Part shown: piece after piece, positions 1-64,000 of the stretch
Layout: each line of letters starts with the position of its first letter
How positions within the stretch are numbered: position 1 is the first letter of the stretch
Assembly (NCBI RefSeq): GCF_018688335.1
Contig: NZ_CP061316.1
Coordinates: 1,922,001-1,986,000 of the forward strand
Source of the DNA: Polynucleobacter sp. AP-Jannik-300A-C4
GTDB taxonomy: Bacteria; Pseudomonadota; Gammaproteobacteria; Burkholderiales; Burkholderiaceae
Direction: 5' to 3'
Length of the DNA: 64,000 nt
Position numbers and translations under genes: made by a program
Notes under the pieces: model-generated
The model's input: the letters and a program-made list of their open reading frames with translations, nothing else
Database searches by the model: none
What the model was told of the DNA's origin: nothing

Positions 1-245
1 TTGTGATTAGCGGCATTTCTACAAATGAACTTAATGCTCTAGTTGGAAAGATTTTCTATTTAGGGGGCCTTATGTTTAGGGGTACAGAATTATGTGCGCC
101 CTGCCAAAGACCAGCCAATCTACTCAAAAGGCCCGATTTTATGAATGCATTTGAGAATAGGGGCGGACTGAGAGCAGAGGCGCTCGAGTCCGGATGCCTT
201 ATCCCTGGAGATCCCCTCGACTTTTCAGAATCTGATAGAAATTAA
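1..245 (+). CDS. MOSC domain protein, C-terminal fragment (cut by window edge)
   Basis: The reading frame enters from outside the window and ends at a TAA at 243-245, so only about the last 80 residues are visible. The segment GISTNELNALVGKIF followed by a Cys-rich stretch CAPCQRP is typical of the C-terminal part of MOSC domains, the sulfur-carrier fold of molybdenum-cofactor sulfurases and YiiM-like proteins. The cysteine there is the usual ligand or sulfur carrier of the family. The next gene starts 19 bases downstream on the same strand, so the two may be cotranscribed. The catalytic substrate cannot be told from this fragment. Confidence 0.75.
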   Translation, partial: VISGISTNELNALVGKIFYLGGLMFRGTELCAPCQRPANLLKRPDFMNAFENRGGLRAEALESGCLIPGDPLDFSESDRN

Positions 246-264
246 CTCGACTTAATATTGTTAT

Positions 265-912
265 ATGACAACTACAAAACTCTGCCTGATTCGCCATGGA
301 GAAACTGCCTGGAATGCCGAAAGACGGTTGCAAGGCCACACCGATACGCCCCTTAATCCCAAAGGTGTATTACAGGCACGCCAAATGGCTCAAGCGCTTA
401 AAGACATTAATCTTGGGTTTGATGTCTTATATACCAGCGACCTGAAAAGAGCTGCTGATACTGCAAATGCTGTCGTTGAATTATTTGGAGTAGAAGCGCA
501 GGTCGATAGCGCTTTACGAGAGCGCAATTTTGGCGTACTTCAAGGGCTCTCAATTACTGAAGCCCCTCTGTTACGGCCTGATATTTGGCAAGCGCATATC
601 GCCCGCGACTTAGATCATGATCTCGAGGGTGGTGAAAGTATTCAGCAGTTTTCATTACGCGTACGAAATGCGCTAGACAGCATCCAAAAGCGTCATGCCG
701 GTAAAACTATATTAGTAGTTAGTCATGGTGGCACACTCGACATGATGTATCGCATAGCAAGCAATCAATCTCTGAGCGCACAGCGAATTGTCTCGGTACC
801 AAATGCATCATTAAATTGGATTAGCCATGAAGAATCGAGTGGCTGGGCAGTAGATCAATGGGCAGATACTCGGCACTTAAAAGGCTCTGCTCTTGAAAAC
901 GTTGACCTCTAA
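265..912 (+). CDS. Histidine phosphatase family protein (phosphoglycerate mutase-like)
   Basis: A 215-residue protein of the histidine phosphatase superfamily. The signature LIRHGETAWN lies at residues 8-17, with His11 the expected phosphate acceptor. The second conserved histidine is in VVSHGGTLD near residue 154. Arg and Glu residues expected in the pocket are present (YTSDLKRAADTA, LRERNFGVLQG). This places it with the GpmB/CobC-like branch, which comprises cofactor-independent-size phosphatases acting on small phosphomonoesters in the cytoplasm. The true substrate is unknown. It follows the MOSC gene closely and is ended by a strong bidirectional terminator. Confidence 0.88.
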   Translation: MTTTKLCLIRHGETAWNAERRLQGHTDTPLNPKGVLQARQMAQALKDINLGFDVLYTSDLKRAADTANAVVELFGVEAQVDSALRERNFGVLQGLSITEAPLLRPDIWQAHIARDLDHDLEGGESIQQFSLRVRNALDSIQKRHAGKTILVVSHGGTLDMMYRIASNQSLSAQRIVSVPNASLNWISHEESSGWAVDQWADTRHLKGSALENVDL

Positions 913-944
913 GTAAAAAGTCACCATCAGGTGACTTTTTACTT
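911..944. terminator. Bidirectional rho-independent terminator
   Basis: Perfect 15-bp inverted repeat with an ATCA loop. The outer part is A-rich on one side and T-rich on the other, so it can end transcription from both the phosphatase gene (+) and the converging small gene at 957 (-). Confidence 0.9.
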
Positions 945-956
945 TTCAGAAAGGAT

Positions 957-1196
957 TTATTTTCTGATGTGTGCGTGACGGGCAGCATCTTGTGACATGC
1001 CCTCACCTTTTGGCTTACCTTCAAGCGCCTCTTTTTCAGCAGTAATTTCTTTGCGACGCTCTTTGCAAGAACCGGCAATCTCTTGCAAAGCTTTACGAGC
1101 TCTGGCAGCGGAAGCTTTGATTCCTTTACCATGGAACTTTTCATTCTCTGATTGGTATGTTTCGAAAGCGGCAATTAATTTGTCATGATGAGACAT
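957..1196 (-). CDS. Small hypothetical protein, charged, helical
   Basis: A 79-residue protein rich in Lys, Glu and Ala, without signal peptide or membrane segment. It starts MSHHDKLIAAFETYQSENEK. The pattern of charged heptads suggests a single long helix or helical hairpin. The C-terminal half carries GKPKGEGMSQDAARHAHIRK. I do not recognise a family. It converges with the phosphatase gene on a shared terminator and has its own spacer upstream, so it is probably monocistronic. The frame is preferred over the overlapping 117-residue minus-strand frame, which runs into the phosphatase gene. Confidence 0.65.
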   Translation of the reverse strand: MSHHDKLIAAFETYQSENEKFHGKGIKASAARARKALQEIAGSCKERRKEITAEKEALEGKPKGEGMSQDAARHAHIRK

Positions 1197-1268
1197 ATTT
1201 TTCCTTATGAATAATTGAAATAATCAGCTTAAGAGCACTTTAACCCAATATACCAAAGTCACTGCAAT

Positions 1269-2039
1269 TTATTTCGTCCACTGATTAATAATTGCCTTTA
1301 ATTTTTCTGGTCCCAACTCAGAAAGGTATAAATTAAAGTCGTCCCTCAATTTGGAGCCTTTTTTAAAGGCAAATCCTAGGTTATCAAAACCCACCACTTG
1401 GTAGCTACTGCTCACTGGGAGATTTAACGATTTTTGATAACTTCGCAGCATCACACTATCCACAAATACCAAGTCTACATTGCCATTTTGCAAAGCAATT
1501 AAGGCCTCTGTGGGTGAAGGATAAAGCTTCACTCGGTCCAAGGAGTAATACCCTTTTGGCTGCAACACGTCTTTTACATAATCATCAAAGACGCTGCCGG
1601 TTGGATAAGCAATAGTATATTTTTGTAACTGGGATAAATCGGCAATCTTAATATTACGATTTTGTAGGCTAATTAAATCCCAAGTACTTGTGAAGTATGG
1701 CTTGGAAAAATCTATCACTTCTTTGCGTTTATCTGTAATAGAGATACCCGAGAACGCAACATCAGCCTGCCCGCTAGTCACCGCGCCCAACATACCTAGC
1801 CAATCGTAAGCAGTCATTTTGAATGTACAACCCCGTGACTTGCAGTAACCCTCAAATATTTCCAAATCTACGCCCGTGTATTTGCCATCTTTCTCAAAAA
1901 GCATTGGGGGGATGGCAGGCGATACAGCAACCTTAATCACATTAGATTGCTCTTCCTTGGAGCATGCGCCAAGTACAAATAGGCTTGCTAACAATATCGA
2001 TATTATTTTCAATAGTCTCATGATGTATTTAGCATTCAA
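1269..2039 (-). CDS. Amino-acid-type ABC transporter substrate-binding lipoprotein
   Basis: A 256-residue family-3 solute-binding protein. The N-terminus has a hydrophobic signal ending in the lipobox LGAC, so Cys at about residue 26 would be lipidated and the protein held in the periplasm. Typical signatures follow: VAVSPAIPPMLFEKDGKYTGVDLEIFE..., the domain-1 ligand site, then FSGISITDKRKEVIDFSKPY and NVDLVFVDS. These proteins bind polar amino acids or related small ligands. No permease or ATPase gene is adjacent, so it is an orphan binding protein here or has another sensory or structural role. A start six codons later is also possible. Confidence 0.85.
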   Translation of the reverse strand: MNAKYIMRLLKIISILLASLFVLGACSKEEQSNVIKVAVSPAIPPMLFEKDGKYTGVDLEIFEGYCKSRGCTFKMTAYDWLGMLGAVTSGQADVAFSGISITDKRKEVIDFSKPYFTSTWDLISLQNRNIKIADLSQLQKYTIAYPTGSVFDDYVKDVLQPKGYYSLDRVKLYPSPTEALIALQNGNVDLVFVDSVMLRSYQKSLNLPVSSSYQVVGFDNLGFAFKKGSKLRDDFNLYLSELGPEKLKAIINQWTK

Positions 2040-2071
2040 TTAGATGAACGATCTTATCAAGAATTGAATGT

Positions 2072-2097
2072 AAAAAACCACCCGAAGGTGGCTTTTA
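2072..2097 (-). terminator. Rho-independent terminator (CCACC-CGAA-GGTGG)
   Basis: Stem CCACC/GGTGG with a CGAA loop; on the minus strand it is followed by a T run. It ends the 65-residue gene at 2125. The same stem-loop recurs in nearly every unit of the tRNA-Phe array from 11.7 to 21.3 kb, but no tRNA fragment is attached here. Confidence 0.8.
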
Positions 2098-2124
2098 CTT
2101 TCTAATGGCTACTTTTATCTCTTG

Positions 2125-2322
2125 CTAGCCAACGTTTACTTTCTTGGTGGGTACGTGACTCGCTTTACAGAAATCCACAATAGCATCTGCAAATTTGAGA
2201 TAGCGTGCGTTCACCAACCTCAGTTCGCTTAACTCTGATACGGTTTTTGATACTTCGCGTTTAAACGATACGTCCTCATAGCCTGGATGATATGGGGCTT
2301 CCTTAGTGTAGATATTGCTCAT
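2125..2322 (-). CDS. Small hypothetical protein downstream of a glycine riboswitch
   Basis: A 65-residue protein beginning MSNIYTKEAPYHPGYEDVSF, with no signal peptide or membrane segment. The middle is a likely amphipathic helix (KTVSELSELRLVNARYLKFADAIVDFCKA, given here as one region) and the end reads KKVNVG. I do not recognise a family. It is the only gene between the tandem glycine aptamers at 2463-2655 and the terminator at 2072, so it is the gene the riboswitch transcript now reads into. Its own ribosome-binding site is weak (AGG, 8 bases before ATG). Confidence 0.6.
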   Translation of the reverse strand: MSNIYTKEAPYHPGYEDVSFKREVSKTVSELSELRLVNARYLKFADAIVDFCKASHVPTKKVNVG

Positions 2323-2390
2323 AATTTGCCTATTTCAGTAAGATTGTTAATGGTCCCAATGCGGGAAATAGCTAATGCGCTCTTACTGAT

Positions 2391-2411
2391 TTAGCTTGGG
2401 GTGGTATTCAT
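2391..2411 (-). pseudogene. Possible remnant start of gcvT (six codons)
   Basis: On the minus strand an AGGAG ribosome-binding site lies 6 bases before an ATG that opens only MNTTPS and a stop. It sits 52 bases downstream of the second glycine aptamer, where gcvT normally begins. Many GcvT proteins start with a similar Met-Asn-Thr-Thr-Pro type sequence. I infer that an aminomethyltransferase gene was deleted just after its sixth codon. A short leader peptide is the alternative. Confidence 0.35.
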
Positions 2412-2462
2412 ACAGGGCTCCTAACTTGCGCGTGCGCATTCAATGCGTCACTCGCTTGCCGC

Positions 2463-2655
2463 TCCCCCTGTCCTTGATACCTGAGAGATTCACACTAAGA
2501 CCTAGCTTAGTGCTTGCTCCTTCGGTGCACCATCAATATGGTGACTCTCCAGACGGCAGTTTAGGATAAGCAGTACCTTCCTGTTGGGTACCTGAGCGTT
2601 CATGGGAGTTTGCGCCTTCGGTGGAGGCCTATGGCCTCACTCTCCTGCTTAGCAT
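2463..2655 (-). promoter_or_regulatory. Tandem glycine riboswitch (two aptamers)
   Basis: Read on the minus strand there are two successive copies of the glycine aptamer pattern. The first (about 2655-2575) has CAGGAGAGTG, CACCGAAGGCGCAA and CTCAGGTACC. The second (about 2560-2463) has CTGGAGAGTCACC, GCACCGAAGGAGCAAG and CTCTCAGGTATCAAGG. These blocks match the conserved P1/P3 core of the family, which usually activates gcv genes for glycine cleavage. No gcv gene follows in the window. The transcript runs into a six-codon frame and then the 65-residue gene at 2322-2125. Confidence 0.88.
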
Positions 2656-2656
2656 T

Positions 2657-2684
2657 AGTATATCTTGAGATGTTACTTTTGTAA
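2657..2684 (-). promoter_or_regulatory. Predicted sigma-70 promoter of the glycine riboswitch
   Basis: On the minus strand TTACAA (2684-2679) and TATACT (2662-2657) are separated by 16 bases, placing a start just before the first aptamer. Confidence 0.6.
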
Positions 2685-2720
2685 TCCTAGCTAATACCTA
2701 GCCCCAGGAATGCCAATAAT

Positions 2721-3086
2721 TTAATTGACCTTTTTAATTTCTTTAATGGTATTGCCTTCACCCAACAACACAATCTTAGGAACATGCTTTGCAACTGCAT
2801 CGTTGCTAACTTGTCCGTATGTGCAAATAATCAGATGGTCGCCAACATGTGCTTTACGTGCAGCAGCGCCATTCAGAGAAATAATGCCGGACCCACGCTT
2901 TGCTTTAATGATGTATGTTGAGAAACGCTCGCCATTATTGATGTTGTAAAGCTCGATCTTTTCAAATTCACGCATATCCGCAGCATCGAGTAAGTCTTCA
3001 TCGATTCCACAAGAGCCTTCGTAATGCAAATCCGCCTCTGTAACGGTTGCTCTGTGAATTTTTCCCAACAACATAATGCGATTCAT
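2721..3086 (-). CDS. panD: Aspartate 1-decarboxylase
   Basis: A 121-residue match over the full length of PanD, the pyruvoyl-dependent enzyme that converts L-aspartate to beta-alanine for pantothenate and coenzyme A. The N-terminus reads [20 protein letters not shown] and the self-cleavage site is Gly24-Ser25 within YEGSCGID, where Ser25 becomes the pyruvoyl group. Conserved Tyr58-region ([11 protein letters not shown]) and NGAAAR motifs of the active site are present. GAGGAAA precedes the ATG as ribosome-binding site. It stands alone; panB and panC are not in this window. Confidence 0.97.
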
Positions 3087-3177
3087 ACGATTTCCTCAAG
3101 AATTAAAAGCATGCCTCTTCCAGCATTTTTAGCAGCTATCTCGCTATTTTCTCAAATTTTTTTGATATTACGCCAGC

Positions 3178-3207
3178 AAAAAACCCCGCTTACACGGGGC
3201 TTTTTGT
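3178..3207 (-). terminator. Rho-independent terminator after the phasin gene
   Basis: GC-rich stem CCCCG/CGGGG with a short loop, flanked by A and T runs. It lies between the phasin stop at 3226 and panD. Confidence 0.85.
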
Positions 3208-3225
3208 TTAACCATTATCTACTAC

Positions 3226-3783
3226 TTACTTGGCGCGACTTTTTCCTGCCTTAGGAGCCTGACCAAATTGACCTTCTGCACTCTTCATTGCTGTTTCAAC
3301 ACTTTTCTCAAAGTTTGCAAAGGCATCTTGAGTGGTTGATCGTACTTGATCAAAATTTTGCATTGCTGTGTTGAATGCCGATGTAAAGGCACTTACATAT
3401 GCTTCTGAGCCTGCTGGCGCCTTTGAGGTAGCGGCTGCGACAAAGCTCTTTAAGTCATCTTGTGATTGATCAATGGCGGCTTCTACAGCCTCAACTAATT
3501 CTTGATTTCCACGACGCAATACTGCGGCCACTTTTTTCTGATAAGCGGCAACTTCAGCAACCGCCTCTTGCACTTCTGGGCTTTGCAGGAGGTCTAAGGC
3601 TGCTTTGGCATCTTTACCCTTTAACAATTCAGCGGCCTTAGCTTGCGCACTGGCTACGGCTTGTTGAGCTGCTTGGTAATTGATTTCTGCTAGTTCTTGA
3701 GCGTTCTCGAGAGCAGTTTGACCCAATGCACGGGCGCTTTCAACGGATTTGGCTTGATTTTCTGCAAATTGATTTTTGAACAT
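3226..3783 (-). CDS. Phasin family protein
   Basis: A 185-residue, Ala-rich, helical protein typical of beta-proteobacterial phasins. The N-terminal part FKNQFAENQAKSVESARALG and repeated Ala/Gln/Lys heptads cover residues 1-165; the C-terminus GQAPKAGKSRAK is basic. Phasins coat polyhydroxyalkanoate granules and limit their size, acting in the cytoplasm at the granule surface. The ribosome-binding site AAGGAAA is 6 bases before the ATG, and a strong terminator follows. No PHA synthase gene is nearby, which is common because phasin genes are often unlinked. Confidence 0.9.
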   Translation of the reverse strand: MFKNQFAENQAKSVESARALGQTALENAQELAEINYQAAQQAVASAQAKAAELLKGKDAKAALDLLQSPEVQEAVAEVAAYQKKVAAVLRRGNQELVEAVEAAIDQSQDDLKSFVAAATSKAPAGSEAYVSAFTSAFNTAMQNFDQVRSTTQDAFANFEKSVETAMKSAEGQFGQAPKAGKSRAK

Positions 3784-3967
3784 GATATTTCCTTTAAAGG
3801 GTTATTTGTTGCACTGCATCATATTAATGGCTTATTTTGGGCTTAGCAAGGAAATATTGCTGCAAAGCAACATATAATTCTGTCAGTTCACGTAGTTTGT
3901 TACAAAAAGCATCGCTAAACCTTGCCTAGGAGGCGCTTTGCTTCATCTAGTTTAGAAATGATTGGTT

Positions 3968-4519
3968 ATGCGCCGTAGATTTATCGTGCTTTTGCTTCTT
4001 TGCATGCCATTGGCAAGCTCACACGCAGAAAGCGCTTCAGAGTGGTTTCAAAACACAACAAATCATCTGGAATCCATTTGGGATAAAGGCAAAAACGAGC
4101 TCTATATTCCGCTCTACACGTATCACATGCCTTATGCGTATTCCCAAGACAAAATCAATCAATACACCGAATATCCGATGGGTATTGGTTTTGGCAGGGG
4201 CCTAATGAATGAGAGCGGTAACTGGGAGGGCATTTATGGGATGACCTTCAAAGACTCGCACGGAATTTATCAGTACATGGTTGGCTATGGCTGGATCCCC
4301 ATGTGGAATATCGGCAATAGTCCTGACTGGAAGTACGGCGTTGGAGCAACTGCATTCATCATGTCGCGCCAAGACATCATGAACTACACTCCCTTCCCTG
4401 GTTTACTGCCCATTGCCTCAATCAGCTACAAAGAGCTCAGCATTCAGACTGCGTATGTGCCTGGCAGTCAAAATGTCGGCAACGTCTTGTTCGCTTGGGC
4501 TAAATACAGTTTGCCCTAA
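3968..4519 (+). CDS. pagP: Lipid A palmitoyltransferase PagP family protein
   Basis: About 183 residues with a signal peptide (MRRRFIVLLLLCMPLASSHA) followed by the PagP outer-membrane barrel. The expected catalytic triad is visible: His in LYTYHMPYAY near residue 52, and Asp-Ser in MTFKDSHGIYQY near 99-100. Aromatic residues that belt the barrel are plentiful. PagP moves palmitate from a phospholipid to lipid A at the cell surface and gives resistance to cationic peptides. The ATG at 3968 is chosen over an upstream TTG at 3962 because it begins directly with the basic signal peptide; the ribosome-binding site is weak for either. Its stop is 6 bases from that of the converging peroxiredoxin gene. 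Confidence 0.9.
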   Translation: MRRRFIVLLLLCMPLASSHAESASEWFQNTTNHLESIWDKGKNELYIPLYTYHMPYAYSQDKINQYTEYPMGIGFGRGLMNESGNWEGIYGMTFKDSHGIYQYMVGYGWIPMWNIGNSPDWKYGVGATAFIMSRQDIMNYTPFPGLLPIASISYKELSIQTAYVPGSQNVGNVLFAWAKYSLP

Positions 4520-4525
4520 ATACAA

Positions 4526-5086
4526 TTAAGCAGGATTATTTTTTAAATAGTCGATCACCCAAACTGGATCACTATCGCTCGGAAAAATTGGGTAGTGCAC
4601 AGCCTCGATCACACCGTTATTCACAATCAAAGTAATGCGCTTGAGCAAAGTCATTCCAGCGGCAACAAAGGTAGGTAGCTGCAATGACTTCTGAAGTTGA
4701 TAATCTGCATCACTTAATACCGGAAATGGTAAATGCAAGCGATCAGCCATCTCTTTTTGGTATTCGGTTGATTGCACGCTCAAACCAAATACCTCCACAC
4801 CTAAGGTGCGCAACTCTTGATAGTGATCTCTAAACGAACAGCTTTGAGGCGTACACCCTCTTGCTCCCGGTATCTGATCCCAGCCTTCTGGCAAAGCAAC
4901 ATTGGGCTGCCCAGTCATTGGATAGCAGTAAATCACTAAGCGCCCTTTACTCTCGCCAAGATTAAAGCGGCTAGCGGTGGTGGCATTCAAAGTGAGGGAA
5001 GGTAAGTGCATGCCAACCAAATGATCGGCAGCCCCATCATCCTGGGGAATAGGTAAGTTGCTAGGCAATTGATTGAAATTGGTCAT
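4526..5086 (-). CDS. Peroxiredoxin-like protein (AhpC/TSA redoxin fold)
   Basis: A 186-residue thioredoxin-fold protein. The segment GRLVIYCYPMTGQP followed by GARGCTPQSCSFRDHY is a peroxiredoxin active site, with the first Cys expected to be peroxidatic and the second, four residues on, possibly resolving. Downstream LGVEVFGLSVQSTEYQKE and FPVLSDADYQL match AhpC/TSA proteins. The function expected is reduction of hydroperoxides in the cytoplasm. It lacks the exact PxxxTxxC core of classical Prx (here PGARGCTPQSC with two inserted residues), so it belongs to an atypical redoxin branch. The gene converges on pagP. Confidence 0.8.
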   Translation of the reverse strand: MTNFNQLPSNLPIPQDDGAADHLVGMHLPSLTLNATTASRFNLGESKGRLVIYCYPMTGQPNVALPEGWDQIPGARGCTPQSCSFRDHYQELRTLGVEVFGLSVQSTEYQKEMADRLHLPFPVLSDADYQLQKSLQLPTFVAAGMTLLKRITLIVNNGVIEAVHYPIFPSDSDPVWVIDYLKNNPA

Positions 5087-5181
5087 AGTGAGATTTAATT
5101 AAACTAAGCTACACATTACAAGATGCTGCAATTAGATACAGCAGAGAGATCCGCTGAATGCTCATCACAAAGGAGGAATGC

Positions 5182-5586
5182 TTACTCGGCTGCTGAACGC
5201 ATTAGTCTCAAGAGTTCAACATCATGCTCGGGTAGGCCATCCAATACGCTAGTGAGGCTTGGCATCTTAGCAATAATTTCCTTTGCCAAGAAGAAGCGCA
5301 TTGACCAGGCGGGAAAACTTCTTTCTTGAATGTCCTCCAGCTTCAATAAGCGTACTTGCTGATGGCGAGGATCTCGCTGAATTTTTTCCCATATTTTCAT
5401 GACCTCCGTACGAGGCCCTTCTAATATTTGGCCAAAATGTTGGTTCTCGTAAAAAAGCACTCCCGATAAGCCTAATTTTTGATTGAGTTGCGCCGCTTGA
5501 TCGGTGAGGCGCATCAACGCCAAGACACCCATATCCTGCGTTGCCTTGCTGATATAGCTCACAGAAATTAATTGGGACTTACTCAT
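5182..5586 (-). CDS. BLUF domain blue-light sensor
   Basis: A 134-residue stand-alone BLUF (FAD-binding blue-light sensing) protein. Key residues can be seen: Tyr in VSYISKA near residue 11, Asn in AAQLNQKLGLSG near 35, Gln in HFGQILEGP near 53, and the Trp/Met pair in FPAWSMRFF near 107. Together these form the photo-switching hydrogen-bond network around flavin. The domain fills nearly the whole protein, leaving a short C-terminal tail, so output must be through a partner protein. No EAL or GGDEF gene is adjacent. Short BLUF proteins are frequent in surface-water bacteria. Confidence 0.93.
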   Translation of the reverse strand: MSKSQLISVSYISKATQDMGVLALMRLTDQAAQLNQKLGLSGVLFYENQHFGQILEGPRTEVMKIWEKIQRDPRHQQVRLLKLEDIQERSFPAWSMRFFLAKEIIAKMPSLTSVLDGLPEHDVELLRLMRSAAE

Positions 5587-5777
5587 CTTGTTATCTTAGG
5601 GTTGAATCTGGCGAATTATAGATATTAGCTTTTGATATAGCCTCAATCAATGCTGATTTACCCGAAAGGCCCAGCAATGCGCGCAACAATCCCCCTGGGA
5701 ATGGCGCCATGATTAATCCAGCCCCATTCTTTGGCAATTTTTAATGGGGCCGATCTTGCAAAGATTCAGAGTATTCC

Positions 5778-6461
5778 CTAAATAACTTCTAGCACTTTAC
5801 TCAAGGAATTACCTTCATAGTTTGGGTTCTCACCGATTTCTTCAAAAGGGTGTCCAAGACGATTAACCCAAAATACATCAAAGCCAAACCACTTTGCGCC
5901 TAACGCATCCCAAGCATTACTTGAAACAAATAACACTTCTTCTTTTTTGACTGGAAATGCTTTTAATAAAAGCTCATAGGATTGTGGGGCAGTCTTAAAT
6001 AGTCGTATATCTTCAACCGTGATAACTTGATCTAGATAGGGCATCAAACCATTACTCTTGACCACTGTTGCTAGCATCTCTCTGCTGCCATTAGACAAAA
6101 TGGCCGTTGACAATCCTTTACTTTTTATTGTCTTGAGGACAGTGAAGCTATCCTCAAAACCAGTGAGCTTTGCATACTGATCCATCAAGCGCTTCTCATT
6201 TTCCGAAGTGAGATTTAAGTTCATGCGCTTGCAAACGTAATGCAAGGAACGAACCGTTAACTCCCAAAAGGGAAGGTAATGCTTGCTGCCACCAGGGTTC
6301 GGGTCACTCATGGTGACTAGGCGAGTGTATTCAATTTGGCGGTCACGCCACATTAAAGCCAAAGCTTGGCCATTACCCGGAAATAAGGCTTCCGCCAACT
6401 CTCCCATGGAATAAACATCAAACAATGTGCCGTAAGCATCAAATGCTATGAGCTTATACAT
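5778..6461 (-). CDS. Haloacid dehalogenase, type II ((S)-2-haloacid dehalogenase family)
   Basis: A 227-residue HAD enzyme. DAYGTLFDVYS at residues 8-18 holds the nucleophile Asp and is the hallmark of the L-2-haloacid dehalogenase subgroup rather than general HAD phosphatases. Later motifs are AILSNGSREML (Ser/Asn motif II), the Lys in LFKTAPQSYE (motif III) and VSSNAWDALGAKWFGF (motif IV). The enzyme would hydrolyse short 2-halocarboxylic acids to hydroxy acids, or a related small substrate. It has no partner genes here. The 190-bp spacer to the BLUF gene holds only a doubtful 39-codon frame. Confidence 0.9.
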   Translation of the reverse strand: MYKLIAFDAYGTLFDVYSMGELAEALFPGNGQALALMWRDRQIEYTRLVTMSDPNPGGSKHYLPFWELTVRSLHYVCKRMNLNLTSENEKRLMDQYAKLTGFEDSFTVLKTIKSKGLSTAILSNGSREMLATVVKSNGLMPYLDQVITVEDIRLFKTAPQSYELLLKAFPVKKEEVLFVSSNAWDALGAKWFGFDVFWVNRLGHPFEEIGENPNYEGNSLSKVLEVI

Positions 6462-6523
6462 GCAGTCTCCTCATGATGGATATTTTTATAATTTTGTTTT
6501 AAACAATATTGGCTAAAGATGTC

Positions 6524-7042
6524 TTACCCAAGTTCTGATTCATTAAAAGCATCTCTTAAATAGACAGGGAGGTCTATAGATGGCGGCCTAAAACCTGACT
6601 GATAAAACATATCTCCAATATGGCCGCGATGAAATGTTTTGTGATTACAGACATGAATCAGAATATCGCCTCTTGTCATTTCTCCAGCACCGCCATCAAC
6701 AAACAAAAAGCTAAGCTTTTCATTGAGTAGTGGTTCAGTCATGGAGTCAGCATATTGAATATACCAATCGCCTGTTTCATTTAACTTTTCAGTTAGGGCC
6801 GCCAAAGAATCGGGTGACTCCGTGGTGCGAGACTTAAACCCATGATCTTTCCCAAGTAAATGAGCTTGCCAGATTTGATCAACAATAGCTACGTGGGCCA
6901 AGGCAAATGACATTCCACCAAATGCGGCAGCGCGCTTTTTAATTACCTCATCAAGCGGCAACGCAGCAATCGCATCCAAAAGCATATTGTTTGCCCACTT
7001 GTTATAGCGTGCAAGCATGCGAATATTGCGAACGGCAGACAT
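6524..7042 (-). CDS. DinB family protein (copy 1)
   Basis: A 172-residue four-helix DinB/YfiT-like protein. The N-terminal MSAVRNIRMLARYNKWANN and the later HVCNHKTFHRGHIGDMF carry the three-histidine pattern that binds a metal ion in this family, together with His50 in ALAHVAIVDQIWQAHLL. These proteins are often thiol-dependent S-transferases; the substrate is unknown. It is a close paralogue of the gene at 16630-17148 in the tRNA-Phe array, and both share about 35 bases upstream and about 40 bases around the stop. The downstream bases here (about 6508-6523) still resemble the end of the array repeat, so this copy was probably once an array unit. Confidence 0.88.
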   Translation of the reverse strand: MSAVRNIRMLARYNKWANNMLLDAIAALPLDEVIKKRAAAFGGMSFALAHVAIVDQIWQAHLLGKDHGFKSRTTESPDSLAALTEKLNETGDWYIQYADSMTEPLLNEKLSFLFVDGGAGEMTRGDILIHVCNHKTFHRGHIGDMFYQSGFRPPSIDLPVYLRDAFNESELG

Positions 7043-7094
7043 ATAGCGCCCTTTAGGTAAGTAAGCACATTCTAGTTATCTAGGGCGCCAAATC

Positions 7095-8201
7095 CTATGC
7101 CCAGAATTTTTTAATTTTTGCTGCTTCGATTTTTGAACGATCATAGCCCGTTCGCAATGCGCCAGCAATTTGCTTTGGGTCAAGCAAATCGACCCCTTTA
7201 GGTGTACCAGCTACTATCCACATTACTTTTGTGCCGGTCGCCTTAATGTCTTCAATATTTTGAGCAATGGGGTGTGGGATTGTTGTCAGTATTGCTCCCG
7301 TTACGCCATCAGTTAATGTAATGATTAAGGCCCTTTTAGATCCAGCCACTAAATCCACATGAGCTGGATTAGAACAAATTCCTCCATCCATGACATAACG
7401 CTGACCCAATAATGTTGGCCCAACAACACCCGGCAATGAGCTACTTGCTGCTGTACCGTGCGCCAAGGGAATCTTATTTTTTCTGGCAGCTTGCTGACCA
7501 ACAACAATGCGCTCACCCGTGTAGCAATCTATTCCCGTTGTGAACATCCGGCTGGTCGGCCAATCTTTTTTACTATCGCCCGTCAATAATGCAGCCACCT
7601 TTTCAACGCGCTCACCGTTTAATTTATTGTCAGCAGCTAATGCGGCATGGCCAATTACTCTGCGAGTTTCAATGCTTCCATCCGTTGCACTCATATTAAT
7701 TTGATCGGCCCTCATTTGACTGATATTGGGCTTAGTTACTGGAGCAATCTTGGCAAAAATCTCCGGGAACTTTCCAAAAAAATCAAACTCCGTCCGCAAA
7801 CGGGCGAACTCGCCAGAGAGCAACGACGAACCCATATAAGAACCAGCAGAAGTGCCAACCACCATCTCAGGAAGCTGTGCCATATCCAGCCCCGCTTCAA
7901 TCAGGCCATGAAAAAAACCGCAATACCAAGCAATGTAGTACTCTCCACCACCACCGAGCACCATGGCTCGATCAAGTCCTTTTGCCAATTTTGAAACCGT
8001 GGGTTTAGTAGCAATAGGCATTGCCAAACCATCATCGGCAAATAGTCTTTGAGAAATCTCATGCGTCTTTAGCTCGATATTGGATTTTGGCGGCTTTGAC
8101 TGAGCGTAGGCAGTATCAATACTGGAACCAGTGGCAGCACCAATCGCAACGGCACTAACAGCAGAGGTTTTTAGGAAATTACGACGTGATTGTTGTTTCA
8201 T
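7095..8201 (-). CDS. Patatin-like phospholipase, Tat-exported
   Basis: A 368-residue protein with a Tat signal (twin Arg in SRRNFLKTSA, then a hydrophobic stretch ending near AYAQ). The patatin domain follows: the oxyanion loop GGGGEYYIAW near residue 82, the nucleophile motif GTSAGSY (Ser near 118) and the catalytic Asp motif DGGICSNPAHVDL near 273. Patatins are serine-aspartate dyad lipid hydrolases. Export folded through Tat to the periplasm is inferred. It is followed upstream, at 8248, by the leftmost recognisable repeat of the tRNA-Phe array. Confidence 0.9.
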   Translation of the reverse strand: MKQQSRRNFLKTSAVSAVAIGAATGSSIDTAYAQSKPPKSNIELKTHEISQRLFADDGLAMPIATKPTVSKLAKGLDRAMVLGGGGEYYIAWYCGFFHGLIEAGLDMAQLPEMVVGTSAGSYMGSSLLSGEFARLRTEFDFFGKFPEIFAKIAPVTKPNISQMRADQINMSATDGSIETRRVIGHAALAADNKLNGERVEKVAALLTGDSKKDWPTSRMFTTGIDCYTGERIVVGQQAARKNKIPLAHGTAASSSLPGVVGPTLLGQRYVMDGGICSNPAHVDLVAGSKRALIITLTDGVTGAILTTIPHPIAQNIEDIKATGTKVMWIVAGTPKGVDLLDPKQIAGALRTGYDRSKIEAAKIKKFWA

Positions 8202-8247
8202 ATCAGATCCCTGTTTGTTTCACTAATTTATATCAGATCTCTAAATC

Positions 8248-8312
8248 AAAAAACCGCTAGCAGCTAGTTTTAGTATTAATTGGTGGGCCGGGGCGCAGTG
8301 AGCCAGAACCCA
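8248..8312 (-). repeat. Array repeat a (degenerate): terminator plus tRNA-Phe 3' end
   Basis: AAAAAACC, a decayed CTAG/CTAG stem and TTTTAGTATTAATTGGTGG match the better-kept repeat at 18708 in order and spacing, followed by GCCGGGGCGCAGTGAGCCAG in place of the tRNA acceptor/T-arm sequence. The DM13 gene stops 31 bases beyond. Confidence 0.65.
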
Positions 8313-8343
8313 TGGCGCCCAACCCCAGCAAAACTACTTTTAC

Positions 8344-8832
8344 TTACCTTGCAGGGAGCAAGTCTGCCGATCCAATGTATTCTTTAAATTGCTTGCACCA
8401 AATCAGCATACTACTTACATCTTCTGGATTTTCTGTTTTTAAAAGATAGAATGCGGCGCCATTGGGTTTTTTGATCCGACTCACTTCAATTTGTTGAGAA
8501 CTAAACCCATCATTGTCTTTAATGGCAGGCTTGCTGCTGATATAGATATGATAGTCTGGCCCAGGGCTTGATCTAAAGTCCTCGCTTGATTGTAAAAATA
8601 ATTGATTGCCTACCTTGACTAAGGACCATTCACCAGAGGAGTTGTGAATCAAGTCCTGCCCTTTTGCATTTTTGTCAATTTGTCCTCGCTTTAAGATGAT
8701 GCCTTCAATCTTTTGATGCTCTTCCGTGCGCGCTCTCAGATCCTGAACGTGGCCACGGATTGCATCGAGGATCTGCGCATTTGCAGTTGGCATGAGCCCA
8801 ACAAATAGAAAGCTGAGGAGTAATTTTTTCAT
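8344..8832 (-). CDS. DM13 domain protein, exported
   Basis: A 162-residue protein with a signal peptide (MKKLLLSFLFVGLMPTANA). The rest is one DM13 domain: an N-terminal beta region (ILKRGQIDKNAKGQDLI), the conserved FLQSSEDFRSSPGPDYHIYI near residue 80, and WCKQFKEYIGSADL at the end. The Cys in the last motif is the strictly conserved DM13 cysteine. DM13 domains are thought to act in extracytoplasmic redox or electron transfer; no partner domain is fused here. The stop lies next to array repeat a, so it may be the outermost preserved gene unit. Confidence 0.85.
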   Translation of the reverse strand: MKKLLLSFLFVGLMPTANAQILDAIRGHVQDLRARTEEHQKIEGIILKRGQIDKNAKGQDLIHNSSGEWSLVKVGNQLFLQSSEDFRSSPGPDYHIYISSKPAIKDNDGFSSQQIEVSRIKKPNGAAFYLLKTENPEDVSSMLIWCKQFKEYIGSADLLPAR

Positions 8833-8878
8833 ATTGCCGGCATTACAAAATTGAGCGCATATCTAGATGTGAGCGTAC

Positions 8879-9268
8879 TTAGTCTTTGGGTCCATATTGC
8901 ATCTCACCATGACCAAACGACCAATTTTCTTTATTGACTTCCACTAAGTTAATAACAATATCTTCTGGTCGAATGTTAAGTTTCTCTACCACCCCATCAC
9001 AGATGGCTCTATAGAATTTTTTCTTCAGCCCGGTGGTGCGGCCCTCATTCAAGGTTACCTGAATGAAAATAATGCCCTGCGAATATTCAATACCAAGATA
9101 GCTTTTTGGAACCACCAGTTCATCGGCATCATGCTTAGTAATGACCTGAAACTTATCGTCAGCAGGTACATTAATATGTTTCACCATCACCTCGTAAACA
9201 ATATCTCCAATTTTCTGGGCCACTCCATCGGGATATTGCTTACCCAAATCTATTCGTACAAATGGCAT
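8879..9268 (-). CDS. Tautomerase family protein
   Basis: A 129-residue member of the tautomerase/MIF superfamily. After removal of Met1 the catalytic Pro2 would be N-terminal (MPFVRIDLGKQYPDG). The two beta-alpha-beta halves cover residues 2-60 and 63-120, and FIQVTLNEGRTTGLKKKFYRA is the second conserved segment. Such proteins promote keto-enol tautomerisation or dehalogenation of unsaturated acids. It lies 37 bases upstream of the DM13 gene's region on the same strand and downstream of a redoxin gene, so a short operon 9847-8344 is possible. The substrate is not known. Confidence 0.85.
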   Translation of the reverse strand: MPFVRIDLGKQYPDGVAQKIGDIVYEVMVKHINVPADDKFQVITKHDADELVVPKSYLGIEYSQGIIFIQVTLNEGRTTGLKKKFYRAICDGVVEKLNIRPEDIVINLVEVNKENWSFGHGEMQYGPKD

Positions 9269-9310
9269 CTTGAGATCTCCGTTTTTTTACATTGCCTAAG
9301 CAATCATTGC

Positions 9311-9847
9311 TTATACAGAACCAGTGTATTCACCACGCGCTGGATAATCCTTAGCCAAGGCAAAATCAATCGCGCCCAATAGGTCAGTAAAATTAGGGCG
9401 TGCAAAAGGCATAGTTTGGACAGCGCCGTAATAAAGCGTGGTGTCCGGTCTAAGGATAAAGACTGCTGGCTCCGAGAATAAAGCGGGCTCTTCTATGCCA
9501 ATCGATGTTAGACCGCGTGAGGTGCTGATGTACATACCCCATTGACGCGCAACATCCAAGCTTAATCCATAGCCCATTCGTAATTCAGGGGCGTTGAGTT
9601 TTTCAGTCATTTGCTCTGTGCGTTCCTTAGTATCACTTGAAATAGCAATGACCTTAACTCCACGCTTTTCAAACTCGGGAACTAAACGCGCTAACTCCAA
9701 GAGATACTTCATACATATTGGGCAATGAAGACCGCGATAAAACACTATTAATGTGAAATTCTCGGCAGCATCAATGGATGTATCAAAAGTGCCGTGATGC
9801 AAGGTGGGGACGCTTAATGCAGGAGTAGTTTGGCGGGGTATCAGCAC
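9311..9847 (-). CDS. Peroxiredoxin-like thioredoxin-fold protein
   Basis: A 178-residue redoxin-domain protein. VFYRGLHCPICMKYLLELA near residues 32-50 has a CxxC site at the start of the first long helix, as in AhpC/TSA-like thiol reductases. GVKVIAISSDTKERTEQM and FILRPDTTLYYGAVQTMPF follow in family order. It is probably a cytoplasmic thiol-dependent peroxidase or reductase. The divergent AraC-type gene starts 56 bases away, so the two likely share a control region and the regulator may govern this gene. Confidence 0.82.
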   Translation of the reverse strand: MLIPRQTTPALSVPTLHHGTFDTSIDAAENFTLIVFYRGLHCPICMKYLLELARLVPEFEKRGVKVIAISSDTKERTEQMTEKLNAPELRMGYGLSLDVARQWGMYISTSRGLTSIGIEEPALFSEPAVFILRPDTTLYYGAVQTMPFARPNFTDLLGAIDFALAKDYPARGEYTGSV

Positions 9848-9903
9848 AGAAAGCCTCTTCTTAAAAAGTTATGAGTTTTGATTATTACTGATTAAATGCA
9901 ACA

Positions 9904-10704
9904 ATGTGTCCATATTTATTTGCTTTTAGTACAAATATGCCCGCCCAAAATCTAGATCGACTGTCCGCCCTTCTGCAAGGGCTTGCCCCGCGAGTGTCAC
10001 TTAATGATCAGCTCGTCGGATTTGGCTTACATATCCTGGTTGATATAAATCCACAAAAACTAGGCTCTTCTTTAGAGAATATGGTGCTACTCGTATGCCC
10101 AGCCCTTGATGACATGGTTTTGCCACCGCATGCAAAGAAGTGGATGAGCTTTGAGGTTGAACTAGATGGGCCATTGGCACCCATGTTTTTATCGGAGTTT
10201 TCAGAACAGCTCTTAATTAACTTAGAAAATGCAGATGCTTCACTTACTCAAATCGTGCGTTTAATTTCAAGTGAAATGGCAGCCACCAGATGTGGACAAC
10301 CTTTATTAATTAATCGGGCTGGAGATATTTTGCTGATTGGCTTGCTCAGGCATTTGGTTGCTCGGCCACAAAAAACTACTGGCCTATTTAGCGCTTTAGC
10401 CAATCCAAGAATTGCCAAAACCCTTGTTGCTATCCATGAGGACGCATCCAAGAACTGGTCTCTAGATGCCCTTGCTCTAGAAGCAGGTATGTCGCGTACA
10501 TCGTATGCCCATCAATTTAAGAAATTGATGCAAATAACGCCCGGCAAATACATAGAAAGAATTCGGCTGAATTTAGCTCATAGACTCATTGTCGATGGCA
10601 TAGGTTTAAAGCAGGCGGCACGTCATACAGGTTATTCAAGTGCATCTACCCTCTCGCGCGCAATGAGCCGCCTATCAATTAGAGAAAAATGCGCTAAAAC
10701 CTAG
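9904..10704 (+). CDS. AraC family transcriptional regulator with cupin-type N-terminal domain
   Basis: Up to 266 residues. The N-terminal half (residues 12-165) looks like the AraC cupin_6 ligand domain (LDRLSALLQGLAPRVSL ... GDILLIGLLRHLVARP). The C-terminal half has two helix-turn-helix units: WSLDALALEAGMSRTSYAHQ and KQAARHTGYSSASTLSRAMS. The start at 9904 is uncertain; Met12 at 9937 fits the family's usual N-terminus better, and neither has a clear ribosome-binding site. It is divergent to the redoxin gene at 9847, its probable target. It is one of the few plus-strand genes within the array span. Confidence 0.88.
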   Translation: MCPYLFAFSTNMPAQNLDRLSALLQGLAPRVSLNDQLVGFGLHILVDINPQKLGSSLENMVLLVCPALDDMVLPPHAKKWMSFEVELDGPLAPMFLSEFSEQLLINLENADASLTQIVRLISSEMAATRCGQPLLINRAGDILLIGLLRHLVARPQKTTGLFSALANPRIAKTLVAIHEDASKNWSLDALALEAGMSRTSYAHQFKKLMQITPGKYIERIRLNLAHRLIVDGIGLKQAARHTGYSSASTLSRAMSRLSIREKCAKT

Positions 10705-10737
10705 AAGCAATTAGATTTGCAGGAATTTACTAAGCTC

Positions 10738-10789
10738 AAATAGCCCCTTAGTAAAAGGGAGGCGAGAATACTTGGGGGCCCTAGATAAG
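10738..10789 (-). repeat. Array repeat b (strongly degenerate)
   Basis: AAATAGCCCC, a weak stem ending AAGGGAGG, then AATACTTGGGGGCCCTAG line up with the repeat at 15476 (AAATAGCCC ... ATTCTTGGTGGCCCGG). As in the better repeats, a minus-strand gene stops exactly at its right edge (10790). Support is by position plus weak similarity. Confidence 0.45.
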
Positions 10790-11632
10790 CTATTCGCCAA
10801 CAGTGGATTGAACTTGACCAGTTTTAATCCACTGAATAACTGCTTTTGTAGCGGCCTCTTCCCTGCCCCCCATCGAATGTAAGTGCGTTCCACCACATAT
10901 GTCCCCCATACCCTCACCGCCTTTTACTGTTATCAAATTATTTTTAGAATATGCCACAACAGTTGCATAAGGGGTATGGGAGCACTGATCATCGCCATGA
11001 TGAATATTCAACACGGGCGCCCTCAATGCTGACATATCAAATGACTCCACTGAAGAGCCATAGCTTCTGTTGTAGTTATTAGCCACCGTCATAGATGCAG
11101 AATGAATACTGCCCTTTATTTCAGTACCCAGATTTTTAGCAAGCCACTTTGATGAGATTGTTCCGTAGCTATGGCCCATCACATAAAAATTTTTGATCCC
11201 ATACTTTTCTTTCAGTAGAGTCATAATTTTTCTTACGTCATCGGCATGCTTCACAGAAGATCGATAGTCATCATTACACCCCAATGGCTTATTACCTGGT
11301 GCAACGCTATTTTCATCACTAGGGCAATCCATGACAACAAGCGCTATGCCAGACTGAGCAAACAACTCAGTATTGTTTTGTAAATAATTTAAGTTTCTTT
11401 TCCAATCATTTTCCGTCTTAATGTTGGCAATTCCAGACCAACCACGATAAAAGAGCAAAGCCGTATCTGTTTGCATGGAAGGCTTAAGCAATATTGCCCT
11501 TTGAACAACTGGAGATTTCGAAAAAACTCCCGACTCTCTTCCAACATCAGCTTCAAGAAGAATGGGGCTCATTGTTTGAGCGGTCACAGAGCCAAAACAA
11601 AAGAAAGCGCAGACGCTTAACAGCCATTTCAT
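10790..11632 (-). CDS. Alpha/beta hydrolase, exported
   Basis: A 280-residue protein with a signal peptide (MKWLLSVCAFFCFGSVTAQ). The hydrolase fold shows the nucleophile elbow GHSYGTISS (Ser near residue 168), an acid in NIHHGDDQC near 230 and a His in GGTHLHSMGG near 258. Two cysteines (near 119 and 130) could form a disulfide, fitting the periplasm. It is a serine esterase or peptidase of unknown substrate. Its stop overlaps the edge of degenerate repeat b, and repeat c lies 88 bases above its start, so it fills one array unit. Confidence 0.82.
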   Translation of the reverse strand: MKWLLSVCAFFCFGSVTAQTMSPILLEADVGRESGVFSKSPVVQRAILLKPSMQTDTALLFYRGWSGIANIKTENDWKRNLNYLQNNTELFAQSGIALVVMDCPSDENSVAPGNKPLGCNDDYRSSVKHADDVRKIMTLLKEKYGIKNFYVMGHSYGTISSKWLAKNLGTEIKGSIHSASMTVANNYNRSYGSSVESFDMSALRAPVLNIHHGDDQCSHTPYATVVAYSKNNLITVKGGEGMGDICGGTHLHSMGGREEAATKAVIQWIKTGQVQSTVGE

Positions 11633-11720
11633 TTTTTATCCCTAGACTTGCATATAAATAGATTTAACTAACCGTGACACTCTATCCTATTTTTGAGGCA
11701 TATCCTAAACCCTATAAATG

Positions 11721-11797
11721 AAAAAACCACCCGGAGGTGGTTTTGGCGTTTCTTTATGGCCTGGGGCGGAATCGACCAGAACTTAAGATGTCCAATG
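11721..11797 (-). repeat. Array repeat c: terminator plus tRNA-Phe 3' end
   Basis: Stem CCACC-CGGA-GGTGG with flanking A and T runs, then GGCGTTTCTTTATGGCCTGG GGCGGAATCGACCAG (with two changes in the acceptor part) and a diverged tail AACTTAAGATGTCC. It ends at the stop of the MAPEG gene. Confidence 0.85.
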
Positions 11798-12196
11798 CTA
11801 TTCAACCAGCTTATACAGAGTCCATCCCAAGTTGAAAATAACTAATGTAATCAACGTACCGAATGTGAACTTCATTCCCAAAATGCGTTTACTGAAATCT
11901 GGTGGCGGCTCATTGATGCCTACAGCGTGAATTAAGCGTCCAACAACTAAAGTGATGCCTGGCATTGCAACCAACCACCAAGGCGCACCATTTAATTCTA
12001 GACAAGCAATTAATATGATTCCGAAAGGTACATATTCGGCAAAGTTTCCTTGGGCACGAATCGCCCTCTCAAGATCATCATGACCCCCATTTCCCAGTCC
12101 ACACTTGTTTTTTCTTCTCAGTCCAATGACGGCAAACGAGAGTTTGATAAAGATGATAGTTAAGATACAGGCAATGATTGAGGTGACTAATAACAT
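11798..12196 (-). CDS. MAPEG family membrane protein
   Basis: A 132-residue protein with four predicted membrane segments (about 1-22, 55-72, 76-92 and 110-130). ERAIRAQGNFAEYVPFGIIL near residue 45 is the MAPEG core, and the Arg-Asn-Phe-Glu pattern belongs to the glutathione-binding site of the family. Relatives are microsomal glutathione transferases or bacterial proteins of unknown substrate in the inner membrane. It is a single gene between repeats c and d. MAPEG genes are also frequent as integron cassettes. Confidence 0.88.
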   Translation of the reverse strand: MLLVTSIIACILTIIFIKLSFAVIGLRRKNKCGLGNGGHDDLERAIRAQGNFAEYVPFGIILIACLELNGAPWWLVAMPGITLVVGRLIHAVGINEPPPDFSKRILGMKFTFGTLITLVIFNLGWTLYKLVE

Positions 12197-12235
12197 TTAG
12201 AGCTCCCAAAAGAATTCCTAGATATTAATCAGAAA

Positions 12236-12311
12236 AAGAAAAGATACCCAGAGGTGGCTTGTGAAATCTTGCTAGCTCTAGGCAGGATTAACTTGGGCAT
12301 CGGAACTCTGA
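12236..12311 (-). repeat. Array repeat d (degenerate)
   Basis: AAAGATACCCAGAGGTGGCT, then GTGAAATCTTGCTAGCTCTA, GGCAGGATTAACTTGGGCAT and CGGAACTCTG. These align piece by piece with repeat h (14416), including AAATCTTG, the GG-GGAT core and the final CTGATC. It ends at the TGA of the DUF1398 gene. Confidence 0.6.
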
Positions 12312-12707
12312 TCATTGTGGAAAATGCTCAATATGCACTTCGCCCTGCCGCCCGAAATAACTCACATGCCTTCCAGCTATCCAAACAATGTATCCGATGC
12401 AGCCAGCAGCCATCGTTAACTTAAGAAACTCAGGATATCTCACCACATCACTTTGAGCGCCGCGAATTGCTGAAACGACTCTATCTTTATTAAATGAATT
12501 TGGGATCTCCACCAGAGGCATATCCATAGGAACAGCACAAACCTGATGGCTTGACAAATAATATGTGGTTGATTGATTGCGATAGTCAGCGAAGTAAGAC
12601 TCAACACCAACCTCAATTAAGCGACCCAATGCCTCTGGGAAGGTTAGAAGACCAGCATGAGATTGATGGGCACATTTTTCAATAACATCTTTTGTATTCA
12701 GATTCAT
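12312..12707 (-). CDS. DUF1398 family protein
   Basis: 131 residues from the ATG at 12707, chosen because AAGG lies 7 bases upstream and the product then begins MNLNTKDVIEKCAHQSHAG. The central YFADYRNQSTTYYLSSHQ and the closing YVSYFGRQGEVHIEHFP-type segment (WIAGRHVSYFGRQGEVHIE) are typical of DUF1398 proteins such as E. coli YbcV/YedX-type relatives; the role is unknown. There is no signal peptide. It occupies one unit of the array between repeats d and e. Confidence 0.78.
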   Translation of the reverse strand: MNLNTKDVIEKCAHQSHAGLLTFPEALGRLIEVGVESYFADYRNQSTTYYLSSHQVCAVPMDMPLVEIPNSFNKDRVVSAIRGAQSDVVRYPEFLKLTMAAGCIGYIVWIAGRHVSYFGRQGEVHIEHFPQ

Positions 12708-12752
12708 AAGCAACCTTAAATTAATAACTTGAATTATCACGCCTCATAAATG

Positions 12753-12807
12753 AAAAAACCACCTTCAGGTGGTTTTGGTGTTTATTGGGTGCCCGGCTAA
12801 GGATGCC
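12753..12807 (-). repeat. Array repeat e (tRNA part mostly deleted)
   Basis: Stem CCACC-TTCA-GGTGG, then GGTGTTTATTGGGTGCCCGG, after which about 20 bases of the tRNA part are missing and CTAAGGATGCC follows. The next gene's stop codon (TTA on the plus strand) is inside the conserved GGATGCCTTACTCT end. Confidence 0.8.
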
Positions 12808-13659
12808 TTACTCTGTTGGAGGCAATTCTGCTCCCACCGGTCTTTTGTAGCGGTTGTAAGACCACATATATTGGTGTGGCTTTGAAAGTATCATTTTCTC
12901 AAAAGACTGATTCATTTCTGTGCAGGCATCAACTAGGCAATCTGGAAAGGTCTCTGTCATCAAGCGACTCTTAATTAGCCAACCTCCTCCTAACCCCAGT
13001 CTTTCTGCGCCAACAAAAAGGATTGCTACATTTGCTTGGCGAGCTAATTTAATTGGAAATGATGTTGTGTAGGCATATTGATTAAAAAATTTAGCCCATA
13101 CTCCATCGCCCACGCTAGGCACCTGATCCGCCAATAGGCCAACTACCTCACCTTTTACTAAAGCTCGTTTAATCTGACGAACCCCACTAATATTTGCTTC
13201 AACAAAATCAATTTCAGAGTGTTTACGTGACTTAAGCATAAGCTCATTCACCCATTTTTTTCTAGCTGGTCTATACATTACTGTTGCTCTTGTATGTTCA
13301 GCAAAGATACGTGGCACTATCTCAAAGCCTCCGAAATGTGAGGCAAGAACAATTAAGCCTTTTCCATTTTTGGATAGTTCAATAACTTGATCTAAGTGCT
13401 CTATGCTAACTTTCTCAATGGACGATTTCGGATGTCGCCAAATCCATAATGTGTCTGCAAACATCATTCCAGATTCAGCCGCCACCCTCCACGGGGTCAA
13501 TTTGAATCCAGAATAATGGGCTGCGCTCTGATGATTTTTATATAGGCGCCGTCTGTACCTAGGAGAAAACAAGTAAATCAATACACCTATGCCAGCGCCA
13601 ATAATTTGAATGGCTGCCAATGGAAGAGAGCTAAATAGCCTCAATGTGAAATACAACAT
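12808..13659 (-). CDS. Lysophospholipid acyltransferase of the LpxL/HtrB type
   Basis: A 283-residue inner-membrane acyltransferase. One membrane segment lies at residues 12-32 ([19 protein letters not shown]). The catalytic HX4E motif is in [13 protein letters not shown] near residue 108, followed by [17 protein letters not shown] and [14 protein letters not shown] with the phosphate-binding Arg and the DQ motif. Members add secondary fatty acids to lipid A (LpxL/LpxM) or to related lipids. A housekeeping LpxL would normally sit elsewhere, so this copy in a mobile-looking unit may change lipid A. It lies between repeats e and f. Confidence 0.88.
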
Positions 13660-13682
13660 TGGTCATTCTAGACGCTATTAAT

Positions 13683-13753
13683 AAAAAACCACCCGAAGGT
13701 GGTTTTGGTGTTTCTTGGTGGCCCGGAGTGCAATCGAGCCACCGACACAAGGG
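13683..13753 (-). repeat. Array repeat f: terminator plus 42 nt of tRNA-Phe 3' end
   Basis: Stem CCACC-CGAA-GGTGG, then TTTCTTGGTGGCCCGGAGTG CAATCGAGCCACCGACACAA GG. Unlike the other repeats it keeps the T-stem and variable loop of the tRNA (CCACCGACACAAGG on the plus strand), so it is closer to the parental gene. The small lipoprotein gene ends inside it. Confidence 0.88.
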
Positions 13754-13906
13754 TTATCTACCCTGACAAGCAAGCGGCATCTCCCATAAAGGCTTTTCTT
13801 GACTAAAGTCACAATTCACACCCACGGGCGATGTTGTGCTCGCAAGACAGCCGCTCAACACCAGAATGAGTAGAGTCGAGCTGAAGGCTTTAAGCAATTT
13901 TTTCAT
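13754..13906 (-). CDS. Small lipoprotein (50 residues)
   Basis: A short frame starting [20 protein letters not shown], where the last five residues form a lipobox, so Cys20 would be lipidated after signal peptidase II cleavage. The mature part of about 30 residues holds two more cysteines and ends MPLACQGR. Its stop codon lies in the decayed tRNA sequence of repeat f. It is the smallest single-gene unit of the array (repeats f to g are 260 bases apart). The function is unknown; envelope location is inferred from the signal. Confidence 0.72.
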
Positions 13907-13942
13907 TTGTATCATCAGTAATTAATTTATAAATCTTAATAG

Positions 13943-14022
13943 AAAAAACCACCCGAAGGTGGTTTTGGTGTTTCTTGGTGGCCCGGGGCGGAATCGACCA
14001 GGGCCGAGGATGTCTTACTCTA
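13943..14022 (-). repeat. Array repeat g: terminator plus tRNA-Phe 3' end
   Basis: Complete copy: CCACC-CGAA-GGTGG stem, GGTGTTTCTTGGTGGCCCGG, GGCGGAATCGACCAG, then the conserved non-tRNA end GGCCGAGGATGTCTTACTCT. Confidence 0.92.
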
Positions 14023-14050
14023 TCCAATTGGATAAGACCCGCATCAAAAA

Positions 14051-14299
14051 CTATTTCATACAAGAAATTAAGTACGCCCTTAAACGAATTAAACCAGGGT
14101 ATGGTTGACCATCATTAAACCAACCGACTTTTACATTTGGGGCCATAAACTCTCGCTCCACTCCACCTATATCAGCAAAAAAACAATGCCAGGGCTTTTC
14201 ATCGTCTCCTTTAAAGGCAACCAATTTTGTGACGCTGGTAATGGATTCATTATCTATTACAGTACCCCAACCAAATTCACTCAAATCTTTTTTTGCCAT
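14051..14299 (-). CDS. Small hypothetical protein
   Basis: An 82-residue protein starting MAKKDLSEFGWGTVIDNESI, with no signal or membrane segment. It is rich in Trp, Phe and Gly (EKPWHCFFADIGGVEREF, VKVGWFNDGQPYPG), which suggests a small beta-rich fold. I do not recognise a family. It is the only gene between repeats g and h. Its stop lies about 30 bases from the repeat, whereas neighbours stop at the repeat edge. Confidence 0.65.
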   Translation of the reverse strand: MAKKDLSEFGWGTVIDNESITSVTKLVAFKGDDEKPWHCFFADIGGVEREFMAPNVKVGWFNDGQPYPGLIRLRAYLISCMK

Positions 14300-14415
14300 A
14301 TATGCCCTTTTTTCAAATTATTGACTAAACCTAGGCTTATAAATAGTAATTATAAAAAATTTTATAGTCAATTTGAGTTAAGCAATGCTTAAAAGAGAAA
14401 TGTATTCTCCAAATG

Positions 14416-14496
14416 AAAAAACCACCCGAAGGTGGTTTATAGAATCTTGGTGGCCCGGGGCGGAATCGAACCAGGGCCGAGGATGCCTGATCCTAT
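14416..14496 (-). repeat. Array repeat h: terminator plus tRNA-Phe 3' end
   Basis: CCACC-CGAA-GGTGG stem, TATAGAATCTTGGTGGCCCG, GGGCGGAATCGAACCAGGGC and CGAGGATGCCTGATCC. It keeps GAACCA as in the intact tRNA, where most copies have GACCA. The following gene is on the plus strand. Confidence 0.92.
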
Positions 14497-14527
14497 TCTG
14501 GGTAATATCGGCTAAGCTCCTAGATTG

Positions 14528-15319
14528 ATGAGAAAAAATCTACTCGGGCTCCTTTTTGCGCTCTCTCTATCCGTTATCCTCCACCTAGGTCTATTTCTGC
14601 TGTGGACATCATATGAAAGTTTCACCTACTTAAAACCCAGAGATAAAAGTCCAGACATCATTGAGGTTCAACTCGAAGAGTCTTTTGCCAAAAACAATAG
14701 CGACTTAAATACCAGTCTAAATAGTAATAGGCAACCAGCATCATTGGCGGCGCCATCAGCCCCAACTGCTGAAGAGTGGGCTTTCGCATCTAAGTACACA
14801 CTAAAAAATAGTAAAGGCTATCGCCACTCCTTTGGCCAACAAGTGCGAAGCATGATGGGGGCTGCTGTTGAGGGACCAGACCAAGGACATGTGAGATTCA
14901 GCATTGAAATTGCTCCAAATGGAACTGTTACTAAAGTAGAAACGCTTTGGAAAACTTCCGATAAAGCGGAGCAATTAGCTAGAAAGGCAATGAAGTCTAT
15001 GCCAGCTCTGCCACCCACACCAACAGGCAAGCCACTTATTTTTGAGAGAACCATTTCATTTACGCCATTTGCTACAAATGATGCGCCAGTCTATAGAGAT
15101 GATTGCCTGCCCGATACACCAGCGTTTGGCAATCCATTTGCTTGGGATGGCAAATCGCCGCAAGAAATTAAGAAGGGCAAGCCTGCTGAAAAACCCAGCC
15201 CTGAAGCCTTGGCTGAATGCCTAAAGCAATTACCTCAGGACTCTATTGATGGCATCACTGCTGAAGCTCAACGGCAACTAGACATATGGAGCTCGGGCAA
15301 ACTTAATCAAAGAAAGTAG
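14528..15319 (+). CDS. TonB-like C-terminal domain protein (copy 1)
   Basis: About 263 residues. One N-terminal membrane anchor lies at residues 5-28 (LLGLLFALSLSVILHLGLFL). A linker rich in Asn, Pro and Ser follows (residues 55-80), and then a TonB-like domain near 95-180: GQQVRSMMG, GHVRFSIEIAPNGTVTKVET, LARKAMKSMPALPPTPTGKP. TonB-type proteins transmit inner-membrane energy to the outer membrane, but no exbB, exbD or receptor gene is nearby. The ATG at 14528 is preferred to the TTG before it. The gene is nearly identical in its C-terminal 170 residues to 46779-47621, while the N-terminal 65 residues differ strongly. Confidence 0.78.
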   Translation: MRKNLLGLLFALSLSVILHLGLFLLWTSYESFTYLKPRDKSPDIIEVQLEESFAKNNSDLNTSLNSNRQPASLAAPSAPTAEEWAFASKYTLKNSKGYRHSFGQQVRSMMGAAVEGPDQGHVRFSIEIAPNGTVTKVETLWKTSDKAEQLARKAMKSMPALPPTPTGKPLIFERTISFTPFATNDAPVYRDDCLPDTPAFGNPFAWDGKSPQEIKKGKPAEKPSPEALAECLKQLPQDSIDGITAEAQRQLDIWSSGKLNQRK

Positions 15320-15357
15320 GGTTTCTATACATACGTATATGCGTATATATGTGTAAT

Positions 15358-15465
15358 GTCGCTTTAAACGATATTGACTGACGCAGGGATGAATAATTGA
15401 AGTGTCCTTTAAAAGGACGATTCTTGATGGGGACATCCTAGACTAATGGCGATTAACCCTGTGAA
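15358..15465. repeat. Dispersed 100-bp element with two palindromes (copy 1)
   Basis: GTCGCTTTAAACGAT, then TGACTGACGCAGGGATG, then GTCCTTTAAAAGGAC, then ATGGCGATTAACCCTG. The same blocks in the same order occur at 19449-19557. Both sit just left of an array repeat. A shortened copy holding the first palindrome and ACTGACGCAGGGAT is at 20656-20700. Confidence 0.85.
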
Positions 15466-15475
15466 TCCTTAAAAG

Positions 15476-15555
15476 AAAATAGCCCAACAAGTGGGCTATT
15501 GAGATTCTTGGTGGCCCGGGGCGGAATTGATCAAGACCAAAGATGTGTAATCCTG
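15476..15555 (-). repeat. Array repeat i: variant terminator plus tRNA-Phe 3' end
   Basis: The stem here is AGCCCA/TGGGCT instead of CCACC/GGTGG, followed by GAGATTCTTGGTGGCCCGGG, GCGGAATTGATCAAGACCAA and AGATGTG. The tRNA acceptor part is intact; the tail has decayed. Confidence 0.88.
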
Positions 15556-15561
15556 CCAAAA

Positions 15562-16377
15562 CTAGGGTTTTATCCAAAACTTCCACCAGGGCTTTCTATT
15601 TTGAGAAGTAATTTCTTTCTCATCTTCCTGAAGCTTAAAGAATGGCAGCAATAAATCTTCCATAGAATAAAAACCTTTTGGTTTTCCATGCAACTGTTCT
15701 ACGGCAAATAAGATACCGTTTCCAAATGCTTCTCGTGAAATAGATTCATGCTTCAGTCGCACAGTTTGGTACGGAAAGCCGAATAAAATTTCATGTGTGC
15801 CAATAATGCCGCCAGCCCTTATAGTCTTAATCGCATCTTCTGATAGATTCAGCTCTCTTGCTATAACTTTCGCGGTACCAGAAACTTCAGGCTTTTTCTT
15901 AAAGTGCTCCTCTATGATTTCAATATCAGTATAGGGCGCTATGTTTTTTAATATTTTTGCGGCAATCAATAAAAAATTAATCCCCAAAGTGATGTTCGGT
16001 GAATGCATCACCACAGTTCTATCTTGAAAGCTCTTTAATCTTGCGAGAACAGCCGGCTCATATTGAGAAACTGCGCTAACGATAATCACCCCGCGTTTTG
16101 CCGCAGCCTCGGCATAGTAATCAATACCCGATTCATTTGAAAAATCAATGATGGCGTCAACTGGCATATGATCTAGCAACTGATCTGCAGTAAATTCATC
16201 TTTCGAATGTATTAGGCCCGGCTCATCAGACTTGATGCCTAAAAATTCAGGTACTGAGCGATGCTCAAGGGTTGTTGATTGCCTCACAACCCACTGTAGG
16301 TTTGTAAATTTAGACTCAAGTAAAACCGTTGCAACAGAGCGTCCTGTTTTGCCAAAACCAATAAGACCTACTTTCAT
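15562..16377 (-). CDS. DapB-like dihydrodipicolinate reductase family protein
   Basis: A 271-residue NAD(P)-binding protein. The Rossmann motif is GLIGFGKTGRSVA at residues 4-16. The DapB C-terminal signature is altered: IEEHFKKKPEVSGTAKVIA near 150-168 replaces the usual EaHHrxKxDAPSGTA, keeping the first His and the Lys but not the second His. SPNITLGINFLL and IRAGGIIGTHEILF also match DapB. It may reduce a tetrahydrodipicolinate-like compound or act on another substrate; it is likely not the housekeeping DapB. The gene fills the unit between repeats i and j. Confidence 0.78.
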   Translation of the reverse strand: MKVGLIGFGKTGRSVATVLLESKFTNLQWVVRQSTTLEHRSVPEFLGIKSDEPGLIHSKDEFTADQLLDHMPVDAIIDFSNESGIDYYAEAAAKRGVIIVSAVSQYEPAVLARLKSFQDRTVVMHSPNITLGINFLLIAAKILKNIAPYTDIEIIEEHFKKKPEVSGTAKVIARELNLSEDAIKTIRAGGIIGTHEILFGFPYQTVRLKHESISREAFGNGILFAVEQLHGKPKGFYSMEDLLLPFFKLQEDEKEITSQNRKPWWKFWIKP

Positions 16378-16556
16378 ACTTTGCCCCTACAGATCTAGTG
16401 GAAAGAAAGGCGCATACTTTTGATATCAATGCCGATTAGCTGGCATATACACGCAAGGACAATTAACTGAAGAGTTAAAAGAATATTTTCTAGACCTACT
16501 TTACCATATGAAAGTTATGAATCTAATTTAGTCACTTAAGCCGTTGACCCACAAAC

Positions 16557-16629
16557 AAAAAACCACCCGAAGGTGGTTTTGATGTTTCTTGGTGGCCCGG
16601 GGCGGAATCAACCTGGGCCACAGGATGCC
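16557..16629 (-). repeat. Array repeat j: terminator plus tRNA-Phe 3' end
   Basis: CCACC-CGAA-GGTGG stem, GATGTTTCTTGGTGGCCCGG, GGCGGAATCAACCTGGGCCA and CAGGATGCC. The GATGTTTCT spacer is shared with the intact tRNA-Phe gene. The DinB stop codon lies in the conserved GGATGCCTTATCC end. Confidence 0.92.
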
Positions 16630-17148
16630 TTATCCAAGCTCTGATTCATTAAAAGCATCTCTTATATACACAGGCAAATCTATTGATGGCGGCCTATAGC
16701 CTGACTGATAAAACATATCTCCAATATGGCCGCGATGAAATGCTTTGTGATTACAGACGTGAATCAGAATGTCGCCTCTTGTCATTTCTCCGGCACCACC
16801 ATCAACGAAGCAAAAATGAACCTTTTCATTGAGTAGCGGCTCACTCATCGTGTCGGCATACCGAATATACCAATCACCCATTTCATTTAATTTCTCCGTC
16901 AGTAACTCCAAAGAATCTGGCGACTCAGTGGTGCGCGACTTAAATCCGTGATCCATTCCAAGTAAATGGGCTCGCCATATTTGGTCAACAATAGCGATAT
17001 GAGCCAAAGCGAATGACATTCCGCCAAATGCCGCGGCACGCTGTTTCGTGACCTCTTCAGGAGGCAAGGTGGCAATGGCGTCCAAAAGCATATTGTTTGC
17101 CCATTTGTTATAGCGTGTGAGCATTCGGATATTTCGAACAGCAGACAT
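16630..17148 (-). CDS. DinB family protein (copy 2)
   Basis: 172 residues from the ATG at 17148, which has AGAGG as ribosome-binding site and gives the same N-terminus as copy 1 (MSAVRNIRMLTRYNKWANN). The metal-binding histidines are in ALAHIAIVDQIWRAHLL and HVCNHKAFHRGHIGDMF. By eye it is about 88% identical to the protein at 6524-7042. It fills one array unit (repeats j to k, about 630 bases). A thiol-dependent transferase role is expected for the family; the substrate is unknown. Confidence 0.9.
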   Translation of the reverse strand: MSAVRNIRMLTRYNKWANNMLLDAIATLPPEEVTKQRAAAFGGMSFALAHIAIVDQIWRAHLLGMDHGFKSRTTESPDSLELLTEKLNEMGDWYIRYADTMSEPLLNEKVHFCFVDGGAGEMTRGDILIHVCNHKAFHRGHIGDMFYQSGYRPPSIDLPVYIRDAFNESELG

Positions 17149-17187
17149 ATGGCCTCTTTTGGATAAGTCAGCACAGTCTAACAAATG

Positions 17188-17265
17188 AAAAAACCACCCG
17201 AAGGTGGTTTTGGTGTTTCTTGGAGGCCCGGGGCGGAATCGACCAGGGCCGAGGATGCCTGATCC
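17188..17265 (-). repeat. Array repeat k: terminator plus tRNA-Phe 3' end
   Basis: CCACC-CGAA-GGTGG stem, GGTGTTTCTTGGAGGCCCGG, GGCGGAATCGACCAGGGCCG and AGGATGCCTGATCC. One change in the tRNA CCA-adjacent part (GGAGG for GGTGG). Confidence 0.93.
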
Positions 17266-17273
17266 TTAAGGCA

Positions 17274-17879
17274 TTAGTGATTGTGGCCTTGATTATTCTT
17301 TGGCATCTGACCATTCATCATTTTCTGATGTTGTTTCATCATCTTTTCATGCTCCTCTGGATGGCAAAACTCGTGATCCAAGTTACCACCCATTTGATGA
17401 GCATTCGCACCCTTATAACCAAGAATACTTGGATCAAGCATGCCGGCAATCATAGCGATGTGTCCAAATACCAAGAACAAGGCAACACATATCGCATGAA
17501 TCTTTAACTTACCCATTTGATCTAGTGCTCGATTAACCAAACCGAACTCTTGTAGGGCAATCCAGATCAGCGGCAATCCTGCGATGACATAAGTGCCAAC
17601 AGCGATTACATCAATCACCGTTCTCCACTCGCCTGCCTGTGTAATAGGAATGATGGCATTCATCACAATGTAGTAAATGATGCCGACAAAGTAAATGCCT
17701 ACAGCAATTCCAGAAAAGCGATTGAGGTAATAAACAGCACCATCGAACTTGCGAGTAAAGAGTAGATATAACTCAGTAATAGCTAAGGTTTCGGCCAAAA
17801 CAATTGGTATGGCCATAAAGATAATTAAATTCCAAGGCTGATTAACAGCCAATAACTCCATGTAGTGAGTCATGTTCAT
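17274..17879 (-). CDS. Multi-pass membrane protein with His/Met-rich C-terminus
   Basis: 201 residues from the ATG at 17879, selected because GGAGA precedes it by 7 bases. Five or six membrane segments cover residues 15-155. The C-terminal 55 residues are rich in His and Met (DHEFCHPEEHEKMMKQHQKM and ending NNQGHNH), which suggests metal binding, perhaps copper, on one membrane face. I do not recognise the family with certainty. It lies 57 bases downstream of a small exported Cys/His-rich protein on the same strand, so the two probably form an operon handling a metal. Confidence 0.7.
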   Translation of the reverse strand: MNMTHYMELLAVNQPWNLIIFMAIPIVLAETLAITELYLLFTRKFDGAVYYLNRFSGIAVGIYFVGIIYYIVMNAIIPITQAGEWRTVIDVIAVGTYVIAGLPLIWIALQEFGLVNRALDQMGKLKIHAICVALFLVFGHIAMIAGMLDPSILGYKGANAHQMGGNLDHEFCHPEEHEKMMKQHQKMMNGQMPKNNQGHNH

Positions 17880-17936
17880 AAGATTTCTCCAATAGATTAC
17901 GGTGGCTAGATGCCACAAAAATTAGTTAATGCCTAG

Positions 17937-18269
17937 TTAACTAATCAGTCTTGGAGGTTTGAATATATGACTTGGAACTGCCTCAACAATGAGTTGGGGC
18001 ACTTGAGAAACAAAGTGATTTGAGAAATCTGGCTGGATATATTGGCTGGTAGATAAGTTTGCTACCACGCCCAAACAGCATTGATGCTGTGCTTGATGGT
18101 TGGTTGATTGCGACTTCTCAACATTCACATCACTTTTTGTATGGCAATCATGCTGAACTACATGCCCAGAATGAGCTTGTGATATGGAGTCGGCAGATAC
18201 GGGCATGCTACCTGCGTGAATCAAGCTGGCAAATAGACTAAAGCAAAGGGCGATACATATCCTTCTCAT
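17937..18269 (-). CDS. Small exported His/Cys-rich protein, probably metal-related
   Basis: A 110-residue protein with a signal peptide (MRRICIALCFSLFASLIHA). The mature part has clustered His and Cys residues (AHSGHVVQHDCHTKSD, NHQAQHQCCLGVV) and ends PSHIFKPPRLIS. This layout resembles the small DUF2946-like or CopL-like proteins often found beside copper genes; I cannot name the family firmly. On the minus strand a TAGAAT -10 box lies about 15 bases upstream, and the palindrome GTCGTTTTAAACGAC at 18300-18314 sits near its -35 position. Confidence 0.65.
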   Translation of the reverse strand: MRRICIALCFSLFASLIHAGSMPVSADSISQAHSGHVVQHDCHTKSDVNVEKSQSTNHQAQHQCCLGVVANLSTSQYIQPDFSNHFVSQVPQLIVEAVPSHIFKPPRLIS

Positions 18270-18297
18270 ATTTCCATTCTATGCCCATTTGCTAGAT

Positions 18298-18325
18298 TTG
18301 TCGTTTTAAACGACATTCCTATAAT
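18298..18325. promoter_or_regulatory. Divergent promoter with palindromic operator GTCGTTTTAAACGAC
   Basis: For the plus-strand gene, TTGTCG (18298-18303) and TATAAT (18320-18325) are 16 bases apart, with the palindrome at 18300-18314 covering the -35 and spacer. For the minus-strand gene the palindrome lies about 19 bases upstream of TAGAAT. The position suggests an operator or activator site for both. Confidence 0.65.
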
Positions 18326-18353
18326 GGGATAAGCAAAAACACTTAAGGCTCAA

Positions 18354-18704
18354 ATGGCTTGGATCATCACCAAATACTTACTAACAGCAGGAATGGTTGT
18401 ATTCATTTCTGAAGTTGCCAAACGCAGTGATAGATTAGGTGGCTTTATTGCGGCATTGCCATTAATGACCCTTTTAACTTTGGTATGGCTTTATGTAGAA
18501 AACCAGCCCGAAGAAAAGATTGCCAATCACGCCTATTACACCTTTTGGTATGTGATTCCAACGCTACCTATGTTTCTATTATTTCCATATCTACTTCCTA
18601 AGCTCGGATTCTGGATAACCATGGGGGCTTGCGTGGTGACAACTGTTATCTGCTTTGGTTTATTTGTCTTGGTGATGAAAGGCTTTGGAATTAATCTGCT
18701 CTAA
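18354..18704 (+). CDS. DUF3147 family membrane protein (copy 1)
   Basis: A 116-residue protein with four membrane segments (about 5-22, 30-48, 62-82 and 90-112). AALPLMTLLTLVWLYVE in segment 2 is typical of DUF3147/GlpM-like proteins, small inner-membrane proteins of unknown function. It is about 95% identical by eye to 47714-48064. Its promoter holds the palindrome described at 18298. Transcription runs toward repeat l, whose terminator also works in this direction, so gene and repeat make one unit. Confidence 0.85.
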   Translation: MAWIITKYLLTAGMVVFISEVAKRSDRLGGFIAALPLMTLLTLVWLYVENQPEEKIANHAYYTFWYVIPTLPMFLLFPYLLPKLGFWITMGACVVTTVICFGLFVLVMKGFGINLL

Positions 18705-18707
18705 ATG

Positions 18708-18784
18708 AAAAAACCACCCGGAGGTGGTTTTAGTATTTCTTGGTGGCCCGGGCCGAAATCGACCAGGGCTGGGGATGCCTGACT
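18708..18784 (-). repeat. Array repeat l: terminator plus tRNA-Phe 3' end
   Basis: CCACC-CGGA-GGTGG stem, TAGTATTTCTTGGTGGCCCG, GGCCGAAATCGACCAGGGCT and GGGGATGCCTGACTC. The methyltransferase stop codon follows directly (CTA on the plus strand), at the same place where the cation transporter stops after repeat m. Confidence 0.93.
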
Positions 18785-19399
18785 CTATTCCATCCTACAA
18801 AAGCAATATAAGAATTGTTGGGTGGTGCCCATTGGTGTTTTATGGGTTTCAGTTGAACTATTAATGAGCTTAAAAGTCTTGCCAAACTGCCCATGGAGAT
18901 TCTCTGAGTCATAGCGAACGACATCCAACCCACTACATTTCTCAGGGCCATCTGGACCAAAAGTGGACATAATCACATAACCACCATGCTTAACAGAGCG
19001 CATCACTTGCTCTACATATCTGGCTCGCTGAGCTTCTTCCGTTAAAAAGTGGAATACAGCTCTGTCGTGCCAAACATCAAAATAATTCTGAGGAAGCGTT
19101 GCCTGAGTAATATCAGCACAATACCAATGTACTTCTTCTGCTGACTTTCCCAGCCTTTCTCTAGCGACATCAATTGCTTTCTGAGAAATATCTAAAACAC
19201 TGATGTCTTGGTAACCCTCAAATAAAAGGTCGTCAACTAAAGTAGCTTCGCCGCCACCGATGTCAATAATCGCGGCATCTTTATTGGCTGTTGCTTGATG
19301 AATGAGATTTAAAGAAGTTTCAAGATGGGGCGTATACCAACTGACAGCATCTGGTGCCTTAGTGTCGTAGACTTTTTCCCAGTGTTCTTTGTTATCCAT
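18785..19399 (-). CDS. Class I SAM-dependent methyltransferase (copy 1)
   Basis: A 204-residue methyltransferase. Motif I is IIDIGGGEATLVDDLL near residues 43-58; an acidic residue follows in ISVLDISQKAID; motif IV is FDVWHDRAVFHFLTEEAQR near 105-125. The target may be a small molecule, since no nucleic-acid-binding domain is seen. It is about 88% identical by eye to 46084-46698. Upstream on the minus strand lies CATAGAATG as a -10 region with the palindrome GTCGCTTTAAACGAC 20 bases before it, the same layout as at 18300. In island B the copy keeps the -10 box but has lost the palindrome. Confidence 0.9.
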   Translation of the reverse strand: MDNKEHWEKVYDTKAPDAVSWYTPHLETSLNLIHQATANKDAAIIDIGGGEATLVDDLLFEGYQDISVLDISQKAIDVARERLGKSAEEVHWYCADITQATLPQNYFDVWHDRAVFHFLTEEAQRARYVEQVMRSVKHGGYVIMSTFGPDGPEKCSGLDVVRYDSENLHGQFGKTFKLINSSTETHKTPMGTTQQFLYCFCRME

Positions 19400-19448
19400 A
19401 ATTACCTTTCACATAATTATTTGATTCATTCTATGCTCATTAGATCAG

Positions 19449-19557
19449 TTTGTCGCTTTAAACGACGTCTACTGACGCAGGGATGTCTATTTGATTTGTC
19501 TTTTTAAAGGACGCTTCTTAATCGGGATATCTGATACCAATGGCGATTAACCCTGCC
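19449..19557. repeat. Dispersed 100-bp element with two palindromes (copy 2)
   Basis: GTCGCTTTAAACGAC at 19452-19466, ACTGACGCAGGGATG, GTCTTTTTAAAGGAC at 19498-19512 and ATGGCGATTAACCCTG. It matches 15358-15465 block by block. Here the first palindrome also serves as upstream element of the methyltransferase promoter. Confidence 0.85.
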
Positions 19558-19567
19558 AAGCAGAATG

Positions 19568-19644
19568 AAAAAACCACCCGCAGGTGGTTTTGGTGTTTCT
19601 TGGTGGCCCGGGGCGGAATCGACCAGGGCTGAGGATACCTGACT
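19568..19644 (-). repeat. Array repeat m: terminator plus tRNA-Phe 3' end
   Basis: CCACC-CGCA-GGTGG stem, GGTGTTTCTTGGTGGCCCGG, GGCGGAATCGACCAGGGCTG and AGGATACCTGACTC, followed at once by the stop of the cation transporter gene. Confidence 0.95.
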
Positions 19645-20472
19645 CTATTTCAACCTTAATATCCGAATAGCGCCACTCAATACCAAGAATCCAATAGCTA
19701 AACCGATAATCCAATCGGGAATCGGACTGTTAAGCCAATCAACTAATACGCCAGCAATAATCACGCCTATGTTAGCCAAAACATCATTGGCAGAGAAGAT
19801 ATAACTGGCTCGCATATGAACGCCATCATTTTTGCGTTTAGATATTAGATATAGACAGGTGACATTAACCGCCAAAGCAAGTAACGAAATCCAAATCATG
19901 GCATTTGCCTGAGGCATTGCCCCAATGTAAGTTTGATAACCTGTACGCCAAAAAGCAAGAGTGGCCAAAAGTAATTCAACAACACCAGCCAACTTAGCGG
20001 CTTTGAGCTTGTGCTGTGCGGCTTTACCAACGGCATATAAAGCTACCATATAGACTGCGGCATCAGCAAACATATCTAAAGCATCAGCGATAAGTCCTGC
20101 TGATTGAGCAATCCAGCCCACAATGATCTCAACGAAGAACATTAATCCGTTTAATGCTAAGAGCCAAATTAGGACTTTTCGCTCTTGAGCATCTTTGGCG
20201 GCATCTAATTGAGCTAGCTTAATTTCAAAGTCCTCTAACGCTTGGCTGCTTTCAATCTTTGCCCCAAAACCCAAGGGAACTAATTTATCGAGAACTACAT
20301 TAGGCTCTTCGCTATGACAAATGATTAATTTGCGATTGGGAATATCAAAATCCATGGCGTGTATCGCCAAAGAACCCAATGCCATACGAATCATCTGCTC
20401 TTCCGATGGACAATCCATAGCAGGCACGATGAATATGGTTTTAGTTACAGAAGATTTTTGATGGGTTTCCAT
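19645..20472 (-). CDS. Cation efflux (CDF-like) transporter with N-terminal HMA-like domain
   Basis: 275 residues from the ATG at 20472 (METHQKSSVTKTIFIVPAMD). Residues 10-70 look like a heavy-metal-associated fold, with the loop AMDCPSEEQMIRMALG and a short extra Cys segment. Six membrane segments follow, with LIADALDMFADAAVYMVALY carrying the Asp residues of the CDF metal site. It should export a divalent metal from the cytoplasm by proton antiport. The upstream start at 20535 is rejected because the palindrome GTCGTTTAAAACGAC (20503-20517) and a promoter would then lie in the coding sequence. The stop touches repeat m. Confidence 0.87.
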   Translation of the reverse strand: METHQKSSVTKTIFIVPAMDCPSEEQMIRMALGSLAIHAMDFDIPNRKLIICHSEEPNVVLDKLVPLGFGAKIESSQALEDFEIKLAQLDAAKDAQERKVLIWLLALNGLMFFVEIIVGWIAQSAGLIADALDMFADAAVYMVALYAVGKAAQHKLKAAKLAGVVELLLATLAFWRTGYQTYIGAMPQANAMIWISLLALAVNVTCLYLISKRKNDGVHMRASYIFSANDVLANIGVIIAGVLVDWLNSPIPDWIIGLAIGFLVLSGAIRILRLK

Positions 20473-20502
20473 GTATTTACAAATGTAACTGAAAGTGGGC
20501 TT

Positions 20503-20517
20503 GTCGTTTAAAACGAC
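20503..20517. promoter_or_regulatory. Palindrome GTCGTTTAAAACGAC upstream of the cation transporter
   Basis: Near-perfect inverted repeat 30 bases upstream of the chosen start at 20472. It is the same motif as at 18300 and 20656 and is likely an operator for a shared regulator. Confidence 0.6.
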
Positions 20518-20571
20518 AGCGCAGGCAAAGTCCAAAAGCGTCGAATACTGTGAATGTGGAGAGTAAAAATG

Positions 20572-20650
20572 AAAAAACCACCCGAAGGTGGTTTTGGTGT
20601 TTCTTGGTGGCCCGGGGCGGAATCGACCAGAGCCGAGGATGTCTGACTCT
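20572..20650 (-). repeat. Array repeat n: terminator plus tRNA-Phe 3' end
   Basis: CCACC-CGAA-GGTGG stem, GGTGTTTCTTGGTGGCCCGG, GGCGGAATCGACCAGAGCCG and AGGATGTCTGACTCTA. It is the repeat nearest to the intact tRNA and among the best preserved. Confidence 0.95.
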
Positions 20651-20655
20651 AGACC

Positions 20656-20670
20656 GTCGTTTTAAACGAC
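20656..20670. promoter_or_regulatory. Palindrome GTCGTTTTAAACGAC beside repeat n
   Basis: It starts 5 bases beyond repeat n and is followed by GTCGACTGACGCAGGGAT, as in the dispersed elements at 15358 and 19449. It is upstream of the GNAT gene (20753). Confidence 0.7.
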
Positions 20671-20752
20671 GTCGACTGACGCAGGGATAAATAATTGACG
20701 CATCCTTCTCAGGGAACTATTTAAGATGTAGTTTTGTACTTGAGATGATTCA

Positions 20753-21214
20753 ATGAACTTTGATATTCGCCGCGATAATCTGAGTGGGGCTGATGTTCAA
20801 GCACTCGTTCAAGAGCATATTACTGAGATGTTGAGTAATTCACCGATTGAAAGTGTTCATGCCTTACCCCTCGACAGTTTGCGAAAACCAGAGATTACAT
20901 TCTGGTCTGTATGGCGCCAGGGAGAAATAAGTGGCTGCGGTGCATTGATGGAGCTTGACGGCACTCATGGTGAGATAAAGTCGATGCGAACTAAAGCTAA
21001 GTTTCTGAGAATGGGTGTTGGACAAGCGATGTTGAATAGAATAATTTCTGAAGCAAACATGCGTGGCTACACTAGACTCAGCCTTGAAACTGGATCTGCA
21101 GAAGCATTTAAGCCGGCGCTTACCTTATATAAACAAAATGGCTTTGAAGTGTGCGGTCCATTCGGCGACTACAAACACGATCCGCATAGCGTTTTTATGA
21201 CGAAGATCCTTTGA
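20753..21214 (+). CDS. GNAT family N-acetyltransferase
   Basis: A 153-residue GNAT protein. The acetyl-CoA loop is in AKFLRMGVGQAMLNRIISEA near residues 82-102 (RxGxGxA pattern), with the preceding beta strand HGEIKSMRT and the last conserved part LYKQNGFEVCGPFGDY near 125-140. It should acetylate an amine on a small molecule or protein; the substrate is unknown. It is the array gene closest to the intact tRNA-Phe and so possibly the latest addition. It is one of two array units whose gene is on the plus strand. GNAT genes are common integron cassettes. Confidence 0.9.
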   Translation: MNFDIRRDNLSGADVQALVQEHITEMLSNSPIESVHALPLDSLRKPEITFWSVWRQGEISGCGALMELDGTHGEIKSMRTKAKFLRMGVGQAMLNRIISEANMRGYTRLSLETGSAEAFKPALTLYKQNGFEVCGPFGDYKHDPHSVFMTKIL

Positions 21215-21263
21215 AGGCAATCAGCTAACCCCCTAAGGCACCCGATACACAATCGCACAAATG

Positions 21264-21290
21264 AAAAAACCACCCGAAGGTGGTTTTGAT
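21264..21290. terminator. Terminator of tRNA-Phe (CCACC-CGAA-GGTGG)
   Basis: Stem-loop with A run and T run on the two sides, 7 bases from the CCA end of the tRNA on the minus strand. It is the intact parent of the stem-loops in repeats a to n. Confidence 0.9.
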
Positions 21291-21296
21291 GTTTCT

Positions 21297-21372
21297 TGGT
21301 GGCCCGGGGCGGAATCGAACCACCGACACAAGGATTTTCAATCCTCTGCTCTACCGACTGAGCTACCAGGCC
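21297..21372 (-). tRNA. tRNA-Phe (GAA), intact
   Basis: A 76-nucleotide tRNA with encoded CCA. The 5' acceptor strand GGCCTGG pairs with CCGGGCC. The D-arm holds AGCTCAGTCGGTAGAGC, the anticodon loop is TTGAAAA with anticodon GAA at plus-strand 21337-21339, and the T-arm is GGTGG TTCGATT CCGCC. It is the only complete tRNA in the window and the anchor of all repeats named here. Its 5' half and upstream region are repeated at 42349 and 54348. Confidence 0.97.
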
Positions 21373-21397
21373 AAGAGTTAGGATTATAAATGAAACT
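21335..21397. repeat. Left 63-bp direct repeat bounding the islands (attL-like)
   Basis: Runs from the anticodon loop of tRNA-Phe to 25 bases upstream of the gene. It is identical to 54348-54410, and its first 43 bases are identical to 42349-42391. It marks the left end of the 33-kb inserted region. Confidence 0.9.
21383..21388 (-). promoter_or_regulatory. -10 box (TATAAT) of the tRNA-Phe promoter
   Basis: On the minus strand TATAAT lies 10 bases upstream of the mature 5' end. It is inside the 63-bp segment repeated exactly at 54348-54410. The -35 region would fall in island sequence here. Confidence 0.6.
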
Positions 21398-21521
21398 GGG
21401 ATTGGGCTTGCTAAATGTGCCTACTGTGGCTAACTCTTGTAAAAAACTACTGATCCTGCGGCTTGGTGGGGATGGTAGATCCTGCTGGACGGTAGAGCAA
21501 CTTCGCTACAATTTGCACCCT

Positions 21522-21734
21522 ATGAGAATCAAAGTAATTCATGGCTTTAATGCCCGTAAAAGATTAAGTGATGGCACTGATGGCGGTTTTGCTCCACTGG
21601 CCATTGGCACCTATCAAGCAAAGCCTACACAAGATGGGTACTTGGCCATTGAAAAAAGTGATGGCAACTTGGTTTATTTGTCTCTTACCGCGCTGGAAGA
21701 AAAGATTTACAGCAGAGATCTAGTGTTGTTCTAA
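21522..21734 (+). CDS. Small hypothetical protein at the left end of island A
   Basis: The frame is open from 21390, but that ATG lies in the repeated tRNA upstream region and the first 44 residues look non-coding. From the ATG at 21522 the product is 70 residues: MRIKVIHGFNARKRLSDGTD, then a short beta-rich part with KPTQDGYLAIEKSDGNLVYL. There is no clear ribosome-binding site and I do not recognise a family. It is the first candidate gene of island A. Confidence 0.45.
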   Translation: MRIKVIHGFNARKRLSDGTDGGFAPLAIGTYQAKPTQDGYLAIEKSDGNLVYLSLTALEEKIYSRDLVLF

Positions 21735-21743
21735 ATGACAAAG

Positions 21744-21772
21744 AAAAAGCCCGCAAACATCTGCGGGCAAAA
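21744..21772 (-). terminator. Hairpin terminator at the left end of island A
   Basis: Stem GCCCGCA/TGCGGGC (21749-21755 and 21762-21768). The T run is on the minus-strand side, so it can end transcripts coming from the toxin-antitoxin pair at 22926-21953 before they reach the tRNA gene. Confidence 0.65.
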
Positions 21773-21952
21773 GGTGTTTAGTCTATGGAGAACTGCACTA
21801 GACCAAAGCCAGTTTAGCAAGCATGCAGCATATTCAAATACGGATAAACACTAATCCTACACGCCTTCAACTACGCGGCAACTTAGGATGACAAATCCTA
21901 TTTAACGGTACAGCAACTGGGCGGATATGGCGGAGGATTGCCTTTAGACCGC

Positions 21953-22360
21953 CTATGACTTAGGCGCAAGGAGATGCACATACTTTAACGGCGTAAATTT
22001 AGAAGTTATGGCGCCAGTAACAATTCGAGCAAATATATCCTCTCGTAAGGATTCATGTGATATGAACGTTCCCTGCGCTACGGCCTTAAGCAATTTACTT
22101 GTCTCCTCATGCCTCATCTTTGCATAGAATACAAAACTATCGTGCCTAATAAAATCATGATCCCCTTTTGAAAGCTCACAAGTTAAATCTTGCATTCTTA
22201 AGTGATCTCGAGTGCTAATTGGTACAAGTAAATTGCATTGCAGAGATTCGATGTTTAATGGATCGCTAAGCAGAATAAACAAATGTTTCCGATCTGGATC
22301 ATCATCTGGCCCTGAAGGTATCAGGAGCGCCGCCCTTTTGTAAGGGAGAAAAAGCTTCAT
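21953..22360 (-). CDS. Candidate toxin of a PanAT-type module
   Basis: A 135-residue cytoplasmic protein. RAALLIPSGPDDDPDRKHLF, LLVPISTRDHLR and GDHDFIRHDSFVFYAKM give a beta-rich pattern like PemK/MazF-type toxins. Its start overlaps the stop of the Panacea-domain gene by 4 bases (22357-22360), the usual sign of translational coupling in toxin-antitoxin pairs. Panacea antitoxins are known to pair with many unrelated toxins, so the toxin assignment rests on neighbourhood more than on sequence. No catalytic residue can be assigned with certainty. Confidence 0.65.
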   Translation of the reverse strand: MKLFLPYKRAALLIPSGPDDDPDRKHLFILLSDPLNIESLQCNLLVPISTRDHLRMQDLTCELSKGDHDFIRHDSFVFYAKMRHEETSKLLKAVAQGTFISHESLREDIFARIVTGAITSKFTPLKYVHLLAPKS

Positions 22361-22926
22361 ATTGAAGCAAATAAATTATCTATATCCTGAGCTGACTTAT
22401 GTGAGACGATGATTTGAGCTGCCGTCTCTTTATCAAATTTTTTGCTTTTCTCTAGTGCCTTGACAATGTCATCAAACTCCAGAGAATAAGAAGACCCATT
22501 TGGGTCGTGCCACTCCGGACAATTAATATGGGTCCAATCCCGAATTGTCCACTTATCCATCCCACCAAAATTACCCCACACAATCTCCAAAACCTCGAGC
22601 TCAGCCCTACTTAATTCATCAAGTTCTCGGTGCGCCACTGAAGAACGAACAGCTACTTCATGATTTTCTTTGTCAGAAATCCAAGACTCCCAACCACCAT
22701 CCTGAGATTCAATGTCGCCGTCCATCAGATTTAGGGTTTTTGAAAGCACGGGACCATGAGGCATTGATACATAAAGATCTCCGGAAATTGGCATTCCAAA
22801 AGATTTGATGGCCTCTCTATCTGAAAGATAGAGTAATTTCATCAATTTAAGATGTGACATGCGGGCATTACTTTCTTTTCTCAAAAAGAAAGTAGCCATT
22901 TGGGCCACTTTGCGCTCATTAAACAT
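22357..22926 (-). CDS. Panacea (SocA-like) domain antitoxin
   Basis: A 189-residue protein of the Panacea/DUF4065 family. The diagnostic start is KVAQMATFFLRKESNARMSH, LKLMKLLYLSDREAIKSFGM and PISGDLYVSMPHGPVLSKTL, residues 7-65. Proteins of this family neutralise partner toxins (PanA of PanAT systems) or act as proteolytic adaptors (SocA). It is the first gene of a two-gene operon with the candidate toxin at 22360-21953. The pair is near the left end of island A, a usual place for stabilisation modules. Confidence 0.87.
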   Translation of the reverse strand: MFNERKVAQMATFFLRKESNARMSHLKLMKLLYLSDREAIKSFGMPISGDLYVSMPHGPVLSKTLNLMDGDIESQDGGWESWISDKENHEVAVRSSVAHRELDELSRAELEVLEIVWGNFGGMDKWTIRDWTHINCPEWHDPNGSSYSLEFDDIVKALEKSKKFDKETAAQIIVSHKSAQDIDNLFASI

Positions 22927-23012
22927 AGTAGGTCGATTTTACTCTTTAGCAATAAGCACTGTTGCCGCCTTATCAATATTTTGTATTATAAAAACAACGA
23001 ACCTTTATCTGG

Positions 23013-23183
23013 CTAATTTAAATGAGCAGCCTTCCCAAGCTCAACTTGGCCAGACTTAATCTTCTGCCTGGCTCGCTCGGCTTTAACAGCTTGCTGATCT
23101 TGCTTCACTCGATCTTTCATTGATTTAAGTCTGGCTTGCTCTGGGCTTAATGGCTTTTGAGGGGCTATTTCATTGAATCGCAT
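23013..23183 (-). CDS. Small basic protein, homologue of the one at 42524-42679
   Basis: A 56-residue frame starting MRFNEIAPQKPLSPEQARLK and continuing as a strongly charged helix (KDRVKQDQQAVKAERARQKI). The same pattern PxKPxxPxQARLxxxK ... ERxRQK occurs in the 51-residue frame of island B. Conservation of the protein pattern while the DNA has drifted is the main evidence that it is coding. The charged single helix suggests a nucleic-acid or protein contact role; the function is unknown. Confidence 0.6.
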   Translation of the reverse strand: MRFNEIAPQKPLSPEQARLKSMKDRVKQDQQAVKAERARQKIKSGQVELGKAAHLN

Positions 23184-23185
23184 AG

Positions 23186-23332
23186 CTAACCAATCTGCAA
23201 TGGTTGATGTGGAACATTACTGCTCCCGAATATAGCCTGGAATAATTTATATGCTTGAGCTTGATTTTGGGCATAGAGAATAGTTTCCACCCACATTCCA
23301 GCGGCATTAACAGTTGCCTTGTATCTTTTCAT
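23186..23332 (-). CDS. Small hypothetical protein, paralogue of the next (48 residues)
   Basis: From the ATG at 23332 the product begins MKRYKATVNAAGMWVETILY and goes on with AQNQAQAYKLFQAIFG. It resembles the 45-residue product of 23393-23530 (MKxYxxxxxxxGxxVxTxxxAxNxxQA). Both are preceded by the same bases AAATATCT and CTAT next to the ATG, so the pair looks like an old tandem duplication. The fold may be a small beta-beta-alpha unit. The function is unknown. Confidence 0.5.
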   Translation of the reverse strand: MKRYKATVNAAGMWVETILYAQNQAQAYKLFQAIFGSSNVPHQPLQIG

Positions 23333-23392
23333 ATAGATATTTAGTCGAACCATGATCGGGCCACCCCGCAAGTTTGCGAAGATGGCGCTGCC

Positions 23393-23530
23393 TTAAAGCT
23401 CTTTCATACCCAATATATGCGTTGCTCCCCAACTGCGAGCTAAAGCTTTTACTTGCTGCTCATTTAACGCTTGAATTGTTGTTGTTACTTCTATGCCGCC
23501 GATTTTTAGGATTACTAGATATGTTTTCAT
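23393..23530 (-). CDS. Small hypothetical protein, paralogue of the previous (45 residues)
   Basis: The product begins MKTYLVILKIGGIEVTTTIQ, then ALNEQQVKALARSWGATHIL. The match in length, spacing and pattern to the 48-residue frame at 23186-23332, and the shared upstream bases, argue that both are real. The function is unknown. Similar small frames of this type are frequent in integrative elements of related bacteria, by my impression only. Confidence 0.5.
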   Translation of the reverse strand: MKTYLVILKIGGIEVTTTIQALNEQQVKALARSWGATHILGMKEL

Positions 23531-23615
23531 AGAGATATTTAGGCACGCTGTTAAGTGTTTAAATATTTCCTAGATCCCTGGATGGCCACGAACGATATCG
23601 TGGCCATTAACAACA

Positions 23616-24059
23616 TCACTGTCGCTTAAACCCACTCCTCAAGCTGGCGCTTGCAGTTTCTATCTGAGCATCTAATTCTCCCGCCTCTACTGCCGACTTA
23701 ATCGACTCCAATGCCTTTACTAGCTCAAGGCCACTAGCCACCTCAACACTGGGCTTGCCCTTTGCCAATTCTATGGTCCAGCTTCCATACTTCACAGAGA
23801 CGCAAACCTTGCCTTGTTCTGATTGGAACCACCAGGGCTTAATTCTTTTTGGAACCTCCACTTGCTTACGCAATCCAGTTTGAGGGTCTTTAATTGAGCG
23901 GTATTTCATCACTACAAACGGCGTGCCATCCATTTGACTTTTGGCCAACTGAATCTGCTCCCAAAGTTTTGATCCAAGTTTGTTTCTGCGAATCACGACG
24001 GCAGGCATATGGGTTGGTTTTTTAACTGCTACTAGTTTTAAGTTACTTAATGCGCTCAT
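23616..24059 (-). CDS. DUF6641-like mobile-element protein
   Basis: 147 residues from the ATG at 24059, which has GGAGA 7 bases upstream; the open frame to 24134 has no signal. It begins MSALSNLKLVAVKKPTHMPA, then RRNKLGSKLWEQIQLAKSQM, EVPKRIKPWWFQSEQGKVCV and a final ESIKSAVEAGELDAQIETAS. This matches my memory of the DUF6641 family carried by integrative elements of Burkholderiales; the name is moderately certain. The function is unknown; a nucleic-acid-binding role is plausible from the basic middle part. Confidence 0.7.
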   Translation of the reverse strand: MSALSNLKLVAVKKPTHMPAVVIRRNKLGSKLWEQIQLAKSQMDGTPFVVMKYRSIKDPQTGLRKQVEVPKRIKPWWFQSEQGKVCVSVKYGSWTIELAKGKPSVEVASGLELVKALESIKSAVEAGELDAQIETASASLRSGFKRQ

Positions 24060-24134
24060 TGTTTTCTCCTTTTGGTTAATGGGCACAAGCAGTTTGTTTT
24101 CAATCATCCAGATAGGTCGACCTCTTTTTGGCAA

Positions 24135-24443
24135 TTCTTCTATTTCGACTCATTTTGGATAGAAAAAATGCGGGTTTTATTGAGCTGTCATAAATATTTT
24201 TGCGAGTTGCTTGGTTACACAGTAGATGTCGCAAGAAGAAAAAGAAGTTGCATAGTTGAGTTTGAGTAGTTGCTAGTAAGTTACTCGTAGTGGCAAATGA
24301 GTAACTGTGACCAAGTAACACAACTTCGTAACTCCTCTTTTGAGATCTGCGACTTTTACTGCAACTGATCTCTTCTGATCTCTCTTGTAACCAACCAAGG
24401 AACTAGCAACAAGAACTCAATTAAGAACACAAGGAGAAAATAA
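24135..24443. other. Non-coding gap of island A with a stem-loop
   Basis: No convincing gene. It holds an inverted repeat AGTTACTC/GAGTAACT (24279-24286 and 24299-24306) and several further GTAAC/AGTAAC repeats from 24270 to 24335, then GATCTC-type short repeats to 24390. It lies between divergent genes and may be a control region or an origin-like element. The next gene has GGAG as ribosome-binding site at 24431. Confidence 0.4.
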
Positions 24444-24902
24444 ATGAGAGAAATCGCAATCAGAGGCTTTATCAACGAGAAGTACAACACCCTATTTGGC
24501 AAGGGATTATTTAGACGAGCCATCTATAACGGATCGGTGGAGCTTCATAATCCAAACCAAAAGTATCTAGTAGATTTTTATGAATATGAACAATTCCAAC
24601 ATACCGCCAAGACAGATCAACAAATCGCTACTCTCAAAAAGTTTGAAGCCTGCGGGGTAGCGAATACGCCCGATCTTGTGATGTCATGGATTGTGCATTA
24701 CGAACCCCTAACTAAATCTAAAGAGCTGGTCGATGGCTATTGCATTTACCTACAAACTACGGGTGAAGTGCATATTGAAATTGATGATGTTCTAAATGGA
24801 ACAAATGATGAGTGGGACTTAAAAGCACATCACTGTAAAGCCATGGGCGCCAACAAGCCTGTATTTGTTGCCACGAACGTGGACTTGAACATAAAACAAT
24901 AA
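24444..24902 (+). CDS. Hypothetical protein of island A
   Basis: A 152-residue protein with a good ribosome-binding site (AAGGAG) and no signal or membrane segment. It begins MREIAIRGFINEKYNTLFGK and contains VDFYEYEQFQHTAKTDQQIA and SWIVHYEPLTKSKELVDGYC. The second half alternates polar and hydrophobic residues as in beta strands (GYCIYLQTTGEVHIEIDDVL). I do not recognise a family. It stands alone, 320 bases before the short recombinase gene. Confidence 0.6.
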   Translation: MREIAIRGFINEKYNTLFGKGLFRRAIYNGSVELHNPNQKYLVDFYEYEQFQHTAKTDQQIATLKKFEACGVANTPDLVMSWIVHYEPLTKSKELVDGYCIYLQTTGEVHIEIDDVLNGTNDEWDLKAHHCKAMGANKPVFVATNVDLNIKQ

Positions 24903-25221
24903 AAACCCCTCAAAAAAGCTCTACACGCAACGATTTTGGGGCATCACACGCCTTGTTGCTGGGCGCATATCAAATAGCGTGCAGGGTTGATTTGAGCTAT
25001 TGCTGTATGAAGCACTCAGATCGTCGTCTAAAGACGACAGGCACTAGGGATTTGGCATAAATATTTAAAGCAAATATAGGTTAAGAAAACTCTACTTTTC
25101 TTAACCTGATTTTGTAACTCATTGATTCTTGGAAGATCTTTGCTTAAAAGCTCTCGGTCGCTTTATTTGTAATAAGAAAACACACTTGTATGTGCTTTTT
25201 TATTTATGAAAGGATTTACAA
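24903..25221. other. Non-coding gap with a palindrome GTCGTCTAAAGACGAC
   Basis: No gene seen. At 25023-25038 there is an inverted repeat with 7-bp arms (GTCGTCT/AGACGAC) followed by AGGCACTAGGGAT, a relative of the GTCG-TTTAAA-CGAC motif plus GCAGGGAT found in the array. A weak stem CACA/TGTG followed by T residues near 25180-25203 lies just before the recombinase start. Confidence 0.6.
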
Positions 25222-25788
25222 ATGGCTCAAGCTAAAACCCTTACCCAAGCAGAAATTGATCAAGTTCTGCGTTACGCAAGCACTAGAAAATATCCCGAGC
25301 GCAATCGCGCTCTCATCCTCACCAGCTTTTTGACCGGGATGCGGGTCGCCGAGATCGCCTCCATAAAGTTAGGCGACATTGTCAATGACGATGGCACGAT
25401 CAAAAACGAAGTAAGACTATCTGCCGCGCAAACCAAAGGCGGTCATCCTCGCACCGTCTTTATCGCTAGTAAACTCAAAGCGGAATTAGAAGTATATTTG
25501 AAGACTAGGCATATCAAAGATCCCACAATTGCTTTTTTTCACACTGATAGAAGACTTAAATTCACACCCAACGGTTTATGCGTATGGTTCTTTTCACTTT
25601 ATCGAGGTGCGGGCATTAGTGGCGCAAGCAGCCATTCGGGAAGACGCTCGATGATTACCTCGCTCGCCCAAAAAGGAATTGGTGTGCGAGTCTTAGCCGA
25701 AATCGCAGGTCATCGGTCGATTGCGGTAACCCAAAAATATATCGATGCCAATCCTGAAATGTGTCGCAATGCGATGGAATTAATTTGA
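25222..25788 (+). CDS. Minimal tyrosine recombinase (catalytic domain only)
   Basis: A 188-residue protein holding only the catalytic domain of tyrosine recombinases, like FimB/FimE in size. All active-site residues are seen: Arg in LTGMRVAEIASI (near residue 40), Lys in AQTKGGHPR (near 75), HxxR in SSHSGRRSM (near 138), His in IAGHRSIAV (near 161) and Tyr in TQKYID (near 172). There is no N-terminal core-binding domain. The ribosome-binding site AAGGA is 9 bases before the ATG and a terminator follows at 25869. It could invert, integrate or excise DNA, and is one candidate enzyme for the tRNA-Phe units. Confidence 0.9.
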   Translation: MAQAKTLTQAEIDQVLRYASTRKYPERNRALILTSFLTGMRVAEIASIKLGDIVNDDGTIKNEVRLSAAQTKGGHPRTVFIASKLKAELEVYLKTRHIKDPTIAFFHTDRRLKFTPNGLCVWFFSLYRGAGISGASSHSGRRSMITSLAQKGIGVRVLAEIAGHRSIAVTQKYIDANPEMCRNAMELI

Positions 25789-25868
25789 TAGTCGGCTAAG
25801 AATTTAATCACTACATTTTCTTAATCACAAAAAAGTAGTGATTTTTCTCAAAAAGAAAATCACCCTAC

Positions 25869-25896
25869 AAGCCCCTGTTCATGGGGCTTTAATTTT
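25869..25896 (+). terminator. Rho-independent terminator after the short recombinase
   Basis: Stem AAGCCCC/GGGGCTT with a 7-base loop followed by TAATTTTT. Confidence 0.8.
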
Positions 25897-26034
25897 TCGG
25901 AATTTTCTGTCAAGGAAATAAAACAACGCGGTGATTTGTTTGAAAAATCCCAAAAATGTAGAGTTGCCCTTATCAACAAAGCACACAGGCACTTTCGCCA
26001 TTACCGCCTAGTTGATTTTTAAGGAGCTTTAAAA

Positions 26035-27075
26035 ATGGAAAATGTAATTGAAGTAACTAACCAAGCAGTAAACCCATCAGCAGCACAATCAACCACTCCT
26101 TCTGTGGATATTCGCAATATGAATGCCAATGTCATCACTGAGGATTCATCGACTTTTGATGAAGTATTTGAGGTGGAAGGTGAAGTCAAACCCTCATCAA
26201 AACCTGTAGCATCATCTGAACCCAAAGAATCGGACAAAGATAAAGCGCAGCGTATGCAGGCAGGCTTGGACAAAGCTAAAGCATCAAAATCTGCCAGCAC
26301 AAGCCTTGTTCAGTACGAACGTAGGCTCAGCGTAGAGGCTGCCACAGCAGATACATCAGCAATCATCCCAAAAGAGCGCAAAGAGTATGTAACTGCGTTT
26401 AAAGCTGGTGTTGAGAAAACTGCTCGTAGCACTTTAGAGATGTGCCGCGTGGTTTATGAGGCAGAGCAATCGCTAGATAAGTTTCAATTTAAAACTTTTT
26501 GCGAAGAAGTCGGACTTAAGGACTACAGCAGTACTGTTCGCAAGTTCTCTGCAATTGGTCGGGTATATCCACGCTTTATTCAATATGTGGATCAACTGCC
26601 AGCAAGTTGGACCAATATCTACTTGATTACTCAAATTCCAGCAGATGCATTTGAGGAATGCCTGACTAAGGGGTATGCGTTAAATAAGCTAACAGGTGCA
26701 AAGCTTGATGAACTGGTCAAAAGCACAAAGGACATCAATAAGATTGAAGAGCCTTTAAGCTTTGATAGCAAAAACTCTGGCTATGTATTTGCCAAGCTCT
26801 TGTTTACCAAAAAACCTGATGATACGGATTGGCGTGCAATGGAAAAGGCATTGGCTGAAATCTCTGCCCGATTACCCATCAAGTTTGTTATCAACAAAGA
26901 AGCTGGAGAGTTTGTGCAAGCTCGTCGTGAACAACGCTATGAGCAGATCAAGCAAAGCAGCAAAAATGTCGATCTCAAGCCTGATTTATGGGATTTGGGC
27001 GCAGAAGCGAATGCAGTCTTTAAAGTCGCGGAACGTATAGCTAACCCGACTGATAAGGCAGTCATTACTGTTTAA
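26035..27075 (+). CDS. DNA-binding-like protein of an integrative element (DUF3102-like segment)
   Basis: A 346-residue protein with a strong ribosome-binding site (AAGGAG). The first 110 residues are polar and likely disordered. Residues 120-230 resemble a DUF3102/KorB-type helical region: TLEMCRVVYEAEQSLDKFQF, KTFCEEVGLKDYSSTVRKFS, AIGRVYPRFI, where a helix-turn-helix can be drawn. The C-terminal part has an alpha-beta pattern. Such proteins in phages and integrative elements act as regulators or partition-like factors. The assignment is tentative. It is followed by a weak hairpin at 27083-27112 and then the converging integrase gene. Confidence 0.6.
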   Translation: MENVIEVTNQAVNPSAAQSTTPSVDIRNMNANVITEDSSTFDEVFEVEGEVKPSSKPVASSEPKESDKDKAQRMQAGLDKAKASKSASTSLVQYERRLSVEAATADTSAIIPKERKEYVTAFKAGVEKTARSTLEMCRVVYEAEQSLDKFQFKTFCEEVGLKDYSSTVRKFSAIGRVYPRFIQYVDQLPASWTNIYLITQIPADAFEECLTKGYALNKLTGAKLDELVKSTKDINKIEEPLSFDSKNSGYVFAKLLFTKKPDDTDWRAMEKALAEISARLPIKFVINKEAGEFVQARREQRYEQIKQSSKNVDLKPDLWDLGAEANAVFKVAERIANPTDKAVITV

Positions 27076-27082
27076 GACGACC

Positions 27083-27112
27083 GCTACCACTGCAGGGGTA
27101 GCTGTTGTTTTA
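27083..27112 (+). terminator. Weak hairpin terminator
   Basis: Stem GCTACC/GGTAGC with TGTTGTTTT after it, between the gene ending at 27075 and the converging integrase. Confidence 0.45.
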
Positions 27113-27119
27113 ATACGTT

Positions 27120-27133
27120 GTTCCATTTAGAAC
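27120..27133. repeat. Dispersed palindrome GTTCCATTTAGAAC
   Basis: One copy of the second hairpin of the composite element described at 39278, 48099 and 53216. Here it stands alone, 5 bases past the stop codon of the integrase gene. Confidence 0.7.
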
Positions 27134-27138
27134 AGGTT

Positions 27139-28353
27139 TTAAGCCAACTTCTCGGCATTCATCATAGGAGTTAACTTGGAATAATGTCGCTCAATCATGC
27201 CAACACTAGTACCCATTTGCCTAGCCAGAGTGTGAATATCAACCCCTCTTGCTAGGGCGAATGTGGCATAGGTATGACGTAGGCTATATAAGGTTCTGTT
27301 CTGACCTCCGCCATCAACCCTCATGTTGCTACGAACCATTAAGTTACGAAAGATATTTTCCATGTTGCTAATTTGCTCGCCTGTTGGCAAACGGAATACC
27401 ACCGCATCAACCTTAGCCTCAATCACTGCGTTGAGCCCCGAGTAAGGCAACTTCTGCCACTTCATTACTCGCTCTAATACCTTCACCACAGCAGTTCTTG
27501 CTATCAAATACCTAGGACCCGTCTTACCTGATACCCAAATCCTTAAGTATTTCTTTTCCCCAATCCAATGCCATTGCAAATGCTTCCACCTCAGTGGCAG
27601 CGCCTCCGTTCCATGTCGAATGCCTGTATTCACTAGAAACTCTATGTAATAGGCGCATAGCGTTCTCATCAATGCTGTTCTGTCCGTATAGCTACTCTTT
27701 TGCCAAGTCTCTGTATAGCTCAATAAGTCTTTAATTTCTTCTGCTGTAAAAGCAGGGCGGGGTTGGCTCTTTTTACCTTTGCTATCCAATAATGGGACCG
27801 CTTGATTAAGTCCAATATAGCCACGATCTCTGGCCAGATTAATAACGCGGATATAGGCGCTTGCGTGATTACGTTTAGTGCTTGCCATAGGAGTCTTGCC
27901 CATTTGTGAGATGCGCCAAGACTCAAAGTCGCCTAGTAGTTCATTAGTAATTTGACTAATCTCATATTGCCCAAAGAAAGGAATGAGATATTTGTTAATG
28001 GCAAAGGCATAGTCACGATAGATGCGCTTACCTAGCTTGTTATGTAAAGCCTGAGCCATATTGGCTAACTCGTCTAAAGCAATCTGCTTAAAGGTTTTGG
28101 TGACAACGGCTAAGCCAGCGCCAACTTTGACTTTGACTGTTTCGTAAATGGCTAGGGCTTGGGTTTGAGCTAAGTCAGAATCTTCTGTATTGGTAGAGGC
28201 AGCATGCCATTGCCCATTGGGTAACTTAAAGCGGCATTGCCATTGACGACTATTTGGTCGCTTAAATAAGGTCAGCTCACCCTGCAACAATCTAATTGTT
28301 TTGGGTGAACCTAGTTTTTTATTTTCAGGAAATAAATATTGAATATTTTGCAA
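27139..28353 (-). CDS. Tyrosine-type integrase
   Basis: A 404-residue integrase. Residues 30-65 form a small arm-binding-like part (FKRPNSRQWQCRFKLPNGQW), residues 85-195 the core-binding domain, and the rest the catalytic domain with Arg in LVNTGIRHGTEALPLRW, HxxR in YSLRHTYATFALARG, and Tyr in MIERHYSKLTP. The second conserved His is replaced (RQMGTSVGM), as in some phage-type integrases. The frame opens at a TTG at 28353 just after an in-frame stop inside the palindrome 28359-28377, so its start is formed by that site. It is the main candidate for integration of island A. Confidence 0.9.
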   Translation of the reverse strand: MQNIQYLFPENKKLGSPKTIRLLQGELTLFKRPNSRQWQCRFKLPNGQWHAASTNTEDSDLAQTQALAIYETVKVKVGAGLAVVTKTFKQIALDELANMAQALHNKLGKRIYRDYAFAINKYLIPFFGQYEISQITNELLGDFESWRISQMGKTPMASTKRNHASAYIRVINLARDRGYIGLNQAVPLLDSKGKKSQPRPAFTAEEIKDLLSYTETWQKSSYTDRTALMRTLCAYYIEFLVNTGIRHGTEALPLRWKHLQWHWIGEKKYLRIWVSGKTGPRYLIARTAVVKVLERVMKWQKLPYSGLNAVIEAKVDAVVFRLPTGEQISNMENIFRNLMVRSNMRVDGGGQNRTLYSLRHTYATFALARGVDIHTLARQMGTSVGMIERHYSKLTPMMNAEKLA

Positions 28354-28358
28354 GTCGG

Positions 28359-28377
28359 GCGTCTAGTTACGGGACGC
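28359..28377 (-). repeat. Dispersed palindrome GCGTCCCGTAACTAGACGC (inverted copy)
   Basis: Reads GCGTCTAGTTACGGGACGC on the plus strand, the reverse complement of the copies at 39278, 48099 and 53216. It lies directly before the integrase start. Confidence 0.85.
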
Positions 28378-28412
28378 TTACAAGCTTAATTTCAGATTAG
28401 GATTTGGGCGAC

Positions 28413-31400
28413 CTAATTACGTGAAACAAGTTGTCTTAGCTTGCCATAACTGTCAACTACGTCATAGCGTACCTTATCTGCATCGATTCGCTTATTGATC
28501 TCTTCAAAGAACTTTCTAGCGCATTTAATTTTGGACTTTTCAATCTCACTCAACTGCATAGAAGACATAGAGCCTTTTGTCTCAGCCACAAAGTAAATGT
28601 GCTTCACGTCACCATGTCTGAAAGAAATCGCCCAGTCAGGGTTGTATGAACCAACTGGCGTGGGTATTTGAAATCCTCGTGGTAGCTTAGCGTACACGAC
28701 TACTTCTTCACTGGTATCAAGCTCTTTTACGAAGTTTCGTTCTACGTTGGAATCTGTCACTACGTAGTCATAGATATGGCGTTTCAACTTATCCCCAGCT
28801 TTGGAAAAGTCCTGCTTAGACTGAGTGCTTGTGAAAATATCAATGTCGTGCGTTTCAGCAATAGGGTCATAAGCCAAATGCTCAATGATGCAGGTAGCCT
28901 TTTGTTCATTAATTAGACGGCTACTTTCAGAAATGAAGCTCTCGGGATTAGTCCTGAACTGAGCAAATACAGGCTTAGTTACCCCGCCAAAGATTGACAC
29001 GATAGTTGCGCGAGTAAGCTGTGTAGCCTCAGCAATATTGCCAACTAGATCGTATTTGACTGAAGAATGGGCTGAGACACGCTCACTTGCAGTCTCAGTT
29101 TCAACTAGTTTGAACGCATCACCACTTTTCACATCGTCATACGTGGCAGTATCCGCTTGCTCGCCACGATGTACTGTGTACTGCAAAGGCGTAACCCGCA
29201 TCTCAGCATCCAACGTTGCTATGCACTTTGCAATCAACTCTTCACTGTCAAAGTGGACGCTGTATGCAGCTTTACGATTAATGCGATTCCAAAGCTCCTT
29301 GAACTCTTTTTTCTCAAAATTAGCGTTCAATGGATTAATCTTCGCGCCACGATCATTCTCAGGCATCGGCAACTGTGCATCATTAAATACCGTTTCAATG
29401 AGTGCGAAAACTTGTTCTGCATATGGCTCTAATTCAGGAGGCAACTCAGCTACTGCGCCAGTTCGCTTATCTTCGTGGTACTTCTCGGCAATCCTATCCA
29501 AATCATCCGTGTAGTCGTTCTTGACTAGGTACTTGTAGATTTGCTTTGCAATCTGCGGTGTCACAGCAACATCGCCAGCATCTGTCTTGAGGACTTTTCC
29601 AGAGAAATACGATTCACTGGCAACTCTTGGCCGCTCTGAAAGAGATTCGCTAATGTCACGTTGTAATGCTGTTACAAAATCTTTGTAACTTTCGCTCGCA
29701 ACAACCGTAAGCACATTCACCTGATGAACCGTTGCAGGATTGTCCATGCGATCACCAAGTTGATTCACTGACAGACGCAAGCCACGTCCAACTTCTTGTC
29801 TGCGTGAAATTGTGTTGTCACTATGTTTAAGTGTGCAAATCACAAATACGTTTGGATTGTCCCAGCCTTCACGTAACGCTGAGTGTGAAAAGATAAAGCG
29901 TACTGGTTCTGCAAACGAGAGCAAACGCTCCTTGTCTTTCAGGATCAAGTCATACGCATCTACATCATCTGTTTCAGTGGATTTTTTTCCAGTTTCAGGA
30001 TCAACAAGGCGCTTGGTCTTCTTATCAATTGAGAAGTACCCGCTGTGCGTCTGATTAGCCTGTATGCCACGCAAGTACTTGTTGTAAGCAGAATCTTCTA
30101 GAGTGAGGACTTCGTTTAGCGCGTTGTTGTACTCTTCCTCAAAAATACGTGCGTATTCACCTTGCTCATCATCTTGGCTGTAATCACGATACTTCACAAC
30201 CTCGTCAATGAAGAAGAGGCTGAGCACTTTGATGCCCTGATTGAACAAAGCCTGTTCTTTTTCAAAGTGTGCTTTGATTGCTTCACGGATTTGGATGCGG
30301 CGCAATGACAACTCATTCACATCACCAACTGCTTCACCAGCCACAAGCTCAATGCCATTTGTAAAGCTAACAGTGTCTGTGTTTGCATTTATGTCAGCAA
30401 TGACGTAACCATCACGGTACTGCTCCATACCATTTGATTCGTCATACAGGTTTTGACCTTTTGAGAGTTTGCGAACAACACGCTTGTTGCCATTGTTTTG
30501 TTTAATCTCAAATTCAATACGAGCTTCAGGTGGCTTAGTGGCACTAACTTGAATTCCTTCAAGGTAAAGATAGCTGTTAGTGCCTGACAAGCCTTTAACT
30601 GAAATGCCACGCACTGCAATCTTCTTCACTAGCTTTTGGTTGTACGCGTCCAGTGCATCAAGGCGATGAATCTTGTTATGGGTAGTCTTGTGTGTTGCTG
30701 AGTAGCGCAACATAAACAAAGGATTGAACTCCTTCAATGAGTCCAGTGTCTTTGCGCCTTCCATCTTTTGAGGTTCATCCAAGATCATGATGGGCTTGTT
30801 GCCCTTGATCACATCAATTGGTCTTCGTGACTGAAAGTCATCCAGCTCTTCATAAATCCTGCGCGCATCCTTACCAGTTGCATTGAAAGCTTGGACGTTG
30901 ATTACCATGATATTGATTCCTGCATCTGAGGAATAGCTTTCAAGGTTATGCAACTGCTTTGAGTTGTAGATAAAGAAACGAGCCTTCTTCCCATAAATTT
31001 CTAAGAAGTGATCAGCCGTGATCTGAAGGGACTTGTAAACACCTTCGCGGATCGCAATACTTGGCACAACAATAATGAACTTGCTCCACCCATACAGCTT
31101 GTTAAGCTCAAACATTGTCTTGATGTAGCAGTACGTTTTACCTGTACCCGTTTCCATCTCAACATCAAGGTTTACTTGACAAACCTTAGTGCTGACTAAG
31201 TTTGCTGAAACAGGTAGGTTTTGACCACGCTGTACTTGTGCAATGTTTTCAAAAATCTTGCTATTACTGATAGTGAAATCTGAATTCCTAAAACCAGCAT
31301 CAAACATGGCTTCAGTAGTATTGTTTACCTTGCCAGGATCAACGCGATACTGAACAGCACTTGTAGGTGACTGACCTGCAAAGCAGTCCGTAACAGCTTG

Positions 31401-31445
31401 TACTGCTTGCGATTGGTATTGCTGAACTTTGAACTTGAGCTTCAT
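28413..31445 (-). CDS. Type III restriction enzyme, Res subunit
   Basis: A 1010-residue superfamily-2 translocase with a nuclease. Walker A is [15 protein letters not shown] near residue 97, the Walker B form is [12 protein letters not shown] near 222, and motif VI is [14 protein letters not shown] near 550. The endonuclease PD-ExK core lies near residues 940-970: [10 protein letters not shown] and VAETKGS. It should cut DNA at a distance from inversely oriented sites, together with Mod, using ATP. It is the last gene of the operon, 9 bases after mod. The C-terminus SRN-stop is encoded by bases that resemble the dispersed GCGTC palindrome. Confidence 0.93.
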
Positions 31446-31454
31446 AGTCAGGCC

Positions 31455-33371
31455 TTAGATGCACTTCACTTCAGTGCTTGGTGAAACAAGCTTGAAAATT
31501 TGCTCTACGTTAATCTTCACGCTATCTGACTTGAAACCTGCATCACGAAATACAACGCGCAATGGCTGTTTTTTTGCTAGCTCTTTCACAAACTCTTCAT
31601 CAACACCACCATTGCTATCAAAACAAGCTGCTAATGCGTTTTGATCTACGAGATAAACAGCCCTACCTTGAATGATTTCCTCATGAATAGGCAATGACAA
31701 ATCAACACCCCAATCAAGAAGCACTTGAAATAGTAAATCTTCAGGCGTTCTGCCTGCTTTAACGTTATCTGCTTGATCGCTAAGTAAATCCTGAGATACA
31801 GCATCAGGGTTGTAATAAACATCAGTTAGATTAGAAGAGTCAACCTTCAAAACTCTAAAACCAGTATCAACACTATGATCACCTAGATTTGCATTAAACA
31901 ATTTTCCCGCTCTAACAATGCGATCAATACTTAGGCAAGATATTGTTTTATAACCCAATTTATATGCAACAGAATCAGCCTTAAATTCATTTGTTCCCTT
32001 TTGTATCTCTTGATCAAGCTGCACCAAAATGAATTTTCGATTGCCGCCATCCAAAGCATTTTGTGCCATAACAGCATGAGCTGTCGTGGCAGATCCTGCA
32101 AAAAAATCCAGGACAATATCCTCACTCTTAGCATTAGTGGCTAAATGAACGATTCGCTGTATTAATCTAGTTGGCTTTGGATTATCGAAAACTAAATTTC
32201 CATCAAATAAGTTTTTCAATTCTTGACTTGATTCTTGGTTATGCCCTACTGATTTGTTATCCCACCATGTCCAAGGTCTAATGCCCTCAGATTCTGAAAT
32301 AAATTTTTTCAAACGAGGGCGGTTAGAACCATTTGCTCCAAACCAAATTCTATTGTCACGCTGTAACTCAAGAAACGTACTCTCTGCCAAAGCCCAACAT
32401 CTACCTTCTGGGGGAGGCATTTCAAGACCAGAAGGAGTTTTGATGCTATAAAACTGGGACTTTGGCGCTCTACCTGTTTGCCCAGTTAAATCAACTGAAG
32501 CCCAGTCGCCGCGAGGGTCTGAGTCAGGATTTGAAAAGCTTTTTCTCCTCTCCTCATCAATTGGCAAATAAGACAACGACATAAGTTCAGCATTTTTAGC
32601 GTACAGCAAAATATGATCATGAGCTGCACTAATCGCCATTCTTGCATCTGGCGATGTTTTCTTCTGCCAAACAATATTTGCAATAAAGTTTTGTTCACCA
32701 AAAATTTCGTCGCAAACTTTACGCAAATTGTGAACCTCACCATCATCAATACTAATGAATATAAGGCCATCATTTGCTAGTAGATTTTTTGCTAGCTTAA
32801 TTCTTGGATATATCATGCTTAGCCAATCTGAATGAAATCTACCATTTGACTCAGTATTGGCAATTAAGCGGCCGCCAATGTCATCTTTTTGACTAGACTG
32901 TTTCAGATAGTCATCATTAGCTATTGAAAAGTCGTCATCATAGATAAGATCACTACCAGTGTTATAGGGTGGATCAATATAAATTAACTTAACCTTACCT
33001 AAATATGTCTCTTGGAGTAACTTTAGAGCATCAAGATTATCGCCCTCTATGAATAAATTTTTAGTTGAGTCAAAATTGATGCTTCTATCTTTTAATGGCC
33101 TCATAGTTTTGAAAATAGGGGAATTTGCTAGAAGCAGGGATTCACGTTTTCCAGGCCAGTTAATCTGATATCTTTCTTGCTGTCCATCAACCAATTGTTC
33201 AGATAACTCTTGACGAAATAATTCAAAGTCAAATACTTGTACTAGCTGACCATTAGGATCCTTCGCCTCTGTAACAAAATTAGGAAATAAAGTCTTTAAC
33301 TTCTCCAAATTTATTTTTACAGATTCAGGTGTTTGCATCTTTAATTTTTCCATTATTGACCTTTTAACCAA
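31455..33371 (-). CDS. Type III DNA adenine methyltransferase, Mod subunit
   Basis: A 638-residue N6-adenine methyltransferase. The catalytic motif IV is LIYIDPPYNTGSDLIYDDDF near residue 133 and the SAM-binding motif I is IVLDFFAGSATTAHAVM near 415, the order of beta-class type III enzymes. The target-recognition region lies between them (about 230-370). It overlaps the DUF4391 gene by 8 bases, showing coupled translation. The start at 33371 gives MVKRSIMEKLKMQTPESVKI; the later Met7 is possible. Mod alone would methylate, and with Res would restrict. Confidence 0.93.
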   Translation of the reverse strand: MVKRSIMEKLKMQTPESVKINLEKLKTLFPNFVTEAKDPNGQLVQVFDFELFRQELSEQLVDGQQERYQINWPGKRESLLLANSPIFKTMRPLKDRSINFDSTKNLFIEGDNLDALKLLQETYLGKVKLIYIDPPYNTGSDLIYDDDFSIANDDYLKQSSQKDDIGGRLIANTESNGRFHSDWLSMIYPRIKLAKNLLANDGLIFISIDDGEVHNLRKVCDEIFGEQNFIANIVWQKKTSPDARMAISAAHDHILLYAKNAELMSLSYLPIDEERRKSFSNPDSDPRGDWASVDLTGQTGRAPKSQFYSIKTPSGLEMPPPEGRCWALAESTFLELQRDNRIWFGANGSNRPRLKKFISESEGIRPWTWWDNKSVGHNQESSQELKNLFDGNLVFDNPKPTRLIQRIVHLATNAKSEDIVLDFFAGSATTAHAVMAQNALDGGNRKFILVQLDQEIQKGTNEFKADSVAYKLGYKTISCLSIDRIVRAGKLFNANLGDHSVDTGFRVLKVDSSNLTDVYYNPDAVSQDLLSDQADNVKAGRTPEDLLFQVLLDWGVDLSLPIHEEIIQGRAVYLVDQNALAACFDSNGGVDEEFVKELAKKQPLRVVFRDAGFKSDSVKINVEQIFKLVSPSTEVKCI

Positions 33372-34023
33372 TCAGATGGTTGAGTTCTTCAACCATAATA
33401 CGCAGCTTTGAATTCAACTCTACTTTTTTATTGAATTGCTTTTCTGCCATAACTTTATTCTTTAACCCATCAATCAAAATCGACTTTGTCTTTATTGCAG
33501 ATCTACGCTCCACAAACTCTTCCAGAGTTTCATCTTGTCTCATCTGCGCATCACAAACAGCGAGAATAATTTGCTTGTAAATTAAATTTAAATTAAGGCC
33601 AATATCTAACTTTGCCCGTTCAATTTCATTAGAGCAAATGTTCGAGTGCATATAGCGGCTAATTTTCCAGCCATCAGTATTTGATTTTGTTTTTAACGCA
33701 CAAACTGTTTTTACTCCTGTCTTTGATTTAATTTCGAAGACGATTGGAAATTTGACGGCCTTATCTATGCAAAGCAAAATATCTTCGCTTAAATCATCAT
33801 CTTTTAGTGCAATTTCAAAAACTTGGATTTCAGGAATGTCTTTTGTGGCCTGAACATTAATAGTTTCAGGAGCTAGCTTGTATAGCCACGTAATCTGCTC
33901 AACCTGCTTAACGAAAAGCTCTTTGAGCTTGTTTGACACGTTCCCATGCTCATAAAATTTGGTCTTTGGTATAGTCTTTCCAAAAAATCCGTTTTGAGGG
34001 TATTCAAACAAGGCTATGCCCAT
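33364..34023 (-). CDS. DUF4391 domain protein of the type III R-M locus
   Basis: A 219-residue protein starting MGIALFEYPQNGFFGKTIPK, which fits DUF4391, a family seen between helicase and methyltransferase genes in restriction loci. The middle has beta-rich LCIDKAVKFPIVFEIKSKTG and VCALKTKSN, which could be a degenerate nuclease-like core; the end is a coiled coil (FNKKVELNSKLRIMVEELNH). The function is unknown. It starts 3 bases after the helicase gene ends and overlaps mod, so it is an integral subunit gene of the operon. Confidence 0.82.
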   Translation of the reverse strand: MGIALFEYPQNGFFGKTIPKTKFYEHGNVSNKLKELFVKQVEQITWLYKLAPETINVQATKDIPEIQVFEIALKDDDLSEDILLCIDKAVKFPIVFEIKSKTGVKTVCALKTKSNTDGWKISRYMHSNICSNEIERAKLDIGLNLNLIYKQIILAVCDAQMRQDETLEEFVERRSAIKTKSILIDGLKNKVMAEKQFNKKVELNSKLRIMVEELNHLIG

Positions 34024-34026
34024 CCT

Positions 34027-37000
34027 TTATCCTTGAACCACAATAAATGCGACTAGCTCAAACTCATCAATCCCTGCAATAGCATTTACAAGAGCAGTGG
34101 TTTTCCCTGATGTAAATAGACTATCTAAGTCCTTTTCCTCTTTCACTTCAATCATGCTCTTTATTGCCAAACTCAATAGCTCTGAGTAAACACCCATCTT
34201 TCTTCCATCAGCAGTTTCCTTGTTGAATTGTTTGCACATTTCAAGCAATGGCTCTGACTGACCCTTACAATTCGCTCGTACAAGATCCAGCAAAGGCTTC
34301 ACCTCAGTGTGATTTGCAACAACATTGCCAACCACATCAACATAGACAAGATAGTACGGATGCAATCTGTTGTGCTGATTAACATTCACGCCATCATTTC
34401 GATTTCGCAGAGTAAATATTGCTCCGGCTGGCAATCCCTGTTCAGGCTTGGCTGGAATAACGGCATGCATTCCATTTGGCAAGGATGCAAGATCGCCATT
34501 TAGCTTGACGTAATTTAGCAAATCCATTCTGAAGTCATTCAAACCAAGGTCTGTGATGGATATGCCAGTTTTAAGATCCTCAAGCTCAATTACTTCTTCC
34601 TGCAATTTGCGTAATTGCTCTTTGCGGTAAGCAACATCGTTGGCTTGAGAGCTAAGAACGTTGTCATCACCTGTAGCTGTAACGTCTGCAATCATCATGC
34701 GACTTTCTACACGCTCTTTCAGATTGATATATTCATCCAGTGAAATATCAGGCCAATAATTCACTAGCTGAATTGAAGTATTTTGAGATCCTATGCGATC
34801 AACACGACCAAATCTCTGAATGATACGAACAGGATTCCAGTGAATATCGTAATTAACTAGGTAATCGCAATCCTGCAGGTTTTGCCCTTCAGATATGCAG
34901 TCCGTTCCAATCAACACATCAATTTCAGAAGATTCGTTTGGAAGAATTAGCGCCTTCTCTTTTGATCTTGGCGAAAAGAGTGTTAATAACTCTTGAAAGT
35001 CATATCCCTTACCTACTGTTGATTTTGGCGCATCCTTCCCCGTAACCCGTCCAGAATGCAACCCACAGTGTTTAAGCAGATCGTCAGCCAGGTTTGCATA
35101 TAGGTAATTAGCCGTATCTGCGAATGCAGTAAAGATCAAGATCTTTTTATTGCCAACATTAATTGGATTTTTAATCTTGTCAGCAATTAACTTTTTGAGA
35201 TGCTGTAACTTTGCGTCATCATCAGGAGTAATTTTTTGCATTGATTCAATCAATGCATTAATGATCTCTAGATCGCTGCTAAGCTCATGAGACCAAGATG
35301 GTAAATCCATATCCGCAAGATTGATCTTTACCTTGCCGCCAATTTCATTTTCATCTGATAAAGGAATATCTTCCTCGTCAACCTCTAAATCCTCAACCCC
35401 TTCCGTCCAATCAGTAACAGAAACTATGTTGCCATTTTTATTGAATTCTTCAATTTTTTTCAACGTTCTTTCATTGCTGTCACGCAGGCTGGCAAGAGTT
35501 AAACGAAATGCTTCAACTGAACTTTCTAGACGCTTCAATAAATTTGTCGTCATTAAAGCTTGCAGACTTTTTTCACGATCCAGCTGTCTTAACTTGCCCT
35601 TTCCACCATCTACTTCTGTGTCATATAGATCTTCATACTTCTTCATGCGACTTGGAAGTATGTAGCTAATAGGCGCATACACAGCAAGCTTTAATAGTGA
35701 TAGCTGCTCAAATATTTGATTAAAGCTCATCACATCTATGCGATCTGTAAGCTGGCAATGGAAGGACAATGGCTTTAAGCGATCTGGGAATCTGCCAATA
35801 TCCGTAGTGTCGTAAAAGTTTTGAATGTGCTTTCTTGATCTTGCAATCGTGACACTATCTAACAACTCAAAGAAATCAAAATCTAAGGAGTCTAGAATGG
35901 CGCGAGCAGTTCGCTGCTCAGGAGGTAACTTTGCCCAATTGTTAAAAGCTAACTGGGCATTGCGGAATATTTCTTCAATAGATTTAGTTGTCCGTAATTT
36001 TTTTGTAAGGCTCTCTGAGTCACCTTCATATGCCAAAGCTAGCTGGTTACGTAAATCATTGAAGCGATTATTTACTGGTGTGGCTGACAGCATTAATACC
36101 TTAGTCTTTACGCCTTCGCGTATGACCTGGTTCATCAGCTTTTGATAACGAGTTTCTTTACCCTTATATGCGTCGTTGTTTCTGAAGTTGTGTGACTCAT
36201 CAATCACCACAAGATCATAGTTACCCCAGTTAATACGATTAAGTGGCGTTCCAAATGATTCGCCTGATGTTCTACTTAAGTCAGTCTGTGCAAGCACGTC
36301 GTAATTAAAACGATCGCTAGCAAAAATATTGGTCTTGAGGTTGCGACTGTAATTTAACCAGTTATCAGCTAGCTTCTTTGGGCAAAGTACAAGGACAGAC
36401 TTATTTCTTAGCTCGTAATACTTAACTACAGCCAGTGCAGTAAAGGTTTTACCCAAACCTACGCTGTCAGCGAGAATGCAGCCGTTATATGTTTCTAGCT
36501 TATTAATAATCCCTGTAGCCGCATCTTTTTGATAGTTAAAAAGCTTTTTCCAAATTAATGTCTCTTGGTAGCCTGTCCTATCGTTTGGCAAAACATCTTC
36601 ATCCAGATCTTCTAAAAATTCGTTAAAGATGTTGTAGAGCATTAAAAAGTAAATACGCTCTGGAGAATTTTCTTGATATACAGAAGCTATGTGCTCACAA
36701 ATCTGCTCTGTAACATCCACAACCTTTTCTTGATCATTCCAAATTTGCTCAAAAAGAGTCAAATAAGTATTGGTGAATGCGGCGTCATCCATCTTGTTAA
36801 CTAGATTTGAGACTGCATTACCTTGCTGATAGCCAAGATCAACTGCTGTAAAGCCATGTAAAGGCATATAGGCAGTGTCTACTGAGCCTGTTTGAACGCA
36901 GGCAAACTGCTGCATTGGCGCTTTAGACTTATTGGATTTGAATATTGCTTTACGTCGCAACCATTCAGCACACTCCTTAGCAATCGCACGCTGATTTAAC

Positions 37001-37293
37001 TTGTTTCGCAACTGAATTTCAAACTCAGTACCGTAAAGGCTTTTTTCGCGATCTAACTTTGGAATGTGAAACTCTCTACGCTCCTTTGTTACCTTGTCCG
37101 TAACTTCATCAGGCACAAATGTTGGTGCAGTAAAAATGAACTGAAGACTATCCACCATCTCTAGTTCCTGCTTTAAGGCTTCATAAGCGTATATAGAAAA
37201 GCAGGATGCAGCAATCTTTAGCTTTGAAGCTGGCTTGATGGACTGCCTCAAATCATCGCCAAGTAGGCGATTGATGTTATCTAGTAGCTCCAT
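34027..37293 (-). CDS. SNF2-type helicase with PLD-like N-terminal region
   Basis: A 1088-residue protein. The N-terminal 170 residues resemble a phospholipase-D-like (HKD) module without a full catalytic motif (KIAASCFSIYAYEALKQELE). The ATPase core follows: Walker A CILADSVGLGKTFTALAV near residue 272, DESH box LVVIDESHNFRNND near 365, motif III LMLSATPVNNRF, and motif VI RIIQRFGRVDRIGSQN near 840. It is a DNA translocase or remodeller of the kind found in several defence systems. It overlaps the small RHH gene by 17 bases and lies first among the large subunits. Confidence 0.9.
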   Translation of the reverse strand: MELLDNINRLLGDDLRQSIKPASKLKIAASCFSIYAYEALKQELEMVDSLQFIFTAPTFVPDEVTDKVTKERREFHIPKLDREKSLYGTEFEIQLRNKLNQRAIAKECAEWLRRKAIFKSNKSKAPMQQFACVQTGSVDTAYMPLHGFTAVDLGYQQGNAVSNLVNKMDDAAFTNTYLTLFEQIWNDQEKVVDVTEQICEHIASVYQENSPERIYFLMLYNIFNEFLEDLDEDVLPNDRTGYQETLIWKKLFNYQKDAATGIINKLETYNGCILADSVGLGKTFTALAVVKYYELRNKSVLVLCPKKLADNWLNYSRNLKTNIFASDRFNYDVLAQTDLSRTSGESFGTPLNRINWGNYDLVVIDESHNFRNNDAYKGKETRYQKLMNQVIREGVKTKVLMLSATPVNNRFNDLRNQLALAYEGDSESLTKKLRTTKSIEEIFRNAQLAFNNWAKLPPEQRTARAILDSLDFDFFELLDSVTIARSRKHIQNFYDTTDIGRFPDRLKPLSFHCQLTDRIDVMSFNQIFEQLSLLKLAVYAPISYILPSRMKKYEDLYDTEVDGGKGKLRQLDREKSLQALMTTNLLKRLESSVEAFRLTLASLRDSNERTLKKIEEFNKNGNIVSVTDWTEGVEDLEVDEEDIPLSDENEIGGKVKINLADMDLPSWSHELSSDLEIINALIESMQKITPDDDAKLQHLKKLIADKIKNPINVGNKKILIFTAFADTANYLYANLADDLLKHCGLHSGRVTGKDAPKSTVGKGYDFQELLTLFSPRSKEKALILPNESSEIDVLIGTDCISEGQNLQDCDYLVNYDIHWNPVRIIQRFGRVDRIGSQNTSIQLVNYWPDISLDEYINLKERVESRMMIADVTATGDDNVLSSQANDVAYRKEQLRKLQEEVIELEDLKTGISITDLGLNDFRMDLLNYVKLNGDLASLPNGMHAVIPAKPEQGLPAGAIFTLRNRNDGVNVNQHNRLHPYYLVYVDVVGNVVANHTEVKPLLDLVRANCKGQSEPLLEMCKQFNKETADGRKMGVYSELLSLAIKSMIEVKEEKDLDSLFTSGKTTALVNAIAGIDEFELVAFIVVQG

Positions 37294-37459
37294 GCTTCCT
37301 CTTTTGAGTTGGCTTACCAGTCTCGTCTACTTTACTCACGACTGCTTTCATATGCTCACGAAGCACTTGAGCTGCTGGCACATCTAATTTTTGACAAGCC
37401 GCTACAAAAGCATCTCTAAGCTCCTGCTCTACTCTTATTCGCATTCCAGCGTCTTTCAT
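37277..37459 (-). CDS. Small ribbon-helix-helix-like regulator, first gene of the R-M operon
   Basis: 60 residues from the ATG at 37459, chosen because GGAGG lies 4 bases before it. The product starts MKDAGMRIRVEQELRDAFVA and continues ACQKLDVPAAQVLREHMKAV, the strand-helix-helix pattern of CopG/Arc-like proteins, with a basic tail. It probably binds DNA as a dimer and controls the operon. The palindrome GCGTCTAAAGACTGGACGC (minus strand, 37520-37502) lies 43 bases upstream and could be its operator. Confidence 0.72.
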   Translation of the reverse strand: MKDAGMRIRVEQELRDAFVAACQKLDVPAAQVLREHMKAVVSKVDETGKPTQKRKHGATR

Positions 37460-37501
37460 ACCGCCTCCGTGTCTCCAATGTGTATCCACTGTACTACACG
37501 A

Positions 37502-37520
37502 GCGTCCAGTCTTTAGACGC
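37502..37520. promoter_or_regulatory. Palindrome with GCGTC/GACGC arms in the R-M promoter
   Basis: GCGTCCAGTCTTTAGACGC on the plus strand, a 19-base variant of the dispersed GCGTCCCGTAACTAGACGC motif. Its position upstream of the RHH start suggests an operator, in contrast to the copies at gene ends. Confidence 0.6.
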
Positions 37521-37613
37521 TAGCGAAATTAAGTAAATGATTTTTCATAGGCTCACTCTATGAGCCTATGAACCTCTAATCTCAACCCATCCCTTCAAAC
37601 CAGGAGATTAGCC

Positions 37614-37928
37614 ATGAGATACCTACTCACCATATTTTTACTTGCTCAAGTAGCTTTATATGCGCAAAAGAGCTTTGCTCAAGTAACTAATTTAGACAAT
37701 TCACCCTACAACATGCAAAACAGCCAATACAACATGGAGAACTCACCCTACAACATGCGCAACAGTCCATACAACATGGACAACAGCGCATATAACGCCA
37801 GCGCCAAGAATGGGGTTTACGACAATACGGGCAATCGAATTGGGTATGAAGTTAAAGCCCCAAGCGGGGTAACCAACTACTTTGACAACTCTGGCAATCG
37901 AATTGGGTATACCCCATCCAAACGGTAG
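37614..37928 (+). CDS. Exported protein with tandem heptapeptide repeats
   Basis: A 104-residue protein with a signal peptide (MRYLLTIFLLAQVALYAQKS, cleaved near FAQ). Residues 29-63 are five tandem copies of a seven-residue unit, consensus NSPYNMx. Two further units with D-N-x-G-N-R-I-G-Y follow near residues 72-80 and 93-99. AGGAG precedes the ATG. The repeated Tyr/Asn/Met side chains suggest a surface or periplasmic structural role; the function is unknown. It is divergent to the restriction operon and probably not part of it. Confidence 0.75.
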   Translation: MRYLLTIFLLAQVALYAQKSFAQVTNLDNSPYNMQNSQYNMENSPYNMRNSPYNMDNSAYNASAKNGVYDNTGNRIGYEVKAPSGVTNYFDNSGNRIGYTPSKR

Positions 37929-37932
37929 CGCC

Positions 37933-38178
37933 ATGATTTCCAGCGCAATCATCCTAAGCATCTTGGTTCCATTGCAAATTTCGCTTAAAGACCCAAGATT
38001 TGAACCATTTATTGTCAAGGCAACCATTGATGCTGCAATTATTGCTGGTTTGCCAGCATCGAAAGCAGCTAAAAAATATGCTCTTATCAGCCAAACTTCT
38101 GAATCCTTAGCAAAGGCATCAAATCAAGCGCCTGAGATCGTAAGCGGAAGAAAACTATTTTTTAGACGATATTTTTAG
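37933..38178 (+). CDS. Hypothetical small protein
   Basis: 81 residues from the ATG at 37933, only 4 bases after the repeat-protein stop, so the two may be translationally linked. The start MISSAIILSILVPLQISLKD is hydrophobic and could be a membrane or signal segment; the remainder is Ala/Lys-rich. There is no clear ribosome-binding site and no family that I recognise. It could be a spurious frame. Confidence 0.4.
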   Translation: MISSAIILSILVPLQISLKDPRFEPFIVKATIDAAIIAGLPASKAAKKYALISQTSESLAKASNQAPEIVSGRKLFFRRYF

Positions 38179-38308
38179 TTTCTAGTATTAATTTTTACAT
38201 AAGAATGGTTAAATCAATTCTTAACTTTTAACCTCACAATAATGACATTAGTTCTAATTATCTTATCTCTCATCGTGGTCATACTAAGACTTCTCATGTA
38301 AGGCCTCT

Positions 38309-39292
38309 ATGGGTGACATGGAGCGACTCCACAAAATCAAGTACATGATTCAAGCACGTCAATGCGTTCCGCTGAATGACTTTCTTAACGAACTCGAAAT
38401 ATCAAAAGCGACATTCAAAAGAGATCTTGAATATCTACGAAGCAGAATGAATGCTTCCATTGTTTACGACCGATTCAAGGGTGGTTATTGTTTTGATGGA
38501 CAAGTTGTTGGCGAAAAGATTGAGCTTCCAGGGCTATGGTTTTCCGAGAAAGAAGCTACTGCACTAGTTCTCATGCAACACCTTCTATCGGGCTTAGATA
38601 AGGGAGGTTTAATTGAACCCCACATTGCTCCGCTTACCTCAATCATTGATGGCATTCTTGGACAGAGCAATACGCCAGCCAAAGAACTACGTAAAAGACT
38701 AAAAGTATTTGGGATGTCTGCCCGCAAAGGTTCAATTGAGAACTTCGAAGAAATAGGAAGCGCACTACTCAAGCGCAACCGATTGCAAATCACCTACTAC
38801 GCCCGCGGTACTGATGAAACTACCGAGCGAGAAATATCACCACAACGCCTAATCTTTTATAGAGATAACTGGTATTTAGATGCTTATTGCCATTTGCGAA
38901 AAGACTTAAGAAGCTTTGCTCTTGATGGCATCAGCAAAGCAATCATTACGAATACAAAGTCAGAAGAGATTTCTGAAAAACAATTGCATGAACACTTTGC
39001 TGAAAGTTATGGAATCTTCTCGGGCAAAGCCAATCAAAGGGCTAAGCTCAAGTTCTCTCCCGAAAAAGCAAGGTGGGTTAGCAGTGAGACTTGGCATGGA
39101 CAGCAAGTAGGCTCTTTTGACAAAGAAGGCAATTATCTTTTGGAGTTTGATTACAACCAAGATCCTGAGCTTGTCATGGATATATTGAAATATGGGGCGG
39201 GGGTTGAAGTCTTGGCGCCAGCAAGCTTACGCAAGCGAGTCAAGGATGAGCTAACCAAGGCTTTAAAGAATTACCAAGCGTCCCGTAACTAG
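38309..39292 (+). CDS. WYL domain transcriptional regulator
   Basis: A 327-residue regulator. The N-terminal winged helix is in PLNDFLNELEISKATFKRDL (residues 21-40). The WYL domain near residues 135-225 has RLQITYYARGTDETTEREIS and PQRLIFYRDNWYLDAYCHLR, with the YxxxWYLxA signature. A WCX part follows to about 315. WYL regulators (for example BrxR, CapW) sense nucleic acid or nucleotide ligands and control defence operons, so a role in regulating the neighbouring restriction locus is likely but inferred. The last codons (ASRN-stop) are inside the palindrome 39278-39296. The start may be Met4 at 38318. Confidence 0.9.
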   Translation: MGDMERLHKIKYMIQARQCVPLNDFLNELEISKATFKRDLEYLRSRMNASIVYDRFKGGYCFDGQVVGEKIELPGLWFSEKEATALVLMQHLLSGLDKGGLIEPHIAPLTSIIDGILGQSNTPAKELRKRLKVFGMSARKGSIENFEEIGSALLKRNRLQITYYARGTDETTEREISPQRLIFYRDNWYLDAYCHLRKDLRSFALDGISKAIITNTKSEEISEKQLHEHFAESYGIFSGKANQRAKLKFSPEKARWVSSETWHGQQVGSFDKEGNYLLEFDYNQDPELVMDILKYGAGVEVLAPASLRKRVKDELTKALKNYQASRN

Positions 39293-39366
39293 ACGCCGAA
39301 TAAAGTTGTTCTATTTAGAACAGACAATTAACTATCCTCTATCTATCGAGGGCTAATAGATAGAGG
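39278..39366. repeat. Composite three-hairpin element (copy at 39.3 kb)
   Basis: Hairpin 1 GCGTCCCGTAACTAGACGC (39278-39296), hairpin 2 GTTCTATTTAGAAC (39308-39321), hairpin 3 CCTCTATCTATCGAGG (39336-39351). Here hairpin 3 is extended: CCTCTATCTAT pairs with ATAGATAGAGG (ends at 39366), an 11-bp stem. The WYL stop codon is inside hairpin 1. Confidence 0.88.
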
Positions 39367-39385
39367 TGCTTTAAGTTAATAGTCT

Positions 39386-39775
39386 TTATTGGTGATATCT
39401 ATATTCCTGAGTTTTGCCACCATAGCCATAGGCCGTAGCTCGTACATCTGCCACATATACATAGCTTTCCTCGTGTAAGTTCCCTAGTATTTTCTCAAAT
39501 CCTGCAAAAGCTTCTTTGATGTATTGAGCTTTTTCATCTTTGGTATTCGTTTCATCCGTAACCTTGATATCAAAATAAAAACTGTTTTTATTCTGCTCAC
39601 TTAATAACTTACCGCCAACGATCCAGCAGTCCCTGTCTATATAGTCAATCGCAATAGCAGTAACTTCTCGCTTCTTTTTCAAGATTCGCGATGTTATGTC
39701 TAAAAGCAAATCAGTAACCTGCTTAGTTGTTTCAGCACTCTTTGTTCCGCTTATCTTTACATTCAATATGGGCAT
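39386..39775 (-). CDS. Tautomerase family protein (island copy)
   Basis: A 129-residue tautomerase-superfamily protein beginning MPILNVKISGTKSAETTKQV, so Pro2 would be the N-terminal catalytic base after Met removal. The second half (KNSFYFDIKVTDETNTKDEK ... DVRATAYGYGGKTQEYRYHQ) has the extended C-terminus of the 4-OT-like trimeric group. It is only weakly like the tautomerase at 8879. It lies 55 bases downstream of a MarR gene on the same strand, so the two form an operon in which MarR probably represses both. The substrate is unknown. Confidence 0.82.
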   Translation of the reverse strand: MPILNVKISGTKSAETTKQVTDLLLDITSRILKKKREVTAIAIDYIDRDCWIVGGKLLSEQNKNSFYFDIKVTDETNTKDEKAQYIKEAFAGFEKILGNLHEESYVYVADVRATAYGYGGKTQEYRYHQ

Positions 39776-39830
39776 TTGTTTCTCCTAATTAGTTAGCTAT
39801 ACAACCATTCATTCAAAAAAAATGGGGGCA

Positions 39831-40244
39831 CTACAAAATCTCGCTAATTCCCCTTAACTTACCTACGACATCTAAAAACTCATCTGAGCCCAAGAGCTTC
39901 TTAAACTTCTTGGTGACCTCGCCGCTAGCCGCATTCAAACCATCTTTCATGGCCTTTGCCTTTCTTGTGGGATGAACTTCAATCTCACGAGCATCGTCAG
40001 GCGATGGCCTTCTTTCAATTAGTCCTAGCTTCTCCAGTCCATCCAATCCTCTAGAGGCTGTAGGTTTGGTGATATTCATTTCCTTTGCCAAAGCATTTTG
40101 GTAGGACTGGGGCTTTTCTAATATCACCCTCAACATAAATGCCTGGGATGGCGTCAAACCAAATGGCTTAAACGCTATAGTCCATTCCCGCTCTAGCTTA
40201 CGAGCCAATGAAGTGGTATTGAAATAGAGGCATTGTTCAAACAT
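39831..40244 (-). CDS. MarR family transcriptional regulator
   Basis: A 137-residue winged-helix protein. The recognition segment is ALAKEMNITKPTASRGLDGL near residues 55-75 followed by the wing LIERRPSPDDAREIEVHPTR. It would bind DNA as a dimer and respond to small phenolic or oxidised ligands. It is upstream of, and transcribed with, the tautomerase gene at 39386. A short palindromic stretch around 40245-40280 (GTTTTAGTTAGC/GCTAT) upstream could hold its operator, but I cannot define it. Confidence 0.88.
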   Translation of the reverse strand: MFEQCLYFNTTSLARKLEREWTIAFKPFGLTPSQAFMLRVILEKPQSYQNALAKEMNITKPTASRGLDGLEKLGLIERRPSPDDAREIEVHPTRKAKAMKDGLNAASGEVTKKFKKLLGSDEFLDVVGKLRGISEIL

Positions 40245-40365
40245 AGGCTCACTTTAACATGTTTTAGTTAGCTATGCAACTAATATTAAGGATTTATTCC
40301 ATTTGGAACAAACTTGCTAGTAATCACTAAACCTGGGAAGATTCTAGTAATTAAAAGGAATTTAA

Positions 40366-40566
40366 ATGGAAATGGTTCGAGTTGTGTCTAGTGCAATGGA
40401 TGCCGTGGGCTACGATAAAGATAAACAACAACTGTTTATTACGTTCAAACAGGGTGATACCTATACTTTTTGCAGAGTTCCCGAAAGTATTCACCAAGGC
40501 CTACTGTCTGCAGGATCAAAAGGTAGTTACTACGATAACTTTATAAAAGATAAGTTTGACTGTTAA
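40366..40566 (+). CDS. KTSC domain protein
   Basis: A 66-residue protein matching KTSC over its length: VSSAMDAVGYDKDKQQLFIT, YTFCRVPESIHQGLLSAGSK and GSYYDNFIKDKFDC. The motif AGSKGSYY corresponds to the naming K-T-S-C region of the family. KTSC domains occur in small proteins near nucleic-acid enzymes and lysyl-tRNA synthetase fusions; the role is unknown. The ribosome-binding site AAGGAA is 6 bases upstream of the ATG. It may be transcribed with the two small genes that follow. Confidence 0.85.
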   Translation: MEMVRVVSSAMDAVGYDKDKQQLFITFKQGDTYTFCRVPESIHQGLLSAGSKGSYYDNFIKDKFDC

Positions 40567-40593
40567 TTAGCTCAAACATAAGATAGGTTAAAA

Positions 40594-40764
40594 ATGCTCT
40601 ACGCTTTTGTGCTTTGGCTCATTCTTATTGGTGGAGGTCATTTACTTGTCAGACTTGAAAATGCTCCCGAGCAAATCAAAGATTTAGCCAGCTGGCTTAT
40701 TGGGGCTGGCTATATTGGCGCAGTAATATCCATTCCCTTATTTGCGATCAGCTCAGGACGCTAA
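40594..40764 (+). CDS. Small membrane protein (56 residues)
   Basis: Starts MLYAFVLWLILIGGGHLLVR and has two membrane segments (residues 3-19 and 33-51) with a short polar loop (LENAPEQIKD) between them. AGGTT precedes the ATG at 7 bases. It lies 27 bases after the KTSC gene and 32 bases before the CWC gene, all on the plus strand. No family is recognised. Length, composition and spacing make it likely real. Confidence 0.6.
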   Translation: MLYAFVLWLILIGGGHLLVRLENAPEQIKDLASWLIGAGYIGAVISIPLFAISSGR

Positions 40765-40796
40765 CCTCTGTCTATCTAACCCCGTAGAATCAAGGC

Positions 40797-40988
40797 ATGA
40801 AAAAGGAAGATATTGGAACGATTTGCCCAGTTTGCGGAAGGGCTAACGACTGCCAAATAGGTGGTGACAAAAAATGCTGGTGTTTTGATATGTCCGTAAA
40901 CAAGGCAAAACTTGAACAAGCACTCAAAGACAAATCAAAAGATCAATGCTTGTGTAGGAACTGCTTAAAGAAATTAAGCGTTCAGTAA
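40797..40988 (+). CDS. Cysteine-rich CWC family protein
   Basis: A 63-residue protein with seven cysteines arranged as in the CWC family: CPVCGRANDC, CWCFDM and CLCRNCLKKL. The pairs probably bind a zinc ion or iron-sulfur cluster. These small proteins are widespread in proteobacteria and have no known function. The stop codon TAA lies inside the dispersed palindrome GCGTTCAGTAACTGGACGC (40978-40996), so the last residues LSVQ are set by that element, as with the WYL gene. Confidence 0.87.
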   Translation: MKKEDIGTICPVCGRANDCQIGGDKKCWCFDMSVNKAKLEQALKDKSKDQCLCRNCLKKLSVQ

Positions 40989-40996
40989 CTGGACGC
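40978..40996. repeat. Dispersed palindrome, variant GCGTTCAGTAACTGGACGC
   Basis: Same 19-base length and arms as the motif at 39278, overlapping the stop codon of the CWC gene. Hairpins 2 and 3 are not found next to it. Confidence 0.75.
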
Positions 40997-41099
40997 TTAA
41001 GCCCACCTTTCTCATCATCCCCAAGGTTTAGCAGCACTTGTTGCTAGATTGAATAATACCTTATACAATACTATTAATCGTGTTATTTAGGGGGTGATT

Positions 41100-41366
41100 A
41101 TGGGTGCTGTCGTAGCCAATGATTTAAAAACTAAAGGTATCAAAGCCATTGAAGACGCTTTACTAGGTCAACTAGAGGCGCCTGTAACTGTGCGCGGACA
41201 AGTTAAGTATGTGGTGATGAATCAGCAGCAGTATCAATATCTGCGTGAATGCGAGCTTGAAGCTGCTTTAGCTGAATCCAAAGCTGATTTAGCTGGTGGG
41301 CGCTTTGTTAAAGAAACTGTGGCGCAACATATTAAGCGTCTAAAGCAAATGAATAAGTCTGCCTAA
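41100..41366 (+). CDS. Type II antitoxin, Phd/RelB-like
   Basis: 88 residues from the ATG at 41100, which has AGGGGGT directly upstream; the GTG two codons earlier is less likely. It begins MGAVVANDLKTKGIKAIEDA, then VTVRGQVKYVVMNQQQYQYL, a Phd/YefM-like N-terminal DNA-binding fold, and ends in a charged helix that would wrap the toxin. The stop overlaps the start of the RelE-like gene by one base (TAATG). The pair should repress its own promoter. The hairpin-like bases TAATACCTTATACAATACTA upstream (41054-41073) could be the operator. Confidence 0.85.
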   Translation: MGAVVANDLKTKGIKAIEDALLGQLEAPVTVRGQVKYVVMNQQQYQYLRECELEAALAESKADLAGGRFVKETVAQHIKRLKQMNKSA

Positions 41367-41641
41367 TGACCTGGCAGTTAATTTTTACCGAGCAATACAA
41401 CAGGCGTGCCGCCAAGTTTTTAAAGCGTCATCCTGATGCTGAGGCTCAATACACCAAAGCCCTAGAACTATTAGAGCTCAATCCACATCATCCATCGCTT
41501 CGTCTTCATGGCTTGTCGGGGAAATTGGATGGCTTACAAAGTATTTCTATCAACTTGAAATATCGCATCGTCATTGAAATGATCATTACTGAAACTGAAA
41601 TTGTTTTGATCAATGTTGGTGATCATGATGCTGTGTATTAA
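41366..41641 (+). CDS. Type II toxin, RelE/ParE superfamily
   Basis: A 91-residue protein with the RelE-like order: IFTEQYNRRAAKFLKRHPDA, LELNPHHPSLRLHGLSGKLD, then ISINLKYRIVIEMIITETEI and LINVGDHDAVY. The basic residues and the final His-Asp-x-x-Tyr fit mRNA-interferase-like members (YafQ/HigB side of the family). It is coupled to the antitoxin gene by a TAATG overlap. The presence near the right end of island A suggests a role in keeping the island. Confidence 0.88.
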   Translation: MTWQLIFTEQYNRRAAKFLKRHPDAEAQYTKALELLELNPHHPSLRLHGLSGKLDGLQSISINLKYRIVIEMIITETEIVLINVGDHDAVY

Positions 41642-41649
41642 GACTAGGC

Positions 41650-42216
41650 ATGGATACATTCAATATAATTACGGGGGTTGTTAGCTTACTAAGCTTTGCA
41701 ATCCAAATGTTTGATCTATTTCCCTCATTGGGCAAAAACAGACAAACTTTTTCCATTTTAGTTCTTGGGCTGTTTTTTGGCGGTCTAGCAACCTCTTTCT
41801 CCTCCCATCAAATTCAGGTCAAGTTTGAAGTTACGGGATTGTCTTTGGTCCTTACTGCAATTGGTGTTGTAATTTTTGGGGCACTGATTGCGTCTGCATT
41901 TTCTAGCAATCAATCTAAGATAAGTGGCTATTACGCCATTGCTGGATGGGCAACGCCAATATTTTTACTTGTTTTACTTTTTGGCACACTAATTACCTCT
42001 GCGCCAGATAGTTTAAATAAAGAAAAGCAAAGGTTATCTATAAACGAATTAGATATATTAGCTACAAATGCGCTCAAGGTTGGCGACGAAGAAAAAAGCA
42101 TTTCTTACCTTGAGTCAATCAAAGCAAGACTGTCTTCTAATGACGAGAGAAGAAAATTGCTTGATGAAAAAATTAAAGAAATAAAAAGTCAATCCCGTTT
42201 TGCCAAAACAAAATAA
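41650..42216 (+). CDS. Membrane protein of unknown function
   Basis: A 188-residue protein with four membrane segments (about 5-22, 33-50, 62-85, 95-117) and a C-terminal helical tail of about 70 polar residues (NELDILATNALKVGDEEKSI, SYLESIKARLSSNDERRKLL). The tail looks like a TPR-type or coiled-coil helix pair facing the cytoplasm. It begins 8 bases after the toxin gene and may be cotranscribed. No family is recognised. It is the last gene of island A. Confidence 0.65.
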   Translation: MDTFNIITGVVSLLSFAIQMFDLFPSLGKNRQTFSILVLGLFFGGLATSFSSHQIQVKFEVTGLSLVLTAIGVVIFGALIASAFSSNQSKISGYYAIAGWATPIFLLVLLFGTLITSAPDSLNKEKQRLSINELDILATNALKVGDEEKSISYLESIKARLSSNDERRKLLDEKIKEIKSQSRFAKTK

Positions 42217-42221
42217 ATTGA

Positions 42222-42391
42222 ACGCTGTCGATGCCATTTGGGAAATATTCGAAACCGCTCGGAGCCAATGAATTCGGTGCTTGTAGGGCGGTGGGTCGCA
42301 ACCAGCTTAGACCCAATGTGCAGAACTGTTTTAGTCCTCTATCCTACGTTTTCAATCCTCTGCTCTACCGACTGAGCTACCAGGCCAAGAG
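42222..42391. repeat. End of island A: 127-bp island-end sequence plus tRNA-Phe 5' half
   Basis: ACGCTGTCGATGCCATT, GGTGGGTCGCAACCAGCTTAG and ACTGTTTTAGTCCTCTATCC are shared with 54221-54347 almost base for base. From 42349 to 42391 the sequence equals the 5' half of tRNA-Phe (anticodon loop to mature 5' end at 42386) plus 5 bases. The 3' half of the tRNA is missing, so it is not functional. Confidence 0.93.
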
Positions 42392-42523
42392 CTAAGATTA
42401 TAGCGGAACTGTTTTTAAGCTACACAAAAATGTTCTCAACTGTACTGCATCGCCTTGTATTTACTTCATTCCACGCCACATTAGGATGTTTAATCCTGCT
42501 TAACGGTGTTCTGCTTTTCCTGC

Positions 42524-42679
42524 TTACGCAGACATTGCCTTCGTTAAATTCTGCTGTGCTTTTGTCACCTTCTGCCGCTTACGCTCCGTGTCTAACGCTC
42601 GGCTGACATTGTCTTTCTGCGTTTTTAATGCGTCTAAGCGTGCTTGCTGTGGTGTGCGAGGCTTGCTAGGATTGGGCAC
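42524..42679 (-). CDS. Small basic protein, homologue of 23013-23183 (GTG start)
   Basis: A 51-residue frame opened by GTG at 42679, giving MPNPSKPRTPQQARLDALKT and a charged helix ending ERKRQKVTKAQQNLTKAMSA. The pattern PxKPxxPxQARL ... ERxRQK is shared with the 56-residue frame near the left end of island A. No in-frame ATG is upstream; AGGATTAG lies about 10 bases before the GTG. The hairpin 3 motif (42692-42707) is just upstream. It lies in the first 300 bases of island B, so the two homologues occupy similar places in the two islands. Confidence 0.5.
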   Translation of the reverse strand: MPNPSKPRTPQQARLDALKTQKDNVSRALDTERKRQKVTKAQQNLTKAMSA

Positions 42680-42691
42680 GTTGTAACTAAT

Positions 42692-42707
42692 CCTCTATCT
42701 ATCGAGG
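42692..42707. repeat. Hairpin 3 of the composite element, alone
   Basis: CCTCTATCTATCGAGG followed by CTTGATG, as at 48157 and 53274, but without recognisable hairpins 1 and 2. Confidence 0.75.
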
Positions 42708-42772
42708 CTTGATGTGGCGAGACTTACGAAGGGCTGCTAACGACCTTAGCCGCCACTTAAGCAATTCTCAGG

Positions 42773-43477
42773 TTACTCATTGACCCGCCTAGATTCCTCA
42801 ATGGTTTGCCCGTCTCGAATTGCATAAATGCGTTTAAATAGTGGGATAATTTTTTCATCATGGGTAACCACAATAATCGCAGTCTGATATTGACTGGCCA
42901 TTTGATTTAAGATCCCCATCACCCCTAAGGCTCTTTCGCTATCCAACGGAGCTGTCGGTTCATCAGCCAAAATGACGGGCGGCTTATTAGCCAATGCTCT
43001 TGCAATAGAAACCCGTTGTTGCTCTCCACCGGATAATTCTGATGGGCTAGCATTAGCCCGATGTGCAACATCTAAAGCCTCTAGCAACTCTCTAGCGCGT
43101 GCTCTAGCAATATTGTTTGGCACTCCCGCAAGCATAGGTAAAAGAGCCACGTTATCAGTCACGTTCAGAAAGGGAATTAAATAAGGTGCCTGAAAAATAA
43201 AGCCGATTTTGTCCCTTCTGAGTGCTCTTAGGTCTTTAATTTTCCAGCCATTCTCGTAGATAACTTCGCCGCCCAGAGTCATGCGACCTGCAGTGGGCTC
43301 AATGACTGCTCCTAGACATTTCAGTAGCGTACTTTTTCCCGATCCAGATGGGCCAATAAGCCCCACCACTTCACCTGGAGCAATTTGCATATTGACATTT
43401 TTGAGGGCATCTACAGCAGCGTCACCATGTCCGTAAGTTTTTCTAAGCCCTTCTAATTGAATGCTGTAAGTACTCAT
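42773..43477 (-). CDS. ABC transporter ATP-binding protein (DevA/LolD-like)
   Basis: 234 residues from the ATG at 43477, which has GGAGG 5 bases upstream (the frame is open from 43489). Walker A is GLIGPSGSGKSTLLK near residue 38, the signature is LSGGEQQRVSIARALA near 138, Walker B VILADEPTAPLDSE near 160, and the H-loop VVTHDEK near 195. It belongs to the MacB/LolD/DevA class that drives FtsX-type permeases. It is the last gene of a three-gene operon with overlapping ends, so the three subunits work together as an exporter. Confidence 0.93.
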   Translation of the reverse strand: MSTYSIQLEGLRKTYGHGDAAVDALKNVNMQIAPGEVVGLIGPSGSGKSTLLKCLGAVIEPTAGRMTLGGEVIYENGWKIKDLRALRRDKIGFIFQAPYLIPFLNVTDNVALLPMLAGVPNNIARARARELLEALDVAHRANASPSELSGGEQQRVSIARALANKPPVILADEPTAPLDSERALGVMGILNQMASQYQTAIIVVTHDEKIIPLFKRIYAIRDGQTIEESRRVNE

Positions 43478-43478
43478 A

Positions 43479-44669
43479 TCAGCCTCCAATTGCTTGGGCG
43501 GGATCTACCAGCAAAGCAGCTCTAATCGCCAAGGTACTAGCTAAAGCGCATATGACCATCACTAAAATGAATCCGATGATTGCGTCTGCAGGCTCTAATA
43601 AAACATACTTTGGAAACAGCGGCGCCCAAAAAGTAGCAGAAGTTTTTCCCACAACAAAACCAATTAACCCCAAGCCAAGGGCTTGCTGCAGAATCATGCT
43701 GCCAATAGTACTATTTTGAGTGCCAATCAATTTCAACACGGCAATCTCCCTAATCTTTCCTAGGGTCATGGTGTAGATAATGAAGGCCACAATGGCAGCA
43801 CTTACTACTGCCAAAATCACTAGAAACATACCAATTTGTTTCGCAGAATTTGCAATCAACTTGGCAACAAGGATTTCTTCCATCTGCGCCCTTGTATACA
43901 CCTCAAGATGTTTCCAGCGACGGATTGGTTTGGCTACTTCCTCTGGACTACTGCCGGCTTGGATTTGAACAAGGATGGCATTAACGCTGTGATTAGTAGA
44001 TTGCGATGCTGTAATGGCATCTAATAAGCCAGGAATAGGGCGATTCAAACTGGGATTGGCTACGTTTCTGGCGCGATCATTCAGAATCGCATCGTTGTCC
44101 TTTAGAAATTGCGCCTCTTGCGCGTCTTTAATCGGGATGAATACCATGGGATCGCCACCCGATGAGACCATACGGCGAGTTAAGCCCACTACCCGATACT
44201 GATGGCGCTTAATTTGAATGAGGTCGTTTAGCTCAAACCCCGTTTTAACATCCGCCAATGCTTCATAGTGTGACTGAACAATATGTCGACCGGAAATCAA
44301 ATAGGCCGGCTCACCAAGCTGCCCACTTTCTACCCCAACCACCATGACTCGAGTATCACTTTGTCCTTTGCGAACCTGCATTGTGAGATAGGTAATGTTA
44401 GCTGCGCGTGCAACGCCTGGCATTCCCAGCACACCTCTTACATAGTCATCTCGAATGCTGGATGCTTCAGCATAAGGGCCTTGGGTATCTTTTTGTACTA
44501 CCCAAAGATCTGCACCGCTATTGTTTAGTAGGGCCATGGCATCATCCACCATGCCTCGATATACCCCTGCCATTGTTAGAGTGACACCGATTAGCAGCCC
44601 AAGACCCAATCCCGTTAGAGCAAACTTACCCCAAGAATGCGCAATGTCACGACCCGCCAGGCTAATCAC
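43479..44669 (-). CDS. ABC transporter permease, FtsX/MacB type (DevC-like)
   Basis: A 396-residue permease. One membrane segment lies at about 17-35, then a periplasmic MacB_PCD-like domain to about 265, then three segments (about 275-300, 325-350, 365-390). SLAGRDIAHSWGKFALTGLG at the start and AVLKLIGTQNSTIGSMILQQ in the coupling region are typical of DevC-like proteins. It overlaps the adaptor gene by 4 bases upstream and stops next to the ATPase start. With its neighbours it forms a tripartite exporter spanning to an outer-membrane channel encoded elsewhere. Confidence 0.9.
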   Translation of the reverse strand: MISLAGRDIAHSWGKFALTGLGLGLLIGVTLTMAGVYRGMVDDAMALLNNSGADLWVVQKDTQGPYAEASSIRDDYVRGVLGMPGVARAANITYLTMQVRKGQSDTRVMVVGVESGQLGEPAYLISGRHIVQSHYEALADVKTGFELNDLIQIKRHQYRVVGLTRRMVSSGGDPMVFIPIKDAQEAQFLKDNDAILNDRARNVANPSLNRPIPGLLDAITASQSTNHSVNAILVQIQAGSSPEEVAKPIRRWKHLEVYTRAQMEEILVAKLIANSAKQIGMFLVILAVVSAAIVAFIIYTMTLGKIREIAVLKLIGTQNSTIGSMILQQALGLGLIGFVVGKTSATFWAPLFPKYVLLEPADAIIGFILVMVICALASTLAIRAALLVDPAQAIGG

Positions 44670-45823
44670 GGTGATTTCTTCAATAAAGAATCAACTACAT
44701 TAATGCGCTGCCCTTCTTTAATTTCAGCATCGCTATAGAGAACAACTTCATCACCACTCTTAAGTCCACTCAGAATAACCACCTGACCATTTAAGCCGTT
44801 TTGTCCAATTTGTACCCGAGCAAAGTGGGGCTTGCCATCTTTGAGCACCCATACCCCAGTTTCATAACCCCTCTTTTTAATGCTTGCGTTAGGTAAGCTA
44901 AGGCCATATTCACTGGGGGCTAGTTGCAATGTCACCTCTGCCATCTCTCCAATTGAAACGGTCTTGGGCATATCTATCATTTCAATTTGGGCGATTCGTT
45001 CTTCTGCAACGCTATCACTAAGCATCTCAACGCGAACTACCTTGCCCGAGATTGGGTGATGTGGATTAGAGCGCAATATCACATTTGCATCTAAGCCAAC
45101 AGCTAATCCCATTGACTTGCCTTGATCAAACCGTGTCTTAATCCATAGGCTCGTTGGGTCGATTAACTTTAAAACTGCCTGACCAGCAATAACAGTTGAG
45201 CCTGGCTCGGCATCCCTAGAAGTAATGATTCCATCTACTGGAGCCCTTAATTTAATATTGAGCTCTTGTTGTTTAAGACCATCCAAATCAGCAGTTGTTT
45301 TTTGAACAATCGCTTTTGCTGAATTGAGTTCCTGCAACTTTCCGTCCACTGCAATCGGGCTAATGAAATTTTTCTTTCCCAACTCTTCATATCGCTTGTG
45401 CGTTTCAGAAGCTAACAGCAAACGTGCCCTTGCATCAGTCACTTGTGCCTGAGCAGCAACCATTTTCTGACTTAAATCAATTGAATCCATCTCGGCAAGT
45501 AATTGCCCCTCTTTAACTGAATTACCCACATCCACGTACACGTTTAAAACGCGTCCAGCAACTACCGGCCCCATCAAGTAAGACCGCCTAGCTTCAATTG
45601 TTCCCACCCCAAATAGTGTTGGCGCAAGCGATTGGTCGCTGACTTTAATGGTCGTGACTTTAGTGGATGCTAAAGGCCCAGAATTTAGAACAACAAATCC
45701 AAATACGACTAATAAAAATGTAAGCGTGAGACCCATCAGTAATTGACGACGGGTAATGTCCAATTCACGCATTCGGAGCAGAAGCGAACTTAAGAGTTCT
45801 TTTAATTTAATGGTGCTATTCAT
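44666..45823 (-). CDS. Periplasmic adaptor (membrane fusion) protein, HlyD/DevB type
   Basis: A 385-residue adaptor. One N-terminal membrane segment (residues 28-48, LLMGLTLTFLLVVFGFVVL), a lipoyl-like half (GRVLNVYVDVGNSVKEGQLL), a coiled-coil hairpin (about 110-165) and the second half (IKLRAPVDGIITSRDAEPGS) are followed by a beta-barrel domain. This is the order of membrane-fusion proteins. It is the first gene of the exporter operon; substrates of such DevBCA-like systems include glycolipids and peptides. The upstream 260 bases carry a perfect 40-nt hairpin at 45976. Confidence 0.9.
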   Translation of the reverse strand: MNSTIKLKELLSSLLLRMRELDITRRQLLMGLTLTFLLVVFGFVVLNSGPLASTKVTTIKVSDQSLAPTLFGVGTIEARRSYLMGPVVAGRVLNVYVDVGNSVKEGQLLAEMDSIDLSQKMVAAQAQVTDARARLLLASETHKRYEELGKKNFISPIAVDGKLQELNSAKAIVQKTTADLDGLKQQELNIKLRAPVDGIITSRDAEPGSTVIAGQAVLKLIDPTSLWIKTRFDQGKSMGLAVGLDANVILRSNPHHPISGKVVRVEMLSDSVAEERIAQIEMIDMPKTVSIGEMAEVTLQLAPSEYGLSLPNASIKKRGYETGVWVLKDGKPHFARVQIGQNGLNGQVVILSGLKSGDEVVLYSDAEIKEGQRINVVDSLLKKSP

Positions 45824-45975
45824 TTTTTTGAGCCATTAATGCACTTGAATAAAAGATGCCTATCTTTTGATCATGCTCCCTTTAGTTGTTTATGGGGTAA
45901 TTTAATTAGCTATTAATATTGAAATGAACGCAATCGTTATTAATCTCTAATATTGATCTTTTTGTACTACTTAAA

Positions 45976-46015
45976 GCTATCATACACTATATATTTTTAT
46001 ATAGTGTATGATAGC
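45976..46015. repeat. Perfect AT-rich inverted repeat (18-bp arms, TTTT loop)
   Basis: GCTATCATACACTATATA pairs exactly with TATATAGTGTATGATAGC. It lies between the exporter promoter and the end of the methyltransferase gene. No GC-rich base or T run makes it a classical terminator; it could be a cruciform, an RNA hairpin or an operator pair. Confidence 0.8.
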
Positions 46016-46083
46016 CTAAACAACAAACTTGTTACTTCGAACGATCCCTACTTGGGTAAAAAAATATCTAAGCTAAGTGCAGC

Positions 46084-46698
46084 CTATTCCATCCTACAAA
46101 AACAATACAAGAACTGCTGTGTAGTACCCATTGGGGTGTGGTGAAGCTCTGTTGAGCTATCAATGAGCTTGAATGTCTTACCGAACTGTCCATGAAGATT
46201 CTCTGAGTCATAGCGAACCACATCCAGTCCGCTACACTTCTCTGGGCCCTCGGGTCCAAAGGTGGACATAATCACATAGCCGCCATGCTTCACTGAGCGC
46301 ATTACTTGCTCTACGTATCTGGCTCGCTGAGCTTCTTCAGTTAAAAAATGAAATACGGCTCTATCGTGCCAAACGTCAAAATAGCCTTGGGGTAATGTTG
46401 CTTGAGTAATATCAGCGCAGTACCAGTGAACCTTATCAGCCTGCTTACCAACACGATCCCTTGCTATATCAATTGCTTTTTGAGAAATATCTAAAACACT
46501 GATGTCCCCATAGCCCTCAGATAAAAGGTCGTCTACCAACGTGGCTTCGCCGCCGCCAATATCAATAATGGCAGTACTCTTATCAGCACTTGCTTGGCGA
46601 ATAAGATTTAATGATGTCTCAAGATGAGGTGCATACCAACTCACCGCATCTGGCGCTTTGGTGCCGTAAACCTTTTCCCAGTGCTGCTTGTTGTCCAT
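46084..46698 (-). CDS. Class I SAM-dependent methyltransferase (copy 2)
   Basis: A 204-residue paralogue of 18785-19399, about 88% identical by eye, with motif I IIDIGGGEATLVDDLL and FDVWHDRAVFHFLTEEAQR intact, so both should be active. The 40 bases before the ATG are also conserved, including CATAGAAT as -10 box, but the palindrome present upstream of copy 1 is absent here. It is divergent to the TonB-like gene at 46779. No array repeat is found at its 3' end; the sequence GGGTAAAAAAATATCTAAGC there differs. Confidence 0.9.
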   Translation of the reverse strand: MDNKQHWEKVYGTKAPDAVSWYAPHLETSLNLIRQASADKSTAIIDIGGGEATLVDDLLSEGYGDISVLDISQKAIDIARDRVGKQADKVHWYCADITQATLPQGYFDVWHDRAVFHFLTEEAQRARYVEQVMRSVKHGGYVIMSTFGPEGPEKCSGLDVVRYDSENLHGQFGKTFKLIDSSTELHHTPMGTTQQFLYCFCRME

Positions 46699-46778
46699 AA
46701 TTACCTTTCACATAATTATTTTTTCAATTCTATGCTCTTTTAAGAAATAGTCTCGATATCCATGACATTATCTAGGCA

Positions 46779-47621
46779 TTGCATGCCGTCGCCCCTCATA
46801 AGCAATTGAGTTTAATCCCCCGCCATTTCATGACACGAGCTCGGCTTAGCCACTTAATCGCTATTTGGGCATCGATTGTCATCCACCTTGGACTGATCTT
46901 GTTATGGGCAGCATATGAAGGATTTATCTTTGTTAAACCCAAAGAGAAAAATCCAGGCATTATTGAAGCTTATATTGAACAGCCTATTACTAAAAACAAT
47001 AGTGACCTAAATGCCAGTCCAAATAGTGACAATCAACCAACCTCATTGGTAGCACCATCAGCCCCAACCGCAGAAGAGTGGGCTTTTGCATCTAAGTACA
47101 CACTAAAAAATAGCAAGGGATATCGCCACTCTTTTGGCCAGCAAGTGCGAAGCATGATGGGTACTGCTGAAGAGGGACCAGACCAAGGACATGTGAGATT
47201 CAGCATTGAAATTGCTCCAAATGGAACTGTTACTAAAGTAGAGACACTTTGGAAGACTTCGGACAAAGCAGAGCAACTGGCAAGAAGGGCTATTCAAAAT
47301 ATGCCGAGCCTGCCGCCAACGCCAACAGGAAAGCCACTTATTTTTGAGAGAACAATTTCGTTCACACCATTTTCCTCAAATGACGCCCCAATCTACAGAG
47401 ATGATTGCTTGCCTGATACGCCTTCGTTTAGCAATCCATTTGCTTGGGATGGCAAGTCGCCTCAAGAAATCAAGAAGAGCAAACCTGCTGAAAAACTCAG
47501 CCCTGAAGCCTTGGCTGAATGCCTAAAGCAATTACCTCAGGACTCTATTGATGGCATAACTGCTGAAGCTCAACGTCAACTAGACATATGGAGTTCAGGA
47601 ATACTCAATCGAGGAAAGTAG
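46779..47621 (+). CDS. TonB-like C-terminal domain protein (copy 2)
   Basis: Up to 280 residues; the start may instead be Met18 at 46830 (MTRARLSHLIAIWASIVIHL), which begins just before the membrane anchor. From about residue 85 on it is nearly identical in DNA and protein to 14528-15319 (GQQVRSMMG, GHVRFSIEIAPNGTVTKVET, PSLPPTPTGKPLIFERTISF), while the N-terminal part differs. This mosaic pattern suggests gene conversion between the copies. It is followed by the DUF3147 gene, so in island B the three paralogues are neighbours. Confidence 0.78.
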   Translation: MHAVAPHKQLSLIPRHFMTRARLSHLIAIWASIVIHLGLILLWAAYEGFIFVKPKEKNPGIIEAYIEQPITKNNSDLNASPNSDNQPTSLVAPSAPTAEEWAFASKYTLKNSKGYRHSFGQQVRSMMGTAEEGPDQGHVRFSIEIAPNGTVTKVETLWKTSDKAEQLARRAIQNMPSLPPTPTGKPLIFERTISFTPFSSNDAPIYRDDCLPDTPSFSNPFAWDGKSPQEIKKSKPAEKLSPEALAECLKQLPQDSIDGITAEAQRQLDIWSSGILNRGK

Positions 47622-47713
47622 CATTCATATTCATGCGTATATACGCATATATATACGCCATTGTTTTAGACGACATTCCTATAATGGGGTAGGCACACAC
47701 AATAAAGGCTTCT

Positions 47714-48064
47714 ATGACTTGGATTATTACCAAATATCTCCTAACAGCGGGCATGGTTGTATTCATTTCTGAGGTTGCCAAACGAAGCGATCGTTTGGGC
47801 GGCTTTATTGCGGCTTTGCCACTGATGACTCTATTAACTTTAGTGTGGCTGTATGTAGAAAACCAGCCTGAAGAGAAAATTGCCAATCATGCCTATTACA
47901 CATTTTGGTACGTTATTCCAACGCTGCCGATGTTTTTACTGTTTCCTTACCTGCTTCCTAAGTTAGGCTTTTGGCTAACAATGGGGGCTTGCGTGGTGAC
48001 AACAGTTATTTGCTTTAGCTTATTTGCTTTGCTGATGAAAGGTTTTGGAGTTAATCTGCTTTAG
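47714..48064 (+). CDS. DUF3147 family membrane protein (copy 2)
   Basis: A 116-residue protein with four membrane segments, about 95% identical by eye to 18354-18704. The promoter region keeps GACGACATTCCTATAATGGG from the other copy, but the left arm of the palindrome is shortened (TTGTTTTAGACGAC), so the operator is probably lost. The gene ends 35 bases before the composite hairpin element at 48099. The function of the family is unknown. Confidence 0.85.
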   Translation: MTWIITKYLLTAGMVVFISEVAKRSDRLGGFIAALPLMTLLTLVWLYVENQPEEKIANHAYYTFWYVIPTLPMFLLFPYLLPKLGFWLTMGACVVTTVICFSLFALLMKGFGVNLL

Positions 48065-48072
48065 GCAATGGC

Positions 48073-48178
48073 AGTTATTGGCCGATAGCAGCCATTGAGC
48101 GTCCCGTAACTAGACGCCGAATAAACTTGTTCCATTTAGAACAGACAATTACATATCCTCTATCTATCGAGGCTTGAT
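48073..48178. repeat. Direct repeat with composite three-hairpin element (left of the catabolic block)
   Basis: GTTATTGGCCGATAGCAGCC leads into hairpin 1 (48099-48117), hairpin 2 GTTCCATTTAGAAC (48129-48142) and hairpin 3 CCTCTATCTATCGAGG (48157-48172). About 100 bases match 53191-53295, so the 5-kb block between is bounded by direct repeats. Confidence 0.9.
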
Positions 48179-48270
48179 ATGAGCTGCCGCCCAATGGCCC
48201 ATAAAAGACTCTTAGTCAATCCTTTTTACCTGGCTGCCTTAAAAAATAAACGCATAAAAACTAAATTTAT

Positions 48271-48648
48271 TTAAATTAAAAACCCTGATAGCAACCAAAG
48301 CATCATCAAAAGACCGCCAAAGAAAATCACATAACCAACCAATGAGGACATACACAAAAAGTAGCCAGGCGGAGTTTCTGCGTTAGATAGACTTTTTATA
48401 AATTTTTTATGCTGAATTGCAGATAACAATGAGAGGCTTGTCCCAAGCAAGATCAAAGACATTCCAACAAAGGCTGAAATAGCAGAATGCATTGGATTAA
48501 TTTGGTTTGTTAAATTAAAGAATCTTACAAACAAACCAAATCTTTCCACCACAAAGCCCAGCGCAATGAATGCTAGGGCAGATCGTTGCCACGCCAATAA
48601 AGTTCTTTCAGCAGCAAAATATACCCTAGGATCATCCAAATAAGACAT
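48271..48648 (-). CDS. DUF202/YidH family membrane protein
   Basis: 125 residues from the ATG at 48648 (GGGAAG upstream), starting MSYLDDPRVYFAAERTLLAW. The motif AAERTLLAWQRSALAFIALG is diagnostic of DUF202. Three membrane segments follow (about 22-42, 58-80, 98-122). YidH-like proteins are small inner-membrane proteins without a known function. It lies at the left edge of the catabolic block and is separated by 56 bases from the Bug-type gene on the same strand. Confidence 0.88.
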   Translation of the reverse strand: MSYLDDPRVYFAAERTLLAWQRSALAFIALGFVVERFGLFVRFFNLTNQINPMHSAISAFVGMSLILLGTSLSLLSAIQHKKFIKSLSNAETPPGYFLCMSSLVGYVIFFGGLLMMLWLLSGFLI

Positions 48649-48704
48649 TTTTCTTCCCAAGAATCAGAGAATTAAACCTGCAAATCTACAGCCAAATCAA
48701 GCTT

Positions 48705-49667
48705 TTAATCGGGCTTGATATTTCTTTGTGCGACTAAGGTTTTCCACTTTTGAATATCGTCACGAATAAATTTTGCAAACTGGTCTGAAGTTCCTCCAAC
48801 AGTTTCCATACCCATATCAGCAAAGCGCTGCCTTACCTCAGGCTGGGACAAAATTTCATTAACATCCTTATTCAGGCGATCTACTATTTTTACTGGTAGC
48901 TTAGCTGGGCCAACTAGGCCAAACCATGTATACACCTCTGTGTTTTTATAACCCAACTCACCCAAAGACGGTACATCAGGCAAAAGGCTTGAGCGTGTGG
49001 AGCCAAATACTGCTAACACACGTATCTTTCCACTCTTCACATGAGGCAATGGAGAAATTATTGGATGAATTCCAGCATCAACCCTCTCCCCTAACAAATC
49101 AGTCACTGCAGGGGCGTCCCCTTTATAAGGAATGTGGTTTAAATTAGATTTAGCAAGGTTGTTAAACAACTCCAAAGCAAGATGAGGTGCTGTTCCATTT
49201 CCAGGGCTTGAAATATTTAAACCAGTAGGCTGCTTTGCAGATGCAGCCAATAGCTCGGCAACGGTTTTAATTGGTGAGTTCGCTGGCACCATTAAAAATA
49301 AAGGGGCCCTAACTACTTGCACAACTGGCGTGAAGTCTTTTAAGGTGTCGTAAGGAAGCTGTCCATACAGCGCTGGATTGGTTGTATGAGGTGCAGCAAC
49401 CATTACAAAGTTATAGCCATCCGGCTCAGCTCTAGCAATTATTTCTGATGCTATCCGAATATTTGCCCCTGGCTTATTTTCAACAATAATTGTCTGTTGG
49501 AGTTTTGTTGATAATTTTTCTGCGATTAATCTAGTAGCTATATCGTTAGAGCCACCGGGTGCAAATGGAGAAATAAATTTTATTGATCTATTAGGCCACT
49601 CTTGCGCATTGGCAACTCCAGATGCAACAGCGATTACGCACATCAAAAACATTAATATTTTTTTCAT
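48705..49667 (-). CDS. Bug/TctC family solute-binding protein
   Basis: A 320-residue periplasmic receptor of the tripartite tricarboxylate transporter type. The signal peptide is MKKILMFLMCVIAVASGVANA-like (first 21 residues). EWPNRSIKFISPFAPGGSND and NISSPGNGTAPHLALELFNN are the usual ligand-loop motifs, with HIPYKGDAPAVTDLLGERVD in the second lobe. Such proteins bind carboxylates. No tctA or tctB gene is present, so the ligand must be moved by a transporter elsewhere. It is 17 bases after the acyl-CoA dehydrogenase gene and likely belongs to the same operon. Confidence 0.93.
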   Translation of the reverse strand: MKKILMFLMCVIAVASGVANAQEWPNRSIKFISPFAPGGSNDIATRLIAEKLSTKLQQTIIVENKPGANIRIASEIIARAEPDGYNFVMVAAPHTTNPALYGQLPYDTLKDFTPVVQVVRAPLFLMVPANSPIKTVAELLAASAKQPTGLNISSPGNGTAPHLALELFNNLAKSNLNHIPYKGDAPAVTDLLGERVDAGIHPIISPLPHVKSGKIRVLAVFGSTRSSLLPDVPSLGELGYKNTEVYTWFGLVGPAKLPVKIVDRLNKDVNEILSQPEVRQRFADMGMETVGGTSDQFAKFIRDDIQKWKTLVAQRNIKPD

Positions 49668-49684
49668 ATAACCTCTTTTATTGA

Positions 49685-50836
49685 TTATTTTAAAATTCGC
49701 TTAGCAATATTCAGTAAGTGAATTTGGCTAGTCCCCTCATACAACCTAAATAAACGCACATCTCTATACAGCATTTCTATTGGGCCACCTGTATCCGCAC
49801 AATATCCAGCACCCCCAAAAATTTGTACTACGCGATCTGCCACCCTTCCGCACATTTCAGAGGCATAGTATTTGCAAATAGATGCTTGAGTGGCAATATC
49901 CTCGCCTCGATCTCTCGCCCTAGCAGTCTCCAGAACTAAACTTTTCGCAGCCTCTATCTCAACCTTACTTTCCGCCAACATAGCCTGGATCAGTTGAAAT
50001 TCAGCGATAGGTTTTCCAAATTGCTCACGCTTTTTAACATGGGCAAGTGCTTCATCAAGCAGGCGTATTGCCGGGCCAATACACAAGGCAGCCAAATTGA
50101 TTCGTTGCTTATTAAGAGCCTTCATGGCAGTCGTAAATCCGAGGCCCAACTCACCGCCTAGAACATCAGAACCCGTGGCACGTACATCTTTTAAAAATAC
50201 TTCAGATACTGGGGAGCCAGCTTGCCCCATTTTTTTGTGCTCTGGGCCAGTGCTAATCCCGGGAGTATCTTTGGAAATTAAAAATGCACTAATTCCCTTG
50301 TAGGATCGATCATTTAAGTCTGTTCTAGCAAAGACGGTAAAAAGATCTGCAATTGGGGCATTCGTTATATAGCGCTTTGTGCCATTAATAAGAAACCCTC
50401 CATCCCCATCCAACAGGGCCATTGACTTTAATGCAGTAGCATCTGAACCCGCCTCTGGCTCTGTCAACGCAAGGCATCCCGTTATCTCCCCCGATGCCAG
50501 CTTAGGTAGCCACTTTTCTTTTTGAGCTTGCGTACCATCTTGTACAAGCCCCTCAGAGCCAATACCTGTATTTGTTCCAGCCCTTGCTCGAAATGTAGTT
50601 GCCGCCTGAGATATTTCCATATTGGCAAGTGCCAACTCTTCGGTAGTGAGGCCGCTACCACCAAACTCCTGAGGGATGCTCCAGCCAAAGTAACCGTTAG
50701 TGCGCATCAACTCAACAATAGATTCAGGAATTTGATTGGCCTCCACCACAGCAGCCTCTGCTGGAATCGCTACATCCTTAACAAATTCACGGATACCCCT
50801 CAGTCGCTTCAGATTTAACTCGTCATTGGTTATCAC
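49685..50836 (-). CDS. Acyl-CoA dehydrogenase
   Basis: A 383-residue flavoprotein. CLALTEPEAGSDATALKS near residue 130 binds FAD, RYITNAPIADLFTVFART follows, and the catalytic Glu is in LFRLYEGTSQIHLLNIAKR near 366. It would introduce a double bond into an acyl-CoA, with electrons passed to ETF. The chain length or substrate cannot be read from sequence. Neighbouring genes (CoA-transferase, IclR, Bug protein) suggest that a free organic acid is first activated to its CoA ester and then dehydrogenated. Confidence 0.93.
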   Translation of the reverse strand: MITNDELNLKRLRGIREFVKDVAIPAEAAVVEANQIPESIVELMRTNGYFGWSIPQEFGGSGLTTEELALANMEISQAATTFRARAGTNTGIGSEGLVQDGTQAQKEKWLPKLASGEITGCLALTEPEAGSDATALKSMALLDGDGGFLINGTKRYITNAPIADLFTVFARTDLNDRSYKGISAFLISKDTPGISTGPEHKKMGQAGSPVSEVFLKDVRATGSDVLGGELGLGFTTAMKALNKQRINLAALCIGPAIRLLDEALAHVKKREQFGKPIAEFQLIQAMLAESKVEIEAAKSLVLETARARDRGEDIATQASICKYYASEMCGRVADRVVQIFGGAGYCADTGGPIEMLYRDVRLFRLYEGTSQIHLLNIAKRILK

Positions 50837-50840
50837 TTGA

Positions 50841-51623
50841 TCATCCTCTATTTAGAAAGGCAGTACCGCCATCTCGCTCAATATTTCGTTTTGCTTCCAG
50901 TAAGAATGGCAGCACCTTTTTACTAATCTCTAATTGAGTTGGCTTTGATCCACTCATCGTGCAATTTAATGCGACAAGGGGATCATCATTGCTGCCTACC
51001 CTTAGCGGCACAGCCACTGCATAAACATCAGACTCCCAATCTCCGCGACTTAAGCAATAGCCATTTTTTTCATAAAACTCTTGATCCCGATGAAATATCT
51101 GAATGTCACGGCGGTGCTGGGTTGGATTTGCGACTTTTAATCGATTCAGGATGGATTTTTGCTCTAGATCACCTGATGCAAAAATTAAGGCACGACCAAT
51201 CGAAGTGGTGAGCAATGGCCTACTACTTCCAATATCAGGCTTTAAAAAATTTCCACGATCTAGCCGCAGCGCATCAACATAAATGACTTCAAGTCGTCCC
51301 AACATCCCCAAATTTACGGTCCACCTTGTTTTGGTAGCCAATTTTTCCATATGCGGCCTTGCAAGATGTCGAATATCCATTCCCGCTAACATTGGATATC
51401 CCAACATGAGGACACCGGGGGCAAGTCTGTATTTTTGTAAGCGCTCCACCCTGGCCAAATAACCCAACTTTTCAAGGGTATAAGTCAAGCGAGAAACCGT
51501 TGCTTTAGGCAAGGAAGTCTTTTCACATAGCTCACGATTACCCAGCAATTGATCGGTCGGGGTAAATGCACGCAACACATCTAACCCCCTGCTAAGGTTA
51601 ATAGCAAATTGGCGATCAATCAT
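50841..51623 (-). CDS. IclR family transcriptional regulator
   Basis: 260 residues from the ATG at 51623; the upstream TTG is unlikely. The winged helix-turn-helix is in LGNRELCEKTSLPKATVSRL near residue 32. The ligand domain covers about 80-250 (HLARPHMEKLATKTRWTVNL). IclR proteins sense carboxylates or aromatic acids. It stands first in the minus-strand operon and is divergent to the CoA-transferase gene, so it likely controls both sides from the 147-base gap 51624-51770. Confidence 0.92.
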   Translation of the reverse strand: MIDRQFAINLSRGLDVLRAFTPTDQLLGNRELCEKTSLPKATVSRLTYTLEKLGYLARVERLQKYRLAPGVLMLGYPMLAGMDIRHLARPHMEKLATKTRWTVNLGMLGRLEVIYVDALRLDRGNFLKPDIGSSRPLLTTSIGRALIFASGDLEQKSILNRLKVANPTQHRRDIQIFHRDQEFYEKNGYCLSRGDWESDVYAVAVPLRVGSNDDPLVALNCTMSGSKPTQLEISKKVLPFLLEAKRNIERDGGTAFLNRG

Positions 51624-51770
51624 GATTAGAGACAAATTTCAACATAATCAGATCCTCTTACTTTCTAATTGAATACACAATCTATTCCAGCCACTGTTTC
51701 GCTCTGCGAAACATTAACCCAAACAATATCAAATTTGATTCAATAGGGTTTTAGCTCACAAATTAGACAA

Positions 51771-52973
51771 ATGATCTCTCGCCCACCATTGCTTCAAGAT
51801 GTTCGGATTTTGGATTTATCCACAGTCATTGCGGCACCCTTTGCTGCCACTTTATGCGCTGATCTAGGCGCTACAGTCACGAAAATAGAATTGCCAGATG
51901 GATCAGATGCCTTGAGGGGTCTGGCCCCGACAACCCCCGAGTATGCGCTTTATTGGAAAGCGGTAAATCGCGGAAAAACAGGTATTACGCTTGATGTGCG
52001 AACAGCTAAAGGTAAAGAACTGTTTCTAAAGATACTCAAAAATACTGATGTATTGGTAGAAAACTTTCGCACCGGAACTATGGATCGATGGGGCTTAGAT
52101 CTAAAAACGCTACTCGAAGCCAACCCCAAATTATTAGTTTTACGACTAACGGGATTCGGACAAACTGGCCCCTATGCAGCAAGGCCTGGATTTGCTCGCA
52201 TTTTTGAAGCTATGAGCGGCTTAACCAATTTAATCGGAACTCCCACTAGTGGGCCACAACACCCCAATTTGCCTATAGGAGACTTAGTAGCCGGTTTATT
52301 TGGTGCACTGAGTATTTCTGCTGCGATTGCTTCCATCAGAAGAGATCCATCGCAGTCTGGTTTTGAAATTGATCTCTCTGCAACTGAAGCCGTATTTCGA
52401 TTATTAGATCCGCTGGCTGTTGAGTATGAGGTTCTGGGAGTTAATAGAACACACAAAGGAAACCGTGCCAGCTATACAGCACCCTCAAACATGTATCAAA
52501 CCAAAGATGGGCTCTGGGTTACGTTAGTAGCCTCCTCAGATGCGATATTTAAACGCTTATGTACGGCCATTGGTAAAAGTGAATGGGTTGATGACCCTAG
52601 ATTTTCATCAAACCCCAATCGATGTATCAATGTAGTGGAGCTAGATACTGGAATAGCAAATTGGTTTGCGCACAATAGGTATCTCGAAATTGAAAAATTA
52701 TTGAATGAAGCTGGCATCCCCTATACCAAAGTTTATGACATCAAAGATGTTCTAGATGATCCCCAGGTGAAAGCTAGAAATGGAATTATCCGACTGGTAG
52801 ATACGGATCTTGGAAGCATTCCTGCACCATGTGTGGTGCCTCGAGTGTCAGATATTAAAATGGCGACCATCAAATCCGGGCCTAAGACCGGGGAAGATAA
52901 TTCATCCTTTTACAAAACTCTTGGGCTATCTGATCAAGAAATAAATACCCTGGAGAAAGATGGGATTATTTAA
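51771..52973 (+). CDS. CaiB/BaiF (family III) CoA-transferase
   Basis: A 400-residue family III CoA-transferase. LLQDVRILDLSTVIAAPFAA at residues 7-26 is the CoA-binding start, VNRGKTGITLDVRTAKGKEL follows, and the expected catalytic Asp is in HPNLPIGDLVAGLFGALS near residue 171. It would move CoA from one acid (often succinyl-CoA) to another. Together with the divergent acyl-CoA dehydrogenase it forms the first two steps of a small catabolic route; the acid is unknown. It is the last gene before the pseudo-tRNA and the right direct repeat. Confidence 0.92.
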   Translation: MISRPPLLQDVRILDLSTVIAAPFAATLCADLGATVTKIELPDGSDALRGLAPTTPEYALYWKAVNRGKTGITLDVRTAKGKELFLKILKNTDVLVENFRTGTMDRWGLDLKTLLEANPKLLVLRLTGFGQTGPYAARPGFARIFEAMSGLTNLIGTPTSGPQHPNLPIGDLVAGLFGALSISAAIASIRRDPSQSGFEIDLSATEAVFRLLDPLAVEYEVLGVNRTHKGNRASYTAPSNMYQTKDGLWVTLVASSDAIFKRLCTAIGKSEWVDDPRFSSNPNRCINVVELDTGIANWFAHNRYLEIEKLLNEAGIPYTKVYDIKDVLDDPQVKARNGIIRLVDTDLGSIPAPCVVPRVSDIKMATIKSGPKTGEDNSSFYKTLGLSDQEINTLEKDGII

Positions 52974-53129
52974 ACGCCGTCTTTAGAATGACTTTGTTAA
53001 AAAACGATGCTTAACATACGCCGATCAATACTCTTTGTAAGAACTTGAATCGCTTAATGAAATTAACGACACAATCTATTGCCAGCCCGATAAAAATAAA
53101 AGCCATCCGAGGAAGTTTTTAGCGTTACT
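52974..53129. other. Gap after the CoA-transferase with decayed terminator
   Basis: No gene. AAAAGCCATCCGAGGAAGTT TTTAGCGTTACT at 53097-53129 resembles the AAAAAACCACCCGAAGGTGG and GGTGTTTCT part of the array repeats in order, leading into the pseudo-tRNA. Confidence 0.45.
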
Positions 53130-53200
53130 TGGTGACTCAGGCTAGACTCGAGAACGGATAAAAGAGTTTCAATCTTTTACTCTACTCTCCGCTATTGGCT
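53130..53200 (-). pseudogene. Decayed, almost full-length tRNA-Phe copy
   Basis: Read on the minus strand, GTAGAGTAAAAGATTGAAAC TCTTTTATCCG and TCTCGAGTCTAGCCTGAGTC ACCA follow the tRNA-Phe gene from the D-arm to CCA (GTAGAGCAGAGGATTGAAAA ... TTCGATTCC ... CACCA) with many changes. The anticodon triplet GAA is kept. Stems no longer pair well, so it is not functional. Confidence 0.65.
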
Positions 53201-53295
53201 GATAATAGCCATTGAGCGTCCCGTAACTAGACGCCGAATAAACTTATCCCATTTAGAACAGGCAAAAACAAATCCTCTATCTATCGAGGCTTGAT
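53191..53295. repeat. Direct repeat with composite three-hairpin element (right of the catabolic block)
   Basis: GCTATTGGCTGATAATAGCC, hairpin 1 GCGTCCCGTAACTAGACGC (53216-53234), a decayed hairpin 2 (ATCCCATTTAGAAC), and hairpin 3 CCTCTATCTATCGAGG (53274-53289). It pairs with 48073-48178. Confidence 0.88.
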
Positions 53296-53306
53296 GGAAT
53301 GATGAT

Positions 53307-53999
53307 TTAAGAAGCATCTCCAGCATTAATAGATTTTGGTTTTGGGCATGTAGATCTCAGCCCATCTATATGCTCCAGTAAGTTTGGCAAAATTCGTCCC
53401 CACATAGGGTCAACAATAAAATCAATGCCTTCTCGTCTGGCCATTTTTGCAGCAGGCACAAAATCAGCATCACCAGCCATTAATACAATCTGGCTCACTT
53501 GATGCTTCATTGCCAAGGACGAAATATCGACTGCGATACGCATATCAACGCCTTTTTGCCTCACATTGGGCATAACATCATGCTCTGTTAACTGCTCAAA
53601 CTTAACTTTCCCTTTAAGCATTAATTCTATTTTTTCAGGCTTAATGGTCCAAGGGGTTTCATTAGATAAATGCCCCAATCGAAGAGCTGTCTTGCGCTTA
53701 GCCTTTAGGTATTCATGAAGCTCATTTCTAAAAATAGCCTCCTGAGACTTTGAAAAATCAACCGCGCTTTTAGTTATGGGATTGTGTAATTTTTTATTTA
53801 AGGGAGTGCAATCATAGAAAAAAATTCTATACAACTCATGCTTTCTGCGTTCCTTGCCTTTTACGCCCTCAACCAAATGGGCTAGCGCACATCTGAACAA
53901 GAATTCAGATGCCCTCTTGGCATCATAAGAATTATGTGGCTCGATTTTCCGAAATCGCTTAATAAAATAAGCGCCATCTATCAGTATGGCTGTAGACAT
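53307..53999 (-). CDS. NYN domain protein (LabA/DUF88-like PIN-fold)
   Basis: A 230-residue protein of the NYN family, PIN-like ribonucleases. The first acidic motif is AILIDGAYFIKRF (Asp near residue 8); the second group is GVDMRIAVDISSLAMKHQVS (near 150) and the third VLMAGDADFVPAAKMARREG (near 175), the order expected for the metal site. It probably cleaves RNA. The gene is separated from the catabolic block by the right direct repeat and is the last gene of island B. A role in phage defence or RNA control is possible but not shown. Confidence 0.88.
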   Translation of the reverse strand: MSTAILIDGAYFIKRFRKIEPHNSYDAKRASEFLFRCALAHLVEGVKGKERRKHELYRIFFYDCTPLNKKLHNPITKSAVDFSKSQEAIFRNELHEYLKAKRKTALRLGHLSNETPWTIKPEKIELMLKGKVKFEQLTEHDVMPNVRQKGVDMRIAVDISSLAMKHQVSQIVLMAGDADFVPAAKMARREGIDFIVDPMWGRILPNLLEHIDGLRSTCPKPKSINAGDAS

Positions 54000-54220
54000 A
54001 ACTTTGGCTCTTCAACAAAATAAAAAAGCCCAGGGGTTCGGCAAATCCTAGATGTTTGGATCGCTTACTGCCAAGGGCGGGATGAGTGAATAATACTCCC
54101 TAACAATTACACATTGCTAGTAAGGTTTACCCAAATACAACAAACATGCTTTAAAAAGCTTTAAAACGATGTTTCTGGGTAATAAATTAATTCCAAGATG
54201 AGATTGTTATCGCCAACACG
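54000..54220. other. Non-coding gap before the end of island B
   Basis: No gene seen in about 220 bases. AAAAAAGCCCAGGGGTTCGG at 54022-54041 loosely recalls an array terminator. Nothing else stands out. Confidence 0.4.
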
Positions 54221-54410
54221 ACGCTGTCGATGCCATTCGGGAAATATTCGAAATCGCTGAGAGCCAACAGATTCGGTGCTTGTAGGGCGGTGGGTCGCAA
54301 CCAGCTTAGACCCAATGTGCAGAACTGTTTTAGTCCTCTATCCTAGCTTTTCAATCCTCTGCTCTACCGACTGAGCTACCAGGCCAAGAGTTAGGATTAT
54401 AAATGAAACT
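54221..54410. repeat. End of island B: island-end sequence plus tRNA-Phe 5' half and promoter (attR-like)
   Basis: 54221-54347 matches the end of island A (42222-42348). 54348-54410 is identical over 63 bases to 21335-21397, from the tRNA anticodon loop through the TATAAT box. It marks the junction with the core chromosome; the tRNA half is not functional. Confidence 0.95.
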
Positions 54411-54510
54411 AATTTGTAGGATTAAAAACTGGGTTTACGATGGCAATTTACTCAATTGACTTATCAATCGGCATCCAAGAGGGCCGTATTTAAAGGGTCT
54501 TATGGAGTGT

Positions 54511-55845
54511 TTAGTAGTTCCCAGCAATCTGACTAGCTAATTGCTCGGCTTGCTTGGCAATAGCGCTTGCAGCAATGACATCACCCAAGCTTCCCATGGT
54601 TGCCGGTCCAATCATCCATAAACTATTCCACCGATCAGATGGTGAACGAATCACTCGGAAGCTTTCATCAACCGCGATAGCATGCCCAAGCGGGTCCCTG
54701 ATCGCCAATCGGTTTTCAATGAGTTGATTTAGTAAGGGATCAGATGCAACGCCTGTGCAATTGATGATTCGATCTCCCTCAACATTAATTCCATTACCCA
54801 AGAGCACTCTCACCTTAGAGTCAGTACATTTGATTTCTATTGCACGCCCCAATACAAATTGAATTTGATTATTTGACTTCAGCTTTTCATATGCAGCTAT
54901 CGTTTGTGGTGAGGCTCGAAAACGATATAAATTCCATAGCCAACCTACCCTCTTAAATAAAGTTCGCTTTTGATGCACGGAGAATTGTTGCCAAATGATA
55001 TTAATATTTGTCCTCAACTCTTCCCATGCGCTCTGCCACTCTGTGCTCGTAGTGGATGTTGATGGCAAATAATCCCGTATGAAACGAATGAATTTAGCTG
55101 GACTTAAATTCTGCGGCCAAACGGGCTGAATCTTTCTTTCCCAATTCGCCTGGGCTGGAGGAAAAATGGCTCTCGGACTAATCACATATATTTGTCCAAG
55201 ATGCTTACGCTCTACCAAATTATTAATGGCATCTAATGCTGTCAATCCTCCGCCAAGCAAAATAATGCTCTCATGGGCTTCGACCCCGACTAATCCATGT
55301 CCCGTCCAAGGGTTCTCGACAAGACATGATGCAGATAGATCAGGATAAGGATTAGTGACTACGCAAGGCCAAGTGGGTGGGGGATTGCCAGTAGCGATAA
55401 TGACTCGCTTTGCACTTAATACCGCTTGGTTATCAAGAACAAGATTCCAAGAATTATCGGCCGAACTTAAGCTGACAACTTTAGCTTTAATTTGTTCAAT
55501 GTCATCCGATTTAGTTTCGGCAGAAATCAGTTCAGAAACATACCGACCAAAATCTTGGCGACGATAAAAATATCCTGCATCTGTCTTTGCTTCTGGATCA
55601 TTTACATGCTCTTTAGCCCACCTTGAAAAATGCAAGGGGTCATCTGAAAAAATGATTGGCAAATCCTCACGGATGTTTAGTCGAAAATGTAGATTGTCAC
55701 AACCATATGCATTTCCCTTGCCTAGAGCGCCTGATCCAATCACCGTTATAGCGGTGGGTGCAATGCCCCTGCGCAAGAGATGCGCCACCATTACAGCTGC
55801 AGCAAAGCCGTCTCCAATAATCGCCAATTCTTTAATGTTCGACAT
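54511..55845 (-). CDS. FAD/NAD(P)-binding oxidoreductase
   Basis: A 444-residue flavoprotein with two nucleotide-binding sites: KELAIIGDGFAAAVMVAHLL at residues 5-24 for FAD, and ESIILLGGGLTALDAINNLV near residue 195 for a second dinucleotide, plus RVIIATGNPPPTWPC and RIINCTGVASDP. It resembles the FAD-NAD(P)-binding proteins often annotated as hydroxyacylglutathione-hydrolase-like or lysine-monooxygenase-like. It starts 26 bases after the OsmC-YcaO gene on the same strand, so they form an operon and may modify the same target. It is the first core gene next to the islands. Confidence 0.82.
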   Translation of the reverse strand: MSNIKELAIIGDGFAAAVMVAHLLRRGIAPTAITVIGSGALGKGNAYGCDNLHFRLNIREDLPIIFSDDPLHFSRWAKEHVNDPEAKTDAGYFYRRQDFGRYVSELISAETKSDDIEQIKAKVVSLSSADNSWNLVLDNQAVLSAKRVIIATGNPPPTWPCVVTNPYPDLSASCLVENPWTGHGLVGVEAHESIILLGGGLTALDAINNLVERKHLGQIYVISPRAIFPPAQANWERKIQPVWPQNLSPAKFIRFIRDYLPSTSTTSTEWQSAWEELRTNINIIWQQFSVHQKRTLFKRVGWLWNLYRFRASPQTIAAYEKLKSNNQIQFVLGRAIEIKCTDSKVRVLLGNGINVEGDRIINCTGVASDPLLNQLIENRLAIRDPLGHAIAVDESFRVIRSPSDRWNSLWMIGPATMGSLGDVIAASAIAKQAEQLASQIAGNY

Positions 55846-55871
55846 GGGTCAGCCTAAATAGTAATTAGCCC

Positions 55872-58061
55872 CTATCTAGAGGACCGGGCCAAATGTAATT
55901 TTTTATAACTGTCGATTAAACGATGGTGCCTCTCTAAGCCCTCTAACTTCGTGCTTGTTGGAGTTAATCCAAAGAAGCGCACACTACCACTTACTGATCC
56001 CAAAACCGCATCGATTCTTTCCTTGCTAAACATACGTCGTAGATTTTGCAGATAGTCATTTAGCTCTAAATTCTCATCAAGCTCAATCTCAAGCACCGTA
56101 TTTAAGGCCTGATAAAACAGTTTGCGTTCGACCGTATTGTCGTTGTATTGCAGAAAAGCGCCAACAAGTTCATGCGCCTCTTCAAATTGTTTCAATGCCA
56201 GATTAATTAAGAGCTTCAACTCAAGAACCGTTAATTGACCCCAGGGCGTATTCTCGTCAAACTCAATGCCAATCAATGTGGCGATATCACCATACTCATC
56301 AAGTTCATTATTTTCTAGATTTTCTAGTAGCTTCCTTAGATTGGCATTATCTAGTTTGTGTAGATTCAAAATATCAGCACGGAATAACAGGGCCTTGTTC
56401 GTGTTATCCCAAACCAAGTCTTCTATCGGGTACACCTCGGAATACCCTGGCACCAGGATTCTGCAAGCAATCGCTCCCAGCTCGTCATACACTGCTACAT
56501 AAGCTTCTTTACCCATATCTTTAAGAATGCCAAACAGGGTTGCCGCTTCATCTCTATTGGAGTGCTCGCCATGACCTGAAAAGTCCCACTCAACAAAATC
56601 GTAATTTGATTTAGCGCTGAAGAATCGCCACGACACAATGCCGCTAGAGTCGATAAAGTGCTCAACAAAATTATTTGGCTCAGTCACTGCCTCACTAGCG
56701 AAAGTAGGCGGCGGTAAATCATTCAAGCCTTCTAGACTACGGCCTTGCAGAAGTTCAGTTAGGCTCCGCTCCAGGGCGACTTCCAATCTTGGATGTGCCC
56801 CAAAGGATGCAAATACTCCGCCCGTTCTTGGGTTCATAAGAGTAACGCACATAACAGGATAGATGCCGCCTAATGATGCGTCTTTTACCAACACCGGAAA
56901 GCCCTGCTCTTCAAGACTCTGAATGCCCGCCAGAATACCGGGGTATTTTGCAAGCACTTCTTGTGGCACGTCTGGCAAAGCAATTTCTTCTTCAATAATT
57001 TGACGTTTAACTGCTCGTTCAAAAATCTCTGACAAGCATTGCACCTGCGCTTCAGCAAGCGTGTTGCCAGCGCTCATGCCATTACTGACATACAAATTTT
57101 CAATTAAGTTGGATGGGAAATACACAGTCTTACCGTCTGACTGACGCACATATGGCAAAGAACAAATTCCCCGCTCTACATTGCCAGAATTGGTATCGAT
57201 TAAATGTGAGGCTCGCAGTTCACCATCGGCATTAAAAATCTCTAGGCAATACTCATCCAGAATTTCTTTAGGTAGCGCATCTTTTGGTCCTGGCTTAAAC
57301 CAACGCTCATTTGGATAATGAACAAAATTGCTATTGGCTATATCCTCACCCCAAAATGCACCAGCATAAAAATGGTTATTGCTGAGTCGCTCGATATACT
57401 CGCCCAAGGCTGAGGCTAGCGCGCTTTCTTTTGTGGAGCCTTTGCCATTGGTAAAGCACATTGGCGAGTGTGCATCGCGAATATGTAAAGACCATACATT
57501 AGGAATCAGGTTACGCCATGAGGCAATTTCAATCTTAATTCCTAGATTGGCGAGCACACCAGACATATTCGCAATGGTTTGCTCTAGCGGCAAATCCTTA
57601 CCTGGAATAATGGTGCTTACATCTGAGGCCGAGTTCAAAGTTAAAAGGCTCTGCGCATCAGCATCGAGATTCTTAACCTCTTCAATGACAAACTCCGGGC
57701 CCGCCTGCACGACTTTCTTGACCGTACAGCGCTCGATGGATCGCAAGATACCCTGGCGATCATTGGCAGAAATATCTTCTGGCAATTCAACCTGAATTTT
57801 GAATATCTGTTGGTAACGATTTTCTGGGTCGACAATATTATTTTGCGAAAGGCGAATGTTCTCGGTTGAGATATTGCGTGTGTCGCAATACAGCTTTACA
57901 AAATAGGCGGCACATAAAGCGGAGGAAGCCAAAAAGTAGTCAAAAGGTCCCGGGGCTGAACCATCCCCTTTATATCGAATGGGCTGATCAGCAATTACCG
58001 TAAAGTCATCGAACTTGGCTTCGAGACGCAACTTATCGAGAAAGTTAACCTTTATTTCCAT
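55872..58061 (-). CDS. OsmC domain/YcaO domain fusion protein
   Basis: About 729 residues from the ATG at 58061. Residues 1-145 are an OsmC-like domain (DGSAPGPFDYFLASSALCAA with the conserved Cys). Residues 190-560 are a YcaO domain: KGSTKESALASALGEYIERL and SNGMSAGNTLAEAQVQCLSEIFERAVKR-type helix (positions about 325-350) form the ATP site. The C-terminal 150 residues are helical, TPR-like. E. coli-type YcaO proteins assist RimO in methylthiolation of ribosomal protein S12. The upstream Met at 58091 lacks a ribosome-binding site. Confidence 0.9.
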   Translation of the reverse strand: MEIKVNFLDKLRLEAKFDDFTVIADQPIRYKGDGSAPGPFDYFLASSALCAAYFVKLYCDTRNISTENIRLSQNNIVDPENRYQQIFKIQVELPEDISANDRQGILRSIERCTVKKVVQAGPEFVIEEVKNLDADAQSLLTLNSASDVSTIIPGKDLPLEQTIANMSGVLANLGIKIEIASWRNLIPNVWSLHIRDAHSPMCFTNGKGSTKESALASALGEYIERLSNNHFYAGAFWGEDIANSNFVHYPNERWFKPGPKDALPKEILDEYCLEIFNADGELRASHLIDTNSGNVERGICSLPYVRQSDGKTVYFPSNLIENLYVSNGMSAGNTLAEAQVQCLSEIFERAVKRQIIEEEIALPDVPQEVLAKYPGILAGIQSLEEQGFPVLVKDASLGGIYPVMCVTLMNPRTGGVFASFGAHPRLEVALERSLTELLQGRSLEGLNDLPPPTFASEAVTEPNNFVEHFIDSSGIVSWRFFSAKSNYDFVEWDFSGHGEHSNRDEAATLFGILKDMGKEAYVAVYDELGAIACRILVPGYSEVYPIEDLVWDNTNKALLFRADILNLHKLDNANLRKLLENLENNELDEYGDIATLIGIEFDENTPWGQLTVLELKLLINLALKQFEEAHELVGAFLQYNDNTVERKLFYQALNTVLEIELDENLELNDYLQNLRRMFSKERIDAVLGSVSGSVRFFGLTPTSTKLEGLERHHRLIDSYKKLHLARSSR

Positions 58062-58167
58062 GGGAATAATTCCGAAATGATGTGAACGCAATGATCCGTC
58101 GCAATGTCAATGCTGTGCGCCACACCAATAGTCCCAAAGAACATTACAAGGGACTCATACTTGGTGT

Positions 58168-58848
58168 TTACTGCTCGGCTTTATTGCGTGACGTGTCGAT
58201 TCCTAAAGCTTTTAACTTGCGGTAGAGGTGTGTGCGCTCTAAACCAGTGTATTCAGAAATCTTAGTCATGCTACCACCCATGATGATCATTTGATGCTCG
58301 AAGTAGGCTTTTTCGAATAAGTCTCTGGCCTCACGAAGCGGCAAATCAAAGTAAGTTTTTGCAATCCCACTAATGTACTCACCCTCTTGTACTTGAGTGA
58401 CTTTCTCACTGGCTGCCACTCTGGGGGTGGGGCTAGATGAGGACGCAGAAGACGATCTTTCCTCAACAGGCTCAATAAACTTAGGCGCACTCTCAAGAGC
58501 CTTGTTAACAGTTTTGAGTAATTTTTGAAGCGCGATGGGCTTTTCCAAGAAGTTAAGTGCGCCAATGCGGGTAGCTTCAACTGCGGTATCAATCGTGGCA
58601 TGGCCAGACATCATGACTACTGGCATCGTGAGTTGACCCGTCTTGGACCACTCTTTTAATAGGGTAATGCCATCAACTTCAGGCATCCAAATATCAAGCA
58701 AGACAAGGTCTGGACGCATTTGTTCGCGGATTGTGCGAGCCTGCATAGCGCTCTCAGCCGCATAAACAGTGTGGCCTTCATCCGTCAGAATCTCATTAAG
58801 AAGCTCTCGGATTCCCATCTCATCATCGACCACCAAAATACTTGCCAT
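58168..58848 (-). CDS. NtrX-like response regulator without AAA+ domain
   Basis: A 226-residue regulator. Residues 1-120 are a receiver domain with the phospho-acceptor Asp52 in LVLLDIWMPEVDG, Thr/Ser in VVMMSGHATIDTA and Lys in LNFLEKPIALQ. A Ser-rich linker (about 128-150) follows, and then a Fis-type helix-turn-helix at the end (TKISEYTGLERTHLYRKLKA). The central sigma-54-activating AAA+ domain of classical NtrX is absent, so it cannot open sigma-54 promoters itself. It lies 2 bases after ntrY and is surely its partner. Confidence 0.92.
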   Translation of the reverse strand: MASILVVDDEMGIRELLNEILTDEGHTVYAAESAMQARTIREQMRPDLVLLDIWMPEVDGITLLKEWSKTGQLTMPVVMMSGHATIDTAVEATRIGALNFLEKPIALQKLLKTVNKALESAPKFIEPVEERSSSASSSSPTPRVAASEKVTQVQEGEYISGIAKTYFDLPLREARDLFEKAYFEHQMIIMGGSMTKISEYTGLERTHLYRKLKALGIDTSRNKAEQ

Positions 58849-58850
58849 AC

Positions 58851-61160
58851 TTATGCTGCCTCTTTTGCCAGATTCATAAACAAAATTGATACTTGTGCGC
58901 CGATCACTTCATCCCCTCGAATACGGTTCCGAACCTCAATTTTGGCGCCGTGGTCATCTACGATTTTCTTCACTACTGCCAGACCCAATCCAGTGCCCTT
59001 ACTCTTTGTTGTTACGTACGGCTCAAAAGCCCTTGCCAATATCTTAGCTGGAAATCCTGAACCGCTATCACTTATCGTTAGGCGCACCGCATTCTGTGAC
59101 ACATCATTGACTTCGCCGTAAGGCACTATTTCAGTTTTGACTTCGACTGGCTCAGCTTGATGCTCACCCTCAAGAGTAGCATCTTGTGCGTTCTGCAAAA
59201 GATTATGAATAATCTGTCTAAGTTGCGTAGGATCACCCATAATATTTGGGATGCGCTCATCAAGCTGAGTTTTTATGGGGCTTCCCTCATATAAACCCAA
59301 AATCTCCTGTATCAAGGCGTTGATTGAGACTGACTTTAGTTGTGGGCTTGGCGTTTTTGCAAAATCCCTAAAATCATTCACCATCTCTTTCATTGCCTGG
59401 ACTTGTCCGATGATCGTTTCAGTACTACGGTTCATCATCTCTTCTTGCTCGGGGCTCAACTTCCCTGCTAACTTATGCTGCAATCTCTCTGCTGAGAGCT
59501 GTATTGGGGTTAGCGGATTCTTAATCTCGTGCGCCAGGCGCCTAGCTACCTCACTCCAGACAATTGAGCGCTGAGCGCTTACTACATCAGTAATATCATC
59601 AAACACCACCATACATAAATCCGCAGTTAACTCGGTTCCGCGAATAAATAAAGTAACGCCAGGTTCATTCTCAAACTCGTTTGTACTATGGAGCTGAATC
59701 TGCTTTTGCCACACTGCCGCTGGTTTCTTGGTATCTAATTGAGGCTGACTACTCTCTACCCCGACTGCTAGCTTCATGGTGGCAAAGCCCTCTTTAATTG
59801 CCTGATCAAACTCAACAAGACTTGGGCTTTCACTTAAAGGGCGTCCATCCATTTGCGTTAAGTCTTGCCCAAAAATGCGATCAGCCCCTGCATTGCTTGA
59901 AACCACATTGAAGTTTTTATCGAAAATACAAACGCCAGCAGTTAAATTGCCTAATACTGTTTCTAAGAATGATTTGGATTCCTGGAGAGATGTCCTGGTA
60001 TCGGCCAGCTGACGAGTCATCACATTAAATTGACGAGTTAACATTCCCAGCTCATCGCCAGTATCCAACTCTGGTTTGGGAGATAAGTCACCCTGAGCAA
60101 CAGCCTGCGTCCCCCGTAACAACATCAACAAAGGCCTTGCAAGCTGACGGCCCAAGGTCAAAGCCAAAGTAACTGCAACAAATAATGCAAAAAATAGAGT
60201 TAATGTAAGCGTACCTACAAACATTTTTCTTAGGCCAGTTCGGCCCAAGGACTTCTCTTGATAATCGCTATAGGCTGACTCAACTGCAACAATATTTTTA
60301 GCCAATGGTCCGGGAATAAAACGCACTAACTGCAAAAAATATTTATCTTCTACCTCTTTAGCAGAGCCTGATTTACCGGAGAGCTGTTTTTTACGAATAA
60401 TCGGCACAATTGCTCTCACTCGATAAGCACGCTGTCCACCTTCTACTTCAATTTGCTCTACAGAGGTGATGCCCTTCTTTTTAAATGCCTCAGTAATGGT
60501 ATCGGGGGCAGGTGCAGGCAGATATTTCTTAGGCCGCGATTCACTGGTTAAGATCAAGTTACGCTGGATACCAAAAAGGCTTACCTCTTGAATGCCAAAT
60601 TGATTGCGAATCTTCATCACCATGGAGCCAACTTGCTCAGAACTTGTGCCCGATGGAACTTGGGTAATTTGCTCAGCAATGTAATTGCCTTCAGCCAAAA
60701 TCTCCTCCTGAGCAACGCGCAGAGTAACGCGCCCCAGCTCAAGCCCAGCATCTAATGCTGACTCTACCTGCACATCAAACCATGTTTCAATACTGCGAGA
60801 AACGAACTGCAAAGAGACGCCATACAAAATTAAGCCTGGAACGACGCCAACCAAAGCAAAAATCATGGCTAGCTTGGCAACTAAGCGGGTACCAAACCGT
60901 CCCTTACGCCAACGAATGGCAATGACTATCACCAAGGTCAAAATGACTAGCGTCAAACAAATGCCAATGATGACGTTGGCCGCATAGAGCCAAATAAAAT
61001 AGTTATCAAAGAACTCGGTGTTGGATGTTGCAATGGATAGCAAGACTAGCAATAGGAGCGCAAAAGTACCAATTACTGCCATTGCTATCGGCAGTGCGCG
61101 TCTTTTCCAAGCATCCTTCTCAAACGCATTTGATCCAATGAAGTCTAAAGAAATCTTCAT
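58851..61160 (-). CDS. NtrY-like sensor histidine kinase
   Basis: A 769-residue membrane kinase. Membrane segments lie at about 25-45, 58-82, 95-115 and 320-345, with a periplasmic sensor region between the last two. HAMP (LGRQLARPLLMLLRGTQAVA), PAS (VCIFDKNFNVVSSNAGADRI), the dimerisation domain with phospho-His in RLAHEIKNPLTPIQLSAERL near residue 545, and the ATPase domain (GSGFPAKILARAFE, GTGLGLAVVKKIVDDHG) follow in order. It controls the regulator next to it, in other bacteria in response to redox or nitrogen. It overlaps the DUF4390 gene by 4 bases. Confidence 0.94.
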   Translation of the reverse strand: MKISLDFIGSNAFEKDAWKRRALPIAMAVIGTFALLLLVLLSIATSNTEFFDNYFIWLYAANVIIGICLTLVILTLVIVIAIRWRKGRFGTRLVAKLAMIFALVGVVPGLILYGVSLQFVSRSIETWFDVQVESALDAGLELGRVTLRVAQEEILAEGNYIAEQITQVPSGTSSEQVGSMVMKIRNQFGIQEVSLFGIQRNLILTSESRPKKYLPAPAPDTITEAFKKKGITSVEQIEVEGGQRAYRVRAIVPIIRKKQLSGKSGSAKEVEDKYFLQLVRFIPGPLAKNIVAVESAYSDYQEKSLGRTGLRKMFVGTLTLTLFFALFVAVTLALTLGRQLARPLLMLLRGTQAVAQGDLSPKPELDTGDELGMLTRQFNVMTRQLADTRTSLQESKSFLETVLGNLTAGVCIFDKNFNVVSSNAGADRIFGQDLTQMDGRPLSESPSLVEFDQAIKEGFATMKLAVGVESSQPQLDTKKPAAVWQKQIQLHSTNEFENEPGVTLFIRGTELTADLCMVVFDDITDVVSAQRSIVWSEVARRLAHEIKNPLTPIQLSAERLQHKLAGKLSPEQEEMMNRSTETIIGQVQAMKEMVNDFRDFAKTPSPQLKSVSINALIQEILGLYEGSPIKTQLDERIPNIMGDPTQLRQIIHNLLQNAQDATLEGEHQAEPVEVKTEIVPYGEVNDVSQNAVRLTISDSGSGFPAKILARAFEPYVTTKSKGTGLGLAVVKKIVDDHGAKIEVRNRIRGDEVIGAQVSILFMNLAKEAA

Positions 61161-61738
61161 CGTTTAATCAGGTTGGGGCCGGTTGGTAAAAATGGAAAGC
61201 GAACCCAATCACTTGTGACATTCCAGTCTCGATTGTTTAGTGCATTTACCTGGAATGGCTTGGGTAGCCTACTCAAATCTAGAGTCATTTTGAGCGCTGC
61301 AGTGTAAGACTTGCTTGCGTCAATTTGGCTGCCATCAATTACCCGCCAACCCCCAATGCTCCCTACTGCCTGTAAGGCCTCAAATATAGTTTTTGCAGAA
61401 AAGGTAAAGCCTTCAGAGGCTATGCGATATTGCTGAGTCATGGGCTGATAAGACAAGCGTGTTAGTCGCTGAGCCATCGCAGGCTTTTCATCAAACCAAT
61501 ACCAACGCGAACGAGTTACATCAAACTCAGTCTGAAAATATAAGACAACCCCTTTTTGAACTGCGTCTTCTAGACCCGGGCTCAATTCAATCTTAAATGT
61601 AGCATTTAATAGCCAGTCGTTATCCACCCGCTCTAGCTCAGCAGATTTAAGCTTGATCCCCTCTGCATTTGCAACTGCTGAAAATAGACTCAGCGCTATC
61701 AAAACACAAAGGGTGAATTGTTTAATGCATTGGCTCAT
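61157..61738 (-). CDS. DUF4390 family exported protein
   Basis: A 193-residue protein with a signal peptide (residues 1-25, FTLCVLIALSLFSAVANAEG). The mature part matches DUF4390: LLNATFKIELSPGLEDAVQK, GVVLYFQTEFDVTRSRWYWF, VNALNNRDWNVTSDWVRFPF. The family is almost always encoded directly before ntrY in beta-proteobacteria, and the 4-base overlaps on both sides here show coupled translation. A periplasmic partner of the kinase sensor is a reasonable guess; no function is established. Confidence 0.9.
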   Translation of the reverse strand: MSQCIKQFTLCVLIALSLFSAVANAEGIKLKSAELERVDNDWLLNATFKIELSPGLEDAVQKGVVLYFQTEFDVTRSRWYWFDEKPAMAQRLTRLSYQPMTQQYRIASEGFTFSAKTIFEALQAVGSIGGWRVIDGSQIDASKSYTAALKMTLDLSRLPKPFQVNALNNRDWNVTSDWVRFPFLPTGPNLIKR

Positions 61739-63048
61739 GGCCCTTTTTTCTTAAACAAGGCATAGAAAAAACCATCATTTAGCTCGGCGGGCAAAATTTG
61801 TCCGGGAGCGCTCAATCGTAACGCATCGGGATGCTCATTCGCAAACCAAGCGGCCTGCTCCTCGCCCTCTTCCGGAAATACGGAGCAAGTCACATACAAA
61901 AGCGTGCCGCCCATTTTGAGCATCTTCCACGCTTGCTCCAAAATAGCGCGTTGCCTCAACTGTAGCGCTTTAATATCTGCCTCACGACGCAAGAAGGGGA
62001 TATCGGGGTGTCTTGCAACAATGCCAGATGCTGAGCAAGGCGCATCCAATAAGATTTTGTCAAACGGCTTACCATCCCACCAGGCTGACTTTGAGGCGTC
62101 GCCACGCACCACCTGAACGTCGTCAGATTGCAATCGCAAGCGATCTAAATTACCGCCAATTTTTCCAAGACGCTGACCATCCAACTCCAATGCAATCATC
62201 TCGCATTGCGCCAACTCCAATAAGTGAGCGGTTTTTCCACCAGGCGCAGCACAAGCATCCAATACGCGCTCTCCCAGTTTTGGGTCAAGCAATACCGCCG
62301 CAATTTGAGCCCCTGCATCTTGAACAGAAACAGCGCCACTATAAAATCCCGGCAAATCGGATACCGGCACAGGCTCACGCAAGACCAAAGCAGAATTCAA
62401 TGGGATTCCAGCAATGCTATCAATGGGCTCAGAAACGATGCCGGCCTGATGCAATAACTCTTGATATTCCTGACGCGTATGCTGCTTGAGATTCACCCGC
62501 AAAATTAAGGGTGCACGTTGGGCCTGCTGAATCAGCATAGCCTGCCAAGACTTCGAATAGTTACGTTTCAAACTAGCCCGCCACCAGGGCGGAAAAAACA
62601 TAGGAATGGGGTCTGGCGGATAAGGTTTCTCATTCTCAGCCTGCACTGCCAGACTAACCTTGCGCAGTACAGCATTCACTAAGCCCTTGGCATACATTGT
62701 TGGCTCATATTCACTGCAAGCCTTTACTGCCTGATCAACGATCGTATGAGCCGCATAGCCTTTACCCTCCGCACCACTTTGTAAGAACAAGGCGATTGCT
62801 ACGCTTAATAAGTACTCTACTTCTACTGGTGGAGTCTTTGGAATGAATTCCTTAATGAACTCATGAGATCTCACCCACTTACGCAAAGCGTCAAATGTAA
62901 GGCTTTGAACGATAGGGCGTTCGTGCGCATCCAGCTGATCCAAAACTTCTGTAAGTGATCGACCCGCCATCACCTCACCAATTGCTTGCGCAGAAATAGT
63001 GATCGCCTCGGATAGAGGAAGACTGCGTGGTGTTTTTTGATCAGTCAA
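61735..63048 (-). CDS. rsmB: 16S rRNA (cytosine-967-C5)-methyltransferase
   Basis: A 437-residue enzyme with an N-terminal NusB-like RNA-binding domain (residues 10-155) and a C-terminal SAM-dependent domain. Motif I is VLDACAAPGGKTAHLLELA near residue 260; motif IV is ILLDAPCSASGIVARHPDI near 330 and motif VI LLYVTCSVFPEEGEEQ near 388, giving the two catalytic cysteines of m5C methyltransferases. It acts on 16S rRNA C967. It starts 1 base from htpX and overlaps the DUF4390 gene by 4 bases. Confidence 0.95.
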   Translation of the reverse strand: MTDQKTPRSLPLSEAITISAQAIGEVMAGRSLTEVLDQLDAHERPIVQSLTFDALRKWVRSHEFIKEFIPKTPPVEVEYLLSVAIALFLQSGAEGKGYAAHTIVDQAVKACSEYEPTMYAKGLVNAVLRKVSLAVQAENEKPYPPDPIPMFFPPWWRASLKRNYSKSWQAMLIQQAQRAPLILRVNLKQHTRQEYQELLHQAGIVSEPIDSIAGIPLNSALVLREPVPVSDLPGFYSGAVSVQDAGAQIAAVLLDPKLGERVLDACAAPGGKTAHLLELAQCEMIALELDGQRLGKIGGNLDRLRLQSDDVQVVRGDASKSAWWDGKPFDKILLDAPCSASGIVARHPDIPFLRREADIKALQLRQRAILEQAWKMLKMGGTLLYVTCSVFPEEGEEQAAWFANEHPDALRLSAPGQILPAELNDGFFYALFKKKGP

Positions 63049-63049
63049 A

Positions 63050-63916
63050 TTATTCCGCTCCGGGGTAAACCCCGTTTTTAGACATGCTAATTAATCGAGC
63101 TACCCGCTCCTCCATTGGGGGATGGGTAGAAAAAAGTTGTGAGAGGCCACCAGCGGTAAGAGGGTTAATGATCATCATTTGCGCCGTCTCAGGATGCCGC
63201 TCAATGGCTTGAAATGGGATACCTTGAGCATAGGCATGAATTTTTTGCAGGGCCTGTGCGAGCGACTCAGGATCAGAGCTCATTTCCGCTCCGCCACGAT
63301 CGGCTTCATATTCGCGCGCCCGAGAGATGCTCATTTGAATTAGGCTTGCTGCCAGAGGCGCCAAAATCATTACCGCCAATGCCGCAATGGGATTGCCTTG
63401 CCGACCCTCTGAATTTCGACCACCAGCAAACATCGCTAAATTTGCCAACGCAGAAATGGCGCCGGCCATAGTTGCTGCGACAGTAGAAATCAAAATATCT
63501 CGGTGCTTTACGTGTGCAAGCTCATGCGCCATTACACCGCGCAATTCACGGGGCGAAAGAACTCTGAGGATGCCGGTGGTTGCTGCAACAGCAGCATTCT
63601 CCGGATTGCGACCGGTTGCAAATGCATTGGGCGCATCCTCATCAATTAAAAATACTTTAGGCATGGGGAGTCCAGCCTTTTCAGCCAGCTCTTTAACCAT
63701 GGCATAAAGCTGCGGAGCAGAATGCTCATCCACTTGCTGTGCATTTGTCATCCTGAGGACCATCGTATCTGAGAACCAGTAGCTAAAAAAGTTCATTCCG
63801 ATTGCGATCAGCAGCGCAATCAACATCCCCTCTTCACCACCAAGCATGCCACCAACCACTATGAAGAGCGCAGTAATTGCCGCCATCAAAATCGCGGTCT
63901 TTGCTAAATTAAACAT
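63050..63916 (-). CDS. htpX: Protease HtpX homologue
   Basis: A 288-residue inner-membrane zinc metalloprotease. Two membrane segments are at residues 5-40, and two more near 150-200. The zinc site HELAH is in [15 protein letters not shown] near residue 133, with the third ligand Glu in [15 protein letters not shown] near 213. [15 protein letters not shown] and the C-terminal [14 protein letters not shown] complete the family pattern. It degrades damaged membrane proteins. It is the first gene in view of the five-gene operon; GGAGAC precedes the ATG. Confidence 0.97.
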
Positions 63917-63970
63917 TTACGTCTCCTTGCTTGTTTGCCGCCTTTTCAAACCTCATTAAATTAGGTGCAC

Positions 63971-64000
63971 TTATTCCACCAGGAATGCACAGACTTGCAG
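63971..64000 (-). CDS. C-terminal end of an upstream gene (possibly fmt)
   Basis: The last 30 bases on the minus strand encode LQVCAFLVE and a TAA stop at 63973-63971. In related bacteria fmt (methionyl-tRNA formyltransferase) or a LysE-type exporter gene precedes htpX. Nine residues are too few to decide. Confidence 0.35.
   Translation of the reverse strand: MQVCAFLVE

Follow-up and report, generated by a model that had tools for sequence, protein, structure and literature searches.

To our knowledge, integrons are the only well-characterised system that gathers single genes into arrays. They consist of the integrase IntI, the attI site and attC cassettes, the core sites of attC being RYYYAAC/GTTRRRY, and the sedentary chromosomal integrons bear the nearest likeness to the locus described here. 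CIMEs are integrase-less, att-bounded elements mobilised in trans by a related ICE, and the tycheposons of Prochlorococcus are tRNA-linked cargo islands with tyrosine recombinases. The accessible sections of one paper (PMC10872708) give sizes of 4-200 kbp for tycheposons and of 330 bp-42 kb (1 to 63 CDS) for fGI islands, and describe recurring 20-nt tRNA-Lys repeats in fGI-2 of 'Ca. Methylopumilus'.

We have analysed a window (the whole stretch of 64,000 nucleotides) of a Polynucleobacter genome in which gene units alternate with copies of the 3' half of tRNA-Phe. In the open-access literature we found no earlier description of this array type, the main paper on Polynucleobacter islands lying outside that coverage.

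The tRNA-Phe array in the window and in the genus

A first-pass annotation had described fourteen repeats of one orientation, the intact tRNA included, and we have found the same set, 13 repeats plus tRNA-Phe, all on the minus strand. The profile search of the window gave 16 matches: the 13 repeats (8245 to 20657), the tRNA and two that were discarded, one being the terminator alone (2072-2096) and the other reaching only 19 bits (53098-53151). With up to 3 mismatches, 11 copies of the 23-nt core GATTCCGCCCCGGGCCACCAAGA were counted in the window. All of them lie on the minus strand, from 11751 to 21316, and the chance expectation is 0.00 (100 shuffles of the window, all without the core). The tRNA-Phe sequence has a single full-length match genome-wide. 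The features are as follows (repeats from profile matches):

21297..21372, minus strand: intact tRNA-Phe(GAA), by ARAGORN; core at 21294-21316; its 3' end is the insertion site
20602..20651, minus strand: type-B repeat 1 (arm plus core)
19598..19647, minus strand: type-B repeat 2
18738..18787, minus strand: type-B repeat 3
17218..17267, minus strand: type-B repeat 4
16587..16637, minus strand: type-B repeat 5
15506..15555, minus strand: type-B repeat 6, followed by a terminator of another class (T2)
14445..14495, minus strand: type-B repeat 7
13973..14022, minus strand: type-B repeat 8
13713..13765, minus strand: repeat 9, an old, decayed genuine tRNA-Phe 3' half (type A-like), not of the common type
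12749..12816, minus strand: repeat 10, most of the core deleted
12241..12313, minus strand: repeat 11, weak and decayed (20 bits)
11751..11800, minus strand: type-B repeat 12
8278..8327, minus strand: repeat 13, the most decayed; distal end of the array

A cassette is made of a terminator, a leader, usually one gene and an altered copy of the tRNA-Phe 3' half. The latter is the repeat, in which an anticodon-arm-like AGGAT..ATCCT is followed by CGGCCCTGG and then by the tRNA-identical core, and the altered arm of the type-B repeats is a consensus across the genus. The annotation had rightly seen the tRNA 3' end in the core; the terminator that it counted with each repeat is part of the next unit. 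Its eleven minus-strand genes with a stop in or beside a repeat were found again, the eleventh being a short lipoprotein-like frame (about 13757-13908) read by eye, and one of them, the gene at 14051, having its stop 23 nt away from the repeat. The impression that repeats are better preserved nearer the tRNA holds across relatives: the within-locus correlation of rank with repeat score was negative in 20 of 23 loci with at least 4 repeats (mean -0.42, p=0.0006); a split of ranks into 1-5 and 6+ was picked after seeing the data.

The array is seen genus-wide, with matches in up to 147 of 151 genomes, an upper bound since a tRNA with the common terminator also matches, and in at least 4 places in 130/151 (at most about six places were scored). 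A search outside Polynucleobacter revealed none. As array regions were taken from the best matches of the genome search, well-preserved arrays are over-represented. The arrangement is one-sided. At 39 loci with an exact tRNA-Phe we found 0 repeats in 318 kb upstream versus 188 in 485 kb downstream, and equal thresholds on both sides gave 0 versus 188, 176 or 163; repeats on the other strand were looked for at these loci and none was found. Units have a median length of 954 bp, and their longest ORFs are co-oriented in 170/210 cases and point the opposite way in 40/210. The gene pool comprises 119 protein families in 251 units, a toxin family among them, and the units adjoining the tRNA (n=44) already fall into at least 24 DNA families. 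One DNA family of 100 to 110 units is chained, probably via shared leaders, so family counts use proteins; family scans covered 99 representatives of the 119 protein families (20, mostly short, were left out), with results for the 25 commonest Pfam and PHROG families. In 33 loci the tRNA adjoins DNA resembling the upstream flank of the window, and in 36 DNA resembling the distal flank, of which 2 begin inside repeats; the distal query includes a DinB gene, which may itself be an old cassette. Insertion has been repeated at one tRNA site, at the same locus in relatives, as in additive genomic islands.

Exchange of single cassettes and position of the crossover

The cassettes of the window were delimited by unit borders and their products assigned by Pfam:

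20602..21293, no strand assigned: cassette 1, GNAT acetyltransferase (gene 20753-21214, plus strand)
19598..20601, minus strand: cassette 2, cation efflux protein
18738..19597, minus strand: cassette 3, methyltransferase
17218..18737, minus strand: cassette 4, DUF6803 protein and two small ORFs
16587..17217, minus strand: cassette 5, DinB family
15506..16586, minus strand: cassette 6, dihydrodipicolinate-reductase-like
14445..15505, no strand assigned: cassette 7, matching TonB C-terminal weakly and short of the curated cut-off (14525-15319, plus strand)
13973..14444, minus strand: cassette 8, 82-aa ORF, without Pfam match
12749..13712, minus strand: cassette 10, lipid A acyltransferase family

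Cassette 2 is found 99.7% identical at full length (1005 bp) in genome G072, where its neighbours are different, and cassette 3 in the same genome with 99.5% identity over 858 bp, there adjoining the tRNA and with a left end about 208 bases longer. Cassette 4 has a counterpart in G024 (95.1% over 675 bp). The stretch 11751-13713, treated as a single unit in scoring, has a 94% match over 916 bp in the first unit of another array (G107, L049); judging from the length, the matching part is probably cassette 10.

Similar exchange is apparent throughout the genus. Among 248 units there are 670 homologous pairs, and a neighbour is common to only 14 of the 592 between-locus pairs with at least one comparable neighbour; in 66 sampled pairs identity was 0.80-0.85 within the units and fell to the control value of 0.52 on both sides. 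Between genomes, 51 unit pairs are at least 95% identical. Of these, 38 align over at least 95% of both units; the other 13 are not full-length, which counts against our best explanation, as does the longer left end of cassette 3 in G072. The genomes bearing these twins are 71.5-94.9% identical around xerD (median 75.5), and 18 pairs of cassettes at least 98% identical occur in genomes only 71.7-87.1% identical there, i.e., 13-28% different. The extreme is a tRNA-adjacent unit in both G010 and G013, 99.8% identical over 573 bp in xerD surroundings of 71.7%. By sequence comparison, near-identical cassettes are thereby shown to occur in different species, and cassettes to differ between genomes one at a time. 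The annotation had proposed that single-gene units were inserted in succession into the tRNA 3' region by a recombinase acting in trans, and the comparison supports it for the units: genomes differ from each other by single units, which seldom keep the same neighbours. In the comparison of relatives that it called for, carried out with one genome per species rather than with strains, the repeats mark the unit borders.

Islands in tandem are frequent at tRNA genes, and the array could have grown by ordinary accretion of tRNA-Phe integrative islands whose integrases were lost by decay. Integrase-bearing elements are indeed present in arrays and upstream, but units 98-99.8% identical between genomes stand at new places with mostly matching borders, and the altered arm, being a consensus across the genus, is not a product of decay, so that we consider this reading very improbable.

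The exchange was located with 82 unit pairs of at least 93% identity, from 20 clusters and 69 units; in 81 of these pairs the two units come from different genomes. Columns -50 to -24, the arm before the core, track the upstream gene only, and columns from +1, the terminator after the core, the downstream gene only, which puts the crossover within some 24 nt at the 3' end of the tRNA. These alignments show that cassette borders fall in a core of 24 nt, GATTCCGCCCCGGGCCACCAAGAA, which has the same sequence as the tRNA 3' end, and, by the same comparison, that the tRNA stays whole while the sequence downstream of it, usually a terminator, comes from the adjoining cassette. Against our best explanation, variants of the T1 terminator track the downstream unit only partly (1.58 differences versus 2.73 at random).

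The main rival is transformation with RecA, by which array fragments would be taken up and single units swapped by homologous crossover in the repeats, without a dedicated recombinase. The partial loss of T1 linkage fits it, as do the high recombination rate of P. asymbioticus (r/m 7.4) and the mutS/mutL loss discussed for the PnecC group in the available portion of PMC5644125. However, the approximately 30 additional homologous bases at T1-T1 junctions should then put crossovers often in the terminator, and linkage of T1 to the upstream gene was not detected (2.44 +/- 0.22 differences versus 2.73 at random, 16 clusters). RecA alone also leaves the conserved arm, the one-sidedness and the common end motifs (see below) unexplained. 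We regard it as a serious contender, if clearly the less probable one.

The reading that we prefer, and hold somewhat likelier to be right than wrong, is a tRNA-anchored gene-cassette platform, with excision and reinsertion at the core by a tyrosine recombinase acting in trans from elements at the same locus. Recombination between two cores would release a cassette, probably in circular form, which would then be reinserted at the tRNA core, the analogue of attI; the tRNA would be rebuilt at insertion, the core being common to cassette and tRNA. Cassettes would then be trans-mobilised miniatures of tRNA-Phe integrative elements, with which a minority of them has right-end (GTCTAG) and left-end (GTCnTTTnAAAnGAC) motifs in common.

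Candidate enzymes

For the enzyme, a less certain step, our best guess from sequence is the tyrosine recombinases of elements integrated at tRNA-Phe, possibly a 424-aa and 188-aa pair supplied in trans. In the window the relevant features are:

25222..25788, plus strand: 188-aa tyrosine recombinase (PF00589), upstream element
27139..28353, minus strand: 404-aa tyrosine recombinase (PF00589), upstream element
42349..42402, minus strand: 5' half of tRNA-Phe, displaced; it marks the outer border of upstream element E2 (21.4-42.4 kb)
54348..54403, minus strand: 5' half of tRNA-Phe, displaced; it marks the outer border of upstream element E1 (42.4-54.4 kb)

Both recombinases are part of an element located 5' of the tRNA. 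Relatives from the same families are found inside other arrays, in integrase-bearing (type A) units with genuine tRNA 3' halves, which makes these families plausible as helpers. Similarity to 32 recombinase seeds gave 41 recombinase ORFs. Of these, 19 belong to units whose right border is a genuine tRNA 3' half, 8 are upstream of the tRNA, 13 are unresolved and one (L089) precedes a type-B repeat, the left border being unresolved; some of these loci were sampled because they hold a recombinase, and the census is not unbiased. As the annotation had noticed for the window, units do not carry their own integrase: with the same seeds, 0 type-B units with both borders resolved have a tyrosine recombinase.

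The motif GTCTA/GTCTGG precedes the arm in 28/34 type A ends, 48/259 of type B and 12/1036 in the background, with matching spacing, and the left-end palindrome is found in 11/17 and 61/268 of types A and B. These motifs were picked after looking and are present in a minority of cassettes, GTCTA occurring in at least one member of 18/119 protein families, and the 34 type A ends come largely from a small number of element families that are related to each other. From TTGAAAATCC onward these ends retain the exact tRNA sequence. This suggests a type A crossover in the anticodon loop, whereas cassettes cross over further 3', a point against our best explanation.

Four genomes (G004, G024, G036, G048) are listed without matches of both recombinase families and yet hold units with a twin at least 95% identical, so the helper must be transient or different; the RecA route would work in such genomes. 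G036 has two PF00589 matches only, read as XerC and XerD. The twin unit of G036 has a type A end; a third PF00589 gene is present in G024. XerC/XerD, present in the 12 genomes scanned, were set aside as candidates for the cassette enzyme, the core not appearing to resemble the dif consensus. Also against our best explanation, type-B sites were searched in viral, phage and plasmid collections and none was found, nor was a circle or free cassette seen. Matches in the phage and plasmid search were to the terminator only, in Klebsiella records. A viral contig (L139) was discarded as a type-B carrier: each of its two ends has a genuine tRNA 3' half, which makes it an ordinary tRNA-Phe user; judging its ORFs by eye, it resembles a filamentous phage.

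The different crossover position would also suit another enzyme acting on the core, either a tyrosine recombinase that these genomes lack or a Y1/HUH transposase with single-stranded DNA as its substrate. A single Y1_Tnp match is found in 12/12 complete genomes of the genus, G036 included. But the same Pfam family occurs in 47/60 genomes of the bacterial family, 43 of them from other genera, where arrays were not seen, and the array repeat was not found around the Y1 gene, for which Y1/HUH was rejected. Besides, six type-B sites fold as single strands no better than shuffles (z from -1.25 to +0.74), although folding is not activity. The five acceptor-like pairs all form in 130/259 sites and the anticodon-like arm in 83/259, and a conserved, attC-like hairpin was dropped as well. 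Altogether we find another enzyme unlikely.

Least probable of all, with hardly any weight left, are a true integron and a plain duplication of the tRNA fragment with its terminator. The layout and the 119 protein families in the pool would suit an integron, but RYYYAAC/GTTRRRY pairs occur in 0/259 repeats (0/258 control windows), and no IntI was identified by the PF00589 scan of 12 complete genomes or among the four recombinases from arrays and upstream elements, whose scores were far below the integron-integrase cut-offs or absent. Duplication is excluded by the unit-specific borders.

Comparison with known systems

In this freshwater genus, whose genomes measure about 2 Mb, an integron-like outcome has been reached with the end of a tRNA gene as the landing site. 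It suggests a route by which a small-genome free-living bacterium may gain accessory genes singly, offers a sequence signature for finding platforms of this kind downstream of other tRNA genes, and makes directly testable whether cassette capture needs a resident integrase.

Like additive fGIs, fGI-2 of 'Ca. Methylopumilus' among them, the array is an island of variable size marked by copies of a tRNA end, in that case in a freshwater relative; compared with what the accessible sections of PMC10872708 describe, unit-level shuffling, an altered site and crossover mapping are described only for the Polynucleobacter array. With tycheposons it has in common the tRNA-linked cargo. Those are larger, are not single-gene cassettes between repeats and have their own tyrosine recombinase, which was not found in resolved type-B units, and they match the array less well than integrons or trans-mobilised (CIME-like) elements do. 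Like CIMEs, the units are non-autonomous and att-bounded (again, both borders resolved, 32 seeds), have their ends partly in common with an integrase-bearing autonomous element and accrete in tandem at one site, the core being common to both, the arms different and the end motifs common to a minority. Unlike CIMEs, they are mostly single genes with their own altered site type, in arrays throughout the genus.

The array acts like an integron, yet it is not an integron. As in sedentary chromosomal integrons, mostly single-gene cassettes form an array of one orientation with genes mostly co-oriented, the stop codon is often beside the site, the array is one-sided, the gene pool is large and open and includes a toxin family, and near-identical cassettes occur in different species, single units being seen here to be exchanged. 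Unlike in integrons, the array site is the end of a tRNA gene and the cassette supplies the terminator for the gene or tRNA in front. It may be an independent, genus-wide counterpart of integrons, a possibility that we put just short of even, with an essential tRNA as landing site, a modified 3' half of it as cassette site and, in place of a resident recombinase, one provided in trans by visiting elements.

Structure and distribution of the tRNA-Phe array

The host genome is a single contig of 1,998,164 bp, in which the tRNA-Phe sequence has one full-length match.

21297-21372, minus strand: tRNA-Phe, intact (ARAGORN)

A profile search of the window detected 13 repeats downstream of this gene and on its strand, reaching 8245, a count that leaves out two further weak profile matches. 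The core (~24 nt of the tRNA 3' end) had 11 matches in the window at three or fewer mismatches, against 0.00 expected from shuffles. The common altered repeat (type B) has, in tRNA sense, the consensus TAGGATTAGACATCCTCGGCCCTGG-TCGATTCCGCCCCGGGCCACCAAGA. Its first part, the arm, looks like the 3' half of tRNA-Phe (anticodon arm AGGATTGAAAATCCT) with changed loop and variable region, and its second part has exactly the sequence of the tRNA 3' end. The T-loop was one base shorter in 145 of 259 repeats and had the tRNA form in 55. Units ended on the right in type B in 276 of 292 cases and in type A, which is genuine tRNA 3'-half sequence from TTGAAAATCC onwards, in 16. The terminator comes next after the core and belongs to several classes (T1 28, T2 5, T3 4, T4 2 and other 7 behind 46 intact tRNAs). 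The median unit size was 954 bp (quartiles 646-1598, 248 units), and 170 of the 210 longest ORFs were co-directed with the tRNA; in these the stop codon ended 42-54 nt short of the end of the core (10th-50th percentile).

Sixteen of the 21 contigs with the repeat signature in the named collection were from Polynucleobacter and the other five were MAGs labelled beta proteobacterium or Burkholderiaceae; the array-bearing genus is taken to be Polynucleobacter. The repeat query matched 147 of 151 genomes of the genus, an upper bound because a tRNA with a T1 terminator matches the query too, and 130 of the 151 had at least four repeat places. Among 200 genomes drawn from the family the repeat was confined to the genus, with 22 genus members listed versus nine others that had short tRNA or terminator matches. 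Array regions were taken from 48, later 57, genomes picked from the best matches, each species being represented by a single genome. Repeats above 30 bits were found in 58 of 61 loci, in one orientation within each locus, and three loci had none. At the 39 loci where the tRNA is intact and exact in sequence, 188 repeats were located downstream versus none upstream at equal threshold, and none on the opposite strand. DNA resembling the upstream flank of the window adjoins the tRNA in 33 loci and DNA resembling the distal flank in 36, two of which begin within repeats. In several relatives the likeness to the upstream flank stops shortly before the tRNA.

Exchange of single units between genomes

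The 248 units gave 670 homologous pairs. A neighbour was common to only 14 of the 592 homologous between-locus pairs with a comparable neighbour, and the mean identity of homologous units (0.80-0.85) drops to control level at both repeats. The crossover could be mapped to ~24 nt with 82 pairs at least 93% identical, 80 differing downstream and 81 upstream; these pairs are not independent, and their 20 clusters (69 units) are the safer sample size. In the same 82 pairs the arm (-50 to -24) tracks the upstream gene and the terminator (+1 on) tracks the downstream gene. Considering T1 only, there was no clear linkage to the upstream gene (2.44 +/- 0.22 differences vs 2.73 at random) and partial linkage to the downstream gene (1.58 +/- 0.27 vs 2.73). 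A difference of one unit was seen directly between two relatives, tRNA-U1-U2 in G147 and tRNA-U1-X-U2 in G011, where the unit borders fall at the core; it may stem from a gain, a loss or separate insertions.

Fifty-one unit pairs at least 95% identical connect 24 genomes; in 38 of these pairs the alignment covers 95% or more of each unit, in the other 13 it does not. The corresponding genome pairs were 71.5-94.9% identical (median 75.5) around xerD, a PF00589 gene that we read as such. For the 18 unit pairs at or above 98% the range around xerD was 71.7-87.1%. For example, units were 99.8% identical over 573 bp (G010 and G013; 71.7% around xerD), 98.8% over 3080 bp (G016 and G071; 72.5%) and 99.3% over 680 bp (G007 and G034; 71.8%). 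Cassettes 2 and 3 of the window, counted from the tRNA, were 99.7 and 99.5% identical to units of G072, versus 87.1% around xerD.

Repeats score lower the farther they lie from the tRNA, the correlation being negative in 20 of 23 loci (mean rho -0.42, p=0.0006). A near-identical counterpart (>=95%) was found for 33 of 142 units at ranks 1-5 from the tRNA vs 2 of 32 farther out (Fisher p=0.03, with a cut picked after looking), and for 11 of 39 at rank 1 alone. This gradient fits insertion beside the tRNA, though it is not proof for every insertion.

The cargo of 251 type-B units gave 119 protein families, of which 67 were singletons. The biggest family has 13 units and a BrnT-type toxin as representative. 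Among 99 family representatives 116 Pfam families were matched, the 25 most frequent including acetyltransferases, transporters, dehydrogenases, superoxide dismutase and carbonic anhydrase. PADLOC gave two cargo families, with one member each. A paralogue of one cargo gene is also present in the window:

16630-17184: DinB-family gene of cassette 5
6524-7042: second DinB-family gene, its paralogue

The stretches preceding both genes form an 81% direct repeat, and a trace of the repeat arm was seen by eye directly after the stop of the second, which is perhaps an old cassette with a lost site.

Recombinases and other users of tRNA-Phe

By similarity we found 41 recombinase ORFs, a tally that includes some loci chosen for having such an ORF: 19 in units with a type A right border, eight upstream of the tRNA, 13 without unit placement and one (locus L089) 7 kb before a type-B repeat, its left border unplaced. 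Some arrays contain integrase-bearing elements that encode recombinases of 424 aa and 188 aa. The right-end motif GTCTA/GTCTGG, with matching spacing, was present in 28 of 34 type A ends, 48 of 259 type B and 12 of 1036 in the background, and a left-end palindrome in 11 of 17 type A and 61 of 268 type B, both motifs having been picked after looking. Of eight listed repeats whose right half is tRNA-like, three (in L043, L054 and L083) were read as a type-B left arm fused to it. Cassettes would be miniatures of the integrase-bearing tRNA-Phe elements, mobilised in trans. The main rival is that RecA and transformation would move the cassettes. Two points count against trans-mobilisation: genome G036 has only two PF00589 matches, read as XerC and XerD, and type A elements seem to cross over in the anticodon loop. 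We therefore hold trans-mobilised miniatures as the best but unproven explanation.

Two elements lie on the other side of the tRNA:

21.4-54.4 kb: two elements upstream of the tRNA, each with a displaced tRNA-Phe 5' half and promoter region at its outer border
42349-42402 and 54348-54403: the displaced tRNA-Phe 5' halves
25222-28353: 188-aa and 404-aa recombinases, side by side with a 346-aa protein that matched no Pfam family
28413-37293: Res (1010 aa) and Mod (638 aa) of a type III restriction-modification pair, DUF4391 protein and SNF2-type helicase, within an upstream element

As their borders read, both are inserted from the tRNA 5' side, with the break after TTGAAAA in the anticodon loop. 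The layout at 25222-28353 recalls that of gamma-mobile-trio elements; the matches to GmtZ (188-aa protein of the window) and GmtY (its L053 relative) were weak, far under the cut-off.

Fifteen-nt palindromes like GTCGTTTTAAACGAC and GTCCTTTTAAAGGAC were present in 86 of 292 units, many of them 50-250 nt past the unit start, and none was found in the window beyond the array.

18300, 19452, 20503 and 20656: 15-nt palindromes in the window

Could they be regulator sites or recombinase arm sites? The REP-type transposase Y1_Tnp had a single match (G000:C1:83721-84047, locus L227); of 12 genus genomes scanned, most have their match near 80 kb, and other genera have it too.

Small arrays outside the tRNA-Phe locus (L041, L044 and L045, in genomes G000 and G106) begin at a tRNA-Phe 3' half, and ARAGORN found no tRNA-Phe in these three loci. 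A 13 kb viral contig (L139), filamentous-phage-like by eye, has a genuine tRNA-Phe 3' half on both flanks. In L178 and L186 an element whose left end reads CCACCA|TATATACACCG, with a recombinase of 418 aa (L186) or split (L178), directly adjoins a tRNA-Phe 3' end; it is a further user of tRNA-Phe, and the core that it shares is shorter.

Comparison with known systems

Searches of an open-access library listed no earlier description of this system. The islands of P. asymbioticus are treated in PMC5644125, in the main text of which tRNA, repeat, integrase, cassette and integron have zero occurrences. The array behaves like an integron, but did not come out as one in the tests for an integron integrase and for attC motif pairs. 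The nearest published relative that we found is described in PMC10872708, an additive island in 'Ca. Methylopumilus' in which tRNA-Lys ends recur.
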